DNA from: Trebouxia sp. TZW2008
Lineage: Eukaryota; Chlorophyta; Trebouxiophyceae; Trebouxiales; Trebouxiaceae
Reading direction: 5' to 3'
Length of the DNA: 64,000 bases
NCBI GenBank assembly: GCA_002118135.1
Contig: BDIU01000320.1
Coordinates: 49,720-113,719 of the forward strand
Both the position numbers and the translations under genes were made by a program. Position 1 is the stretch's first letter; each line of letters opens with the position of its first letter. Positions 1-64,000 of this stretch are shown here, one piece after another. A model generated the notes under the pieces. That model ran no database searches, had not been told where the DNA came from, and saw only the letters and a list, made by a program, of their open reading frames with translations.

Positions 1-610
1 TTAGCGCTGACAACCTTTGGTTGGTGCAGATGAGTTTGAACATGACAACAGAGAGCTTATGGAGGAGCCAGAGCTTGAAACCAGCGAAGAAGTAAGCATT
101 GTGCTGTGTCTGCTGCAATAGCCTCAGCATGTCCATGCACACTGTATGCATCTGCATACAAGTCATGAGCACAGGGCACAGGTCATGCAGTAAGCCATTT
201 GCTGCTGGCACAGGCTCAGCAAGATACGCTACAAGAAGCTGATGACAGTCCAATGAACATGGAAGAGGACATTGTCCTCAACGGTAACAATCCAGAGGAA
301 GCTATGCTTGATGGGCTGCCTGATGGTGAAGTCAGCATTGTAGCAGTTGAACCTGCTGTGGAAATCCCTACAGCAGCGCCTGTTACAGCTGGCAGCAAAC
401 GCAAGCCACAAGACAGCAGTATACACAAATTCCCAAGGTGTGTGAGCAGTTCTGCTTTTGTGCAATGTGATCCTTTGTGCTGACAGTATACTTGCAGCTC
501 ACTGGCATGCCTCTGTATGCCTGCATGCTGCGTTCACGTTTGTTGTCATGGGGTGCAGGACAAGGGGAAAAACTGGCAAACGAAGGGCTAAAGCACCTGC
601 CAAAACATGA
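1..610 (+). CDS. Partial unknown gene, acidic then basic C-terminus
   Basis: This is the 3' end of a gene whose 5' part lies outside the window. Three exons join in phase: 30-91, 214-437 and 559-610, each bounded by AG acceptors and GT donors, ending in TGA at 608-610. The visible 112 or so residues are acidic in the first two exons (runs such as LMEEPELETSEE and NMEEDIVLNG). They then turn strongly basic: a KRKP cluster, and a last exon reading roughly TRGKTGKRRAKAPAKT. The basic tail could be a nuclear localisation or DNA/RNA-contacting tail; that is inference from composition only. I do not recognise the family, and no catalytic motif is visible. Confidence 0.6.
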
Positions 611-1697
611 CAATTTCTATGATCATGCAATCTGCTCATGTGCCTCAGTGCTACTGTGAGACATGCAGCAGCCGCATCAATGTTGCTGCTGGCACTGATT
701 TGGCTCTTATGGTCTCTGGCACCAAAAATTGACATTGAGATTGCAGCAATCATGTGCATGATGACAAGATGTGTTGAGCACTTCATTTAGCTCAGGAATC
801 TGCGTCATGTGGTATGTGAGAATATGGTGTCAAGGACGCTGGATCTGCCAGTACAAGGCAACTCGCTGTGCCTGATGTTAGATGCCCTACATCCTGCTGC
901 TCCATGTGGCACAAGCCGCGCTGCTATCATGCCGTTGGATTTCACTTTGTGCATCCCAATAATGTGTGAGATAGTGCTGACTTTGAGTATGCACATATTG
1001 TTGATGATAAGTTGTTATGAATGAAGTGCTAGTGTTGTAGAGGTGCAAGATGGCTCGGTTTAGGCATTGCTGTAGTGCGCAGTTTTAGCGCACAGGGTTG
1101 ATAATTGGCCATAGCAGATCCCTTTTCATTCAGCTAACAACGTGTGAAAGATTGATGTGCACGCTTCAATGTATATGTCAAGACGATGCAGTGAATAGAG
1201 TGCTTGCTGAAGTATCCAATGTTGACAGAAACGCAGCCTCTTAAGTCCAGCCTGGTGGCAATCAGCACTTTTCATGCGGACATGCTAGGTAAAATATCAA
1301 ATCAAGCTGAGGCACCAGGCAATGTATCAGATAAAGGCAGAGCGTCTGAGAAGTCGACAGCAGATGCCTGACTATCAGCTTTTCAATCTCAAGCCGCAAG
1401 CGAGACAAGCAGTCCCAGAATTTGTCAATACACTGCAGACTGCGACTTAAGAATAAAGCACATTGCATATCGGACCATGAAAATGCTATCTGGAGCACAC
1501 AACTCACATACTCGAAGGGTAGCAGCACAATCTGGAAATGTGACCCTGATATCCAGTTCTCCTGGGTCACATACTCTGCCCCTGACAGAAGAGATGAAAA
1601 TGTACAGAGTATCAGCTGAGGGCAGACGTGGATGAGACTTGATTGTCATGAGCAAAGGACCAACTGGGTGTGCAATCTTGAAAGTTCTGTGCAAGGG
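611..1697. other. Intergenic stretch between two convergent 3' ends
   Basis: About 1.1 kb between the stop of the partial plus-strand gene and the stop of the minus-strand RRM gene, so it should hold two 3' UTRs. No open frame has splice context or a recognisable domain, and I found no clear TGTAA on the plus strand or TTACA on the plus-strand text for the minus gene. Nothing else was recognised. Confidence 0.5.
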
Positions 1698-4600
1698 TCA
1701 GTAAGGTCCATGGCGTGCATTGTGGGGGAGGAGTGTACGTCGCCTGGGGCCATAGGAATCAGCGCGAGGCAGATCTGGGATCTGTGCGATCAGATGAGGC
1801 TCCATCAGCGGGATCTGCATCACTGATGGAGCCTCACCAAAATTATTACCCGACTGATCAGGACGTCTGGCACCCACACTGGGGTTGAAGTCCTGACTCC
1901 TAGGCTGTGCTTGCAACTGCAGTGGCGGCTGTGTAGGATTGCCTTGTCCCAGTTGCTGCGTCAGCCCCACACTGCGTTGTACAGGGCCTGATGGCAGCAA
2001 AAACGCGCTGGTACCATCCAGATGATTGCTGCTGAAGTTCAGCATGGGACCAAAAGGCTGCCCTGGCTGTGGATGCTGAACAGCAGAAACCTGATGCCCA
2101 GGCTGAGGACCTAATGCCGCCTGCTGCTGCAGAAGGCGCTGATGACTGAGTTGGGCATACTGAGCATTGCTCAGGCCATGCAAGTTTGACGAGAACTCAG
2201 TTGGGGTGTGTAAGTTGGCAGCACGGGCCATGTCACTGGACAGAAGAGCCTCTTGCACGTGAGGTTGCAGCAAGCCAGCTACCAAGAATGGAAGGTCTTG
2301 ATGAGGCGTCGCTGGCAATTGACTAGGTTGCTGAGTTGCTGATCTCTGAACATACTGTGCATGCTCAAGTGCTTGCTGACTCAGAGCCTGCTTGGCAAAA
2401 GGCAGTTGCTGAGCTGACTGCTGCTGACCCAATTGCTGATGGCTGAGCTGTTGCTGACTCCAAGCAAACGCGGAGGGGTGCAAGGAGGCATCATCTAGGC
2501 TGTAGTTCACCTCACCACCAAGGCCCGTGAGTGGGCCCAGAGGGTTGTCGCCTCCCAGAGTGGGCAGACCCTACACGACAAAAATGCCCTGTTACTCATC
2601 TGCTGAAGGCCAGCAGAACACACTACAGGAGTCAGCACTGCCACACACTGTACACAGGTAATCAGCCTTGATGACATGAGCATGCAATCCCTGAAACATG
2701 GCAGCTTTGATCCACTTGAATGTTACATGCTATGTGACCTTTCATATATGCTGCATGCATGCAGTAACCACCAGGCTTTTTGCTTGCTGAATGAGAGTCA
2801 CTGCATGCTTGAGGTGAGCATCTGCTGCCTGTGCCAAACAGAAAACAGGCATCATGACAGCCATGCCCAAAGCTGGGTTTCAAAGTCTGAGTATAAAATC
2901 TCTTCAACGAGTGAGCGGATGAATGTCCAAAGCACAAGGCTTACCTGTTGGTGACTGAGCATAAGATTTTGAGCGCCCAGAGCTGAGAGGTTGGCCTGTT
3001 GGGCTTGCGCGCTGGCTAGCTGAGGCAACAGCCCTTGGAGGCTCAGGGCAAAAGGGTGAGCAGGCTCAATGTCCTGAAACATCCTCTGCAGCTCTTCCCC
3101 ACCACCAGACACTTGCTGGTAGTGGGCAATCCTATCTGCTGTCATGGAGATAGAAGCGACTTGATACCCACTGATTTCCCTATTGCTTTGTGCAACAGCC
3201 TTCTCTGCAGCCTGGAAGCAGAGGGGCGCATTTGCATGGTGTACATCACAAGGACACACAGAATCGGTACAGAGGAAAACCCGTAGCACACACCAGAACA
3301 TGTGGAATCAACTCAAAACAGCACAAATAGCTCAGAAGCGGAACCCAGAATGGCAGAACAATTGTCGGATCTGTAGCAGCACAGGAATAAAATTGGTATT
3401 ATTCCTGATCTTTGATGTACTACAATGGCAGAACAGCAGCACAATCTTGACACAAAGGCATCTTAACAGCCATGCCAACAACAGGCTAAATTATGCATGC
3501 AAGCAGAAGCTTTGCCTGTGAAATTGCAGAAGCTAGAGGGCCACTGATGCTCAGGCAGGATGCAGCTGTACACTGCAGTGCATTGAAGGACAACTGGCAA
3601 AAGAGTGTTGGCGTTGGCATGGTGGTGACAGCACCTTCTGTGATGCAAAGGTGACAAAACAGAATGGTCGCCTTCGTCCAGTTGCCCGCTCCTTAGGAAA
3701 GTATACATCTTCAACCTGAAGGAATAAGCAGCACATCAGTGTCATATGCAAGCATGAATGCACATTGTACAACATGCCGGACAAGCAATAATTATGACAG
3801 TTCGATGTTCATCTGCACTTTCTAGCATACATTGCTAGGTGCGTGTACGCATATCATAAGTCCTGTTGCGCCAGGCTGCCTAGTCTTCAGGCAAGTCTTT
3901 CCTCGCCAAGCAAGCAACAATGACAGCCACAGACTGAATGGTGACAGACTTTGTTGCACATCCAAGTCCAAACATTGCTGTGCAGGCGCGCACCTTGCCC
4001 CATTTGCTGAAGTACTTTCTGACCATGGTCTCGGAGACAGCGTTAGGAATGCCCCCCACATAAATCCTTGGTCCAGCGCCTTGCGGAACACTAGACCTTG
4101 CTGCGCCAGCATCAGCAATAATAGTTGGATGAATTTTACTATCGCTGCCAGTACCTGCACCCCAACAGCAAGAACAGTTTGGATGGATTCAGCTTTCCTT
4201 GCCTGGACCTGCAAGCCATACAGCAAACTGCACACGACCACAATTGAGATCACATTGTGCTCAGCACAACAGCTGCAAATGCACCCATGCTTGTGCCCTC
4301 AGCACAAAGGATGCAAATGCACAAAAGTGTCTGGCAAATGCAATGAGCTTAGCATGCCTTACCCTTCATGAGATCTCAGACTGTGTACCACAGAAGGAAT
4401 GTGTACGGGTCCTAACATCTCAAACACTGTGTGGCAGTCATGCAGGCTGGATAGACAGCATACCTAGACCTGGCAGCGCAGTGCTGCCACTTGGTGCATC
4501 GAGTGAAGAATGGCCGCCTCTTTGACGTGAGACACCGCCTAACAAGGGGACAGTGCTAGTGGGTGGTGTGGACTGGGATCTGCCAGGTTCTGTGGCGGTA

Positions 4601-5376
4601 GGTAGGTGCAGAGCAGGGCGGGGACCAGCACGGTTGACTCGTACTGTCTTGCCGCGTATGATATGCTCATCACCAGCACCAAGCTGTGCCACAGCAGAGA
4701 CTCTTGTGAGCATAAGTAACGGCACAAATAGCATTACAAGCAGGCATGTGCATGAGTGATCAACAAGCAGACCAAATCCAGAACTGTGCTGGCATAGGAG
4801 ATGCAAATCAGACAAATCTGCTTGCAGACAGCTTGAAGAGGAGTGCAGAGCTTCACAGAAAGACATGATTGGCGGGCTGAATGGATGCCTGATTACTGCT
4901 GAAGAAGACACCACTGAGGCAGAAACAGAGACAGGTCACAGGAGGCACAGAAGTCAAGAACAGATTGGCAGATCACTTACTGCTGCACTCAGAGCATCAG
5001 CTGATTCAAAGCTTGCAAATCCATACCCCTTGCTTTGACCATCACTGCTCACCAAAAAGCCAGACTCAGAAACTGAATTTGCTGAACTGTGCTGAGCCAT
5101 GAATTGTGTAACACAGACAGGACTTACAGTCCCTTGGGGAGGTAGATGTCTGTGACTCGGCCAAACTGCTGCAGATACGTGTATAGATGATCTTCGGAGA
5201 GCCCTGGACAGTGCCTGAAGGAAAGCAGACCATTGAGCCAGCATCGGACTGTCATCGCTTGACACAAAATGCACTCGAGCTTGCCAGGACGCAGCAGAAG
5301 CACACATCACTCAGCGCCAAGGTAGGGCAGCCGTAGGAAAGAATGCTCACATGTACAGCCGGTGCTTGCCCGGCAT
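1698..5376 (-). CDS. Two-RRM hnRNP-like RNA-binding protein with Q-rich tail
   Basis: Eight exons join in phase to 574 aa: 5376-5351, 5214-5128, 5044-4981, 4683-4464, 4100-3994, 3715-3635, 3211-2945 and 2570-1698. RRM1 (about residues 6-78) has RNP2 RLYMHC and RNP1 KGYGFASF. RRM2 (about 143-225) has RNP2 RIYVGGI and RNP1 RPFCFVTF. The layout resembles hnRNP/DAZAP1-type proteins that bind single-stranded RNA in splicing, stability or translation. The last 290 residues are rich in Q, L and H (many QQ and HQQL), a low-complexity tail typical of proteins that self-associate in RNP granules. The start ATG is the only one that puts RNP2 at the N-terminus in phase; the first exon is only 26 nt. The exact orthologue is unresolved. 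Confidence 0.85.
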
Positions 5377-6775
5377 CCTATGTGTCTGTGCTCGCCAAGC
5401 TTCAGGTGCTGACGCTTACAGTGCATGAACCCGCCGGCGCTGCCAGCGCCGAATCTTGGTAGCTCACAACAGCTGCAATGACTTTGTATGCAAAATTCAC
5501 AGCTTTTGCGCGGCGACTTATCCTGACGAGTAGGATCTCAAACAAAACACCGCCCTTCGTGCCGAAGTTGGGAGCTCAGACTGAGGCTGCCACCTACTGC
5601 AAAGTGTTTCCCGACAATACGCATGCATCGAGATACCGCACAAAGCAAAAGCTGCACTCATGCACGATTTGGACTTGACTATCTCGCAACCTGCCGTCTT
5701 TTGCCCAGCTAGGGCTCGATGATGTGTTCGCCTCAGGATGATCACGTGCCTCATGGCAGCTCTAAGCTGTAAACTGTAATGCCTGCATGCAAAGCATGGC
5801 TTCTGATTGAACTCCAGGCTTGCCTGTTGACAATTCTGATTTGGGCCACTGTGCGGCCTGTGTAAGGTCTGCGGTGGCCAGCTGCAGCAGCAGCGAGTAT
5901 GCTGCTTTGCGCAGATGAACATTGACTGCATCGGTCATGATCACTGCAAGCAAGCTGTCTTTTGGGCAAGTTTGTTGCTGCACATGCAATGCTTGTAAGT
6001 CAGCAGACATGGAGGCTTGTGACCGTGATGCCGGCCACTGATTTTGCCGAGCAAGACTTCCCATCATGATTGCAGCACAGCATCTAGCAATGCTGGCCAA
6101 TTGCAAGTGGCAATACAATTAGCGAATGCGGATGTACAGTCGTCCTATCCACTGTTGTCACTTTGGATAACACCGATAAATGTTTATGATCGTCCTGTAC
6201 TGCATTGGCGGGAGGGGCAACAGCGCCTTCATGTCAAACTTGAAGATTTCCAATGCCCTTGTGTCCTTGTGCGTCATTCACATGATCACTGTAGAAGTTG
6301 GCAGCGATGACATTGAGAAAAGAGTTGCAATCACAAATGGCAAGGCCTGCCAAACTGAACAGTCAGTCATGCAGATTTCAACCCTGGTATACCCCGAATA
6401 CCATCATGCCAAGGCATCATGCCAACAACGTGTAGCACCAAGCATGGCTGAAATTTGGCTCTCAAGTTTGCAGTGAAGCCCCGCTAGCATTGCATCATGA
6501 GCTAAAGCATGTAGTCTGAGTAGCCCTAGTGACGGCTGCAGAGTCAACCATGAAGCAAGTACACTTGCAAGCAGAGCTCTTGCGCTGAGACAGAAGCTCT
6601 TAAAGGATTGCCATCTGAGACTCAGCGGCATGAATATGCAAGCAGCCAGTTGTCATCGCTCTGGATACGTACGGACGCACTGCATGTCTGACTGATCATA
6701 AGAGTCTGCTGTAGCAGCTCCAGCAAGCAATTCTGCACAGAGCATTCATTGCCTGACCCGACTCAGCGGTTCACC
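5377..6775. other. Divergent intergenic/promoter region
   Basis: Roughly 1.4 kb between the starts of the minus-strand RRM gene and the plus-strand SCI1-like gene, so it should hold both promoters and 5' UTRs. It has several open frames on both strands but none shows a domain, splice pattern or codon bias that I would call a gene. No TATA box is convincing. Confidence 0.5.
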
Positions 6776-8579
6776 ATGACAGACGTTGCAACTCGTGACG
6801 ATGTTGCTCGAGCAAGCGCAGTCTTCACAAGGGGCGCAATGGACGCTCCAGACCTGCGAGGGGACTCCATGGTCACAAAGCACCTTGAAAAACTTCAACA
6901 ACAGAAGGAAAAGGACGGCTTTGCGAAGATGCAAGCACTGCACCCAAATATTGGACCTACAGTTTGCGCGATGGCCTTGGAAGAAGCAAGCTGGGAGACC
7001 GACGTTGCGGATCAGCTCCTGAGTCGCTTTGAAGAGGAACAGAAACAGCAGATAGCTACTCTGCTTCAGGTGAAGCTATCGAGGCTTGTCAACCATACCT
7101 CTTGTTGATTGGCAGCGCCTGTCCAAGCCCTCTGCAATACACAAAGCATGAGAGCCCAGCGTTGCTATGCTGTGCTCTGCTGAGCATACAGCCTGAAGAA
7201 GCTGGTACTGCAGAGGAAGGCAGCATTGATCAAGGGCTCAGCTGCAACGCAAGGCCGACCTGTGCAGCGTCAAGCGTCAGATCCAGAGAACAGCAAAAAG
7301 CGCAGACATTCAAAACATGACAAAGAACACCACAAGCGGCACAAGCATACCAAAACAAAGGATTCAGCCCAGGTGCAGTCTGCATTCAGGCATCTGATCA
7401 CCAAACTATCAACTCTATGTTCTGCTGCAGACTCTGTATGCAGTTTTGGCCAGCTTTCTGCCCCAAGTTCACTGCTCTGTTATAAACAGAATTCACCGCA
7501 TAATCACAAACAGACATCACAGTGCACAGTCAAGGCAGCTTGTCCTTCTGCTTGGGCTGAAGAGTTGTGCATGGTGAGTACTATAGTTGCCAATTTATGA
7601 TCACAGATACACATCACATTGCGCAGTCAAGCCTTCCAGTCGTGCTGAAGAGACATGTATGTTGCCGCAGGAGGGCATTGCTGGCCATGTTGCAAGCGAT
7701 CAATATGGCAAATTTGGTATCATCAGGGAAGCTGACCTGGCAAGCAAAGTTAGTGAATTTCAGCAATGGGCCACAGAGATCAAGAAAGTCAATGTGGAGG
7801 CTCTGGCAAAATGGGAAGAAAAGGAGCTCTTTGCAGAATTCATGGAGGATTACAACACTGGGACTCTGCCCCACAGAAAGTACTATGATCTCATGGCATA
7901 TGCGCAAGAGAAGGCGCTCAGAGCTGCAAAGAAGGGCAAGGACGCTGGGGTGAGTCTTGTAGCTCTTGACAGCATGCTGCACGTATTTTCTTGCAGCTGT
8001 AGTTGCCTTGTGTAGCACAATGTTGCAACCAGTTGGCAGACCTTCATCAGCCGCTGTTGTGCACAATTGCTCTCATTACGACACGCCATGATGCAGACTG
8101 CATTACCTATTGTGCAATAGCATGCAACGCAAGCATGACTTTAGCAGCTGAGGTACAGTGTTGTTGCATGCATACCATGCTTGTGCTTTTGCAAGCGCAT
8201 CCATAGCTTTGCAGGCATATCGAGTGCTTGTCGTCTGTGCAAGACATGTCATGTTCACCTGCACAAAGGAATGACATATGTTGCTTGGTGTCTGTTGCAG
8301 AAGCTTGAAAAGACTGTGTTCAATGATGAGGAGCAGCGACGCCGTGAGATTGCAGTCATGCGCGCTTCAGACCAGCAAGACAGACTGAAGCAAGCATACA
8401 ATGAGCTGAAATACACAGCGCCAGACAAAGCTGCTGACATGCGAGAGCAGGACTTGCTGCGCACACAAATGCAGATGGCTTACCGAACTGGTGATCATGA
8501 CACTGCCAACAAGCTTGCTGAGCGGCTTAAACCAGACGCACAAAAGGAAGCAGAGGCAGCAAGAAGGCCTGATGTCTGA
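6776..8579 (+). CDS. SCI1: SCI1-like nuclear protein with CUE-like segment
   Basis: Four phase-0 exons (6776-7069, 7214-7372, 7671-7949, 8301-8579) give 336 aa. Residues 57-90 (HPNIG, then a leucine/alanine pattern ending LLSRF) look like a CUE/UBA-type ubiquitin-binding helix bundle. Residues about 120-150 are a Lys/His-rich patch (HSKHDKEHHKRHKHTK), a likely nuclear signal. Residues 163-230 (YGKFGIIREADL, ELFAEFMEDYNTGTLPHRKY) match the conserved block I know from plant STYLE CELL-CYCLE INHIBITOR 1 and its eukaryotic relatives. The C-terminus is charged and helical. The start ATG follows ttcacc; an in-frame TTG lies upstream but is not needed. A TGTAA lies 316 nt past the stop. Molecular role is poorly defined; nuclear location is inferred. 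Confidence 0.8.
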
Positions 8580-8894
8580 GGTCATATCTGCCTTGAGGTT
8601 GCAGTCAGCACGCCTATTCGTCAGGTGTTATGTGCATATCATGTGACAGTTATTCTGTGTGCTCAGGGAGTATTGACTGGAACGTGACTGGGTTGCTGCT
8701 TTTTTTGCACATAGCTGCTTCTGTTCAGAGTGCCATTGTTTTTGGTGGTATGCGTTTGCACCTAGCAATTGCAAGTGTGCACGTTGGGGAGCACAATTGC
8801 ACTTGATTCTGGGCTTTCAAACTAGCTGACAATTGTGCCATCATGCATGTTGTCAACTGTGTTGCTGACATGCATTTTGGCTGGCAGTGCTACA

Positions 8895-8899
8895 TGTAA
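8895..8899 (+). promoter_or_regulatory. TGTAA polyadenylation signal of the SCI1-like gene
   Basis: TGTAA is the chlorophyte near-upstream polyadenylation element; this copy sits about 0.3 kb after the stop codon on the sense strand. A short motif can occur by chance. Confidence 0.45.
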
Positions 8900-9497
8900 A
8901 TTGTGTGAGTTGGTTCGGGCACTGATCCTGTGCCAAGTTACAAGCGGATCTGAAAGTATTTGTCGGTATGCTGGGATGCAAATTACGTGACCATGCAGCG
9001 CAATGAACGCACAGCCATGCACCTGTGTTGTCACTGCTCTTGATACAGCCTGTAGCTTTTGCCATTATCTCCCCAGACGCTTTGTTACAATCAGATGTCA
9101 TAGAACCATAAGTGGCACAGTCGTGAGAAATATGTCGTGACGATGCATTTTCCATCATGCAAACTTAGGCAGTCAAGATCAACACAGTCAGCATGCTCAT
9201 GCATTGCCCGCTATGTCTTAGCGCAAAGGTTCAATTGGGCTCATATGTGCCCCTGTGCTAGCTGCTAACACACTCAGTTGGATACACAGACAGAGTTGTC
9301 AGTAACCTGGGTAGATCTGCATGTGCAGTGACAAACTTCAGCATGCTCATGTGGGTGATGGCACAAAATAAAACTTGCACGAAGGGCAGAACTGCAACCC
9401 AGCAAGCATTGCACAAAGGCCATGAACACACCAGAAATTGCACCATGCATTGAGAATGCTTTGACAATACTCACCCTTGTCGCCTGTTGCAAACTGA

Positions 9498-9528
9498 GAG
9501 CTCTAACTGTTGCAAACAGTTAGAGCTC
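9498..9528. repeat. Perfect 13-bp inverted repeat with 5-nt loop
   Basis: GAGCTCTAACTGT and its exact reverse complement are separated by TGCAA. It would form a strong hairpin in RNA or a cruciform in DNA. It sits in intergenic DNA between two convergent genes, so a 3'-end or termination role is possible but not shown. Confidence 0.85.
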
Positions 9529-9937
9529 CCTTAGCAGGGAGTACATGCTGAGTTTGGAAGCTGACATCTGCAGGAGCCTGTTGTACAGTAGGACAAAACC
9601 CTTTGTGATTTTGTGTCCTGGTGAAACAGATGTGACCCAGGACTTTGCAAGGCACCAAGCCGACAGCTACAGGGTTTGGCTACAGGATTTGGGGATATGG
9701 TTAAGGCAAGGATGGCAGAGGCAGACGTTGATGGGCACAGGAACAGGGACAGGGACAGGTTCAGGCGCCCAGGAGTGGATCAAGGTATGCACCAGGAACT
9801 GGGTTAGGGGTGTATCAGGCCACAGGTACTGGTGGCTTAGTGGCTAGGCAAAGGGTCAGGTTCAATGGGGAAGGACTGAAGGAAGGACTGAGATGGGTGC
9901 CTGTGAGGCCACAGCACACTTCAGGCTGCACAAACAG

Positions 9938-9942
9938 TTACA
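9938..9942 (-). promoter_or_regulatory. TGTAA polyadenylation signal of the Tra2-like gene
   Basis: TGTAA on the minus strand, about 270 nt after the TAG stop of the Tra2-like gene. Chance occurrence cannot be excluded. Confidence 0.4.
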
Positions 9943-10208
9943 CCAGAATAGTTTGGTGTTGCCAAAACACAGCAGAATAGTTTGATGGCCAAAACAAAGC
10001 AAGCACAAAGAAAGGGACCACACCCAATACGAAAGCTGCTGTACAGTTTGTGATGTTCAGATCAAAACATCAGCACCTATACCTGGATGGAGCAGACCAG
10101 ATGTGACGCACTACAGGGTAAGGGAGGTGTGGCTACGGTAGCATTGACTACTGCAAAGCTGGATGAAGGAATGAAGGTATTTGCAGCATCACTGGAACAG
10201 CACCCCGT

Positions 10209-11886
10209 CTACTTGATGTTCTTGGCTCGCTCAACAAGCAAGCGCCGCCCATTCCAGTCTCTCCCATCCAGATGACGAATGGCCTGCACATTCACAAAGC
10301 TGTGTCAGCTGTGCAGGTGGCATTGCAACCAGAAGTAGACTTTTTGTCAGCTCATGCTCAACTCGCGAGTACGGAGACACTAGGCCAAGGGCACATGCAG
10401 AGATGCTTGAAAGACTACTGTCTGCACAGATCTCTCCATGCTCCCCATGCGGCATGGAAAAATTATGTCAGCACTTCACCAAACTGATTGGAGACAATTG
10501 ATTGCTCCAGTAAATGCTCAGATGGGCCTGCTGAGCCTGTCTAGCATGCAGGTGTAATGAGTGATAATGATGAAGCAACTTGGTGCAATACAGTCTCACC
10601 CTGTCAACATCATCGTCATTCTCCATGATCAAAAAGCCAAAGCCTCTGGACTCGCCACTGCGAGGGTTTCTGACAATGCGTGCTTCTCTCACAGGTCCAT
10701 ACTTCTCAAACTTCTTCTCCAGATCCTGCTTGTGAACATGAAGCTGAATCACAAGTCACAATGACACTCACACTGACAATGAACTGCTACCCATGCCAGC
10801 ACAAGCGCTTGATGCGTGGCTTGATTCCCATGTGAAACTCACATGCTAAGCCTTATGCCCAGACTAAACACATGCACGAGATTAGCGTTGGCTTCACACT
10901 AACCCCCTGCTGGGTCCCTGTCACAGTACCTGGTTGTTGACTGCTCGTTGGCAGGTATGACATGACAAATAGTCTGTAGTACTGCTGCGTACATGTAGGG
11001 CCGAGTCTCATGATGGCTTACCCTTTCATTTATGATGAAGTTCAGGCCAGCAGCAAACAAATGGAGACCAGTTGTGGGTGGGGGCCTGCGTGAGCGTGGG
11101 GGTGACCTGTATCTAGGTGGTGGGAAACGCTCACGTATTGGAGACCTGCATATATACATGCATCAGTTCAGCATACAAATCACTGTTCATTGACTTGATA
11201 GAGGGGGAAATCAGGTAGTGCATTAGCATGATGGAACAGTGAGAAGAGTTAGTGCAGAACATGCGCAACGAGTAGTGATCTGACCTGCGCCTGTATCTGT
11301 CCCGGTCACCATAGCCATAGCGGTCTCTGGAGCGGCTGCGGGACCTGCGCCTGTAGTCTCTGTCTCTGCTGCGACTGCGGCTGACTCTAGCTCTGCACAC
11401 AGGTTTGGGTCAGCAAGCTGAAGTGAGCCATACAAGCACTTGAAAAACCAAAGAGCAGTTTGAGACTGACAAAGATGTTGCACCTTGAGCGAGACCTTGA
11501 CCTGTCTCTGGATCTTGAGCGAGGTGACCTAGAACGATATCGTTCTCGAGATCTGGACCTCGAACGCAATGGGGACCGTGACTTAGATTTGTCCCGCTGC
11601 ACGTGTCAAGACAAAGTCAAAGACTATACTTGGGATACATTGTACACAGTGCCTCCGAAGATTGGATGCCCAGGGAAGCCGCTTTGAAATCACGTACCGC
11701 AGGTGATCTCACAGGAGACGCTGGGTCCGGGGACCTAGACCTATCTTTCACTGGTGATCTTGACAGCGATCTGGCGCGCGCAGGTGAGGCTGAACGGCCT
11801 CTCGAAGGTGATCTGCTGTCGCCCCTGTCACCGTTAGTGGCATCCATAGGCTCAGCTTCAGGTCTTGGGGAGCCGTCGTCTGACAT
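10209..11886 (-). CDS. Tra2/SR45a-like SR splicing factor
   Basis: Six exons join in phase to 244 aa: 11886-11698, 11596-11484, 11392-11285, 11145-11022, 10725-10600 and 10283-10209. Residues 1-160 are an RS domain dense in RS/SR/RD dipeptides (SRSRSRERYRSRS, RDRYGYGDRDRYRR). Residues 163-240 are an RRM: LHLFAAGLN as RNP2, then DLEKKFEKYGPV and RNP1 RGFGFLIM, ending with GRRLLVERAKNIK just before the stop. This RS-then-RRM order matches Tra2/SR45a proteins, which bind exonic enhancers and recruit the spliceosome. Unlike animal Tra2 there is no C-terminal RS2 domain. Its start is 318 nt from that of PAM68 on the other strand, so the two may share a promoter. Confidence 0.9.
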
Positions 11887-12204
11887 GTTTTGTAACAAGT
11901 CAGCACAGGGAGGGTTTAGAGCTTCACAAGAACATTCGTGGGGTTGATGCCACCAGATGCGCTTTCAAGATCTGTTTACAAATCAGCGCGTCGCTAATGG
12001 CAATGGCTTGATGCACGGCTCTTGTTGGGGCCGCCTCCTGCAGAGGCCCTGGGGTAGGCGCTCCGAAGCCATTTTGACTTATCGATATCTGCTTGCTCAC
12101 AGACAGTGGCACACCCACATCGCCATCATGCCTTGTCATTGTGCTCAGATGCAGAGTGCTCAGCTGATTGCTCAACAGAGCGGTATCACGTTTCAGGTGC
12201 GTTG
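11887..12204. promoter_or_regulatory. Bidirectional promoter region, Tra2-like / PAM68
   Basis: A 318-nt gap separates the two start codons of divergent genes. It must contain both 5' UTRs and the core promoters unless an untranslated first exon lies elsewhere. No TATA box is clear. Confidence 0.5.
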
Positions 12205-12614
12205 ATGAGCACCAAGCTTCTCTGCGAGGAAGCTTGGACTGATCATAAACTTGTGTCGCAGCAACGTTTGACCAGACTACCGAATCGAGGGCGCGTTCAC
12301 CGTTCAGTCCGAGCTGAATCGAAGGGTTTTGGTTCAAATGACAAGCAGCAATCTAAAGCACAGCAACCGAAGGTATCTGATTGTGCTCACTCAAGCAGCA
12401 GTGCAGGTGCTGTCGTGCAGGCAACCTACTGACTTCTCGCTTGCCGATTCACTTGATTTTGAAGCATGCATTGTGACCATGCCGTCAGTTGCTTGGAGCT
12501 AAAAAGTACATTACCATCCACATTCTGACGAAGTGCTTGCAGTATGTAGCTGAGCAAGCGCGGCACAGTTGCATCTAGACCAGATGCACGACAGCCACAA
12601 CAACAACAGCGGCC

Positions 12615-12650
<36 letters not shown>

Positions 12651-13207
12651 ACTGCAGTCTGAGTGGCAGCCTGGGTCCCCGCCTCAGAGACAACAGGAAT
12701 CAGAAGAAGTCCCTGAGATTGTGAATGTGCGAATGCTGAATCGCATCATTACTTTCGCCGGCGTTCCCAGCTTTATTGGATTCTCCTCGTTTCCATTGTT
12801 CTGGTATCTACAGGTGCGTCCACTTGCGTGATGCTGCATAGGTTAAATGTCAAGTGTCAGTTACAGGGTAACAGCATGCTGTCACATCATAAGCTACAGC
12901 ATGCCATTTATGCAAGATGTTGCTGAATAAGCTGGTGATGCCAGATGCTGCTGCATAAGATGGTAGGCGTGACAAACTAATTGTCATCATGCAGGTGAAG
13001 CAGCATTTAGAAATCCCAAATTGGGTAGTGTTTATTACATCGATTTTGTTGTTTGGCGGTGGGTTTTTTGGAATTTCATATGGCATCCTCAGCGCTAGCT
13101 GGGACCCCATGCGTGAGGGCAGCAAACTTGGCTTCACAGAGTTCAAGGCAAATCTACCCTTGATCATCGATCGAGTAAGAGCTGGAGGTGGCAAAGGACG
13201 AGTTTGA
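12205..13207 (+). CDS. PAM68: PAM68-like photosystem II assembly protein
   Basis: Three phase-0 exons (12205-12372, 12550-12813, 12995-13207) give 214 aa. The first 37 residues are rich in R, S and L and lack acidic residues near a likely VRA|ES cleavage point, as in chloroplast transit peptides. Next comes the KGFG motif typical of PAM68 proteins, then a Q tract encoded by a pure CAG run (residues 79-89). Two membrane segments follow (about 122-142 and 153-175), and the conserved block GISYGILSASWDPMREG. In plants PAM68 is a thylakoid membrane protein that helps early photosystem II reaction-centre assembly; that function is inferred by family. The second exon's acceptor (before 12550) is the least certain junction. 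A TGTAA lies at 13392-13396. Confidence 0.88.
12616..12648 (+). repeat. Pure (CAG)11 tract coding polyglutamine
   Basis: Eleven uninterrupted CAG codons within exon 2 of the PAM68-like gene, preceded by further CAA/CAG codons. It lies in the soluble stromal linker between the KGFG motif and the first membrane segment, where PAM68 proteins are normally acidic and variable. Confidence 0.95.
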
Positions 13208-14198
13208 ATGCAAGCTTTGACTTTGTGTGTTATTGCCATGCACTACAAGGCATTTGCCGACATATCAGCACACTTTGGTTGGTTTGAAGTTCAAAGTTTG
13301 ATTTTTGCAGATTGTAGCAGTTTTAGTGATTGCCACATATGATTAGTGTTGTATTTACAAGTGGAGACAGATGGAGGCGTGTTTTCAGGGCTGTAATGCT
13401 GTCAGGAAGCTGAGCTTCTGCATCACCTGTGATGCCTTTAAGACAGCGTATGTTTGGCTACAGCAGTGGAAGGGCTTAGCAGAAATGCAGCTACAATGAA
13501 GAAACTTGTTGCCTTGCAGTAAGCTCTGGCCCCTTGGTTGTGCGACCAGCATTACAATGCTATCTGCATGTCAACAACCGTGTGCAAATGACACAGCAGA
13601 AGCGCCACTACCTATATGAACCCCTCACAGCAACATGAAACCCACTGTAGCTTATGAGAGACAAACAAACATAGCTGTGATGACCACAATGAACACCATC
13701 GTATATATCATCACATGTTGTGCCAACGCACATGAATTGGCAACATAACATGATGATAGAGAGTTTGCAAGCAGCACGCACCTGCAGCACTCAGTCAGAC
13801 AGCAAGCAACACTTCTAACTACCTACAGGCCAGCTGTGAAAGTGTTTGGGATCTGTTTCACAGCTTACAGGTTAACCGAGTTGCTGCCAGAGACCCTCAA
13901 GAAGCTGCTTGAAAGCTAAAATCCAAAATTGTCTGAAATGCTTCTGTTGCCAGCCACATGCACCTGGCAAGCAGAAGTCTGTGCCACAGCTATTGAAACC
14001 GTGCTGCAGAAGACTGCAGAATAGCCTATGCTTTACTGATCAGCTGTGCAGCTCAGCATGGTCCCCAGCGCAACAGTCAAGTACAAGTTGCCAATACAAT
14101 ACTAATCTCAAGCTGATCTGCTATCTAAGGACGCCATGTTCATCACTGCCTGGGATCTTTGGTCAGCTGAGTATAATCAGCTACTGGCTGCGCTGTGG
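13208..14198. other. Convergent 3' UTRs of PAM68 and ABCC genes
   Basis: The left part is the PAM68 3' UTR; the right part is the ABCC 3' UTR, with a minus-strand TGTAA at 13865-13869 about 330 nt after the ABCC stop. No additional gene is visible. Confidence 0.5.
13392..13396 (+). promoter_or_regulatory. TGTAA polyadenylation signal of PAM68
   Basis: TGTAA on the sense strand, 185 nt after the PAM68 stop codon, fitting the chlorophyte poly(A) element. Confidence 0.45.
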
Positions 14199-17100
14199 CT
14201 AAGAGCCCATGTCTCTGTTGGCCTCATTGACAAGCTTGGTGAACACGCTGTCTGGATTCTGCAGAAAACAACAAGCAAGGTTTTGAGTACGAAACAGACA
14301 TGATGGCCGCAGAGACTGTTCAGGCAATCAAAAACTGACAATGCAATGTACACGTAAAGATGGGCAGGAAAGTATCTGTCACAGGGCTGACATGAGCACA
14401 GCTGTCTTGCAGGCTTCTGCAAAGCATCACCACTTAGCTTTTGCATATGAACACAGATGATGGCTACTGAATGCTATTCAGATGATGGCTACTGAATGCT
14501 ATTCAGATGATGCAAGATCGCATTGCAGTAAGTAGAGGGTGCCAGAGTGATCTCAGCCTCTGTGCTGACAACATACTACGCAACCGTGATGTTGTCATTG
14601 GGCAAAGCAATGGACCACAGGTGAAAGCTCACCTTTAACAAGGCTGCTGGACTGTCAAACTCAACCAGCTTGCCAGCGTCCAGCACCATGATGCGGTCGC
14701 TGTCAATGATGGTGTTGAGCCTGTGAGCTATAGTCATGACAGTGCAATCTTGAAAGGCGCTTCTGATAGTTGTCTGGATGAGCTGATCTGTGCTGCTGTC
14801 AACATTGCTGGTAGCCTCATCAAGCACAAGAATCTTTGTTTTCCGCAGCAGAGCTCTTGCCATACACAAAAGCTGGCGCTGTCCTGTGCTCAAATTGCCC
14901 CCTCCCTCGCTGATGTGCGAGTCCAAGCCACTGTCCATGTTTCGAATGGTCTCCGCCATGCCTGCCTGTTGCAAGGCTTGCCATATGTGGGCATCGCCAC
15001 CAACAGCGTCGAAGGGGTCCAAATTGGCGCGGACAGTGCCGCTGAAAATCACGGGATCCTGAGGAACGAGCGCCAGCCGGCTGCGCAGGTCGGTCAACCC
15101 CATTTGGCTGACGTCTATGCCGTCGATGATCATGCGGCCGCCGCAAGGTTCCACGATTCTGTACAAGCTTGTCATCAGTGTCGACTTGCCACCACCTGTG
15201 CCATGAACAGGTCGTTGCTCAGACCAGGTGTGAGCACAAAGACATGAAAGCAAGCGGAGGTCTATGCCACTCAGCATTATAGCAGGAGCTTCCAAGCAGA
15301 AGTTTGCTGGAGGCAGACAGAGTTGCAGAACCAACACAACACAACATTGCACTGCTACAGTAGCTGGTCCATCAACTAGTCTGCAAGCTTCAGAGGGCAT
15401 CAAGGCAACCATCCTAAGCATGTCTTACCTGTCCTGCCGACAATGCCAATCTTCTCATGTGGTCTGGTCTTGAAGCTGATCTGCTTCAGCACAGGGTCTA
15501 GGTCCTCTCTATACCTTACAACAAGGCTTTGTGCTTCAACAACTCCTTCACTTGGCCAGTCTGCAGGCGGCCTATGGTTTGCCACTACAGGCGGTCTTTC
15601 AGGCTCTAGCTTTGTGTACTCAATGACACGCTCCACAGCATTCATGTTGACTTCAAGCTCAGTGCTCTGCCTGACCAGCCAGTTCATCAACCCTGCAGGT
15701 GACAACAGACTCAGACCTTGCAGCAGCATGCCATGTGATGTGCATTGAGCACCTGCCATGCAGCAATGCTTTCACACATAGCTGCATGATCTCTGCAGGC
15801 TTGTCATGTAGAATACTTGCAGCATAATACTGACTTCAACGCCGGACAGTGGAAGGCTGTGATTGTCAGCAAGCCAGCAAGACCAAGACAAAATGTTGCC
15901 ATCAAGTAGCAGATGTCATGGCAACCCTTTGGCAAATGCTGAAGCCCTGCCATCTGGGTTGTCATAATGACACGCAAGAATGCAGCTGTTCCGGAATCAT
16001 CAGCGACTGGCAGCACTTATGTGCGCCCAAGGCGGCTAATGCAGACGCTTGGAGAATCCAGCTACAGTAAACTCTCTTTGTAGCGACTGCTTCAGTTACC
16101 AGCAAATTTGTCCTTACATCGAATTGTTCTTACTCAGAGGGACCACTGCAGTCAGAAGGTAGTGTTTGATTACCAATGGCGCTGTCTTTACATCGAGATT
16201 GTCCTTACATCAAGTGTCCTTACAAAGAGAGTTTACTGTACTGGCAAGCACAACACACATGAGCCGACAGGTCAGATTGAGCTTTCATCAACAACAGCAC
16301 AGCAAACAAGGCTCATATCAGACATATGTCACAGCAGACATGAGCTGACCTGTAAGGTTGAGGGCACTTGTGAGGGCCAGCCCTGCCAGGCCAGCATTGC
16401 GGGGCAGCAAAACCCCAACAAACAGGGCTGCGCCAAACACAATGCAGATGCCCAGCATCTCAAGCCTCACAGACAGCCACCTGCAAATAAGTAGCACCCA
16501 GGTATGACGCTCTGCGCAAATGAAAGCTCCTCGCACATGTTGTACTCAGAACGGTCTGTATTTGTAGAATATGAGCCTAGACGCTAAGATTGAAAGCTTT
16601 GTTCAGCAGAGAGATTGTCATTACTGTCCTGTCTAATTTTGCCATGCATGAAGAAGCTAGACAAAACACTCAGGTGTAAGCCATGCACAGGCCTCTGCAA
16701 TGCATGGGATGAGACACAGCAGCAAGCCATCAGCAGTCAGCAACAATTCTGATCAATCAGTGTCGCAGACTGTAGAGACAGAATGGCACCTGTTGACTAC
16801 TTGAATAGGCCACCAACACCGGTTGCTCTTGTCAAGCAATGCATGATTGCGGCCAGTGAACTGCTCCTGCTTTCTGAAGGCACGCAGGGTCAAAAGCCCT
16901 TGCAAGCTCTCATTGAAATTGCCAAAAATGGGTGACAGCGCCAAACTGTCTAACCTCTTGAGCTCTCTGTTTGTTGCAATGTAGTACACCTGTTGCACCA
17001 GCCACAGATTTCAGCACTTGCTGACGTCAGTCATGCTTGATATCAGTGCTGATGCAACATGTCATGAGCTGTGTGTGTAGAACGTACCTATATATGATAG

Positions 17101-20100
17101 AGTTGCTCTAGAAATGCTCTGAAGCATTGAGACAATATGCTGCTGAGAACATTCTGCAAGCTTGCAGGTGAGCACTGCAGTGCAGATTGACAGATTCACG
17201 CATACGGCTGCAAAAGTCGCAGAATTTTCCAAACAGATCACAAAATGCTCAAAAGCTGCGTGTGGCAAGCAAATACTGCATGTGTGGTTCATGCCATAGC
17301 AATGCCAGCTGCTATGATCTAAAAACGAGCACTGTCCTTGCTTAGGCAAGACACAAATGCTAGGCAAGGGCAAGTGTCGATGAGATGGGTAGGCATGTAA
17401 AAATTAGGCAAGTGCAAAAGCTTACCTGGACTCTGTAGTAGACAATGCCCAGGGCAGCCACTGCCAAAATGATAGCAGGGGTGACAGCTGTGACCACTAT
17501 GATTGCCCCAAAGACGCTGATGCTGCAGGTCATGAAAGACTGCACAGAGTATGACACTGACGTGTCCACTGACTCTGTGTCCTTTGTGAACCTGCACAGC
17601 AGACCTTACATGAGAGCGCAAGTGGCTCGACATTTTCTTTACTGTCCCATTTAGCAGATTGGCGTTGTGCCATGCAAGAAGGCTTGTCAATGTGCTCTGT
17701 TGTGTGCTCTGTTGGGTCAGCAACTGTTGTAGCAGCTCAAAATGTGGGAAGCTTAAGAAAATAGTATACAACATGCAGGTCTCACTGCTGAATTGTTGTT
17801 ACTGTCAAAGTAAAGCTTGACCAGGCGCATTTGAGACCACTGTGCAGTAATCAGTCTGGGTTGTGAGGTGCGCAAACTGCCAACAGCAGAGATTTTGGTA
17901 GCAGATGCTCGCATGGGTGACAAACAAGCCACAAGCAATGCCAGCTGGAGCAGCTGCTATGTAGCATCGTGATTGCACGGCACCAAACACTGCACAGCAG
18001 CTGGTCCAGCTAGCATTGCTTGTTGCTGCTCTGTGCATTTGCGTGCAGGTTATCAAGTGTCACTTGAGTGCTGCAGCCCCGAACTTATTGAGCAGACGCC
18101 CTGTGGGCTGGCTATCAAAGAAAGCCATAGGCAGCCTCATAATCTTGGCCAGCAGCTTGGCATGCACTTGTATTGAGGCGTTGAAGGTGCCCAATACCAG
18201 CAGCAGTGCCTACTGTTGCTTGACAGATTTGCATGCAGTCCCAACCAAGCGGGCTTATACAAGGGCAATCAATGTTGCAGGCCCAACCTGTTGAGCAAGC
18301 GCCCAGTGGGCTGGCTATCAAAGAAAGCCATAGGCAGCCTCATGACCTTGGCCAGCAGGTTGGCATGCAACCGCCTTGAAGCATTGAAGGACCCCAGCAC
18401 CAGCAGCAGGGCTCTGCAGCCTTGCACTACAAGAGACAGCAAGCCCAGGCTGAAGTAGATGGCCATGTACTTGCGGCTGTCTAGGTGCTGGCCCTCTTGC
18501 TCAAGCCTTGTGGTTGTGTTGGACCAGATGCTCAACCACCAGTTCTGCCCAACCTGCAAAGCGAGCAACAGCCAAGTCAGCTTGCTTTTGTACGTGCACC
18601 AGCAGAGAGAGACAGCAAGCCCAGGCTGAAATAGATGGCCGTGGAGTTGCAATTGTATTGGTGCTGGCCCTGTTGCTCAAGCCTTGTGGTGGTGTTGAGC
18701 CAGATGCTCAACCGCCAGTTCTGCCCAACCTGTAAAGCAAGCAGCAGACAAGACAGCTTCCTTTCTTACATGCACCAGCAGAGAGACCAGCAGAGAGAGA
18801 GCGCAAGCCCAGGCTGAAAGAGATGGCCATGTACTTGTGACTGTCTGGGTGCTGCCCTTGCTGCTCTAGCCTTGTGGTTGTGTTGGACCAGATGCTCAAC
18901 CACCAGTTCTGCCCAACCTGCAAAGCGAGCAACGGCCAAGTCAGCTTGCTTTTGTACGTGCACCAGCAGAGAGAGACAGCAAGCCCAGGCTGAAATAGAT
19001 GGCCATGTATTTGCGGCTGTCTAGGTGCTGACCCTGTGGCTCAAGCCTTGTGGTGATGTTGGACCAAATGCTCAGCCAGCAGTTTGCCCCACATGCATAT
19101 CATGCAAAGGGTCAAGTTTAGATGCATACTATTTATTTTGCCAACTTCTTCTGCACATGGCGAAAAGTGTCTTTCTGCATGTGGCGGAAAGAACAAGCAA
19201 GCAACAAATTACATTGAAAAGAGAAGGTGACATTTGTTGCGAGCTGCTCAAGCCAGATGCCTTTACGATGACTCGCTGCGGCATGCAGTCAGATCACACA
19301 GCCTCATAAGTGATGATGACAGCAGCAGATGCGCACCTGCATAGCTCCTCTGAAGCCTGGCTACACGCCTTGTAATCAATGCAGCAGAGGCCAGCTGTGT
19401 GCACAAGCAAGTATGCAGCCTTCAATGAACCATACAACACGACAAGCTTCCATGCAAGATGCCTGGCAAACAGCAGATGCAGACCTGTAGACCCCTCTCC
19501 GAGGTGCCAAAGAGTATCATGAAGAGGGAAGACGAGGAAGAGGGAGCATGACACAAGCAGTATTAGGTCAAAGCGTGACTCACTACAACCCACAGCCATT
19601 CACAACGGCAGAGGAACAAAGCGCTAATGCTGCGCTGACAAAGACAGCAGGAATGACAACAGCAATAGCTATTGACCTGTAGACCCCTCTCAGAGGTGGC
19701 AAAGAGTATCATGAAGATGGGGATGAGGAACAAGGGCCCCCAGGCCGCCAGGTAGGTCCTGTACAAGCGGCGGTCCACACGCCCTACAGCCCTCTCCTCA
19801 GCCTTCACTAAAATCCCGACCTCCTTGCCCGCTTCCTGCAATGCCATAATTCTTGTGAAGGTGGACTTTCGTAACCTTAGCAGAGCATTCAGATTATGAC
19901 TTCTTGGTTGATTGTTGTACAATGCCATACCTGAAACACCAGCCTCCCTGCCCGCCTCCTGCAGTTGCTTGTGACATTTGAGTAGTTATTGCTTATTGAG
20001 GAGAAAGGAAAAGAAACAGACCGCCCTACAGCCCTGTACCCGCCTTGACCAACACCCATGACTCTTTGCCTGCTTCCTGCAATACATACGCCAAAGTAAG

Positions 20101-23100
20101 GCCTCACACGCACAGACAAAGGGTTTCCAGAGAGCAGCATGAGCCTTTAGAAGGCAGGAAGCAGATCAGTTTCACCATAGTCAGAGTCTACACGTCATCA
20201 CAGTGCATGCTACAAAAAGAGTCTTTTGCCAAGTAGAAGTGAGGTCTTCTCTAATGGGCCAAGGTCCTTATTGTGGCAAGCACTGCAATGAAGGCCTTGT
20301 GAGAGCCTTAATTCTGATTACAGTGTCATCGCCCAGACTGGACTGGACCGCCCAGCTCAGGGGGCCAGTTCAGTGAGAGCGGGCATGACAATGACGGCTG
20401 TTGGACACTAGATTGCCCAAGGTCATGTTGATTGGTCAGGTAAAAAGTTTACACCCTCCAGGTTGGCCTAGGAAGATTGTTTCGTCCGACACCTGAGGTT
20501 GAATATCAGGCATCTCTACAACAACGCTCAGAACAAGCCTGCCTGGCGAGACAGGACTGGGACCACAAACACCTGGCACATGTGCTGGAACATGTAATCA
20601 TCATCAGTGTTATTGGTGTCATGATCTGCTTCGTTGCCTGCTGCAGAATCATACTCCTCTGCAGCATAGAGTCAAGACTGCACTTCTCAGGGTGCCTCTT
20701 CAGATAGAGGCCCTTTATGACGCCTAACGGCGTAGCCTTTTCATTTCTTTTTAAGACCGCACTGCGCATGTTGCAACTGAGGGTGATGCCTGTTGCTTGT
20801 CTTGAGGTGAGCTAGACATTGCCCTTGGGGCTTTTCATCACTTGTGAGTCTAGAACTCAGACTGTATCACGAGTGCACATGTAATGAGTTTTGTTGGTCA
20901 TGATACATCACGTGCAAGTGCTTGACCTTTTGTTGGTCATGCAAGGCATGTGCACACACCTTTGCAGGTTTTTGCTCCTCATGGTCGCTAATCAGCTGCT
21001 GTGCCTCTTCATCTTCTTGATGAATGATGCTGGCGTCCTCCACACGCTCAGACAGACCCTCCTTGAGGACATGCCCGCTGCTGGTCTTTCCAGGCGTGTT
21101 GGGATGCAACAAGTTCACCATCTCTAAACTGTTCTCCTTGTTGCTATCGATGCTAGGGTTGGACCCGTCCTCTTCTTCCTCCACTATAGGGGGGTCCCCA
21201 GCATGGGCGTGGGTGACATGATCCGGGTCAGGGTCAACATCAAGCAGATTCTCTATGGCTGCCTCCCCTGCTCCGATGCCTGACATTGCAATCACAGTGA
21301 TGAGGTGATTCATCCTGTTCATTTTGCAAATGTTATGTTCTGGATATCTGGTCCCCTGACTTCAGTGCTTCAACTACCCTTCAAGGATGTTATGCGTGAG
21401 CTACCTGAAGCCTTCCCGCTGCTCTGCTCAGTACTCATACCGAGAGATTCTTATTGAAGAGCACTGATATGCCAGGCAACACATGCGCAGCGTGAGTGAT
21501 GACAACACACGTACAAGCTGCAGCCTGACAGGCTAGTCTTGCATGATCTGCCTAGCGTGCTCAACAAGAGGATGCTCACATCACACACGATTCTGAGGAT
21601 GAGCACATTTGGGGTCTGAGTACAGCATTTTCACAGCGAAGTGCCACAAGGGCAGACCATTGTACTGGAGCTGCGCTACAAACCTGCATCTATGAGGTCC
21701 AGGCCAGCATCAATGCCAACCTCCACCACATGCTCCACAGCAGCTTCCAGCCCCAGCAGACCTGTCTGCTCCTCACCTGCTGTCTCAGCCGCCATGGCAG
21801 CCGCAGCAGCAGCTTCCGCATCAAATGATGGAGATGCCTCAGAGTGACTGCTGCGCCTGGACTCCAGCAGCACCTGTTCCTCCTGCATACATCAGTGTTG
21901 TAAATATATATGACATATATATGTCATGTTCAGTTTCGCACTCCAGGAGTACCTGTTCATCCTGCATACATCAGTGTTGTAAATATATATGACATATATA
22001 TGTCATAGTCAGTTTCACAATCCAGGAGCAAGGGCTATGACTGACTCTTACCAAAACACAGCCGTCACATCTCACATCTGTGATTGGCTGCAACATTCAT
22101 TCAGCCATGGAAATGGTGAAATATTGCACTGTGGCCCATCAGTGTCAAGGGTCAGCAACAATGCTTATGCAAGCACCAGGAGAACTTCACAAGAGCCTAC
22201 GCCAACATTCATCTGAGCACAGCATGCAACTATAGCAACCATTGTGTCAAAAGGTTTAAAATTGCCATGATCAGGTCTAGTGTGCACCCGCATGATGCAT
22301 GACAACACGCATCTACAATAAACTCTCTTTGTAAGGACACTCAATGTAAGGACACTCTTGATGTAAGGACAACGCAGCTGGTAACCAATCACTGCTTGCT
22401 GACTGCAGTGGACCCTCTGAGTAAGGACAATTCGACATAAGGACACTGTTTTTTGGTAACCAAAGCAGTCATTACTTAGAGAGTTTACTGTACACCAAAT
22501 TTGCACACAACTAGCCATGCACACAGGCAAAGCTTACAGCTCACCTGCTGAGGGTCTGCAACAACAGCGCTGCGCTCAGAAGCTGAGTCACCAAGTTGAA
22601 ACTCATGGAAGTCCACACCCCGAGTCACCAACTCGCTGTAGCTGCCAATGTCGCTGATTGTGCCGTGCTTTACCACAGCCACCAAATCCGCAGCTGGCAA
22701 GTAGTGCAGCTGGTGAGTCACCAGGATCCTGGTCTTGCCAGCAAGCAGGCCACACATACAAGCGTCGAACAAATGACGCCCAACGTGTGCGTCGACAGCG
22801 CTGAGCGGGTCGTCTAGCAAGTATACGTCAGCGTCGGCGTAGCACGCTCGGGCGAGTGCGACTCGTGAGCGTTGGCCGCCGCTGAGATTGATGCCCTTCT
22901 CGCCAATCTCGGATTGGTCACCTGCTGCTAGCATCTCCAAATCTGTTCGTAAGGCACAGGCAGTCAGCACTGCATCGTACCTGCAGCATTTCACCTGCCT
23001 GTTGTTGCATGATGGGGGACTGGTCCTCACACGCATGTTGAATTTGCAAAATGCATTGTTGACCACTTTCAATCGGGGGGGCATAATTGTTTGCAAGGAG

Positions 23101-26100
23101 ACTGCTGTTGCAGTACACGCCTGCCATTACAGCACAGATGTAGCTCAGCCAGTCACTCAGCCAGCAAGGATGTTTGAAACCAGGTCTGGCCTTCAACAGG
23201 GTAAAAATATAGCTGAACTGCTGCACGTAAAGGGCTCTGCAGCACTTGATTGCCGACTGCAGATTGACACCAGATGCTGCAAGTAATGTGCAGCTGCATC
23301 TTGCTTACAGCTACTGACACCGACTGGCAGTCACAGCAAGCAAGGCACTGGGTTGAGACAAGGTGCAATGCCAACAGTCAGTACAGGAGCCATGGAAGAC
23401 TTGTCACTCTGCAAATGCCAGCAGTAAATCAGAGACAGGCATGGGAAGTCCCAGTCATGACAAGGACACAGAGACAGCTGGCGACAGTGATTGCAGCTTG
23501 CGTGAGGTCACAGACAAAAAGTGGTCATACCTGGCCTGGTCGAAGTCAGAGCCCATGAGAATGTTGTCCCTCAAGGTTGCATTTTGAATCCAGGGATCCT
23601 GTGCAGCATAGCCAGTGGAGCCTGCCACTGTGACTGTGCCTCCCTTGCTGTACATCTCACCTAGCAATGCTGCCAACAAACTGGACTTCCCTGCACACAC
23701 ACAAACCTATTCATTGTGAATTGTGCCTTTCTTGCTGTATGTCTCGAGCAGCAACTCCACCAAAGCTGTAGGTGGCAGCAGTGCTATGGCATCTGCAATT
23801 GCAAGAGCTGCAACATACTTGCAGCAGCTGACAACAGATGCCAAATCTTCGAGCCTGTGAATCAAGGAGACTAGCACGGGATCAATTTTGAGCTTACAAC
23901 TACAGCTGACCAGTCCAACACCATGATACACAAGCCGAGGACAGGCACAAATGCTGCTGCATCTGGTTCTCAGGCAAACCTCATGCTGACCATACCTGAG
24001 CCAACTTCCCCGACTACAACCAAGAGGCGGCCTGCTGGGATCTCAAAGCTGATATGGCGCAGAAGAGGAATGGAGTCTGCCTCCCAGGCAAAGCTGCCGT
24101 CCCTGATGACTACTGCTGGGCTGCCTGGGGCTGCAGGGGGGGTCAGCTGGGGGTGCCTTAGTTCCTCTTCCTGCACTCGTATGTTGTTTGGTGGTCTCAA
24201 TGCTAGAGCAAAGATCACAGCGCCACGTGTGCCAGGTGTGCATGTGTGACCCATCAGAGCTTGGTGCAGTGAGAATTGCAAATTGTCATGTTGGCCAGTT
24301 CAAGAGTGAGATCCTGTCATCTTGATTGCTGCAACGTCAGGCCAAGTACCAAACAAGACTGCAGCTTGCACTAGCATATCTGCCCTGAAAGCCATTTGTC
24401 TCACAGGAAGCATGATCTGCAGCCCTCACATGTTCCAAAGAGGCAAGCATCAACAGCATACGCAACATTCAATACATGCCACAGTTGCAAGACGTCCCTG
24501 TGCAGCGTGTACATGATGAAATGCATCTTCTGCAGCCCTTCAAGCGTTGCCAAAGGGCAAGCTTACAGTATGTCAGTTTTCCATGAAAGCAGCACGCAGC
24601 AGGCCAGACTGACCTGCATGTATTTCTGAATCCGGACCAACGCCACCTTTGCCGCAATGATGTTCATGATCTGATTTGGGAACATCATGACGGGAAATCT
24701 GAGCAAATTGAATAGCGCCAAAGCGGGAAACGCCACAGAGGCAGTCAGCGGGTAGCCAAGCAGGGTGAAGGCGCCAAAAGATGCCAAGGATACTAAAATT
24801 GGCCCGCCACCAAACATTATGGTGTTAAAGATCTGGTAGAAGGCGGCTTTGCGGATCATCCTTAGCTCAGCCTCTCGCAACTCGTTGATGCGGTCTATGT
24901 AGGGCTGCTCCCATGCATACAGCTTGATGGCTTTGATGCCTGCATGCGTACTCTGATGACCTCAAGTTTTATCCAGACAGAGTTTTCAGTTTGATTTCAC
25001 GGCGGCTCGCATACATGCAGCTTGATAGCGTTGATGCCTGCAGACACAGTCAGTTGAATGATGTACTTCTGTGCAGTGTAAGTGTTCCTGTATGCAGTGT
25101 GATTGTCAGGCTGCATATGCACGCAAATCTCTTTGATGGCGTCTATGTAGGGCTGCTCCCATGCGTACAGCTTGATAGCCTTGACCAGAGCCAATCTCTC
25201 ACTGCATTGAGTGGACTCCTGAAGTACGCAGTGTAGTCAGTGCAACAAATTGGGGCACGTATTGTAAGTAGATAAGTAAGCGTACCGCAGCAAGGCAGTG
25301 TGGGTCATCTTTAAGCAGAAGACACAACCTTCTTGACTGTGCTGCCATTACTTGTGACTTTGCTATTGCCCACAATAGCATGACTGCCATGCTGTGCGCA
25401 GTGTGATTTGTGTCAGGTAGCAAACAGGCAAACAGTAATCTGCTCTGAACGAGTGTCCTGAAGCGACTCTAAATACAAGTCCTGGAGCATTTCTGCTGTA
25501 ACTACTCACCAGTAATTAGTTCAGTGACAAGCTTGACTCGGTCATCTGTGCACTTGATAAGAGCCTTGCACACATTCCTAAGACAAGATACCACTGTTGT
25601 GATGGCAGTCAAGATAAAGGTGACAGTATCTCGAGTGTACACACAATCTTGCAAATGCTTGCCTACAGGAGCATGACTGCAATGCTGAAAGCCTCAAGCT
25701 CATTGCATGATGTACACAGGCAAACGTACGCGCTGCAGCAAACGCTTACCAGTGATAACCTCAGTGACAAGCTTGACTCTGTCATCAGTGCACTTGATGA
25801 GGGCCTTGCGCACATTCCTGAGGCGGCGAGACACCACTGTTGTGATTGGAACCAGAATGATGGTCACAGTCAGGCCAGCAAGAGCTGGCAAGACACCAAT
25901 GATGCGCATCAGAAGACCCATCACCACCAAAATCTGCAGCAGTCAATTTGGCCTCATTTTGTGCCAGATGTGCAGAGCGTGCTAAATGAGCAACAAGTCG
26001 CCCGTGGATGTAATGTCTGAGTGGCATTGCTTGCAATCTCAGTAGCTATCTTGGAGAAGCAAGATACACTTTTACATCATGACTGCACATGCAGAGTACA

Positions 26101-29100
26101 TATCAGTACCACGTGCAGCGCTTGACATCATATGTGCAACGTCACATGATGTGTAGCGCTTGATATTCAACTTGAACGAATTTGACCATCAAAGTTGACT
26201 GATTGCTGGCACAAGGCAAGCATGCGGTACCTGAAAGGGGCCTGACCACAGTATGTGGAGAAACTGCGCCATACCCCACAGTTTGGAGGCGTCATTACTC
26301 TGCAAGTTTACTATGGCCCCCACACCCATGCGCCCCTTCCCTGCTGCCGTGATGCGCAAACTTTTTCGATACAGCATGTCCACTAAGCTGATCTGCAATA
26401 GTAACCGCAATAACTATAATGATGGTTAGACATGATAATGTGAAGCAAGCAAGCAGCAGTCTACTTGGGCAAGACATGTCAATGAATCATGCGTTTTACA
26501 CAATGCTCAGCACAACATGTGCAGCCTTGGCCAGGTGTGCTGAAACTTGTCCAGGGGTCAAACAGGACCAAAGAGCAGCTGATGTCAGTAAATGCTGGCA
26601 TTCAGAATGAGCCGACCAAGCAGCACAAAAGAGCATATGCAAACTTGTTTGCAATAAGCGTACCTTAAGATGCAGTGCAATCCTGAACAGTATGTGGAAG
26701 TACTGGTTGATGGTGAGTGTCTCCAGAGTGTTGCTGGCGCCTAGAGCGACTGCCAAACCAAGACCAGTCCCTGCGTTCCAAGTGAAACAGATCACACAGA
26801 AGCAGCACGAAAGAAGAGGTGACACACCTTGACTCATGGGTACAATGCAGGGACTGTGTGCATGGCAGGCTCAAATGTATCTCAGTAAGCATAAACAGCT
26901 GGGAGCTGACACAAACCATGTGCAGGATCTGGCATGCTCAACAGTGTCATGCAATGGACACCCTAAACCATTCTGCAGCACTGGGCAATGATGAACAGAG
27001 GTGGCCAATTAACTCAAGCATGTCATCACCAGCTGCACTGCCACACATACCTGACTGCCTTTCATGGTCAGCTGCCCGGAACCAAAAGGCAAGTATAGAG
27101 GATTGCAATGTCACAATGTCAATGTGCGAACAGACAAAATGTGAAGACATACCAACTGAACAGACAAGTTGTGAATGGGACAAATCAAGCAAAGCATGCT
27201 TACAAGCTGGGCCGCCATTCTCAAGGAAGTTGAGCAGCTGCCCCAAGACATAAGGGCCCAGGAATATGACACGTTCATGCACCAGCTGGGCCAGACAGCC
27301 AATCACGACTTGCTGCCAGAGATTGAAGATACAACCAATATAGCTAACAAAAAGGGATAGCACGTATACTGGCTGTGCTGCCATCCTCCAGAAACTTGGG
27401 GAGCTTGACCAAACAGCAATTAAAATCTTGCAACCCCACAACACGCATCAAGCGATCGTGGCATGCTTGCAGGCTGTACCTCCATTCTCAAGGAATTTCA
27501 GCAGCTGTTCCAACATATAAGACCCCAGGAACATGACACATTCATGCACTAGCTTGACCAAACCCGCAACAGAGATGAAGCAGACAATCAATGTATACCG
27601 CGTGGCATGCTCAACAGCAGACAAGCTGAGTGTGCTTCAAGGGATGGTGAGCTCACAGGGTGTGCCTCCGTTCTCAAGGAACTTGAGGAGCTGCTCCAAC
27701 ACGTAAGTTCTCCAAAACATGACACAGTCAGGCACTAGCTTGACCACACCCGCAAAAAAGATGAAGCAGACAATCAATCTATACCAAGAGAAACAGCATG
27801 GCATGCCCAACAGCAGACAAGCTGGGTGTGCTTCAAGAGATGGTACGCTTACAGGGTATGCCTCCATTCTCAAGCAACTTGAGCAGCTGCTCCAAGACAC
27901 AAGGCCCCAGGAACATGACACAGTCATGCACTAGTTGACCAGGCCAGCAATCATAAATAGCTGTCAGAATCAAACATACAACCAGTGTATCAACAGGAAA
28001 GTATGTATGCATGAAAGCATGGCTTGCTTACAGGGTGTGCCTCCGTTCTCAAGGAACTTGAGGAGCTGCTCCAAGACATAAGGCCCCAGGAACATGACAC
28101 AGTCGTGCACTAGCTTGACCAGGCCAGCAATCATGAATACCCTGCCGTGCCGCCGCCATATGGCCTTCCATACAACACCTTGAGGGGCTGACATCAGGTT
28201 CACCGTTCTTTCCATCTCAGCTTGAAAGGCCTGTAGGCAAATGAATGCAGTTGTGGCAATTGATACAGGTGATAAACAGAGATAGTATGGTTTGCGACAA
28301 CTGCATCCTGCTATCAGCAATGAATACAGAAGTCCTCAGAATTGGAACTGACAGGTGATTAGTTGCCAGCCCACCCACAGAGTCACGCATGTGCTGTGAT
28401 TGTGCCGTGCAAGCCTTTGAGGATGAACAACACTTTCTGTTTGATTGCCCATTTTACAGCGGCCTCAGAGGTCAACACTTTTCTTTGTTTAGTTCAGCCG
28501 TTCATCAATGGGACATTTGCCTTTTCTTTAAGAAGAACGCTGTTCAGCTGCCTTTGGTTGCCGGACACATTCACCTGTGCTTTCAAGCCAGGAAGTCCAA
28601 TGAGTTGCTCTGGCTCCCTGCCCCTGACTGTAAATTCATTTGATCGATTGAAAGGCAGACGGCCCATTTTCCTGATTTGTGAGACACATGCGGGCTTGAT
28701 CAGTGCAGGCACACAGCTCAATGCCCTTGTCCTTGAGAGACATGTGGCGCTTGATCAGTGTAGGCAGACAACCCATTTTTCCTGATGGTTGCAGCTTGAT
28801 CAGTATAGGCAGACAGCTCAATGCCTTTTTCCTTGGGAGACATGTGGCACTTGATCAGTATAGGCAGACAGCCCATCTTTCTCATACCTGAGAGACATTT
28901 GGAGCTTGATCAGTGTAGGAAAGGTCCCAAACGTCTTCGGCATTGAGAGCCTTCTGCTTGCCCATTGAAATGAGGCCATTGCAGAAGGAGAAGAAGAGCC
29001 GTCCCCACATGCCAGCCTCCTCCTCAGGACACCAGCGCCCTGCAGGCCAGAGCTGTTGCCCATTTTCCGTCAGGATGTTAGTGTAGTCAAATCCAAGCAC

Positions 29101-29638
29101 AACTTGTGCAGGACATGCATGCAGCAATCAAAATATTGTCAAGATATTAGTGTAAGCAAAAACAAACAGGGCTTGTGCAGGACATGCATGCAGCAATCAA
29201 AACACCCTCTCCAGGGCACACCGCCCTAAAGGAGCTTGCTGAATACTGCTGATACTCTGCCTTAGGGTAAGTTGATACGGACTACGCAGGACATGCATGC
29301 ATGCAGCCTGTCATGTTGTCATGCACAGCCAGGTGGTGGCATTACAGCATGCAAATCATACACAATTATCGCCAAAGTCAAATAAATGCGTCAGAGCCTG
29401 AAGCACCTTGTTGTCGCCCTGATTCCTGGCTGTCATCTTCTGTACTCTCAAGCTTAGTAAACCCTTTCAGGTCTCCTCTACCACCTCCAGCCATTAGCCT
29501 CAAGAACTGATCTTTCCAAGAGCGCTTTTTGCTTGCATGTGATCTGCCCTTGTCAGGCTCGAGCAACAGGGCTACATCCTCAAACTCATCAACGTCTGTT
29601 TCGAACGCTGCTGGCGGGGTGCCGCCTGTTGCTGCCAT
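14199..29638 (-). CDS. Short-form ABCC (MRP-type) ABC transporter
   Basis: Twenty exons close in phase to 1507 aa: 29638-29407, 29102-28888, 28230-28032, 26770-26664, 26392-26231, 25933-25750, 24939-24614, 24170-23996, 23690-23531, 22980-22545, 21882-21684, 21279-20960, 19835-19677, 18553-18288, 17591-17426, 16989-16790, 16480-16350, 15692-15429, 15195-14633 and 14258-14199. Layout is TMD1-NBD1-TMD2-NBD2 without an N-terminal TMD0. NBD1: Walker A GEVGSGKSS (about 528-536), signature LSGGQ (about 620), Walker B VYLLDDP with Asp where the catalytic Glu would be, the usual degenerate ABCC site. NBD2: Walker A GRTGGGKST, signature LSTGQ (about 1403), Walker B ILVLDE with the Glu present. An acidic, probably cytosolic linker (about 733-905) joins the halves. 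The family exports organic anions and glutathione conjugates, often into vacuoles. Many introns hold duplicated exon pieces. Confidence 0.93.
14456..14513. repeat. 25-bp tandem repeat, 2.3 copies
   Basis: The unit GATGATGGCTACTGAATGCT plus five more bases is repeated twice and begins a third time. It lies in the last ABCC intron between exons 19 and 20. Confidence 0.85.
16063..16240. mobile_element. Pogo-like MITE, copy 1
   Basis: A 178-bp element with terminal inverted repeats: it starts TACAGTAAACTCTCTTTGTA and ends with the reverse complement, with TA at both edges as in Tc1/mariner-pogo insertions. Internal copies of GTCCTTACAT and similar words repeat in both orientations. It has no open frame, so it is non-autonomous. 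It lies in ABCC intron 17. Confidence 0.8.
18055..19090 (-). repeat. Junction-anchored copies of ABCC exon 14
   Basis: The real exon is 18553-18288. Three copies of its 5' part, each with an AG acceptor and coding text close to [19 protein letters not shown], lie upstream in intron 13 (about 18600-18737, 18790-18922 and 18970-19085), with a period of 174-190 bp. One copy of its 3' part ([15 protein letters not shown], then [13 protein letters not shown]) lies downstream in intron 14 at about 18070-18200. Confidence 0.85.
19479..20090 (-). repeat. Junction-anchored copies of ABCC exon 13
   Basis: The real exon is 19835-19677. A copy of its 3' end plus donor region lies downstream at about 19479-19545. 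Two degraded copies of its acceptor and 5' end lie upstream at about 19945-19975 and 20028-20090. Confidence 0.7.
20690..20753 (+). mobile_element. Retroelement-like 3' tail, copy 1
   Basis: It contains TGACGCCTAACGGCGTAG followed by a T-rich run; ACGCC/GGCGT flank a 4-nt loop and would form a small hairpin. A close inverse copy is at 51073-51141 and a weaker one at 61391-61440. The shared block suggests the 3' end of a LINE or SINE. The family is not identified. Confidence 0.55.
21862..22040 (-). repeat. 79-bp tandem duplication over ABCC exon 11 acceptor
   Basis: The 5' end of exon 11 with its acceptor and an AT-rich upstream block is duplicated into intron 10 with a 79-bp offset, and a third partial start is seen near 22015. 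Each unit carries the perfect 18-bp palindrome ATGACATATATATGTCAT (21910-21927 and 21989-22006). Confidence 0.85.
22314..22492. mobile_element. Pogo-like MITE, copy 2
   Basis: A 179-bp relative of the 16063 element, starting TACAATAAACTCTCTTTGTA and ending GAGAGTTTACTGTA, with TA edges and TAAGGACA words repeated inside. One base of the left terminal repeat differs (CAAT for CAGT). It lies in ABCC intron 10. Confidence 0.8.
24990..25600 (-). repeat. Copies of ABCC exons 6 and 7 within intron 6
   Basis: Two copies of the 5' end of exon 7 (coding [13 protein letters not shown] in the best one) lie at about 25140-25200 and 25000-25045, upstream of the real exon. A copy of the 3' end of exon 6 ([15 protein letters not shown]) lies at about 25505-25590, downstream of the real exon. 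Both kinds of copy share one intron. Confidence 0.8.
27205..28074 (-). repeat. Copies of the 3' end of ABCC exon 3
   Basis: The real exon ends at 28032. Copies of about 85-95 bp coding variants of [15 protein letters not shown] lie downstream in intron 3 at about 27857-27935, 27658-27745, 27474-27560 and 27210-27300, with a shorter one near 27370-27420. Several keep GTAAG-like text at the donor position. Confidence 0.85.
28340..28643 (+). mobile_element. LINE retrotransposon C-terminal fragment
   Basis: The plus strand of ABCC intron 2 carries an open frame reading [20 protein letters not shown], then [10 protein letters not shown]. This is the CCHC-like zinc-binding tail found after the reverse transcriptase of many LINEs (C-x2-C, then EDE-x-HFLF-x-CP). 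No reverse transcriptase is present upstream, so it is a truncated relic, antisense to the host gene. Confidence 0.7.
28660..28930 (-). repeat. Copies of the 3' end of ABCC exon 2
   Basis: The real exon ends at 28888. Four degraded copies of about 40 bp, sharing GCTTGATCAGTGTAGGCAGA on the plus strand (antisense of coding text like [10 protein letters not shown]), lie downstream in intron 2 near 28672, 28735, 28790 and 28836, with a period near 50-60 bp. Confidence 0.8.
29080..29310 (-). repeat. Copies of the 5' end of ABCC exon 2
   Basis: The acceptor region of exon 2 (real start 29102) with GTGCAGGACATGCATGCAGC on the plus strand is repeated at about 29170-29205 and, weakly, near 29285-29305, all upstream in intron 1. 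Confidence 0.7.
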
Positions 29639-30506
29639 GGCAGGTGACTATGCAGACTTGGCTTGGCCCGTTCTGATCTACAGTTGACATACGTAAACCA
29701 CTTAGTGGGCGGCAGCTATTTTGTCCAGACGGGTGACGATATCACAGCTGCAATGGCGTGGCGGTCGTTCTCATACAAAGCCTTGGCGTTTGTGTGAGCG
29801 CAGACCGATCAAGGTCGCAACGAGCGTTGAAAGGATCTGGATGCTTCGATGCAATGCAAGTCGGCAATGGCGCACCAGCTTGAGCAAGCCATGTTGTCTG
29901 ATCACACCGATTTCTGCACGTAGCAGTTACTGCCACCGCACTCAGGTCGAAGAGAGTGCGTGTGCAGCGAAGCCCAACTTGCTCAGACGCTATGCAGCCG
30001 GCGGAGATCTTGGCACACCGAATCAATAAATGTGAGCCTTGTTGTTCTGCACAAGCGCACGAACGCAGGCGCTGTGCTTATGAAGCAGTCTCGTTTAACC
30101 TTGCTGACTACAGAGCAATGACGTAGTGAGTTATGTGGTTCCGTTGCTTGTACGCCCGGCGTGATCACCCTGAGCCGGTCTTCTCCTTCTCTGAGTCGTC
30201 ATCACGATTACCCCTGGAATTCCCACCCCCCCCCTCCCCCCCACCCCTGACAATTTAAAAATAAATAATAAAAGTTATCTTAGGGTTTTGCCAATTCAAG
30301 CGCAAAAGTACCACTCCAGGGTTTTGACCCCATAGCCGTTGACACAACGTAGCTGACGTGTTCCTTTATATACCATTTTAAACAATGACAACACTAAGCT
30401 ACTCAGACAGAGCGCCAAGACGGTGGGTGTCCAAGACCAAGACCGGCCTGTGTGGAGCAGCGCACGGGCTTCAACAGGATGCCCTGACGCTCTTCGACAG
30501 AGATCG

Positions 30507-30566
30507 TACAGCAGACATACCTACCTGTACGGTATAGAGCTGTAGGTTGGGGGTATGTCTGCTGTA
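30507..30566. repeat. 15-bp inverted repeat forming a 60-nt hairpin
   Basis: TACAGCAGACATACC at 30507-30521 is the exact reverse complement of 30552-30566. Further complementary bases inside (CCTAC with GTAGG) lengthen the stem. It could be a MITE end, a small-RNA precursor or an unrelated palindrome. Confidence 0.8.
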
Positions 30567-30587
30567 GAGGGATGTTAATCTAACTTA

Positions 30588-31021
30588 TATTCGCCAAAAA
30601 AATCAACGTGATTGCTGTAACGTTATTTGATCCAGTAGGATTTTCCTAATTATGCTATTTTTTGGGTTAGGCAAAATACAGCACAAAATAACACGCCTGA
30701 ATTTGAAATTCACGGTTGCTATGGGCTCAACATGCGCCAAGCCAAGCATATCAATGCAATTCACCTGCTCAAACATGGTCTCGCCCGTGACAGCATCTTG
30801 ATTTGTGTCTTTGGCTTCATTCTGAGCAAATTGGCGCATCACATGTGACAATATTTAGCACTATACGGGTATACGTGGTCTGTAATACGGTGTCACTCAC
30901 CATAACGCTGGCGTTACTCATGTTGTTTTGGGCTTTACAGGCGTTTTACGATTTTGCAGGGACGGAAATAAACTAACCTTATTTTGGAAATACTATGAAA
31001 TAACCCGACTTTTGGCGAATA
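30588..31021. mobile_element. Possible 434-bp element with 12-bp inverted ends
   Basis: TATTCGCCAAAA (30588) and its exact reverse complement (ending 31021) bracket AT-rich DNA unlike its surroundings. Inside is a minus-strand frame of 82 codons at 30851-30603 with no recognisable domain. I see no convincing target-site duplication, so this is tentative. Confidence 0.35.
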
Positions 31022-31688
31022 GAGTGTATCCTGCGCTATGTTATTCCTAAGGGAAATGATATAATCCAGTAGTCTACCAGCCCTACTGCTGTACGCAAGC
31101 TTGAGACACAAGACATTACAGGTGCGTTAAGATGAGTCCATTGGCATTTACAAAAGCAGAAGCTGCTCACTTGCTCAAAACCAAGATTTGAGCCATGTTA
31201 CGTTTGAGTTCTCATATCCCCATGATGGCGCATTTGGGTGACACGGTGCGCCATGGTGTAGCACTATGCTGCAGTGTTCCGTAATTGAAAACTTGCAATT
31301 ATTGAGTTGTAAGGTCAACGATGGATCAGGGATTGCTGCGCATGCATGCATGTCTTGCGCAAGTGGAGTATCAAACACAACTCATTGAGCCCTGCAAATG
31401 CTTACTGGAACGGCAATGCTGATGAAATTCAGAACATATCTCTAAATCACCTGTATGAGCAACTAAAGCATGTCACATAGCATGACAGCACCAGCATCAG
31501 ACCAGTGAACAGGACTAAGACCTGATTTTATTCAGAGAAAAAACCTTTGTAAGACGGCATCAGAACATGAGTCATTCATGTTTACTGTAAACAAAGCACA
31601 GATCTGCAAAACTGTATGTGGCAAGTGTCAGCTGGCTGGCCAGGGGATTTGACAACACATGTGTCTGTGCTAAGGCAGATGTGGGTGA

Positions 31689-34600
31689 TCACTGACTGGA
31701 CAATTTGGTCAAAAACGTGCGAGACAAAGTCCTTGACATCGAAGGTGGCTTAGCACGCTTGATGCGCTCTACCTCAGCAGGACTGAAATGCAGTAGCCGA
31801 GCCAACACTGGCACCATGGAAGTGTCATTTGAGAGCTCCCCGCTTTCAAAGCCATTCAAGAGGACGTTTTTCACATAGTCCACATTGACAGAGCCTCTGG
31901 CATCACTCCTATGCAGCATTGCAACCTCCTCCTTCAGTACCTCTGCAGCTTTGTCCCTGCACATCACAGCAGAATGTGAGTATTTTGGGCGATATGCTTT
32001 GTGCAAGGGTTCGCAAGATGCTTGGTATGCTTGCATCATGGCGTTGAAGATGCTCCACTGTACTCAGCTGCTGCACAAAGACTTCAGAAGCTGTGACTTT
32101 TACACAGTAACCACCAAGTGCTGACAAATACGCTGAAATCTTCGCCAGACAAAACACAGCATGACAATTGATGTATGGGCAGTCTCATTCCCATTGCCTG
32201 TCACATCACCAAGATGGCAGTCACCAGGACTATCATTGTCACCACAAATTGTATGCATTCTAGTGAGCTTCCATGACCCTGCTAGGTGCACACAGAAGCA
32301 ATTAATGCCTCCAAACAAGTGTAGTCATGATGCAGGCCTGATCAGATATCTTTGGACAAAAAGGAGAATGGCAAGGGCAATTGACAGGAGCCCTATCGTA
32401 CCAATATGATAGCGCAAACCCTTACAGTCATTACATAGCCTGACGGCTGTCATAGGCAGAAGCAGAAGATGATGGTGGTGACTGACCGCAGTTGGTGGGT
32501 GCGTTCACTGTCTGCCAGCTCCTGTTCCAGCATTGCAACCCTCTTCTTCACCTCTGCCAGGTCATTAGAGGCTGATGTTGCCTGATCAGGCACAGGTGGC
32601 CTGACTGTACTTATTGGCAATTCAGGCAGCACCTGTGTCCCTGATGGTGCACCCTGCAAACAAATTGCTGTTAAATGTCTACACGGTCTGTAGAAAAGGA
32701 ATCAGAATTGTAACACCTCAGCCAGGTCATCAGAGGCTGCTGTTGCCTGATCAGGCACATGTGGCCTGACTGTACTTATTGGCAGTTCAGGCAGCGCCTG
32801 AGTCTCTGATGGTGCACCCTGCAAACAAATTGCTGTTGAATGTCTGGACAGTCTAGAAAACAGGAATAAGAAATGTGACACCTCAGCCAGGTCATCAGAG
32901 GCCGATCAGGCACAGCTGGCCTGAATGTGCTTTTTGGTAATTCAGGCAGTGCCTGCGTCCCTAATGGCGCACCCTGCAAACAAATTGCTGTTTAATGTCT
33001 AAACAGTCAATAGGACAGGAACGGGAACACTCCAGCCAGGTCATCAAAGGCTTATGTCGCCTGATCAGGCACAGCTGGCCTGACTGTGCTTATGGGTAAT
33101 TCTGGCAGTGCTTGCATCCCTGATGGTGCTCCCTGCAAAACGGCTCAAGCTCTTTGTTTTTCTGGGCCAAAGCTGAAATATTGGAGTGTTTGAGCTTGCG
33201 CAGAGGTAAGGACAAGCAGCATCTGGTGAGCTGGTCAACTAGGTAGCTTTTTGAGGTTGCCTGTCACTTAACTTGCAGTACTGCAGGCATGCATCTGCTG
33301 TCATATATGCACACGTTGTAAGAGCCACGCGCCTCTTCAGTTCCACACAGCCTTCATGACAAATGTATCAAGATCACCTCATGCACATGAGTTTGCAATG
33401 TACAGCAATCAAGTGGTGCATCACACCCTTGGACAAGTTATTGAACTGTGCGACACGTTCATGCTTGAGTCAACGTGCATTGCTCAATCATCAAGCAATA
33501 TCAAGACACAATGGACGGTGTGCCTGCCTGGATGTGCTCTCTGAACTCAACAGGTTGGAACAACGTTGCAGCATCAGAGTCACTGTCCTCTGAAACGCTC
33601 CTGGCAGGCTGGATCTCTGCTGTTTCAGATTGTGATGCAGCAGGCGGGACACCTACAATCCCAGATGCTGAGCTGCGCCTGGAGAAGCTGGCATGAGAGG
33701 AACTCCTGGAGGGGTTAGACCTGCCTGCTGACGGCGGTCTGCCAGCCTGCACCATAACACCCGTCTTAGCATTCTGATTTGCATCATCAGAGCATTAGGC
33801 AAAAAACAGGGGACCTGCAGTCCCTGATGCTGAGCTGCGTGTAGAGAAGCTGGCGTGAGAAGAAGTCCGGGAAGCGTTGACCTGCCTGCTGATGGCAGCC
33901 TGCCAGCCTGCACCATATCATGGAAATCATGCTTGCTGGTGACGTTAGGGACCCAGTTGACGCACAGAAGCAGTGCAGTGGCCTCTGACTGTTGCGTCCA
34001 GAGCCATTTTATACCAGATGACATCACCTAGAGAAGCTGGTATGGAAGCAAGCTATGGAAGCGTCAGACCTCACAGCTGATAGCAGCCTGCCAGCCTGCA
34101 TCACATTGGCATTTGTACGCTTCTCAGTGAGCTTTCATGACCCAAGCAACAACATACAAAAGCAGCAATTTGTCTTGGAACAATTGAGTCTGGAAATCTC
34201 ACACACAACATGGAAGCCTCTTACAAGCTGCAACAAACTATCATACTCATCATCCAATCGCTTGCTGGTGAGATTTACACAACCCATCACTGTTGTACAC
34301 AATCAGCAAGCTGCACCCAAACATGCACGACCAGAGCTGTTTTGAACCTCTGCTGGATTATCTGTTGTAGGAAGGTATGGGAGTACCCTGGATTCAAATT
34401 TGACCAGCCCGCTCAAGCTTAAATGTCATAACATGCCTTGCCCCCGTGTGACAAGATTGGAAATATCAAAGCCTACCTTCAAAGCTTGCAGCTGCGCATC
34501 CTTCTCTTCCAGCAGAGTCCAGGCCCGCTCCTTGACATCATTCAGCTCCTTGACCGCCTGCTGCCATTTCTCCTGCCAGTCACTTCTCTCATCATGACCC

Positions 34601-37600
34601 TGCATCACATTCACTGCATGTTCCTCTGCATGTTCCCGGGCAGGTGTAGCAATAGCATGGATTCAGTATGAGGTTCTGCCATGCATGGTTGTGGTTGCGT
34701 CCACCTGCTGGATGCAAGCGTAAAGCAGCAATCACAACATGCACTTACAGAGCACTTGGAACAAATAGCAGAAGCTCTGCAGGACGCTGTGTCTTTTCGC
34801 TGAAGCAGCAAATGAGCCTTAGTGAGCAGAAGCTGACCTGTGCTGTGGCAAGATCCAGATTGTCAGTGAGGCGAGCTACATCAGCAGTCAGCCGTGCCAC
34901 TTCAGCAGCAGAGGCAGTCTGATGAGATGTGAGCTGCTGCCGCAGGCTGGTCTCCCTCTGCTCAAGCTCCACGCCGATAGCAGCCACTCGCGCCTCAGCT
35001 GCGCTCCTGCACATTAACACAGACTCCTGTTTTTGACTTAGACATGTACTGCTTGTTGCTCAAGTTCACTCCAAGCCCCAGGGCAGCCACGCGCACCTCT
35101 GCTGCACTCCTACACCCAAGTCACATGACTTTGCCCATTAGCAACAACAGCTACGAGGGCAATTACAAGCATCCAGCAGCGCCAGTTACTCAGTCAAGCC
35201 TAGCTGTTGAAGGTGTGGGGGCAAAAGTCTACTGTGATGCCAGGGCTGGCTGGTCTATGCATAGTCATGGCATGTGCATTGACGAAATGCGGGACACGTG
35301 CTTGATCGTCAAAAGCATAGGCAATGCTGCTCTATCAGCAGTGTGACAATCTCAGACGGGCCAGTCATGCTCACATCTGAGCTTGTGCTTGCTGCTGCTT
35401 GCTTTGGGCCTCAGCTGCCAGCTGTCTGAGCCTGTCAGCCTCAGCTTCAAATTCAGCCTCGGCCGCCTCAGCCTCAGCATGAGCAGCTGACTCAGCTGAG
35501 CTGGCAGCTGCCTTCTCTCTGGCTTCCACCAGCTGGCGCACCTGAGGCGGCCATGCAGAAGCTGCCCTGCTGGCCAAGCTCTCCATCTCCTCTTGGTAGC
35601 TGCTTGCCAGCTCTGCATGAGCCTGCTTGGTGTCGGCACACGAATCTGCATGTGCCACACGTCAATGTCACAATCATCTGCAGCATGATTTCAGCCAGGC
35701 AAGCAGCCAATGCTTGATGCAGGTCACTGAAGCTTTGCCCTGCATACAACCACCCTGATCCTGATGCACATGTTTCAACTTTTGGGTATGAGCATGTTAA
35801 GATGGAATGCCTCCCAGGGCCTGCCTCCTTGGTGAAGCCAGCACAAACGTGGTTTCAAAGAGTGTGTCAGGATGGCCACATAAACATGGAACAAAAGGAT
35901 TTACTGCGCCGATGCTGATGTAGAATGTTGAGGCGCCACTCTGTTCTGCAAAAAGAGGCATGCAATGTAGGCCTTGCGCCTCCTCTTGGCAGGCAGTCTG
36001 AGGTTCTCAGCAATAGCTTCTAATCCAGCTGAAGTCTAGTCCAGCTGAAGTCTAGATCAGCTGGATGATCAGCAGATGTTCCCAAACAAACCTCTGGACA
36101 CAGATGCTCCCAAACACAGAGGGTTCCCAATATCAAGCCTCAGGGTGTGACTCTGCATTTGTTTTCTGATGACGTTGTTAACATTTCCAGCAGCCTTGCT
36201 TGGTATGCAAGAACGGTGCCAGGCCAGAGTAAGCTCATCTGAATGTGCAGTAATGTGGGACTTGAGCTGTCTGTACCAGCTGGCATGGCGTCACTGGTGA
36301 GACACGACGGTTGAAGTCTCCCTCTGAATTGAGAGTGCCATCTTCCTCTGAGTGGCCATGCACTTGTGACCAATTGCGCCATGTGTAACAGTTCAAGATA
36401 GCCAGGATGATGAAATGCTGTCCGGCTATGATTTGATCATTTGAGCTAATTTGAACAGCTATACATGACAGAGACGCACTTCAGTGTGCATGCTCTTAAG
36501 AAAAGATGTCACTCAAACCACCATATTCTATATGTGCTAGGCTTTGTACCTCACATATGTCAACGCGTGATAGTTGACTGTAATATTCTGTACACAGCAG
36601 GCACAGATGTTGCAAAGCATGAGCTGTAGCCCTTTGGAAGAGGCCATTGTCAACAGCAACAGCAGAATGTGGGTTGATCAAATTCAGCAGCCTTCTGAAG
36701 TTTGCCTCAGGAGTCAAGTCAACAGCAGCCTGACTCAGCAAAAGGGTCCTGCAGCCTCTGCAGCATTATGTGATGCAAGCATAGGCTTGCAAATGACAGG
36801 CTGCAGACATTGTATTCAGAAGTCATTCTCCAGTCAGCAGCTGCTTTGCTCACCAAGAGACTCCTGCAGTCTCTGCTCAGTGCTATGCAGCTTCTCTTCC
36901 AGTCTAGACAGCTGGTCAGCCCTTGATGTCGCTTCACTCTCCAAGCGCCTACACCTAGCCTGTGCATCCTGGACCTTGGCTGTCTCTTGAGGCAGCTGTG
37001 CCGCGCTGGCTTGAGCTTGGGCTAGGTCCTTGCGCAAGTCTGTCAGCTGTGCGTGCAGGGCCTCATTTGTTGCTGCTACAGGACTGAGCAAGGCAACCTG
37101 CAGCAACAGCAGCAGTATCAGGTCACCGGATGTGTTTCTGGTCTTCGCCGTCTCTTGAGGCTGTGCTGCGCTGAGTTGTGCCTGGGCTATGTCCTTACGC
37201 AAGGTTGACAGCTGTGCATGCAGGGTTTTGTTTGTTGCTGCTACTGAGCAGAGCTACCTGCAGCAAACAGCAGCAGTATCAGGTCACCAGATGTGGTGTT
37301 GGTCTTGGCCGTCTCTTCAGGCAGCTGTGCTGCGCTGGCTTGAGCTTGGGCTAAGTCTTTGCGCAGGTCTGTCAGCTGTGCATGCAGGGCCTCATTTGTT
37401 GCTGCTACGGGACTGAGCAGAGCTACCTGCAACAAACAGCAGCAGTGCTAGGCTGTTGGTCGTGTTCTTGGGTTTGGGTAACTCTTGAGGCAGCAGTGCA
37501 GCGCTGGCTTGGACTTCAGCTAAGTCAGGCGTGCGTGCAGGGCCTTGTTTGTTGCTGCTACATCACTGAGCAGGGCAACCTGCAGCAAGCAGCAGCAGTA

Positions 37601-40600
37601 TCAGGCAGCTGGCTCATCTTCTGTTGTTGAATTTGGGTAGATTGTTGTCCCCCACTTTTCCTGAATGTCTTGTGGTTCAACATTCTGTGATACTTCCCTG
37701 AAAAAGCGAGTGCTAGCATGTGCTTATCCATACCTAACATGAGAACAACCCGCCAGTATTGCAAGCTGTATATATTGCAAGCTGTGTGTACAAGGGCACT
37801 GGCAAGCTCAGCAGGAAGCATGAGAAAATGATCCTGCAGTGGCCACGCCAAGATTGCAGGCATCTGTGATCTGGTCAAGCATGACGCTGTAGCAGGCTAT
37901 GCCCCCTTGTCAGCACAGCCTCAAGCTCAAGCCTGATAGGGCACGCTTTCTGCCCTAAACTGTCACAGCAATCAGCGCACATCTCATCAGCACAAGAGGC
38001 AACAGCACTGTGTGGATAGCGAAACAATTATGTTGCTGATGGTAGAAGCATCAAGACAAAGACTAATCCTGAAGCACAGCATATGCTTACATTTTCGGTT
38101 GGATGGCAAAAAGCTCAGGGGGATATGCATCTTTATGTCATTGATAGTCATGTCTCAGAATGCACTAGGGAATACGCAACAGCACCTGCTCTGCTAGTTG
38201 GTCTCTATCTCTGCCGGTACTAGTCAGCTGCCTCTCTAGCTGGGCCTGTTGCCTGCGGCCCTCCTGCTGAAGTGCCCTAGTGCCCTCCTCAGCCTGGTCT
38301 AGGGCTTGCTGCAGCTTCTCACTGTTGGCGGCTGTGCCTTGCGCCTTGCCTAAGTCAGCTTTGAGGGAGCTAACATCAGCTTGAGCTGCAGTCAGCAAAC
38401 TCTTAACCTGCAACAGCATTTATGATCAGTATCACCATTGCTGTCTTATATATACTAGATAGTGAGGTTTCATGACCCTGCTAGGTGCAGCAGCATTGGC
38501 AAAATGTATGTCAAGCAGTTGCTGCTGCCTGTTGTTGTGTCAAGATGTCTTGTGAGCCTTGCCCAAGTCAGCTTTGAGAGAGCTAACATCAGCTTGAGCT
38601 GCGCTCAGCAGAATTTGACCTGCAAAAGCATTCATTCTTATTGTCATCATCATTGTTGTCATCTACATGCTTGCTAGCAGAGTTCTGTGACCCTGCTAGG
38701 GGCAGCAGCATTGACAGATATGTTTCAAGCAGTTGCTGCAGCCTCACTGCTGGCAGCCTTGCCCAAGTCAGCTTTCAGAGAGGTAACATCAGCTTGAGCT
38801 GCAGTCAGCAGACCCTTGACCTGCAGCGGCAGGCACACAAACATCTGCTGTGCAATGGCTGCTGCCTGATACCTCTAGCTTCTGAGCCTGAAGCAAATTG
38901 TATGACAGAGCTTGCATTGGCTTGTGTTGCAGCTAGTTCAGCCTTTATTGCAGCAGCACGGAGTTGATGAGGGTCAAAGTTGGGTAGATAGAAGTGTCTG
39001 GGCTTGAGGCAAATCATCAAGAAACTGCCACAGATGCTATTGCATGACATCTGCTCTTGACTTTGCGGGCCATGCATGCCATTGGCAGCAAAAAGCGGTA
39101 GTCAACTTAATCAAGCTTTTGAACTTGCCTGCAAAAATGTCCTGTTTTTGCCAAAGAACAAAAACGTCAAAAACCAAAAACATCATCCTTAGTCCTGCCC
39201 ACATCACACTGTGCAACCATGCACCGTGCTTGCAGGGCATGCAGCTTGTCAGCCAAACTCCATCTTGATTCTAAACAAAGATGCAAGACCAAGCCCCCTG
39301 ACATATGCACTGACACTGGTATGCAGTGCCAACATGCACCTCATCAGTGGACAACACAGCAAGCCTCACCTTGTCTGCATCAGCAGCAGCCTTTTGGGCT
39401 TCCTGCAGCTGAGTGCGGCGCTGCTGATTTGTCTTCTGCAGCCTCTCGCATCGCTCCCTCAAGGCTTGCCTCTCCTCCTGCCAACTGCCCTCGTGCCCTT
39501 GAAGCGCAGCCAACTGCCCCTTGGTCTCATCTTGACCGGCTGTCAAGGACTGCCTTTCAGTCTGCCATTCTGCTTGCTGCTTGACCAAATCCTGCTGACT
39601 TTTGTCAGCTTGTGCAGTCAGAGATTGCCTTTCAGTCTGCCACTCTGCTTGCTGCCTGGCTAACTTCTGCTGACCTTTGTCCACTTGTGCAGTCAGAGAC
39701 TGCCTTTCACTCTGCCACTCTGCTTGCTGCCTGACCAACTCCTGCTGGCCTATGTCAATTTGTGCTGCCAGAGATTGCTGCTGTTCTTGCCATGATGCCT
39801 CTCGCCGCTGAAAATCATTGAGCTGCCGCTGTGACGCCTCATACTCGGCTGTTGCCTCTTTCAACTGCTGCTCTATCTGACCCTGCTGGGTCTGAGCCTG
39901 CTGCAGGAGCTCTTCTGCTTCAGTCTTGTCTGTCTCAGCATCAGACTGTTGCCTTGATGACTCTGTCAACTGTGCCTGGAGTGACTGTAGCTGCTCCTGT
40001 AGCACGTCTCTGGCAGCTTTAACGCCTGTCAGCTGCTGTTGAATATCAGCCTGCTGTTGATGCAGATCTGAGTTCTGCTCAAGCTTGGCGTGACTGTCAT
40101 CAACTTTCTGTTGCAAGTCCCCTCGAGCTGCCTGTGCATCTTGCAAGCTCTGCTGCAGCTGCTGTTTACTTCTCTCACTCGCATCAGATTTCCGCACAGC
40201 CACTTCCAGCTCTGTCTGTGAGCTGTGCAGCTGCTGCTTCAAGTCAGCAACACTGACTGCGCTGTCTTCAAGCTGCTTTGCTGACTTAGCTTGCTGTGTC
40301 TGAGCATCTGAGAGCCTAGCCTGCAGATCACTGTGCTCTGCTGAAGCTGTGGTGGCTTGCCGCTGAGCTTCAGCTAGTTGGGTCTGAAGCTCTTCCTTGC
40401 CTTTTGTCGCCTCTGCCAACTGACGCTGTAGTTCTGCAGTGGCCTTTTGGGCTTCTGCTGTTTGTGCATCTGTGACCGTTTGGTCTGCTTCAGCCGTTGT
40501 TGCTCCCTGTGCGGTGTCTCCACTGCTGGTGGTGGAGTCCAAGGGTGCCTGATCAGGACCTGCCTCCTCTTGAGGGTCTCTGAGGTTGGTGCCTGAATTG

Positions 40601-43600
40601 CAGGTGACATCAAGACCCTGGACTGAACGTGTTCATTCTGCAATGACTTGACTTGAAAGTATTTGTTTTGACCCTGTGCAATCCTGGTGCCTGTCAAGAA
40701 ACAGCAAAGCCGTACTCTGATTCTTTCTATGCATTGCAATAAAGCAAACATCAATTAAATCATTGACTTATTGCAAACATCAGCAACAGTTTGGCCAATG
40801 ACAGGGGTCTCTTACCTGATGTCGTAGAAGCTTTGTCTGTGGAGCCTAGAGAGGTTGCCAAGGGTTGGCCAGCGTGCTTGCTGCCTGCATCATTCAAGCT
40901 ATTCAGAGCAAAGCGTGTGAACATCAGTACCTTCCAGACGCTGCAGGGGCACCCTTGAATACCGCATGCACGAGAAGCCAACGACCTATGCGCTGAACAG
41001 GCTGATCCAGCCCCTAAGCTGAGAAGGCTGGGAGATTAGCAATGTGAGCACAGCAGCAACACAGGAGCAGCGCTGCATCAGCAGGCATTGGAAACACGCG
41101 ATTGTGATGACTGTGCTAGCATACAGCAGCGATATACCAGCGTACAACAGGTATAGATTGAAGCTTTGGCAAACACCTGTTGGTGACCGGCTGCCGATGT
41201 TGTCAAGCTGCTGCTGCAGCAAGCTCTTGTCGTTGACGGCTTCTTTCAGCTGGTCAGCTGTCTGTTGCTGCGCAGTCCAGGCAGACTGTGCATCTGCCTT
41301 AGCTTTGTTGAGCTGCTGCTGCAGACTGTCAACCTATAGCAAAATAAGCAAGACGAGATGGCTTTTGGGTACAAGCGCTTGGCAAACTGTAGATAGTGAA
41401 AGGCTGACAAGCTGATTTGATGTAGCATGAGGCATGAGTGCTGCAGATGTATGAGCAGAACAGAGTTGCCAACAGCTGTCTGCAGCAATGCTGCAATGTC
41501 CGGTTTGCCCATGCAGTTGCAAGCAGGCAGGCACTTTTAGGCTCAGGCCGCTTCAGTTCTGCTGTGTTGATGATGCAAGAGAGTGTGATGGGTCATGCAT
41601 GCAGCACGGCACTTGCACATATCATCTTGTATGCACAGCACAACCTCACTGCTGGTGATGGTCATCAGAGTGCATGTAGCACAGCCTGGCATTGCTTTGC
41701 ATTTGCACCCTTGCTCTGTGTTGCATATCCTCAAGTGCCAGGGAGGACCCAAACGCATGCCATACTATGCAACATCATACTCTCCATCCTAGTGCTTGAC
41801 ACTTTGCATCATATGTCTGGCACATTGGCGCCAGCTTACTGCTCTCCACAATTTGAACTGTATCTCTGTGATGCATACTCTAGATAACTCATACTCTGGA
41901 CGCCTATTCTTGCGTTTTGTGCATTGAATGTCACGTATGCCAATTTGCTGATGCAACACTCTGCATCCCTGCTGGTAGAGCATGCTTCCATGACCAGCCT
42001 ACCCGAGCATCAGCGTCAGCCTTATCAGCTTCACTAGCAATCAGCTTGGCCTCTGCAGCCTCCATGGCAGCTGAGGCGCTGCTGTGCTCTGCAATAGAGC
42101 CCTCAAGCTGCAGCTGCAGGTCTGCCACCTGCAAGCCCAGCTGCTGCCGCTCAGCCTGTGCTTCCTTCACCTGCTGTTGAATGTCTTGCAGTGACTGACA
42201 TGATGCCTGGTGCTCATGGCGCTCCTCCGACAGAGTATCTTTGGCCTGCTGCACCTGTCATCATGCAAGGCTATTGGCTGACATGTTTTGGGATTGACAA
42301 GAGCTGTTGCAGCAACTGTTGCATTACATCGCATGATGCTGGAAACATCTGTCAAACCCAGCCAAGGATGAGGACATATGCATGCATGGTCTGTGATCAT
42401 GCCGTAGCATTTGCTGCCAGCTAGGCTGAGTATGTTCGACAACTAATGGCAGCTGAACCAATGTTTGCATGCAAGATATTGCACAGAATGCGGCCAGCTC
42501 CATCCATCAACTCGTCGTTCTGATTTGCACTGGCGCAAAATGCTTCTGGTGTTTTCGAGTACAAGTAGCAGACACACATAACCAAGGCTGACAAGTTGCA
42601 GAATGAATGCTTGATCCACTTGCCTGCTGCCAATTAAGATCTATCTGTGCCTTCAGGTCTATGATCTGCTGATGCAGCTTATCATTGTCAGCTTGCACTG
42701 ACTCGCACTTGGTTTCAAGTGCAGTTTTCTCAGCATCAAGTTCCGTCTGAATGCTTTGCAGCTGTATCTGCTGCTGCAGCTCATCAACTTGGGTCTCAAG
42801 TTGCTGCTGCTTCTGTTCTGAGACCCTTAACTTAGCTGACAGTGCAGCTTGCAGCTTGCTGGTCTCATCCTGAGCTTGCCCCACTTTCTTGTCTGCTTCC
42901 TCCAGCTGCTGCTTAAGGGAGTCTGCTTCCTTGTGCAGTTGGTCCTGTTCCTGCAGGGCTTGTTTCTGTTGCTGCTCACTGCTGCTCTGCTGAGATTGCA
43001 GCTCTGCCTGAGCTGCATCATGCTGAGCCCTGAGAGCTGATAGCTCCTGCGCAATCGTGTCTATCTGTGCCGCAAGCTCCTGCTGAGATTCTGGCAAGTC
43101 CTGTACAGTAATGGACTGCTGACTTGCAAGGGACGGTTGACTGCTGTTAGACTGCTGGCTTGCAGTAGAACCGGCTGCTTGCAACTGTGTCCTGAGCTGC
43201 CTTACTGCAAAGTCAGAGTGCCCCAGCTGAAACGCCAGCTGCTCAGACATCTCAAGAGAGCCTGCCTTGACAATGCTAAGCTCATCAGCCGCACTCCTGA
43301 GCTTTGACTCAAACTCAGTCTGAGCGCTTCTCATCTGCTCAGAAATGAGCTGCATGGTGTGCTGAAGGCTCTGTAGCTCTTCTTCATGAGCATGCTGACG
43401 CTCCTTGCGCTCTGCTTCAAGCTTTGTGTTGTCAGCCTGAGCCTTTGAGAGCTGATCCTCAAGCTGCTTGCGCTGCTTGTCTGCTGTGCCAGCAGCAACT
43501 TTGCTGTCTGCCAGTTTGTGCCGCGCCTATCAGCAGAAAGCACTGTCAAGCATGTGACACTGTACACCTTCAACTAGCAGCTGGCGTGTGTACAGCAGAG

Positions 43601-45066
43601 ATGACAGGTGCATGCCTATCCTGTTAAGCTCGCAACTGATCTTGCATCATCAACACAGGACTCTATCAAGAGTCAAGCAAGGTTCTGTTAGGATTCAAGC
43701 TTCTACACTCCTGTGTTTCACCATGCGCAGGGGCCTGTAATAGCCATTCATGAGAGCAAGAGAAGCATGCCAAGAATGCGGAGTATACCTCACCAACTTG
43801 AGCTCTAAGCTTCTCGACCTCCGCAATCAGGTCCCTGTTCTGATTCTGCAGGCCCGCCACATCAGCCTCCTCAGCTGCCTCTCGCTGACTCAGCTGAGCT
43901 AGCTCAGCCTTGAGCGCAACAATCTGCTGCTGCAGCTGAGCAACTGCTGAGCCGCTGAAAAGCGCACTAGGCTCTGCGCTTTGCAGCCCAGACTGCAAAC
44001 CCTCAGACTGGTTGAAACCCTCAGCCGACTGCTGTGGGCTTTGTATCCAGGATTGCCCAGGCTCTTGCATTGCAACACTCTGGAACGGCGAAATCTGACT
44101 TGGTGAGACCTGGCCTGGAGATGCAGACTGCTGACCCCTTGTTGAGATTGGGATGTCTGCTGGTCGAGATGCAGCAGCTGACTGATCAGCTGACTCAGGT
44201 TTGATACCAGCAGCGCTCAGCTGTACACGCAGCTGCTCCAGCTCATGCTTGAGGCCTGCTGCTTCATCCAGCTCCTGACGTGCTGTGGTCAGGTTGCCCC
44301 GCAGCATCTCTATCTTGGCCTCCAGCAGAGGCACTGTCTGCAGACAGTGGCCAGTTCACTGATGCTGTGGTGCTGGCTCGCGAGCAAGTGGCACCATTGA
44401 TGGACAACGCAGGCTCAAGTGACCATCAGGATGCTTATGGTGTGGGATAGAGCTTTGATGCGCAATCAGCAGCAATGCGTAGAGGAATGAGCAGCAGTTA
44501 GTGCAGGTCTGAAGCATTGATATACCTTGTCAGGATCAGTTGAGCTACTTGTGGACACTTTCCCATCTTTCTCGGCAGCTATCTCCTCAGCAACCTTGAC
44601 TGCCTGCAGATCAATGACAAGGCCATCAAGATAAATCTCCAAGGTGAGTGCAAGAGCTTGTTTTCATGGAACGCAAGTGATGTTACATGTATGCATCATT
44701 TGCTCACCATTTGATTGGCCAAGTCTTGCAGCTGGCTTTTCAAAGTTGCATTTTCTTGCTCCAGAGCCAGTGCAGTTTCTGCCTTGCGCCGCAAGCGTGT
44801 GTTCAGCCGCTGCAATTTGACAACAGCCTGCTCTGGTGGCAGCTCAGACACACCCTCAAGTAAGTCCCCTGCATAACAGAGCTCTTCACCAGCTGAACAA
44901 GGGGAAGAAGGAGTCCTGGAATGACACCTGTCAGACCTGTGGCGCGCTCTGGACTGGTCTGACCAGCAAACCACTGGTTTGTAGTACCGCCGGCATTGGT
45001 AGCTAAGCGGGTGCCTGCTTTCTGGGCTTGCTCTGCCAGCCGCTTGAAGTTGTCCTTGCTGAACAT
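31689..45066 (-). CDS. GRIP-domain golgin, long coiled-coil Golgi tether
   Basis: The first exon opens MFSKDNFKRLAEQAQKAG; the last (31956-31689) holds a GRIP domain (VDYVKNVLLNGFESGE, then MVPVLARLLHFSPAE). Exons closed in phase: 45066-44928, 44868-44708, 44603-44526, 44337-43789, 43526-42624, 42254-42003, 41333-41177, 40884-40816, 40592-39370, 38407-38186, 37097-36854, 35645-35375, 35006-34838, 34599-34477, one from 33746 whose 3' end is unclear, 32653-32487 and 31956-31689. The product is about 1700 aa, nearly all heptad-rich coiled coil heavy in Q, E, A and L. GRIP domains bind Arl1-GTP at the trans-Golgi, and such golgins capture vesicles. Intron 42255-42623 region starts with a GC donor. 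A possible small exon between 39370 and 38407 is unresolved. Confidence 0.85.
32700..33140 (-). repeat. Three upstream copies of the penultimate golgin exon
   Basis: The real exon starts at 32653. Copies of its acceptor and 5' part (variants of GAPSGTQALPELPISTVRP) start near 32818, 32975 and 33134, with a period of 155-165 bp. The 32818-32717 copy is open for 34 codons and has an AG acceptor and a GAG|GTGTTA donor, both phase 0. The others have indels or stops. Confidence 0.85.
33740..34105 (-). repeat. Upstream copies of a golgin Ser/Pro-rich exon
   Basis: The real exon starts at 33746 (AGRPPSAGRSNPSRSSS). Two copies of its acceptor and 5' part start near 33915 and 34100. The middle one still reads AGRLPSAGRS but then loses frame. 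Confidence 0.75.
35048..35115 (-). repeat. Upstream copy of golgin exon starting at 35006
   Basis: A degraded copy of the SAAEARVAAIGVELEQ coding segment with its acceptor lies just upstream of the real exon. Confidence 0.65.
36955..37600 (-). repeat. Four-copy array at golgin exon starting at 37097
   Basis: The real exon starts at 37097 (VALLSPVAATNEALHAQLTD). Upstream copies start near 37257, 37426 and 37578, with a period of 150-170 bp. Each keeps a CTGCAG|GT acceptor. The 37426 copy is almost identical to the real exon for about 40 codons (ending QLPEETAK), so it is recent. Confidence 0.85.
38330..38830 (-). repeat. Copies of golgin exon starting at 38407
   Basis: The real exon starts VKSLLTAAQADVSSLKADLG. 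A copy starting near 38822 (VKGLLTAAQADVTSLKADLG) is open; one starting near 38620 has an early stop. Both keep the AG acceptor, both upstream. Confidence 0.8.
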
Positions 45067-45461
45067 GTCTGCTTCACTGAAGTGCCAAGGGTGCGAAGCG
45101 GCTTAGCGCAGGCGATTTCGGGCAACTGCAATCAGCGTGTATGACGAGAAGCATGACAATTCACGAGCCCGGCTTGCGATGCTATCGACGCCTAACGATA
45201 GGACTTTGTTGTGTTGATCACTGTAGCATCGATTCAGTGTTGACTCGGTGGTTTGACAAGCGATCGGTCTTGTCATTGAAGGGGCACCTTCTCCATGTCA
45301 AATTGCAACAAGGTTGTTTTTGATCGGCAAGTCAGCATCAGAGCTGTTGCGAAAGCACAGCGCAGCTGAAGAAGAAGGCACTTGCCAGGGCACTTTCACA
45401 ATTTGCACTGCTGACATGCGCTGACAGCCTAAGCACATGCAGCCGGTGCGTGTGGCCTGGG
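45067..45461. promoter_or_regulatory. Bidirectional promoter region, golgin / LYR-hydrolase pair
   Basis: A 395-nt gap between divergent start codons. It is comparatively rich in CpG-containing words (GCGAAGCGGC, TATCGACGCC), as is common for algal promoters. Both 5' UTRs must lie here. Confidence 0.5.
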
Positions 45462-45704
45462 ATGGGCAACGTGAGAGCAATCAGCTTGTATCGGCAGATT
45501 CTTCGCGCAGCCAAACTGATGCCGACCGAAAACAGGAAGCTGCATCTTAGGCGAAAAGCACGAGCAGAGTTTGAAAAGTCTAGACACGTTGATGAACAAC
45601 AACAACAATTTTTGCTTGCTCTCGCCGACACTCACATAGATAACATTGAGGCGCAAGCTCGACATCTACAGCAGCTTGTGGCGACTGGCAAGCTCAAGTG
45701 GTGA
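45462..45704 (+). CDS. LYR-motif (Complex1_LYR / LYRM) mitochondrial protein
   Basis: A single-exon frame of 80 aa opens MGNVRAISLYRQILRAAKLM, with the LYR tripeptide at residues 9-11, then a basic helix (RKLHLRRKARAEFEKSR) containing the downstream Phe typical of the family, and two more helices. Length and layout fit LYRM proteins, which bind acyl carrier protein and help iron-sulfur cluster transfer or respiratory complex assembly in mitochondria. Which LYRM subtype is unclear. The stop is only 44 nt before the ATG of the next gene on the same strand, with no TGTAA in between. The frame contains just one other out-of-frame ATG and one internal in-frame ATG. Confidence 0.85.
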   Translation: MGNVRAISLYRQILRAAKLMPTENRKLHLRRKARAEFEKSRHVDEQQQQFLLALADTHIDNIEAQARHLQQLVATGKLKW

Positions 45705-45748
45705 CACCCATCACATCCATCGTTGCAGTCATAGCAGCGGTTGCGCAC

Positions 45749-46859
45749 ATGAGCCTCGGTCATGAGACGATGTTGCCAGGCTCACAAGGGGCAAAGTTAC
45801 AAGCCTTCGTCCACAAGAAAGCCGTGCAGTCTGGTAAGCTGACTGGTTTGTCGTTTACATCACCCTGCACATGCATAGCCGGTGCTCACGCAGACCGTGA
45901 CCGACTGGGGGTCGTGGTGTTCCATCCATATGCTCACCTTGGAGGTTGCTGCGATGATGCTGTTGTGCAATCTGTGTTCAGGCAAGACTTCCAAGTAGCA
46001 GACTACACGCCTCAAATTTTCCTAGCAGTCAAGCCATGCTCTGCAGCTGGACCTTCATGTGCTGATTCTTGCAGTTTGTTGATTCAGGCAGGCTGCTACT
46101 GATGACAAAGTACACATTGTTGTGCGCTACAACCAGCGTGGCGTTGGATCGTCATCAGGATCCAAATCGCTTTGGGGTAGTAAGGATATGGCTGATGCTG
46201 CAGCAATCTGCCATCACCTTCTAGCCATGCAGAATGGGCCATCAACATTACATGTTGTTGGGTATGGCAGCTGTTGCGCTGACTGCTTGCAATCTTTCCA
46301 GCCAGATTTGCATGCACTGACTGTGAATCCACCTGTAGATACTCTTGGGGCGCTTGTCTGGCTGCTCATTCTGCTCAGCTGCCGGAAGTGACGGCACTGG
46401 TGGCAATTGCTCCTGTCACAGGTGATGCCGCACTGGTAATCTGCTATGCTCGCTCTTCATGCCTGCCACACACATGTTACTGACTGCACATGAAGGTTGG
46501 TCGTCACCATTCAGCAACAAGACAAGCACAGCAAGCGAGGATTCTTTGCAGGTAGTGTTGCCAGCTTCTTTCTGCGCACCAGACGGCATTTGGCATCTTT
46601 GAATACGCTGCCAAGTTTGGCCAAGATGCTGGTTCTGGGGGATAAAGACCAATTTAGCAGCGTCCAATCTCTACAGGGCGTTCTGACGTCACACCCGCAG
46701 ACTATAGGACCAAGCACAGCGCACACGCCCTGTGCTGCCAAGCTTGTTGTGATTCGAGATTGTGACCATTTCTTTGTGCATCACAGGACAGAACTTGCTA
46801 AGCTGGTTTTGCAATTTTGTGTCGAACGACACCAGCAGCTAATGAACCCTGAATCATGA
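45749..46859 (+). CDS. Alpha/beta hydrolase superfamily protein
   Basis: Five exons join in phase to 245 aa: 45749-45833, 45894-45981, 46088-46261, 46339-46421 and 46552-46859. Features in order: LGVVVFHPYAHLGG (oxyanion loop region), VRYNQRGVGSSSG, nucleophile elbow GYSWGA with Ser at about 118, acid loop VLGDKDQF (Asp about 176) and DCDHFF with the catalytic His at about 216. The fold matches small cytosolic serine hydrolases of the family with HP-x-x-GG and NxRGVGxS motifs; substrate is unknown. The elbow is split across exons 3 and 4 (G|YSWG). Intron 2 appears to use a GC donor (AG|GCAAGA). It probably shares a transcript with the LYR gene. Confidence 0.85.
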
Positions 46860-47566
46860 CCTGTCAACAGGCCGCAACAAGCAGACGTCTGCATGCCAAT
46901 GCCTCAACAGCCTATCTTCCCTGCCGTTGATCCAATGTGTTCGTATGCTGGAGCAAACCTGGCAAGCAGTAGGACAGGTGCCAGATGGATGCACTGATCG
47001 TTACAGATGATATTATTGCAGCAATCTGACAGCTCATTCCGTCAGCAAAGCAACAAAATTTTTACGCGTGGCATGCCATGCTGTGCTACTGACACGAGAT
47101 GTCGAAGGGTGACATATGATCACTCACACCCCAGCAAGCCTGCACTCATGTATGCATCATGACAGTTCATCAAAAGTGTATAGATCGGGTGACATCATGA
47201 AGGCTTCTTGCATGCTGATGTGCAACGAATTCTTGCTGTACAGGTCACAGCAGACAGCGTCTGCGTGCAACACAGCGCCTTTCAATTGCGCACAACACCC
47301 TTGCGCCACAGAGCATGCGCTTCGAACGTTCAAATTGAGCACGGGACTGTGGATCAACGGCTATGCTCACACAGTCAGCAGAATCAACTTGAGTGCTGAG
47401 TCACCCATTGGCTATTAATATATTTATCTAATCTTCAGACAAATACGTTCATTTTTTTGCGGGCTTGCAACAGGTGATCTTCCGGAAGCAAAGCTTGCTC
47501 TTGCTTTGATCGCCTGTTGCAGTCGTCTTTGTAGCTAGACACTTTCTTACAAGCATCAAAGTCGAC
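46860..47566. other. Intergenic: hydrolase 3' UTR and OEP24-like promoter
   Basis: About 700 nt. No TGTAA is evident close to the hydrolase stop. The right half is the promoter and 5' UTR of the next gene; an AT-rich block (TTAATATATTTATCTAATC at 47415-47433) lies about 140 nt before its ATG and could act as a TATA-like core. No gene recognised. Confidence 0.45.
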
Positions 47567-49761
47567 ATGCCAGGCCCCGGATGGTTGACCGGCAAAGCTT
47601 TCGTTGGTGTCAATGACATCGGTGGCAAAGGCCAGCCTTTCAGCAACGTTGGAGGACGTACTGACTTGAGGAAGGAGATCAACCAGATCAAGTTCACAGC
47701 CTCTGTCACAGACGCTTCTCTACGCGACTATGAGGCGGCACCTTGGTTGAAGGACTCTATCATCACTGCTGAGAAGCGGCTCAACGGTGAGTGCGAGCAG
47801 TCCAGCTTCTGGGGCCTTGTTTCATGCCAAACATTGCACAGCCAGACGTGCTCACCTTTATTCGGCTTGCATATCATGTTTTAGCAGCTCTGCATTGCCT
47901 GTCGACAGCTAGCAGCCTGTCAGGTGCATCGTTTTTTGAACTCTTAACAGCGTTCCCGACAGCTCTGACATCGTCGCCGTACATTTACTCAGTCACTGTT
48001 ACCTTGAAACGTCGCAGCTCCTTCTGTTATCTGCTTTGTTGGCCACTTTCGCTGCTTTGCGTTTCTCGGATCTGTTCACACGTCCGAGGATCGACTAGGT
48101 GACAGATATTGCTGTGTGACCCCTTGCTTTTGATTAGCCTGATTCTACCAGCTTCTGAACGTCACAGGTTGTAGACTCTGACCATGCCATGTGCTTTTCC
48201 CTGCAGACAACAGCTCTTTGGGTGTGGGCTATGACTTAGGTGCACAGAACGCCTTTGTCAGTGTTGCTGGCGAGACTGATGTCAGCAGAAAGCCAATCAC
48301 TGCCAGGGCCACATGGTTCCAGAAGGGCAACTCAATCCGTGCGGAGGCAGATGTCAAGTTGGATTCACGACAAAAGCTTTGGGGAACGTAAGTGCAACCT
48401 GCCTTGTCACACTTGCAAGCAAAGCTCATCTCTCTTGCCTGTCTTCTCTTCAACATCTGTCCTGTTGATGCAAGCGCAACCTGCCTTGTCACACCTGCCA
48501 CCAAAGCTCTTCTCTTCAACCCTGTCCTCTTACAAAGCCTATTTACCAAGCCTGTCCTGTCACAATGTGTTTTCTTTGAAACCTGTCTTGTCATCAAGCC
48601 TGTCCTGTTACAATCTTTCCTCTTCAAAACCTGTTCCGTTACAAAGCCTGTTCTGCTACAATGACTGTGACCTCTCTTTCCTTCAAATGGTCGTCCTGAC
48701 ACAAAGCCTGTCCTAAGACAAGGCTGATATGTGCCATATGCTGCAGATACACATTCAACACCCCAGCTAACGAGGTGAACTCCACATACGTCAACCTGAA
48801 GGAGCGACAGGGATTCATCATTGCCCCCTTCACTCTGCCAACTGCCACAGCAGCTGCATCCTACTCAATTGAGAGGGATGGCTACGTCTTTGAGCCCCAG
48901 TTCAACTTCCACACGTGAGTACAGCTATCCTGCCGTTCTCACCCTGCTACTCTCGAGCAATGCATATTCAGCCTTACTTCAACTTCCACACTTGAGTACA
49001 GCTATCCGACTGTTTTCACCCTGCATCCTTGAGCTCTTGGTGCTCTCACACAGCCCGGTCGCTCAGAAACAGAAAAGATTTAGCTGTGATTATTGCTCAA
49101 TGACAACATACTGTTCTGCATCCTACTGTTGTCAACCTGCCACCGTGAGCACACATTGGCTGGCACAAAGTCGGCTTCGCTGACAGCAGTGCTTTCTCAG
49201 CTGTCAAAAATTTTGCTCAATGACAACTCTGTATGTGCTGACTGTGCTTGCCTTGCTGCAGAAACTCCCCATACCTGTCAGTGGGGCGTAACAAGTTCTG
49301 GAAGAGGAACCATGTGAAGGCACACTATGCATTCAAGGAGCAGGTAGCCATGGTTGACTTCACATACAATGAGGGCAAGCTTGGCCAGGACCCCCTAGCA
49401 AAGGTAAGCCTTTCTGGTTTTGCACATTTTGCCTTGTCAAACCCTGTATGCTGCTTCAATGGCATGTTGATTTGCTTGCCCACAATGTTATATGTGATTG
49501 TACGTTGATGATCTTGGTCTTGACACCATGTTGAGTGAGCCTCTGTATTGAGCTTCATCCAGTTTTTGTTCAGGAGTTTCTAGCTGTCTGGTGTCATACC
49601 GGCTACTGTCATGATGCCAAAAAGCGCTACACTTTTAGTTTGTTTTTGCGTTGCTAAGTCACTTCTTGTTGTTGCAGTTCTACGTCAAGGCTGGTGCTGG
49701 AGAGAAGGGTTTTGGCCCATTGAGCATCGGTTTAATCTTTGACAAGACCATTGATGTCTAG
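47567..49761 (+). CDS. OEP24: OEP24-like chloroplast outer-envelope pore protein
   Basis: Six exons join in phase to 264 aa: 47567-47786, 48207-48387, 48747-48914, 49262-49403, 49678-49761, with the first opening MPGPGWLTGKAFVGVND. (That is five coding exons; the earlier part of the gene has no other coding exon.) The protein is a string of short alternating beta strands without a signal peptide or hydrophobic helix, as expected for a beta-barrel. Segments IKFTASVTDASL, WFQKGNSIRAEADVKLDS, YVFEPQFNF and VKAHYAFKEQVAMVDFTYN line up with the pattern of plant OEP24, a non-selective solute channel of the plastid outer envelope. OEP21/OEP37 or another barrel is possible. TGTAA at 50011-50015 marks the likely 3' end. 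Confidence 0.7.
48385..48720 (+). repeat. Degenerate CCTGTC minisatellite in OEP24-like intron 2
   Basis: Words of the form AAGCCTGTCCTGTTACAA recur about ten times, fading at both ends. On the sense strand the intron is strongly pyrimidine-rich. Confidence 0.75.
48900..49015 (+). repeat. Duplicate of OEP24-like exon 3 donor junction
   Basis: The 3' end of exon 3 with its donor (TTCAACTTCCACACGTGAGT) and about 35 nt of intron recurs about 80 nt downstream. In the copy the donor has changed from CGTGAGT to TTGAGT. Confidence 0.85.
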
Positions 49762-50010
49762 AGCTTGTACTGTTGAGCACTTGGTCTGTTCTGCTGGACG
49801 TAAAAGCAGGGTGACTTGTCAGCACTCGACATTGGTTTTGTGTTGAATCAGTGCAACTGTCCCAGAGACTTTGTTGACTGCGAATATCTTGTGTGCTGTG
49901 GTGACTTGTTACATGTTCATACTGGCAAGGGCAATTTTGCCATTTTATGTCTCAAGTCATTGACCCCCTGCCTGTTACGGAGTCACTGAATTGTTCAGAC
50001 GTGGTCTTTC

Positions 50011-50015
50011 TGTAA
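50011..50015 (+). promoter_or_regulatory. TGTAA polyadenylation signal of the OEP24-like gene
   Basis: TGTAA on the sense strand 250 nt after the stop. The convergent WD40 gene has its own candidate signal at 50075-50079 on the minus strand. Confidence 0.45.
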
Positions 50016-50074
50016 CATAGAGTCATTACAAGCCACCAACGTAGCACAACTGCCAGCAATGCAAAATCGAGCCT

Positions 50075-50079
50075 TTACA
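50075..50079 (-). promoter_or_regulatory. TGTAA polyadenylation signal of the WD40 gene
   Basis: Minus-strand TGTAA about 330 nt after the WD40 stop codon; it lies past the candidate signal of the convergent gene only if transcripts do not overlap. Confidence 0.4.
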
Positions 50080-50406
50080 TTGAAGCATCAAATGATCATA
50101 CCAGCATTCTCGTTGGAGCAGACATTTGATACAGCATGTTGCTAGTAGGTCTGCCTTCGTGCTGGCTTAAGCTATACAATACTACCGTTCGTACCCAGAC
50201 TATAAGTAATGGCTTGACGAACGACTTTACGGATACAGACAATGAACAGAGATCAACACAGCACGAAACGCCATGTAACAAGACATGCACTCCAAAACAC
50301 AGTGTCGCAGTCATAAGACATGCATTTGCAAACAAGACATCTACGCAAATAGGCATCATACTGAGAGCCAAGACCGCATCCTAAAGATACAATGCACAGT
50401 CTGCTA

Positions 50407-53400
50407 TCATCTGTATACATGCATTCTTCCACTTGCAGTACCAGCAGCCAGCACAGGCACAGAAGGATGCACACAATGTCTGGAAGAGATGGCTGTCTGA
50501 TGCTCACTGCTGAGCTGCACCATCTGGGCACCTTGGCTGTTGAAGACATCAATCTGCAGCAACCCATGCCAAAACTTGTGACAGCAGCGTACAAGCATGA
50601 CAGCACATTTTAAGCACTCAAGCTGTGAAAGACATCATTCTGCAGCAAGTCCATGCCAAGCAGTTTATGACAGCATATGTAAAGCACTCTGGCTGCTGGA
50701 TACATCAGTCTGCAGCAACCCAATGCCATGCTGAAGATCGCATCCAAACTTGACAGCACATGTAGCACAGATTACTATCTTTGCAGCAGATGGCAACTCA
50801 ACAGCCCTTGCATCTGTGGCAAAGCGGGCCCCTTGTCCAGGGTTTAGGGTAACCCCTCTAAAGCCTGGCCATTGCATCTGTGGCAAAGCGGGCCCCTTGT
50901 CTGCTGTGAATGCAGTACAACAACAGCAGCAGCAATTTGTGCAGCAGGTGTCAATGCTGTCCTGTTTCAGGATCCATAGGCAAGCATGACATGGACAGCA
51001 TTGCAGCAGATGCATAAGACAAGTAACAGAGACTGTCACCTAGGAAGCTCTCAACAGTTGCATAAGTAGAACAGGAAACGAAAGGAAAAGTCTACGCCGT
51101 TGGGCGTCATAGCGGGAGCCTCTGTCTAAAGAGGCAGCCTGGGATTGCTGCTGTCAAAGCAGCAACCAGCAAGCACCATTTACAACATGCCAAACGCAAG
51201 ACAGCTAAGCCAATGCCTCCAGACACTCCTCTGCCCAGAAATTCCTCTGCCCAAAAGTCTATCTCAAAAGCAAGGCGGCTAATGTGTGGGTTGTGTGGCA
51301 GATGCTATGGTCTGAGTCACGTGACCATTGAGCCTTGAGATCAAGGTAGAAAGGATACATACCGTCCTTTTCATTGAGCCACAAATGACTGTATCACTGG
51401 CAGGGCCCCAAACAGCCCTGAAGGGCACCACCCAGCGCCCTGTGTTATTGTAGTGCTTCATAGACACCAGCTCATTCAAGTCCTGCTTTGCATCCCAGAT
51501 CCTCAAAGTGTCATCTCGACTAGTAGACAGCATCCGTTGAGACCCTGCATGCAAAACCAAGCCTCAGCTAAGCTCGACCCTTGCAAACATTACGCAAACG
51601 GTGGCTGCAGCAGCAACAAACAATTGCAGTTGTTCAGTGGTGCTCCATGGACACCAGCTCATTCCAGTCCTGTGTTGCGTCCCAGATCCTCAAATGTCAT
51701 CTCTGCTGGTAGACAGCATTCGCTGAGACCCTGCATGCAACCCACAGCTTCCAGTCAAGCCCAACTGCTAGACACCAGCTCACTCGGTCCTGTTTTGTGT
51801 CCCCAGATCCTCAAGGTGTCATCTCTGCTGGTAGACAGCACTTGCTGAGACCCTGCATGCAACCCACAGCTTCAGTCAAGCCCAACTGCTAGACACCAGC
51901 TCACTCAGTCCTGTTTTGTGTCCCCAGATCCTCAAGGTGTCATCTCTGCTGGTAGACAGCACTCGCTGAGACCCTGCATGCAACCCACAGCTTCAGTCAA
52001 GCACAACTCATGGACACCAGGTCATTCATGTCCGGCTTGACATCCCAGGTCCTCAACGGGTGAATGCTGTTGATGGCAAGCGTGCGCTGAGACCCTGCAA
52101 CCAAATTCAATTCTCAGCCAAGCAAAGCTCATGGGCATCAGCTCATTCAGGTCCTGATTGTTTCCCGGATCCTCCAGGTGACATCTCTGCTGGTAGACAG
52201 TACGTGCTGAGATCCTGCGTGCGACCCAAGAGCCTCGACCATGCACATCTCTTCACGTTGCTTTGCAATGGCAGCTACAGCAGTAGAAAAGCTTGCATTC
52301 TTCTTACAACATCAAGAGCAACAGCAAGCAATACACATTAGCACTTTGTCAGGTGCAACACAGTTGAGTCCAGGCTGCTTTGGCTGAAAAGAGCTCCGGT
52401 CATGATGCTAAACAGCATACACTCAACTTTTCTCATCATTCACAACTCCTTTGTGCTTTGCAAAGGCAATATCACTGAGATCAACACAGTGAATCATCAT
52501 ACGTAATACTCAATACGCAAGATTTCAGAGTATTCAACACTGACGCGCAGTGCAGATCATGAAACACGCAATACGCTGGGGCCAACACATAGTGCTCAAT
52601 ACGTAAGTATCAAATAGTATTCATGATTGAGATGAAAAGTATGGTGATCGCTGGTTTAACACATACCGTCAGGTGCAAAGTAGGCGCTCTGGCAGGTGAG
52701 GGAGTGGGAGACGCTGCTGACGGGCTTGCCGCCTTGGCTCAGCTTGCGCACATCCCACACACAGATGCTGTTGTCACTGCAGGAAGTTGCCATCAAGTGC
52801 TCCTGCCCTGGCTCCACCTACAGCATACAACTCGCTTCAGAATACATATATAGGTCACACCAAGGTTGCACCAAAATTTTCACACACAGATGCTGTTGTC
52901 ACAGCAGCAGGTCGCCATCAAGTGCTCCTGCCCTGGCTCCACCTGCATAAAAAGAGACCTTTGATATAATGACAATTGATCCTGGGCTTGATGTTGGAAC
53001 AATGGTAGCGTGTGGATGGCAGCAGTATTTGCGAGCAAGCAAGGTCAATGCTTGCAATTCATAGCACCAAATGGTGCGTGTGTAGGGCACTAGTGTGGCC
53101 ACAATGAAGAGGAGGTCACATGAAGTTGAGGTTGTGCAGCTCAAAGCATGAAGCCTGTTGTTGTAGTACATGTATAGTACTGTACATTACGGTACAGTTG
53201 CAGTCTTAGCGCTGAGTCTGCACGTCCAGGGTCTTGCAATGCGAAGCATACGGTTAACACAGCTACATATGCTGACACTGGGTCACCCAGACGCATTGAG
53301 GTTGTCCAAGTCGGTACAGTCAGGCAGCCGCAAATGCCGATATTGCTGATTGCTGCAGCAACAATGACCACAAGCAGCAGCTTGGCAAGTGCAAAACCAA

Positions 53401-56400
53401 ACACTGGCCAGCAATGCTGACATGACGTGACTCGATATCATGCTGACATGGCGTGACTTCAAAGAACGATGCCTCGGTGGGAGATACAGAACAGTGTAGC
53501 AATACAAAGCCAACAATGCTCACCGTGACAGAGTTGATCTTCCTGTCATGGATATTGAGTGCAATGCAGCAGCGCAGGGCAAAGCGTCCACATTGACAAT
53601 ACTCACCTGACTGGGAATGATATCGAAGGCAAGGCAACAGCACAGGGCAAAGTGCTTACATTGATGGTGTTGATCTTCCTGTCATGGATGTTGAGAGCAG
53701 TCTGAGTGAGCTTCTTCTGCCTGGCATCAAAGCCTTGCAGGTTGCCTTCGTTATCCCCAACCCATCTGCAACATATGCCAGAAAAAGCTTGATTCTCATA
53801 TCCTTGCAGCATCACAAGTGTACACTCACTATCATACTGTCAGAGCAATTGCTGCAGGTTGCCTTCATTATCCCTCACCCAACTGAACCATATCTCAGAA
53901 CAAATCTTGGTTTCTAGTATGTCTACAGAAACGAGACTGCAACCACAATACAAACAAAGTCTTCAAGCTTGAGTGAAGTATGCAACGTAGATGTTGGTGA
54001 TGGGAAAGATGACAGCTTGCATAGATTGTTGGCTGATTCGACAAGCCAGGACGCATGGGCAGGGAACTCGTATGCATTGTCAGATGACTTGATGACCTTT
54101 GTCATCAGATGGGGCAGTCTTCACACTGGTGTCTCCAAGCTTGAGGCAAGTAAAGTAAGACACCAGGCTGATATAGCTGGCTCATGGGCAAAAGGTCCGT
54201 CAAAACACGGTGTTAGTTACAAGTAGTCGACTTTGGTTTATCTCACCCTGAGGTGGCATCAGCCAAGCAGTCCACAGCAGAATAATCTGCCTCTTCATCA
54301 GTCACCAGCAGCTCAAACACGGCTGTTGCAGGATCACTCGAAGGTAGTGTCAGCTTTTCAAGTTTTGCCGTTGCAATATTTATCCTGAGGTGGCATCAGC
54401 CAGACAATCCATGGCAGTATACTCTGCTTCTTCAACAGGCTCCACTGTTTGATGATCAAAGTGATCGCACACGCTTTTTGCAGGATTACTCTATGAGTTG
54501 CTCAGTCATCAGTGCATTGGCTTTGTAAGGCTCACCCTGAGGTGGCGTCATCCAAGCAGTCCATAGCAGAGTACTCTGCTTCTTCATCAGTCACCAGCAG
54601 CTCAAACATGGCTGTTGCAGGGTCCAGCATGCGCACTGATCCATCATAACTGGCTGTCAGCAGCTTAGTACAGCTGCCATTGCCACCGGCCCACCTGCAT
54701 GCATAGGTCATCACATGAGAACAGATTGTTTCTGCAAATGCATGACAGTGCAGTGTTTGACACTATGCATTGCCCCGTCATGACTGGCTGTCAGCAGCTT
54801 AGCACAGCTGCCATTGCCACCTGCCCACCTGCATGCATGATTGCAACATGTAAACAGACTGCATGTGGTACTGTTAACAGCAAAATGATGTATGATACGC
54901 AGGGTGGCCCAGGCGACCTAATGAGCGTGCAGCAGACTGACTAAGCCAAGAGGGTTTTGCAGAAACAAAATGGATGTCAGAACTGCAGAGGATTGCCAAA
55001 AGCAAGACAGTCACAGTGATGTGCAGCTTGACACATGTTGAATTGCTAGTGGGGGGCAGCATACGATTTGATAAAAATATGTCACAGTCTGCCAAGCATG
55101 TAAAAAGGCTACAAGCACAAAATCAGTCAGATGACAAGCAAAGGAGGGCAACAGAAAAGGCTGTTGTGCTAATGAGGTTCAGCAGCGCAAGAGGGTTGAA
55201 AGGAGTCCAAGAATTTGTCACTATCCGCTGCTGGCGGCAAAATGAAGTGCATCTGTCAATTTAGTGAGTGGCATTGAGGCAATGCTACCAAAAGCAGCAG
55301 AATGCAGATAGTGGGGTGCAGGCGTGCTGACCTGAGTTCAGCGATGTATTGGCAGCGGGGCACGCATGGCAGGCTGCACATCTTGTCAATTGACTGATTT
55401 ACATTGCTCAGTGCAGTAAAGTAGTAGAATGCAAATGCTGGCATGAAATTGGGCTGACCTGAGTCCTGAGATGTATTGGTAGTGGGGCGCCAGCTCCAGC
55501 ACACCGTCATCATCACCCTCATTCATGCTCAAGTCCTGCCCCTCACCCTTGTCTGCACACACAGTGCTGCTCAGCATGCACAGCATGCTGTCAATCGTTT
55601 CAACCTCGCTGCATAGCAACTGATATACTGCATCCAGCACACCCTCATTGTTTCCCCCTTTCATGCCCAAGTCCTGCCCCTCCCACTTGTCTGTGCACAC
55701 AGCACTGCTCAGCATGCACAGCATTCCCCAGCATGCGCAGTATGATCTCAAGCATGTAGCTGAATCCAGAACACCTGAACCTACGACGCTTTGGACTGAG
55801 CAAACATAATCCTCAGTAGATGCTACAGCAAAAGCAAGCTCAAAGTCACACTTCAAAAGCATGATGCACCACGACACCCTTCAAAGAGTATGAGTAGAGG
55901 TAGGAGCAGGAACAGGGGTAGGAAGAAATCAGTCTCAAACAAGCCAGCAAGCAGTGCTGACCTGTGTTGTCTCCTATGACAGAGTGGCCAGTCTCAGAGG
56001 CATTTGCAGCATCCTGCCCATTGCCCTGCCCCTGGTTCTCCTTGCTGGCTGAAGAAGAAGGGCCAGCCAGCTCATTGTCCACACTCCACAGGCCGATGTG
56101 GCCGGACTTGTCGGCTGCTGCCAGGATCAGGGTATCAGTACAAGGGTGAAATGCCAGATGCACAATGCCATTCTTGGTAACCTGCACCCGCATTTGGTTT
56201 GAGTTTTTAGTGCACTGGTAGATCGAAAGAATGAGGGTCCTGGTGCAGAGCTAGGTGCACTGTGCCATTCCTTGGGACCTGCACACCTGGTTTTGAGAAG
56301 TTGTTGGCTGCTGCTAGGATAAGGGTGTCAGTGCATGAGTGGAACGCACAATACCGTTCTTGGCCACTTGTGCACACATCCTGAGATTTGGATCTTTGCC

Positions 56401-59156
56401 GCTGAGGCAAGATGAGCTACAACAGGTTGTGGGCATGGTATGATTTTGGATCACCACAATGCATATATCTGGCGGATACAGATGCAGAATGTGGTCTTGG
56501 TCACCTGCAAACATGTTTACAAGAGGGTGTTGGTGCACGGGTGAAAGGCCAGATGCGCAATTCCATTCTTGGTCACCTGCAAACATGTTTACAAGAGGGT
56601 GTTGGTGCACGGGTGAAAGGCCAGATGCGCAATTCCATTCTTGGTCACCTGAAAACATACATTGAGTTCACGCTCTGAGGCATTTGACTCGTGCCATTGA
56701 GGCATGATCAGCTATGAAGTATCAGATGCACAACGCTACTCATGGACCCCTGCACCTATGTTCGCAAGAGGATGTTGGCTGCTGCTAGGATCAGGGTAGC
56801 GGTACAAGGGTCAAACGCCAGATGCACAATGCCACTCTTGGTGTCATGCACATGTATGTGGGAGACTCAAAGCAGAACAATGGAGGCAAGGTGAACTATA
56901 AAGATTCCAGTTCAGGTCATCAGAATTGGTCCCAGAGGTGTAGAATCTTGCAACAGAACCTAAATTTCGAATCTGCTGATGCATCAACGTTGCGCTATAT
57001 GCATGTACGATTGGACATGATGTCCAGCAAGGCCTTTGCAAAGCTAGCAAGAAGGAGAGATCCAAATGCAATGGATTGTAAGATAGCAGCACAGCTGCAG
57101 CTGCTGGAATGAGACTGACACAAATCAAAAAGCAGACTGCAGCACAGGGCAAACCTTAGCAACATCATTTTCCTGCAGGTCCAGCTTGCTTAGCTGCGCA
57201 TGGGTGGGGCGCTTGCCCTTGGCCCCAGCCCCTGTGACCAGGCTAGGGCCTGTCTGAGCCTTCAGCAGGTCTAGGAAGGCTGCATCACTGCCTGGGCGCC
57301 CGTTCAAGCTGCTGAAGTCTGTGCTGCCTGCATTGCCAAGCAAACAAATTCAGTTGAAATCTGTCACAGATGCCAAGTTTCCACATTTTCTGAACCCTAA
57401 TCGTCAGACCTTCAGCAGACCTAGAAAAGTTGTGCCAGTGCCGTCTGTTGAGCCAAATTGTGAAGCTTGAGCAGACTTAGAAAGGCTACGTCATTGCTGC
57501 CAGGCTGCTGAATTGTGTGCTGCTTGTTTAGAGTTGGATGAAGAAACAACAGCAGCTGCAGCAACAACAGCAGCTGCAGCAAAGACAGACTCACTAGATG
57601 GGCGACGCTCTCTGGGCTGAGCAGGCTCAGAGGGCTCAGCATGGCAAGTAATCTCTCCATTGACCAGAGTCATGTGCCCCCGACTAGCAATCTCTGAGGT
57701 GGAGCGAGAAAGGGGGGGGGAGGGGGGGGGGGGGAAACNNGGGGGGGGGGGGGGGGGGGGGGGGGGGGGAACACTTGCAAGGCTGGGCAAAGCAGTAGCA
57801 GCAGGTGCAGCAACAACAGACTCACTAGGAGGGTGACGCTACCTGCGTTGGGCGGGCTCAGAGGGCTCAGCATAGCAGCTGGCCTCCCCATTGACCAGGG
57901 TGAAGTGACCCCCTCAGATTTCTGACTTCTGGGGGTGGATGGGGACGGGGCACTCGGGTTGAGGTTGGTGGTGAAGAAGGGACGCTTACTAGACTGGGCA
58001 AAGCAGTGACAGCAGATGCAGCAGTAACAGACTTACTGGGTGGGTGACGCTCTCTGGGCTGAGCAGGCTCAGAAGGCTCAGCATAGCGAATGGCCTCCCC
58101 ATTGACCAGGGTGATGTGGCCCCCTCGGGTCTCAGTGTCCACTGCAGCCCCGTCTGCCTTGACCCCCCTCTGTCTTAGGCTGGCCCTCCTGGGAGCTACC
58201 TCCTCCTGTGTAGTCACTCACATGATCATTGTTGTTTGCATGAATGATGCACCTAGCTGGGCCATGAAAGCTCACTGGAGCGCATGCAAATGATGATGAT
58301 GATGATGCTACCAATGATTTGTCTACTGTGAAACGCCCCCATCCTGCCGCAGGCTGCACCTCCTTGGGGCCACCTTTTGCTCACACACAATTATTGAGTG
58401 AGTGAGTGTGTGAGTGAGTGGGTAAGTGAGTGCGTGAGTGAGTGAGTGAGTGAGCGAGCGAGTGAGTGAGTGAGGTGAGTGAGACTGAGTGAGTGGGTGA
58501 GTGAGCGAGTGTGAGTGGGTGGGTGAATGAGTGAGTGAGTGAGTGAGAGTGGGTGGGTGGGTGGGTGAGTGAGCGAGCGAGCGAGCGGAGCAGATTTGGA
58601 TGGTGTGAAGTTTTGCTTATGGGACAGTAACATAGGTATGCTTGATATCAGGCACTTGTGCTGTTGCTGCAGGGCAAGCTGTCAATCTATGCCGATCAAC
58701 ATCATGAGTCAAGGAAGCAAAGCAATGTTACAGTATTGACCTTGCAAACCCCGCAACACTACGCCTCATCAGATCTGACCAGTGATAGCAAGCCATGCAG
58801 GTTTAGCACTGGCTGTGTAAAGCAGACAGTAGATAAGCAAAGCCTTGACAGCTGCAAAGCCATCATGTCAAGGCAATTGCTCAGCCACACACACATGCAG
58901 CTTGGTGCAGGGTAGTAAACTCAGGACAAATGAGGGGCAGCAGAACAGCATCAGTCATGAGCTCAGGTTGCAGCGATGGTTCATACAGACTACTCACAGG
59001 TGCTTTGTGTCTCTTGGAGGAGATGCCTCTCTGCTTGGCAGGACGCGCCTCTTTCTTGGGAGCTACATTGTGCGCAAGGCTAGGTAGTTGGAGGGCAGCC
59101 ATACGCTCTCTGTTGCGTGCTATGTGCTCAGCTCTCTCCCTCTCATAGGCAGACAT
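50407..59156 (-). CDS. WDR76/CMR1-family WD40 protein
   Basis: Ten exons close in phase to 519 aa: 59156-58998, 58205-58037, 57327-57155, 56181-55962, 55552-55459, 54694-54536, 53765-53660, 52817-52667, 51544-51363 and 50553-50407. The N-terminus MSAYERERAEHIARNRERM matches the conserved opening helix of CMR1/WDR76 proteins, followed by a basic segment (PKKEARPAKQRG). WD repeats include AFHPCTDTLILAAADKSG, TASYDGSVRMLD, DNSICVWDVRKL, STSRDDTLRIWDAKQD, and the C-terminal HPSVPVLAAGTASGRMHVYR typical of the family. Yeast CMR1 and human WDR76 bind chromatin, respond to DNA damage and act with CUL4-DDB1; that role is inferred by family. The gene is stretched by large introns with many exon-fragment copies. 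Confidence 0.9.
50540..50735 (-). repeat. Upstream copies of the last WD40 exon start
   Basis: The acceptor and first bases of the last exon (real start 50553; plus-strand GACATCAATCTGCAGCAA) recur at about 50630-50650 and 50698-50725. Confidence 0.75.
51073..51141 (-). mobile_element. Retroelement-like 3' tail, copy 2
   Basis: The minus strand carries GACGCCCAACGGCGTAGACT followed by a T-rich run, preceded by a CCTCTTTAGACAGAGGC hairpin. It matches the element at 20690-20753 over roughly 60 bp. It lies in WD40 intron 9. Confidence 0.55.
51545..52235 (-). repeat. Five upstream copies of WD40 exon 9
   Basis: The real exon starts at 51544. Copies of its acceptor and 5' part, coding variants of RMLSTSRDDTLRIWD, start near 51729, 51851, 51971, 52092 and 52212. 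After the first gap (about 186 bp) the period is a regular 120-122 bp. Most have frameshifts. Confidence 0.88.
52885..52950 (-). repeat. Upstream copy of WD40 exon 8
   Basis: The 5' part of exon 8 with its acceptor (VEPGQEHLMATCCCDNSICV) is repeated upstream of the real exon (start 52817). It is open, and the homology stops after about 20 codons. Confidence 0.85.
53520..53905 (-). repeat. Copies flanking WD40 exon 7 on both sides
   Basis: The real exon is 53765-53660. Copies of its 3' end (NIHDRKIN and donor) lie downstream at about 53525-53600; a copy of its 5' end lies upstream at about 53850-53890. Confidence 0.75.
54240..54840 (-). repeat. Copies flanking WD40 exon 6 on both sides
   Basis: The real exon is 54694-54536. 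Copies of its 3' end (EEAEYSAVDCLADATSG) lie downstream at about 54245-54330 and 54380-54450; a copy of its 5' end (GGNGSCAKLLTAS) lies upstream at about 54778-54835. Confidence 0.85.
55320..55745 (-). repeat. Copies flanking WD40 exon 5 on both sides
   Basis: The real exon is 55552-55459. An upstream copy of its 5' part (DKWEGQDLGMKGGNNEGV) lies at about 55635-55700, and a downstream copy of its 3' end (CQYIAELR and donor) at about 55325-55355. Confidence 0.8.
56165..56845 (-). repeat. Upstream copies of WD40 exon 4
   Basis: The real exon starts at 56181 (VTKNGIVHLAFHPCTDTL). Upstream copies start near 56285, 56370, 56510, 56580 and 56845. Two adjacent units (about 56505-56640) are nearly identical 70-bp repeats, so this array was active recently. 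Confidence 0.85.
57390..57910 (-). repeat. Copies of WD40 exons 2 and 3 in intron 2, with G-run and Ns
   Basis: Two copies of the 3' end of exon 2 (TLVNGE, then AEPSEPAQPRERR) lie at about 57820-57905 and 57585-57670, downstream of the real exon. Degraded copies of the 5' end of exon 3 lie near 57400-57490, upstream of the real exon. Between them is a long poly-G stretch (57714-57770) with two unresolved bases. Confidence 0.8.
58396..58588. repeat. GTGA/GAGT microsatellite
   Basis: About 190 bp of imperfect tetranucleotide repeats (GAGT, GGGT and GAGC variants) in WD40 intron 1. It gives long spurious frames of repeated Ser-Leu-Thr-His on the minus strand. Confidence 0.95.
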
Positions 59157-59475
59157 CTCCTCAGTTTCCTGCAATTGCCATCACACTGATACATGACCTG
59201 ATGCCAAAGTTTGCACTGAACACCAAAAGTAGGCAGCTGAAGCACAGCCATACGCTCCCTATTGCGTGCTTGTGCTCAGCCCGCTCTCTCTCGTAGGCAG
59301 ACATCTCTTCAGCTTTCTGCAACCTCCATCACACCGAGTGGATGCATGACGTGGTGCCAAAATTTGCACTGTACATCAAAACTAGGCAGCTGAAGGGCAG
59401 CCATACACTCCCTGCTGCGCAGTATGTGCTGAGCCCACTCCCTCTCACAGGCAAAGATCCCCTTTAGTTTCTGGA
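59000..59475 (-). repeat. Two upstream copies of the WD40 first coding exon
   Basis: The real start codon is at 59156. Copies covering the upstream acceptor, start region and first 15 or so codons lie at about 59230-59320 and 59380-59470, in what should be 5' UTR or an upstream intron. They still show MSAYERERAE-like text in part. Confidence 0.8.
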
Positions 59476-60340
59476 ATCCTCATCACACGGTGCTGATGCT
59501 GCGCTGGATACCAATGTTGTGTCATGCACCAAGGATGCCAGCACATATTTCAAACACCAGAACATTGAAGTTGAACAAGAAAAGTTGCTGGGGAATGAGC
59601 TGCAGGGTGCAAACAAGCTCAAATGCCTTGCAGCATTGAAGGTCTGCAATGACCTGCAGATCATGAGCACAAGCAGATGGGCAGCTTGATGGACAATCAA
59701 GCACAGCAGTGACTTAAGGCAACTAGCAAGCAACTTAAACACTAGCAAACTGCCATGCAGGGGCTTGTCTTGCATTTGCAGCCAAACATTCGACTTGAAT
59801 TTACAACAGCATCTGCTGAAGCACATTTTCACAAGCTAGTAACAGCATGGCGGACAGAACGTGACGCAATCTGGTTCAGCGCTTGTCAGAACATCATGCA
59901 ACAAATGTATGTAGAGCTGCCGTCAACACAGCAATCAAATTGAGCCTGTGCAAAGAAGTCAGCTTGCTGGGGATACATAATTTTACATTGATAGCTTGAA
60001 TCACTGTGACTTGGCAATGTGAGGGGATGATATGAATTGTACACTCAGTAACTCCTAGCAAGACTAGCAGTTTTAGCCAATTGAATAGCACCCAAAGCAT
60101 GTGAAGACAACTGTTTGAGACTGTTATAAGGCCTTGCGACAAGAGGACAGCTGAATTGAAAGACCACCCTACCCGCAATGCCCTTGCAGTGTACACCACA
60201 CGTGACAAACTGTTCAAAACTTAATGAGATTATCAGTGTGACATACATAGCAATGCCTATACTGGCTCTGGAAACTCTGCCTGCCCACAACAAACTTCGG
60301 CACCACCCAATGAAGCAGTCTGCCCCGCCTTGAAAGCAAG
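59476..60340. other. Intergenic: WD40 promoter and zinc-finger gene 3' UTR
   Basis: About 860 nt between the duplicated WD40 start region and the stop of the next minus-strand gene. A minus-strand TGTAA at 59983-59987 suits the zinc-finger gene's 3' end. No gene recognised. Confidence 0.5.
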
Positions 60341-62167
60341 TCATTTTTTGGTGGACTTCTTTGTGGCTTTTGCTGGCTTTTGCTTGGCATCAGACTCAAC
60401 AGCTTTTGTGACTGGGGACTTAGGTTTGCATGATTCAGGGCGCACCACTGCTTTGTTGCCAATCTTAGGTTGCTGAGTGGTTGTCTCAGCATGCTCAGCT
60501 GCCTCCTCCTGCTCCTCTTCTTCCTCTGCATGCTCCTCATCCTCTTCCTCATCTTCTTCATCCTCATCCTTTTTAGCCTTTGCTTTGGCCTGCAAAACGG
60601 TCAGCAATGGTTGCAGTTCAGCCTGCTGACTAATAGAAAACATGCATTTGGCTCCTCAATGTGTCGCCTGAGACAAGCAGCCTGTCAAGCCAGGACTACG
60701 GTCACACACATCGAGCACTTGTGCCAGCACGTGCATCAACTGTTTTGAGCGGTGATTACATGCCGTTTTGTACTTCTGGGAAGGAAGAAGGGTGGGCTGC
60801 TCAGCTGGGGCAGGATTGCCAAGCTGTGGCAGATCATGTGTGTTGCAACGTTCAAAGATGCTCATGCGCACACTTGCAAAGGCCACACACCGTCTTGCGC
60901 TTCTTGGCAGGAGGGGGCGAGGGCTGCTCAGCTGGGGCGGGGTGCTCCTCATTGTACGTCTTAGCCTCAGCCGCTTTCACACCAAACTCCTTGAAGTACA
61001 CATCCCGATCATCTTCCCGCAGATCTTCCAGGCCCTGATAATCAAATAGGCATTTGATTTGTCGGTTTCTGTGATTTCACAAAAAAGGGAACACAAAGAA
61101 ATATGAACCACTTCTTGAATTTCACAGGAAAGAAAAGAAACGAAGTATAGACCGCTTGAACGCAGTCTCAAATTGCTTGGCACCTGTGCTGACATGCTAG
61201 ATCATGCGTCAATACTTGTGCACTGTACGCAAGACAGCTGAGCTCAGCATGAGAGCTGTCTTGCAGGTTAAACACATGGAAAATCATTCACCAGCTCACA
61301 TTGTGAGGCAGCAGCCAGAGTACAGACACACACTGAGGCCAACAAGGCTGAGATCAGCAATAACAGGGTGCGTGCAATATGAGAGGCAATGCAACAGAAA
61401 AGAACAAAAATGTCTATGCCGTTTGGCAAAGTTGAGAGGCCATGGGATAAACTGTGGCATCCCTCCTCTTCAAAAGCAGGGCAATGCCGTATACATCATT
61501 ATCAGGCATGTCTATGCTGCCACAATACCTTGAATGAGAGCAAATCAAAGTCAGATGCCTCAGCTATCACAGGCTTCAATTCTTCAGCAGCAGATGCAAC
61601 ACTCAGCAGAATCCGTGAGCCCTTGACTGTCATCACAAAGCGCAGGTCTCCCTGCAGGGCACTGATTGTTATTTCTCGATGTTGGTTGCCCAAGTCCCAC
61701 CGCTGCCATTCATATGCTGGGGTGCATAAGCTCCGCGTACGACAGTTTACCTTGGAAAACTTGAGGCCTGTTTTCTTGTCTGCTCCAGTGTTGGTCTTGC
61801 TGTACTCCAGGCTGCAGCCTTGAAGGAATGGCACGACTTTCTGCAACGAATGCAGCTGTTTGCCAAACTATTCGGTGACATATGCTGACTGACTGAAAGG
61901 CTACATTCACAAAGCAGCAGTTTGCAGCAGCTTAGGCCTACACACGCTTGCATTTGTGTGTATGCATCCAAGACAGCAGACAGGGCTTGTTCAAAGGTGC
62001 TGCAGTGTCAATACCTGCCAAGTCATCGTAATATGCCCACCAGAGTATGCCTCGACACCAACACGGTGCTCGCCCTTCTCAATTTTCTCCCCTGTGGCTT
62101 TGCATGTGCTTCGATTTGACTTGGCGACGTCAAGTTTGACAATGCTGCGGGGGCCTTCCTCTGCCAT
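60341..62167 (-). CDS. PARP-type zinc-finger-like protein with acidic/basic tail
   Basis: Five phase-0 exons (62167-62015, 61840-61751, 61702-61529, 61034-60891, 60589-60341) give 269 aa. The N-terminus reads VAKSNRSTCKATGEKIEKGE, the hallmark opening of a PARP-type zinc finger (nick-binding in PARP1 and DNA ligase 3). The usual second Cys of the C-x2-C pair is absent and no H-x2-C is visible, so metal binding is doubtful. A second block (EYSKTNTGADKKTGLKFSK) resembles another degenerate half-finger. Residues about 82-138 are a beta-rich domain of unknown type. The tail holds PAKKRKT, a Glu/Asp run and a Lys-rich end (KATKKSTKK), suggesting a nuclear, chromatin-linked protein. There is no catalytic PARP domain. 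Confidence 0.75.
60760..60960 (-). repeat. Downstream copy of zinc-finger gene exon 4 end
   Basis: The 3' part of exon 4 (real end 60891; coding PAPAEQPSPPPAKKRKT) has a degraded copy downstream at about 60775-60825 that still reads NPAPAEQPTLLPS in one frame. Confidence 0.75.
61391..61440 (-). mobile_element. Retroelement-like 3' tail, weak copy 3
   Basis: The minus strand reads TGCCAAACGGCATAGACATT followed by a T-rich run, a degenerate match to the blocks at 20716-20753 and 51076-51110. Lies in intron 3 of the zinc-finger gene. Confidence 0.4.
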
Positions 62168-62580
62168 GGTAAGGTTTGAACGGTCAAGTGATCAAGATCT
62201 CACAGCACCTGTGCTTGAACCACTGGCACGAGGTCGAGAGCTGCGGATGGCGACAGCAGTGTCTAGCGGTACGCGCTACTACTCGGGAGGTTCGGATTCA
62301 TTAGCCCGTTGGTGCCCGCGCACATACCTTTTCAAGCGATGCAGTGCCTCTGCAGTGCTGCGCCCACGTATACGCATATGAGTCATCTGCCCTATGCGTT
62401 TGAACTTTTGCATGCAGGCTCGCTTACCTGCCCTTCTTGCAACCCCTATGAAGATTGCAACTCATCCAGTAGGGTGTCAATTCTTTTTTGGACAATGAAA
62501 AGAAGTAAGATTTGGCCAACCGCCCTTAATCAACAGTTGGACACCCACATTGCAAACACGAGTCTCGCTGAGACACAATG
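62168..62580. other. Upstream region of the zinc-finger gene
   Basis: About 400 nt that should hold the promoter and 5' UTR of the zinc-finger gene and, beyond, the 3' side of the leucine-rich-repeat remnant. Nothing specific recognised. Confidence 0.4.
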
Positions 62581-63420
62581 AGGTGAGACAAGCCCAATCA
62601 CCGCATATACAATCGACACAGCGTGATAGTCTAAGTCATTGTGCGCCAGACCAACTTCTTCTAGACAGGGCCAATCTTATTGTGTCAGACAACGCACAGC
62701 TTCGGCATCCATGCAATTGTTTGACAAATCTAGCTCTTGCAAGTGACACCGGGCCACGTGCTGCACAGGGGTCATAGGATGCCACCCTAGCTGATATCCA
62801 CCTACGTACAGCGCTGTCAGGTGGGGCCATGGACCGCTGCGCACTATCTGAGCCATGTCAATAACGCCACCAAGCTCCCTATACATAGCCATTCCCAAAT
62901 GCTCCAAGCTGGGCATGTGCATGCCGAGCACTTCAAACAGGCACTCTGGAACATTGGCTGGCTCCATGGCAATATGCTGCATATGTGCATACGTAGCCCC
63001 GTGGTGACTAGTTACGTAGGTTGCACAGAGTTGGCCACTTGGGTTCCCCAAATGCGTCTGTCAACTGAATGATCCATCTTGGTGCCTCCAAGCATTCCAG
63101 CAATGGCAAATGACTGTTTGCTAGCGGGTCTAGCGTTTATGTCTTGGTTCACCTGCTTCTTTGACACAACAGAAGAGCGATGAAGCTTGAGCACTTTCAA
63201 ACATGGCCATCGGCCTCTTTTCAGGTCCTGTAGGTCATTTACACTACCTATGCCGCAAGCAATATTCAATTTCTCAAGTGCGGGCAATTCACCGTCTGCC
63301 AACTTGGGTGTAGTACTATTTCATCTATCTCGTTTAAATGCAGGGATAGGGATCGTAGATGTTTCATGTTGAGAATATTACAACAGTACGCTGCTGCAAG
63401 AGGCGTGCTGATGAGGCACA
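62580..63420 (-). pseudogene. Decayed leucine-rich-repeat protein gene
   Basis: The minus strand shows serial leucine-rich repeats: LRSLSLHLNEID, then LPALEKLNIACG, WPCLKVLKLHRSS, MPSLEHLGMAMY, WPHLTALYVGG, LQELDLSNNCMDAEAV and WPCLEEVGLAHNDLDYHAV. The frame is broken: the first two blocks are in different frames (near 63320), a stop falls after QVANSVQPT (63012), and a TAA splits the last two repeats (near 62677) with the repeat pattern continuing directly after it. No splice sites restore the frame cleanly. The 'W-P-x-L-x-x-L-x-L' spacing is like that of large LRR families in green algae. Unusual introns are an alternative explanation. Confidence 0.6.
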
Positions 63421-64000
63421 GCTCTTAAAGGGCTGACCAAATGTTGAAAGGGCTCTCTTGAATGTGCTCCTTGCTTGCGGCATGCCAAGTGTCAGACAAA
63501 GCAGGTCTGAGCTCAGAGTTGCTGAGAGTAAAAAGCAGGTGATGGGGCCTCACCAGGTATGTCAAGTGTGTCACCACAAAGTCTCGGATGACGTGGCTTG
63601 TGCCAGACAAAGCCTGGAGGGAGCTGATCGGCCCATGTCCGAGAGTTGCTACACTGCTGGACGCTGGTAAAGCAGTCCTTCCAAAGCATTCTCGCAGGAA
63701 ACTGCAACTGAAAAGCTCGTTCAGGTGCAGTGATCAAGACTTGACCTGCCCGTCTGAGCTTGATGGGCAGTCCACTTCCGTTACCTTCGGAATTTGGCCT
63801 GGAAGAATTTGCCGAGTCATGGCAGTTGTCAAGACGTCTGCTAGGCAGTATGTGATAAAATCAAGCCAGCTGCGTCGCAGACACAAAGCAAAGGATTGCA
63901 CTTTGCTGCTGATCAGCTGCCTTTGAACATTCCCCTGTGGCAGTGAGCGGGCAGGTAGCCGAAAGCTTTCGGCAGCGAAAGGGGCCGAAAGCTTTCGCCC
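63421..64000. other. Right edge: possible LRR gene 5' part and palindromes
   Basis: Minus-strand frames here (for example RTWADQLPPGFVWHKPRHPR) might be the N-terminal part of the LRR gene but show no clear domain. The last 45 bases hold two copies of the palindrome CCGAAAGCTTTCG (about 63960-63972 and 63985-63998). Confidence 0.35.

Follow-up and report, generated by a model that had tools for sequence, protein, structure and literature searches.

The 64-kb window, by which we mean the whole stretch of DNA analysed, comes from a Trebouxia-like green alga and carries ABCC, golgin, OEP24-like, WD40, zinc-finger, RRM, SCI1-like and Tra2-like genes, represented here by a hand-edited set of 79 exons. 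Self-alignment of the window (E ≤ 1e-4) yields 64 local direct repeats, with offsets below 2 kb, versus a single local inverted one. A diverged partial copy lies near 22 of the 79 exons, in line with the initial annotation, which had counted at least twenty exons with partial tandem copies in adjacent introns. Of these 22, three or more are open to doubt: exon 34028–34095 is probably a copy itself, exon 57910–58205 has a poly-G run alongside, and exon 36854–37237 is out of frame in the assembled gene chain. Copy-bearing exons are found in the ABCC (6 of 21), golgin (5 of 18), OEP24-like (1 of 5) and zinc-finger/WD40 genes (10 of 17), and in none of the 18 exons of the RRM, SCI1-like and Tra2-like genes, which had been described as free of such arrays (Fisher p 0.0019). 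The exon–copy alignments are 70–93% identical, too diverged for the copies to be assembly duplicates. Scans of the window for tRNAs and Rfam families at gathering scores returned no matches.

In the ABCC gene (minus strand), exon 18288–18553 (‘exon 13’) is copied on both sides, with three copies of its 5′ part in an upstream-intron array (18554–19117, unit approximately 176 bp) and a copy of its 3′ part with the donor in the downstream intron (18069–18209, 84%). Exon 19677–19835 (‘exon 14’) is likewise flanked by copies, upstream at 20022–20083 and downstream at 19482–19539, and MRP1 aligns across the exon 14/13 junction without insertion. Two further ABCC exons have copies of their 3′ parts downstream, exon 25750–25933 at 25505–25627 and exon 28032–28230 in an array at 27187–28031. 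The golgin gene, also on the minus strand, contains an array with a unit of 165 bp (32714–33139) that repeats the 5′ part of exon 32487–32653, and copies of the 5′ part of exon 38186–38407 at 38553–38831. On the plus strand, the 3′ end of exon 48747–48914 of the OEP24-like gene, whose chain aligns with Trebouxia proteins across 100% of its length, has a downstream copy at 48967–49024.

The WD40 gene (minus strand) holds five copies of the 5′ part of exon 51363–51544, spaced approximately 121 bp apart (51637–52222), and a 93% copy of the first 62 bp of exon 52667–52817 (52881–52947), in which similarity ends at the splice site. Three exons are copied on both sides: 53660–53765 (upstream 53853–53912, downstream 53517–53563), 54536–54694 (upstream 54767–54838, downstream 54242–54335 and, as read from the sequence, approximately 54384–54444) and 55459–55552 (upstream 55633–55724, downstream 55250–55361). 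The two-sided copies previously reported for ABCC exons 13 and 14 and for three WD40 exons are thus seen in the self-alignment. Exon 55962–56181 has four copies of its 5′ part at 56301–56851, two of which belong to a 72-bp tandem array (56495–56658) that is 98–99% identical and among the youngest in the window. In the zinc-finger gene (minus strand), an array (approximately 150 bp) at 59230–59499 consists of copies of the 5′ part of exon 58998–59168.

The spread of these duplications is genome-wide. Across six blocks totalling 264 kb, comprising the window and five 40-kb blocks from other contigs, with gene models self-trained without RNA, local direct repeats occur at 4.2–20.5 per 10 kb in the five other blocks and at 10.0 in the window, and they take up 7–31% of each block at the thresholds applied. 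Near direct repeats number 360 and near inverted repeats 37. In 18 runs with third-order Markov versions of the six blocks, 0 local direct repeats appeared, versus 371 observed (E ≤ 1e-3), and a chance origin is excluded. Throughout the six blocks, acceptor-side copies lie upstream and donor-side copies downstream: the alignment extends at least to the near junction in 132 of 139 exon–copy relations, to the far junction in two and to neither in five, so that the side rule, earlier said to hold always, is nearly right. This count drops exons below 40 bp, any copy of which another predicted exon covers more than half, and pairs spanning another exon, and its HSPs from one array are non-independent. 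Together with the head-to-tail arrangement of the arrays and the reach of 125 of 188 testable junction–copy pairs (acceptors and donors pooled) past the first 15 bp of intron, the side rule upholds the description of the units as tandem duplications straddling exon–intron boundaries. Among 106 exon-containing nearest pairs, 45% align over at least 85% of their offset and 55% over less, and a decay simulation yields a comparable shortening. Of 18 repeats within exons, 8 of them from a single exon, 14 have offsets that are multiples of three.

The copies decay like non-coding DNA. Gaps divisible by three make up 1 of 39 and 3 of 72, leaving 107 of 111 frame-breaking, and copy–copy mismatches at the three codon positions are 0.156, 0.159 and 0.224. 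Use of the copies as alternative or mutually exclusive exons would fit the excess of third-position over second-position mismatches and the intact splice dinucleotides of 140 of 189 copies (decoy AG in 86 of 105, decoy GT in 54 of 84), but it is opposed by the frame-breaking gaps and by the inspected copies, each of which comprises just part of an exon and a single splice site. Moreover, the copies are missing from five WD40 proteins, two from Trebouxia and three others, the five aligned from at least 120 matches and mostly gene predictions; the two from Trebouxia continue across the copied junctions. We regard such use as very improbable, and the decoy sites are probably ignored in vivo. The third-position excess, which reaches 2.8-fold in high-identity pairs cut off at the splice site, counts against random duplication.

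The initial annotation had proposed a mechanism centred on splice sites. Self-alignment of the 264 kb, the kind of check that the annotation itself had named as able to refute it, lends this no support, with no clear preference of duplications for splice sites: 173 of 732 junctions fall within duplicate blocks, compared with 153.7 ± 15.7 expected by rotation, a ratio of 1.13 reached in 12% of rotations and hence not a significant excess. Duplicate coverage is 0.207 in exons, 0.176 in introns and 0.292 outside gene models; within introns it is level from the donor side and drops approximately twofold away from the acceptor, the latter counting against random duplication. Clusters containing both exon and intron number 96 versus 74.7 ± 5.5 by rotation, a 1.29-fold excess that also counts against random duplication, and intron-only clusters 9 versus 19.8 ± 4.0. 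Detection bias can account for both departures, because in simulation at 16% neutral divergence 32% of intron-only and 94% of straddling duplications are detected.

A mutational process that targets splice junctions, for example through R-loops or breaks, would place one breakpoint at the splice signal, and the ends of the alignments do invite this reading. Similarity ends −12 to +15 bp from the junction in 47 of the 139 relations and starts deeper in the exon in 7, and high-identity examples lose it 2–10 bp from the junction; the share of cut-offs is 22 of 31 at identities of at least 85% and 25 of 108 below. A first simulation, which took age from each pair's own identity, predicted 9.4% cut-offs against 31% observed at 113 junctions and pointed to a junction-specific process. 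That simulation was dropped because it set age from the identity of pairs pre-selected for detectability. An age-aware version, in which copies decay neutrally, exons are constrained and detection is biased, with an unfitted age mixture and with arrays outside it, reproduces the data: straddling duplications simulated at 0.16 neutral divergence are cut off in 27% of cases overall, in 92% at identities of at least 85% (n = 13) and in 23% below. Random straddling duplications thus reproduce exact stops at splice sites once decay, constraint and detection bias are simulated. In addition, of the three tandem arrays with at least 95% match, a small sample, two are intronic, one lies outside genes and none is at a junction. 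Targeting of junctions is, in our judgement, unlikely.

About equally unlikely is gene conversion, which would keep the exon part of old straddling duplications exon-like as their intron parts saturate. It would explain blocks that end at the splice signal with 85–93% identity inside and little similarity between introns: in 63 short pairs, even those 85–93% identical, intron–intron similarity past the splice signal is slight (mean z 0.63 and 1.12 in two tests), a result that counts against random duplication. The composition upstream of copies is also acceptor-like (0.16 versus −0.51 for intronic TGCAG, p 0.0018). Conversion is unnecessary, however, once ascertainment is modelled, and copy–copy divergence in arrays is alike in the exon-derived part (0.185) and the intron part (0.208). 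The same divergences give no support to the idea that introns are cut off because they evolve faster, though the intron part of copies has 2.4 times the density of gap columns of the exon-derived part. We rejected templated insertion of exon pieces on two grounds: few copies are exon-internal (5 of 139), and acceptor-like contexts lie upstream of copies. Spacers show no specific match to either flank (mean z 1.52 on one side, 1.48 on the other), another point against random duplication. Two further observations count against random duplication: in alignments with both column types, exon–intron identity does not clearly exceed intron–intron identity (higher in 39 of 68; means 0.819 versus 0.808, p 0.17), and a few pairs, among them 54531–54624 with 91% identity across 94 bp, show high similarity for their inferred age.

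The reading we favour, with a probability of roughly three in four, is that these are ordinary tandem duplications of 50–300 bp, random with respect to gene structure, decaying and not aimed at splice sites. Head-to-tail duplications of this size would arise all over the genome, presumably by replication slippage or unequal exchange, and their occurrence genome-wide would be why exon ends are copied in neighbouring introns. A duplication within an exon would alter the protein and mostly be lost, survivors tending to keep frame. One that straddles a junction would leave the mRNA unchanged if the splice site beside the full exon is used, and acceptor-side copies would therefore come to lie upstream and donor-side copies downstream. 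The copy would then decay as non-coding DNA under no hold such as purifying selection exerts on the exon, so that similarity between exon and copy would outlast that between introns and an old duplicate would appear cut at the splice site; a conserved exon as one of the two copies would keep a duplicate recognisable for the longest time. Herein lies a trap: since exons keep their sequence longer than introns, old random duplications seem splice-site-anchored.

More tentatively, and perhaps with one chance in three behind it, this Trebouxia lineage may be exceptionally rich in small tandem duplications from a past wave, few of them young, with a decoy junction beside approximately one in seven junctions (113 distinct copied junctions, with 732 junctions in total in the rotation test). 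If so, it would offer a natural experiment on how splicing disregards duplicated sites and on the rate at which straddling duplications become introns. Tandem duplication is one of the main routes proposed for the birth of introns, with few proven cases; many junction-straddling duplications of varied age, together with several sequenced sister species, would make this route measurable.

AG|GT junctions had been singled out as raw material for introns, and this idea finds no support here. Acceptors read AG|GT in 55 of 366 introns (0.150, with 0.153 predicted from base frequencies), about equally with copies (10 of 60) and without (45 of 306). That duplicated AG|GT exon segments gave rise to introns, as in the Rogers model, would be suggested by the gapped donor–acceptor similarity of 7 of 366 introns above the 99.9th percentile of the null (0.4 expected) and by an intron at 13121–13294 of block C86 that comes close to register, with a repeat offset of 177 and an intron of 174. 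The ungapped test for in-register donor and acceptor copies in the same 366 introns, however, gave 1 versus 0.4 expected, and many copies lie deep within introns. None of the eight top candidates inspected is convincing: two are flank overlaps (introns of 43–47 bp), three, including the C86 case, adjoin predicted exons of 3, 7 or 12 bases, and the rest are weak or out of register. Such an origin is highly doubtful.

The literature offers several relatives of the pattern. Rogers (1989), as cited in PMC4974935, described introns gained when an AGGT exon segment is duplicated in tandem, and Drosophila cases are given in PMC2891723; there as here, tandem duplications in coding genes lie beside AG|GT, but the Trebouxia introns, which have no convincing in-register donor and acceptor, grow rather than arise. 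In potato RdRp, an intron was gained by tandem duplication of the 3′ part of an intron with the 5′ part of an exon (PMC4974935). Both systems duplicate across an acceptor junction with its splice signals, whereas the Trebouxia copy sits inside an existing intron, with no new intron shown. Internal gene duplications are said to be common (Gao and Lynch 2009, as cited in PMC4974935); in the blocks analysed here, local direct repeats make up 7–31%. Titles and abstract beginnings of the literature matches listed contain no report of junction-straddling copies in Trebouxia, and the word ‘tandem’ occurs 0 times in the available text of PMC12712428 and PMC11523091. Introners (PMC9860276) also place repeated sequence in introns; they are dispersed elements that create introns, whereas the Trebouxia copies are local and gene-specific. 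Among the 69 matches in the self-alignment of the window, only one is distant and direct and four are inverted, unlike the spread of introners. A dispersed element at 16063/22314 is separate from the exon copies.

Diverged partial duplicates of exon ends, here called copies, lie near 22 of the 79 exons in the window. The window carries 64 local direct repeats against one local inverted repeat, and Markov control sequences yielded none, so the exon copies that the initial annotation reported in adjacent introns of many genes form a real and rich pattern. Its remark that the RRM, SCI1-like and Tra2 genes are free of arrays also stands, with copies at 0/18 exons of these genes (1698–11886) versus 22/61 in the other genes (14199–62160). 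At 10.0 local repeats per 10 kb and 14% of its sequence covered, the window has a local-repeat load typical of its genome; five 40-kb blocks from other contigs, making 264 kb with the window, range from 4.2 to 20.5 per 10 kb and from 7 to 31% coverage. Duplication density varies strongly both within the window and between blocks, from 4.2 per 10 kb in block C237 to 20.5 in C203. Young duplications are scarce in all six blocks: tandem arrays with a period of at least 20 number 3 at ≥95% match, 28 at 85–95%, 31 at 75–85% and 8 below 75%, reflecting either a past wave or the collapse of young repeats in assembly. The assembly comprises 68.5 Mb in 527 contigs, and published Trebouxia genomes measure 63–74 Mb at about 50% GC (PMC11523091).

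Gene models are predictions from sequence, made with a gene-finding HMM trained on all six blocks, which learnt strong splice signals (donors CAG|GT(A/G), acceptors TGCAG|G). The window exon list was edited by hand, and the last three WD40 exons, missed by the HMM, were taken from the sequence; one open frame runs across nine WD40 exons, from 57155–57327 to 50407–50553. For the WD40 protein, identity is 79% to the Trebouxia sp. C0006 protein and 76% to the C0010 one. Five relatives among the 120 matches listed were aligned (two Trebouxia, Apatococcus, Myrmecia and one partial protein), and one of the nine WD40 exons, 55775–55822, may not be real, since it has no counterpart in them. The reading frame is interrupted in the ABCC chain as edited and in some stretches of the zinc-finger and golgin chains, at least partly because small predicted exons were omitted; exon ends there are less certain. 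MRP1 can be aligned with an ABCC segment over exons 14 and 13 (19677–19835 and 18288–18553, minus strand). For the gene first named OEP24-like, a single Pfam scan found no domain; the best named relatives of its protein are from Trebouxia sp. C0005 (86%, whole protein) and C0009 (80%), and a 960-base contig matches it at 97% across 88%. These relationships place the DNA in Trebouxia or in a very close relative of it.

The geometry of junction-straddling copies was correctly described: over the six blocks, 132 of 139 exon–copy relations reach or cross the near junction, the splice junction facing the copy. Of the 139 relations, 85 pass it by more than 15 bp, 47 stop between −12 and +15 bp from it, and the remaining 7 begin deeper in the exon. 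The 47 cut-off relations resembled copies severed at the splice signal; even where identity is high, examples have little intron–intron similarity past that signal. A first simulation gave 9.4% cut-offs against the 31% of 113 junctions observed, and left them unexplained. A second drew random straddling duplications in which the exon is held while its copy and the two intron copies diverge, applying the same BLAST threshold as for the real data (220 runs per divergence). Its cut-off share among all pairs is 5–8% at neutral divergences of 0.03–0.09 and 12, 27 and 51% at 0.12, 0.16 and 0.20; for pairs of at least 85% identity, the last three become 43, 92 and 94% (n = 21, 13 and 16). The observed shares, 34% overall (47/139) and 71% of pairs at or above 85% identity (22/31), fall within what duplications of mixed ages could produce. 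The same decay lets intron-only duplications escape detection, with 81, 32 and 6% recovered at 0.12, 0.16 and 0.20, versus 98, 94 and 83% of straddling ones. In this simulation of single duplications, cut-offs arise without any junction-specific process, and the splice-site-centred mechanism suggested initially is not needed. Random tandem duplication combined with selection on the protein accounts for the observed geometry, and the apparent anchoring at splice sites most likely reflects slower ageing of exons than of introns. Within single alignments, exon–intron identity exceeds intron–intron identity in 39 of 68 cases (p 0.17), no clear difference, and a few pairs are unusually similar for their inferred age.

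By coverage, splice junctions are not clearly special. The first reading would have copies commoner at junctions than elsewhere; across the 264 kb, 173 of 732 junctions fall inside duplicate blocks, against 153.7 ± 15.7 by rotation, in which repeats are shifted against the gene annotation. Duplicates cover 0.207 of exon, 0.176 of intron and 0.292 of sequence outside gene models, the last taking in genes missed by the HMM, for example coding sequence in C203 that looks TPR-like by eye. Within introns of at least 400 bp, coverage on the 5′ side is flat (0.12–0.18 out to 500 bp), while on the acceptor side it falls from 0.18–0.20 within 150 bp to 0.08–0.09 at 350–500 bp; past 500 bp from either end, where only about 350 bases per side are available, it is 0. 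Rotation shows an excess of clusters mixing exon and intron (96 vs 74.7 ± 5.5) and a shortage of intron-only clusters (9 vs 19.8 ± 4.0).

Few gaps in exon–copy alignments have a length divisible by three: 1/39 gaps in the cut-off class and 3/72 in the others. Mismatch rates at exon codon positions 1, 2 and 3 are 0.152, 0.139 and 0.239 in exon–intron columns, and 0.156, 0.159 and 0.224 between copies. This pattern fits non-coding copies beside an exon changing mostly at silent sites. Among high-identity pairs of the cut-off class, third positions show a 2.8-fold excess (mismatches 39/570, 39/577 and 110/571), which is more than this account fully explains. The duplicated splice signals carried by copies are intact in 86/105 cases for AG and 54/84 for GT, and hence are neither cleared nor strongly kept. 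The five WD40 relatives, mostly gene predictions, have no extra sequence at the copied junctions they cover. Repeats also occur inside exons: the large golgin exon contains an in-frame 75-bp tandem repeat at 39539–39778, and 14 of 18 in-exon repeat offsets across all blocks are divisible by three, 8 of the 18 coming from a single exon.

AG|GT junctions had been proposed as raw material for new introns, but AG|GT at acceptors is as frequent as base frequencies predict. We sought donor and acceptor flanks similar in register, as tandem duplication would leave them. Flank similarity exceeds the 99.9th percentile in 1/366 introns ungapped and 7/366 gapped, with 0.4 expected. Among the eight top introns inspected, two are flank overlaps in introns of 43–47 bp, three adjoin predicted exons 3, 7 or 12 bases long (including C86 13121–13294, which is nearly in register), and the remainder are either weak or not in register. 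As far as this evidence goes, the duplications make introns longer.

The zinc-finger/WD40 gene also contains a 58-base G run (57712–57769) and a TGAG microsatellite (58395–58585); the window has 2 N, and one residue is unreadable in the proline run of the protein predicted from this gene. A dispersed element that we take to be MITE-like, ~176 bp long and bounded by ~21-bp terminal inverted repeats (TACAGTAAACTCTCTTTGTAA), lies at 22314–22492 (+) and 16063–16240 (−). It has at least 45 genome matches, its own locus included (the best 40 of 1449 first-look candidates were scored), and in the 264 kb all 8 matches, some partial, lie inside predicted introns, in both orientations.
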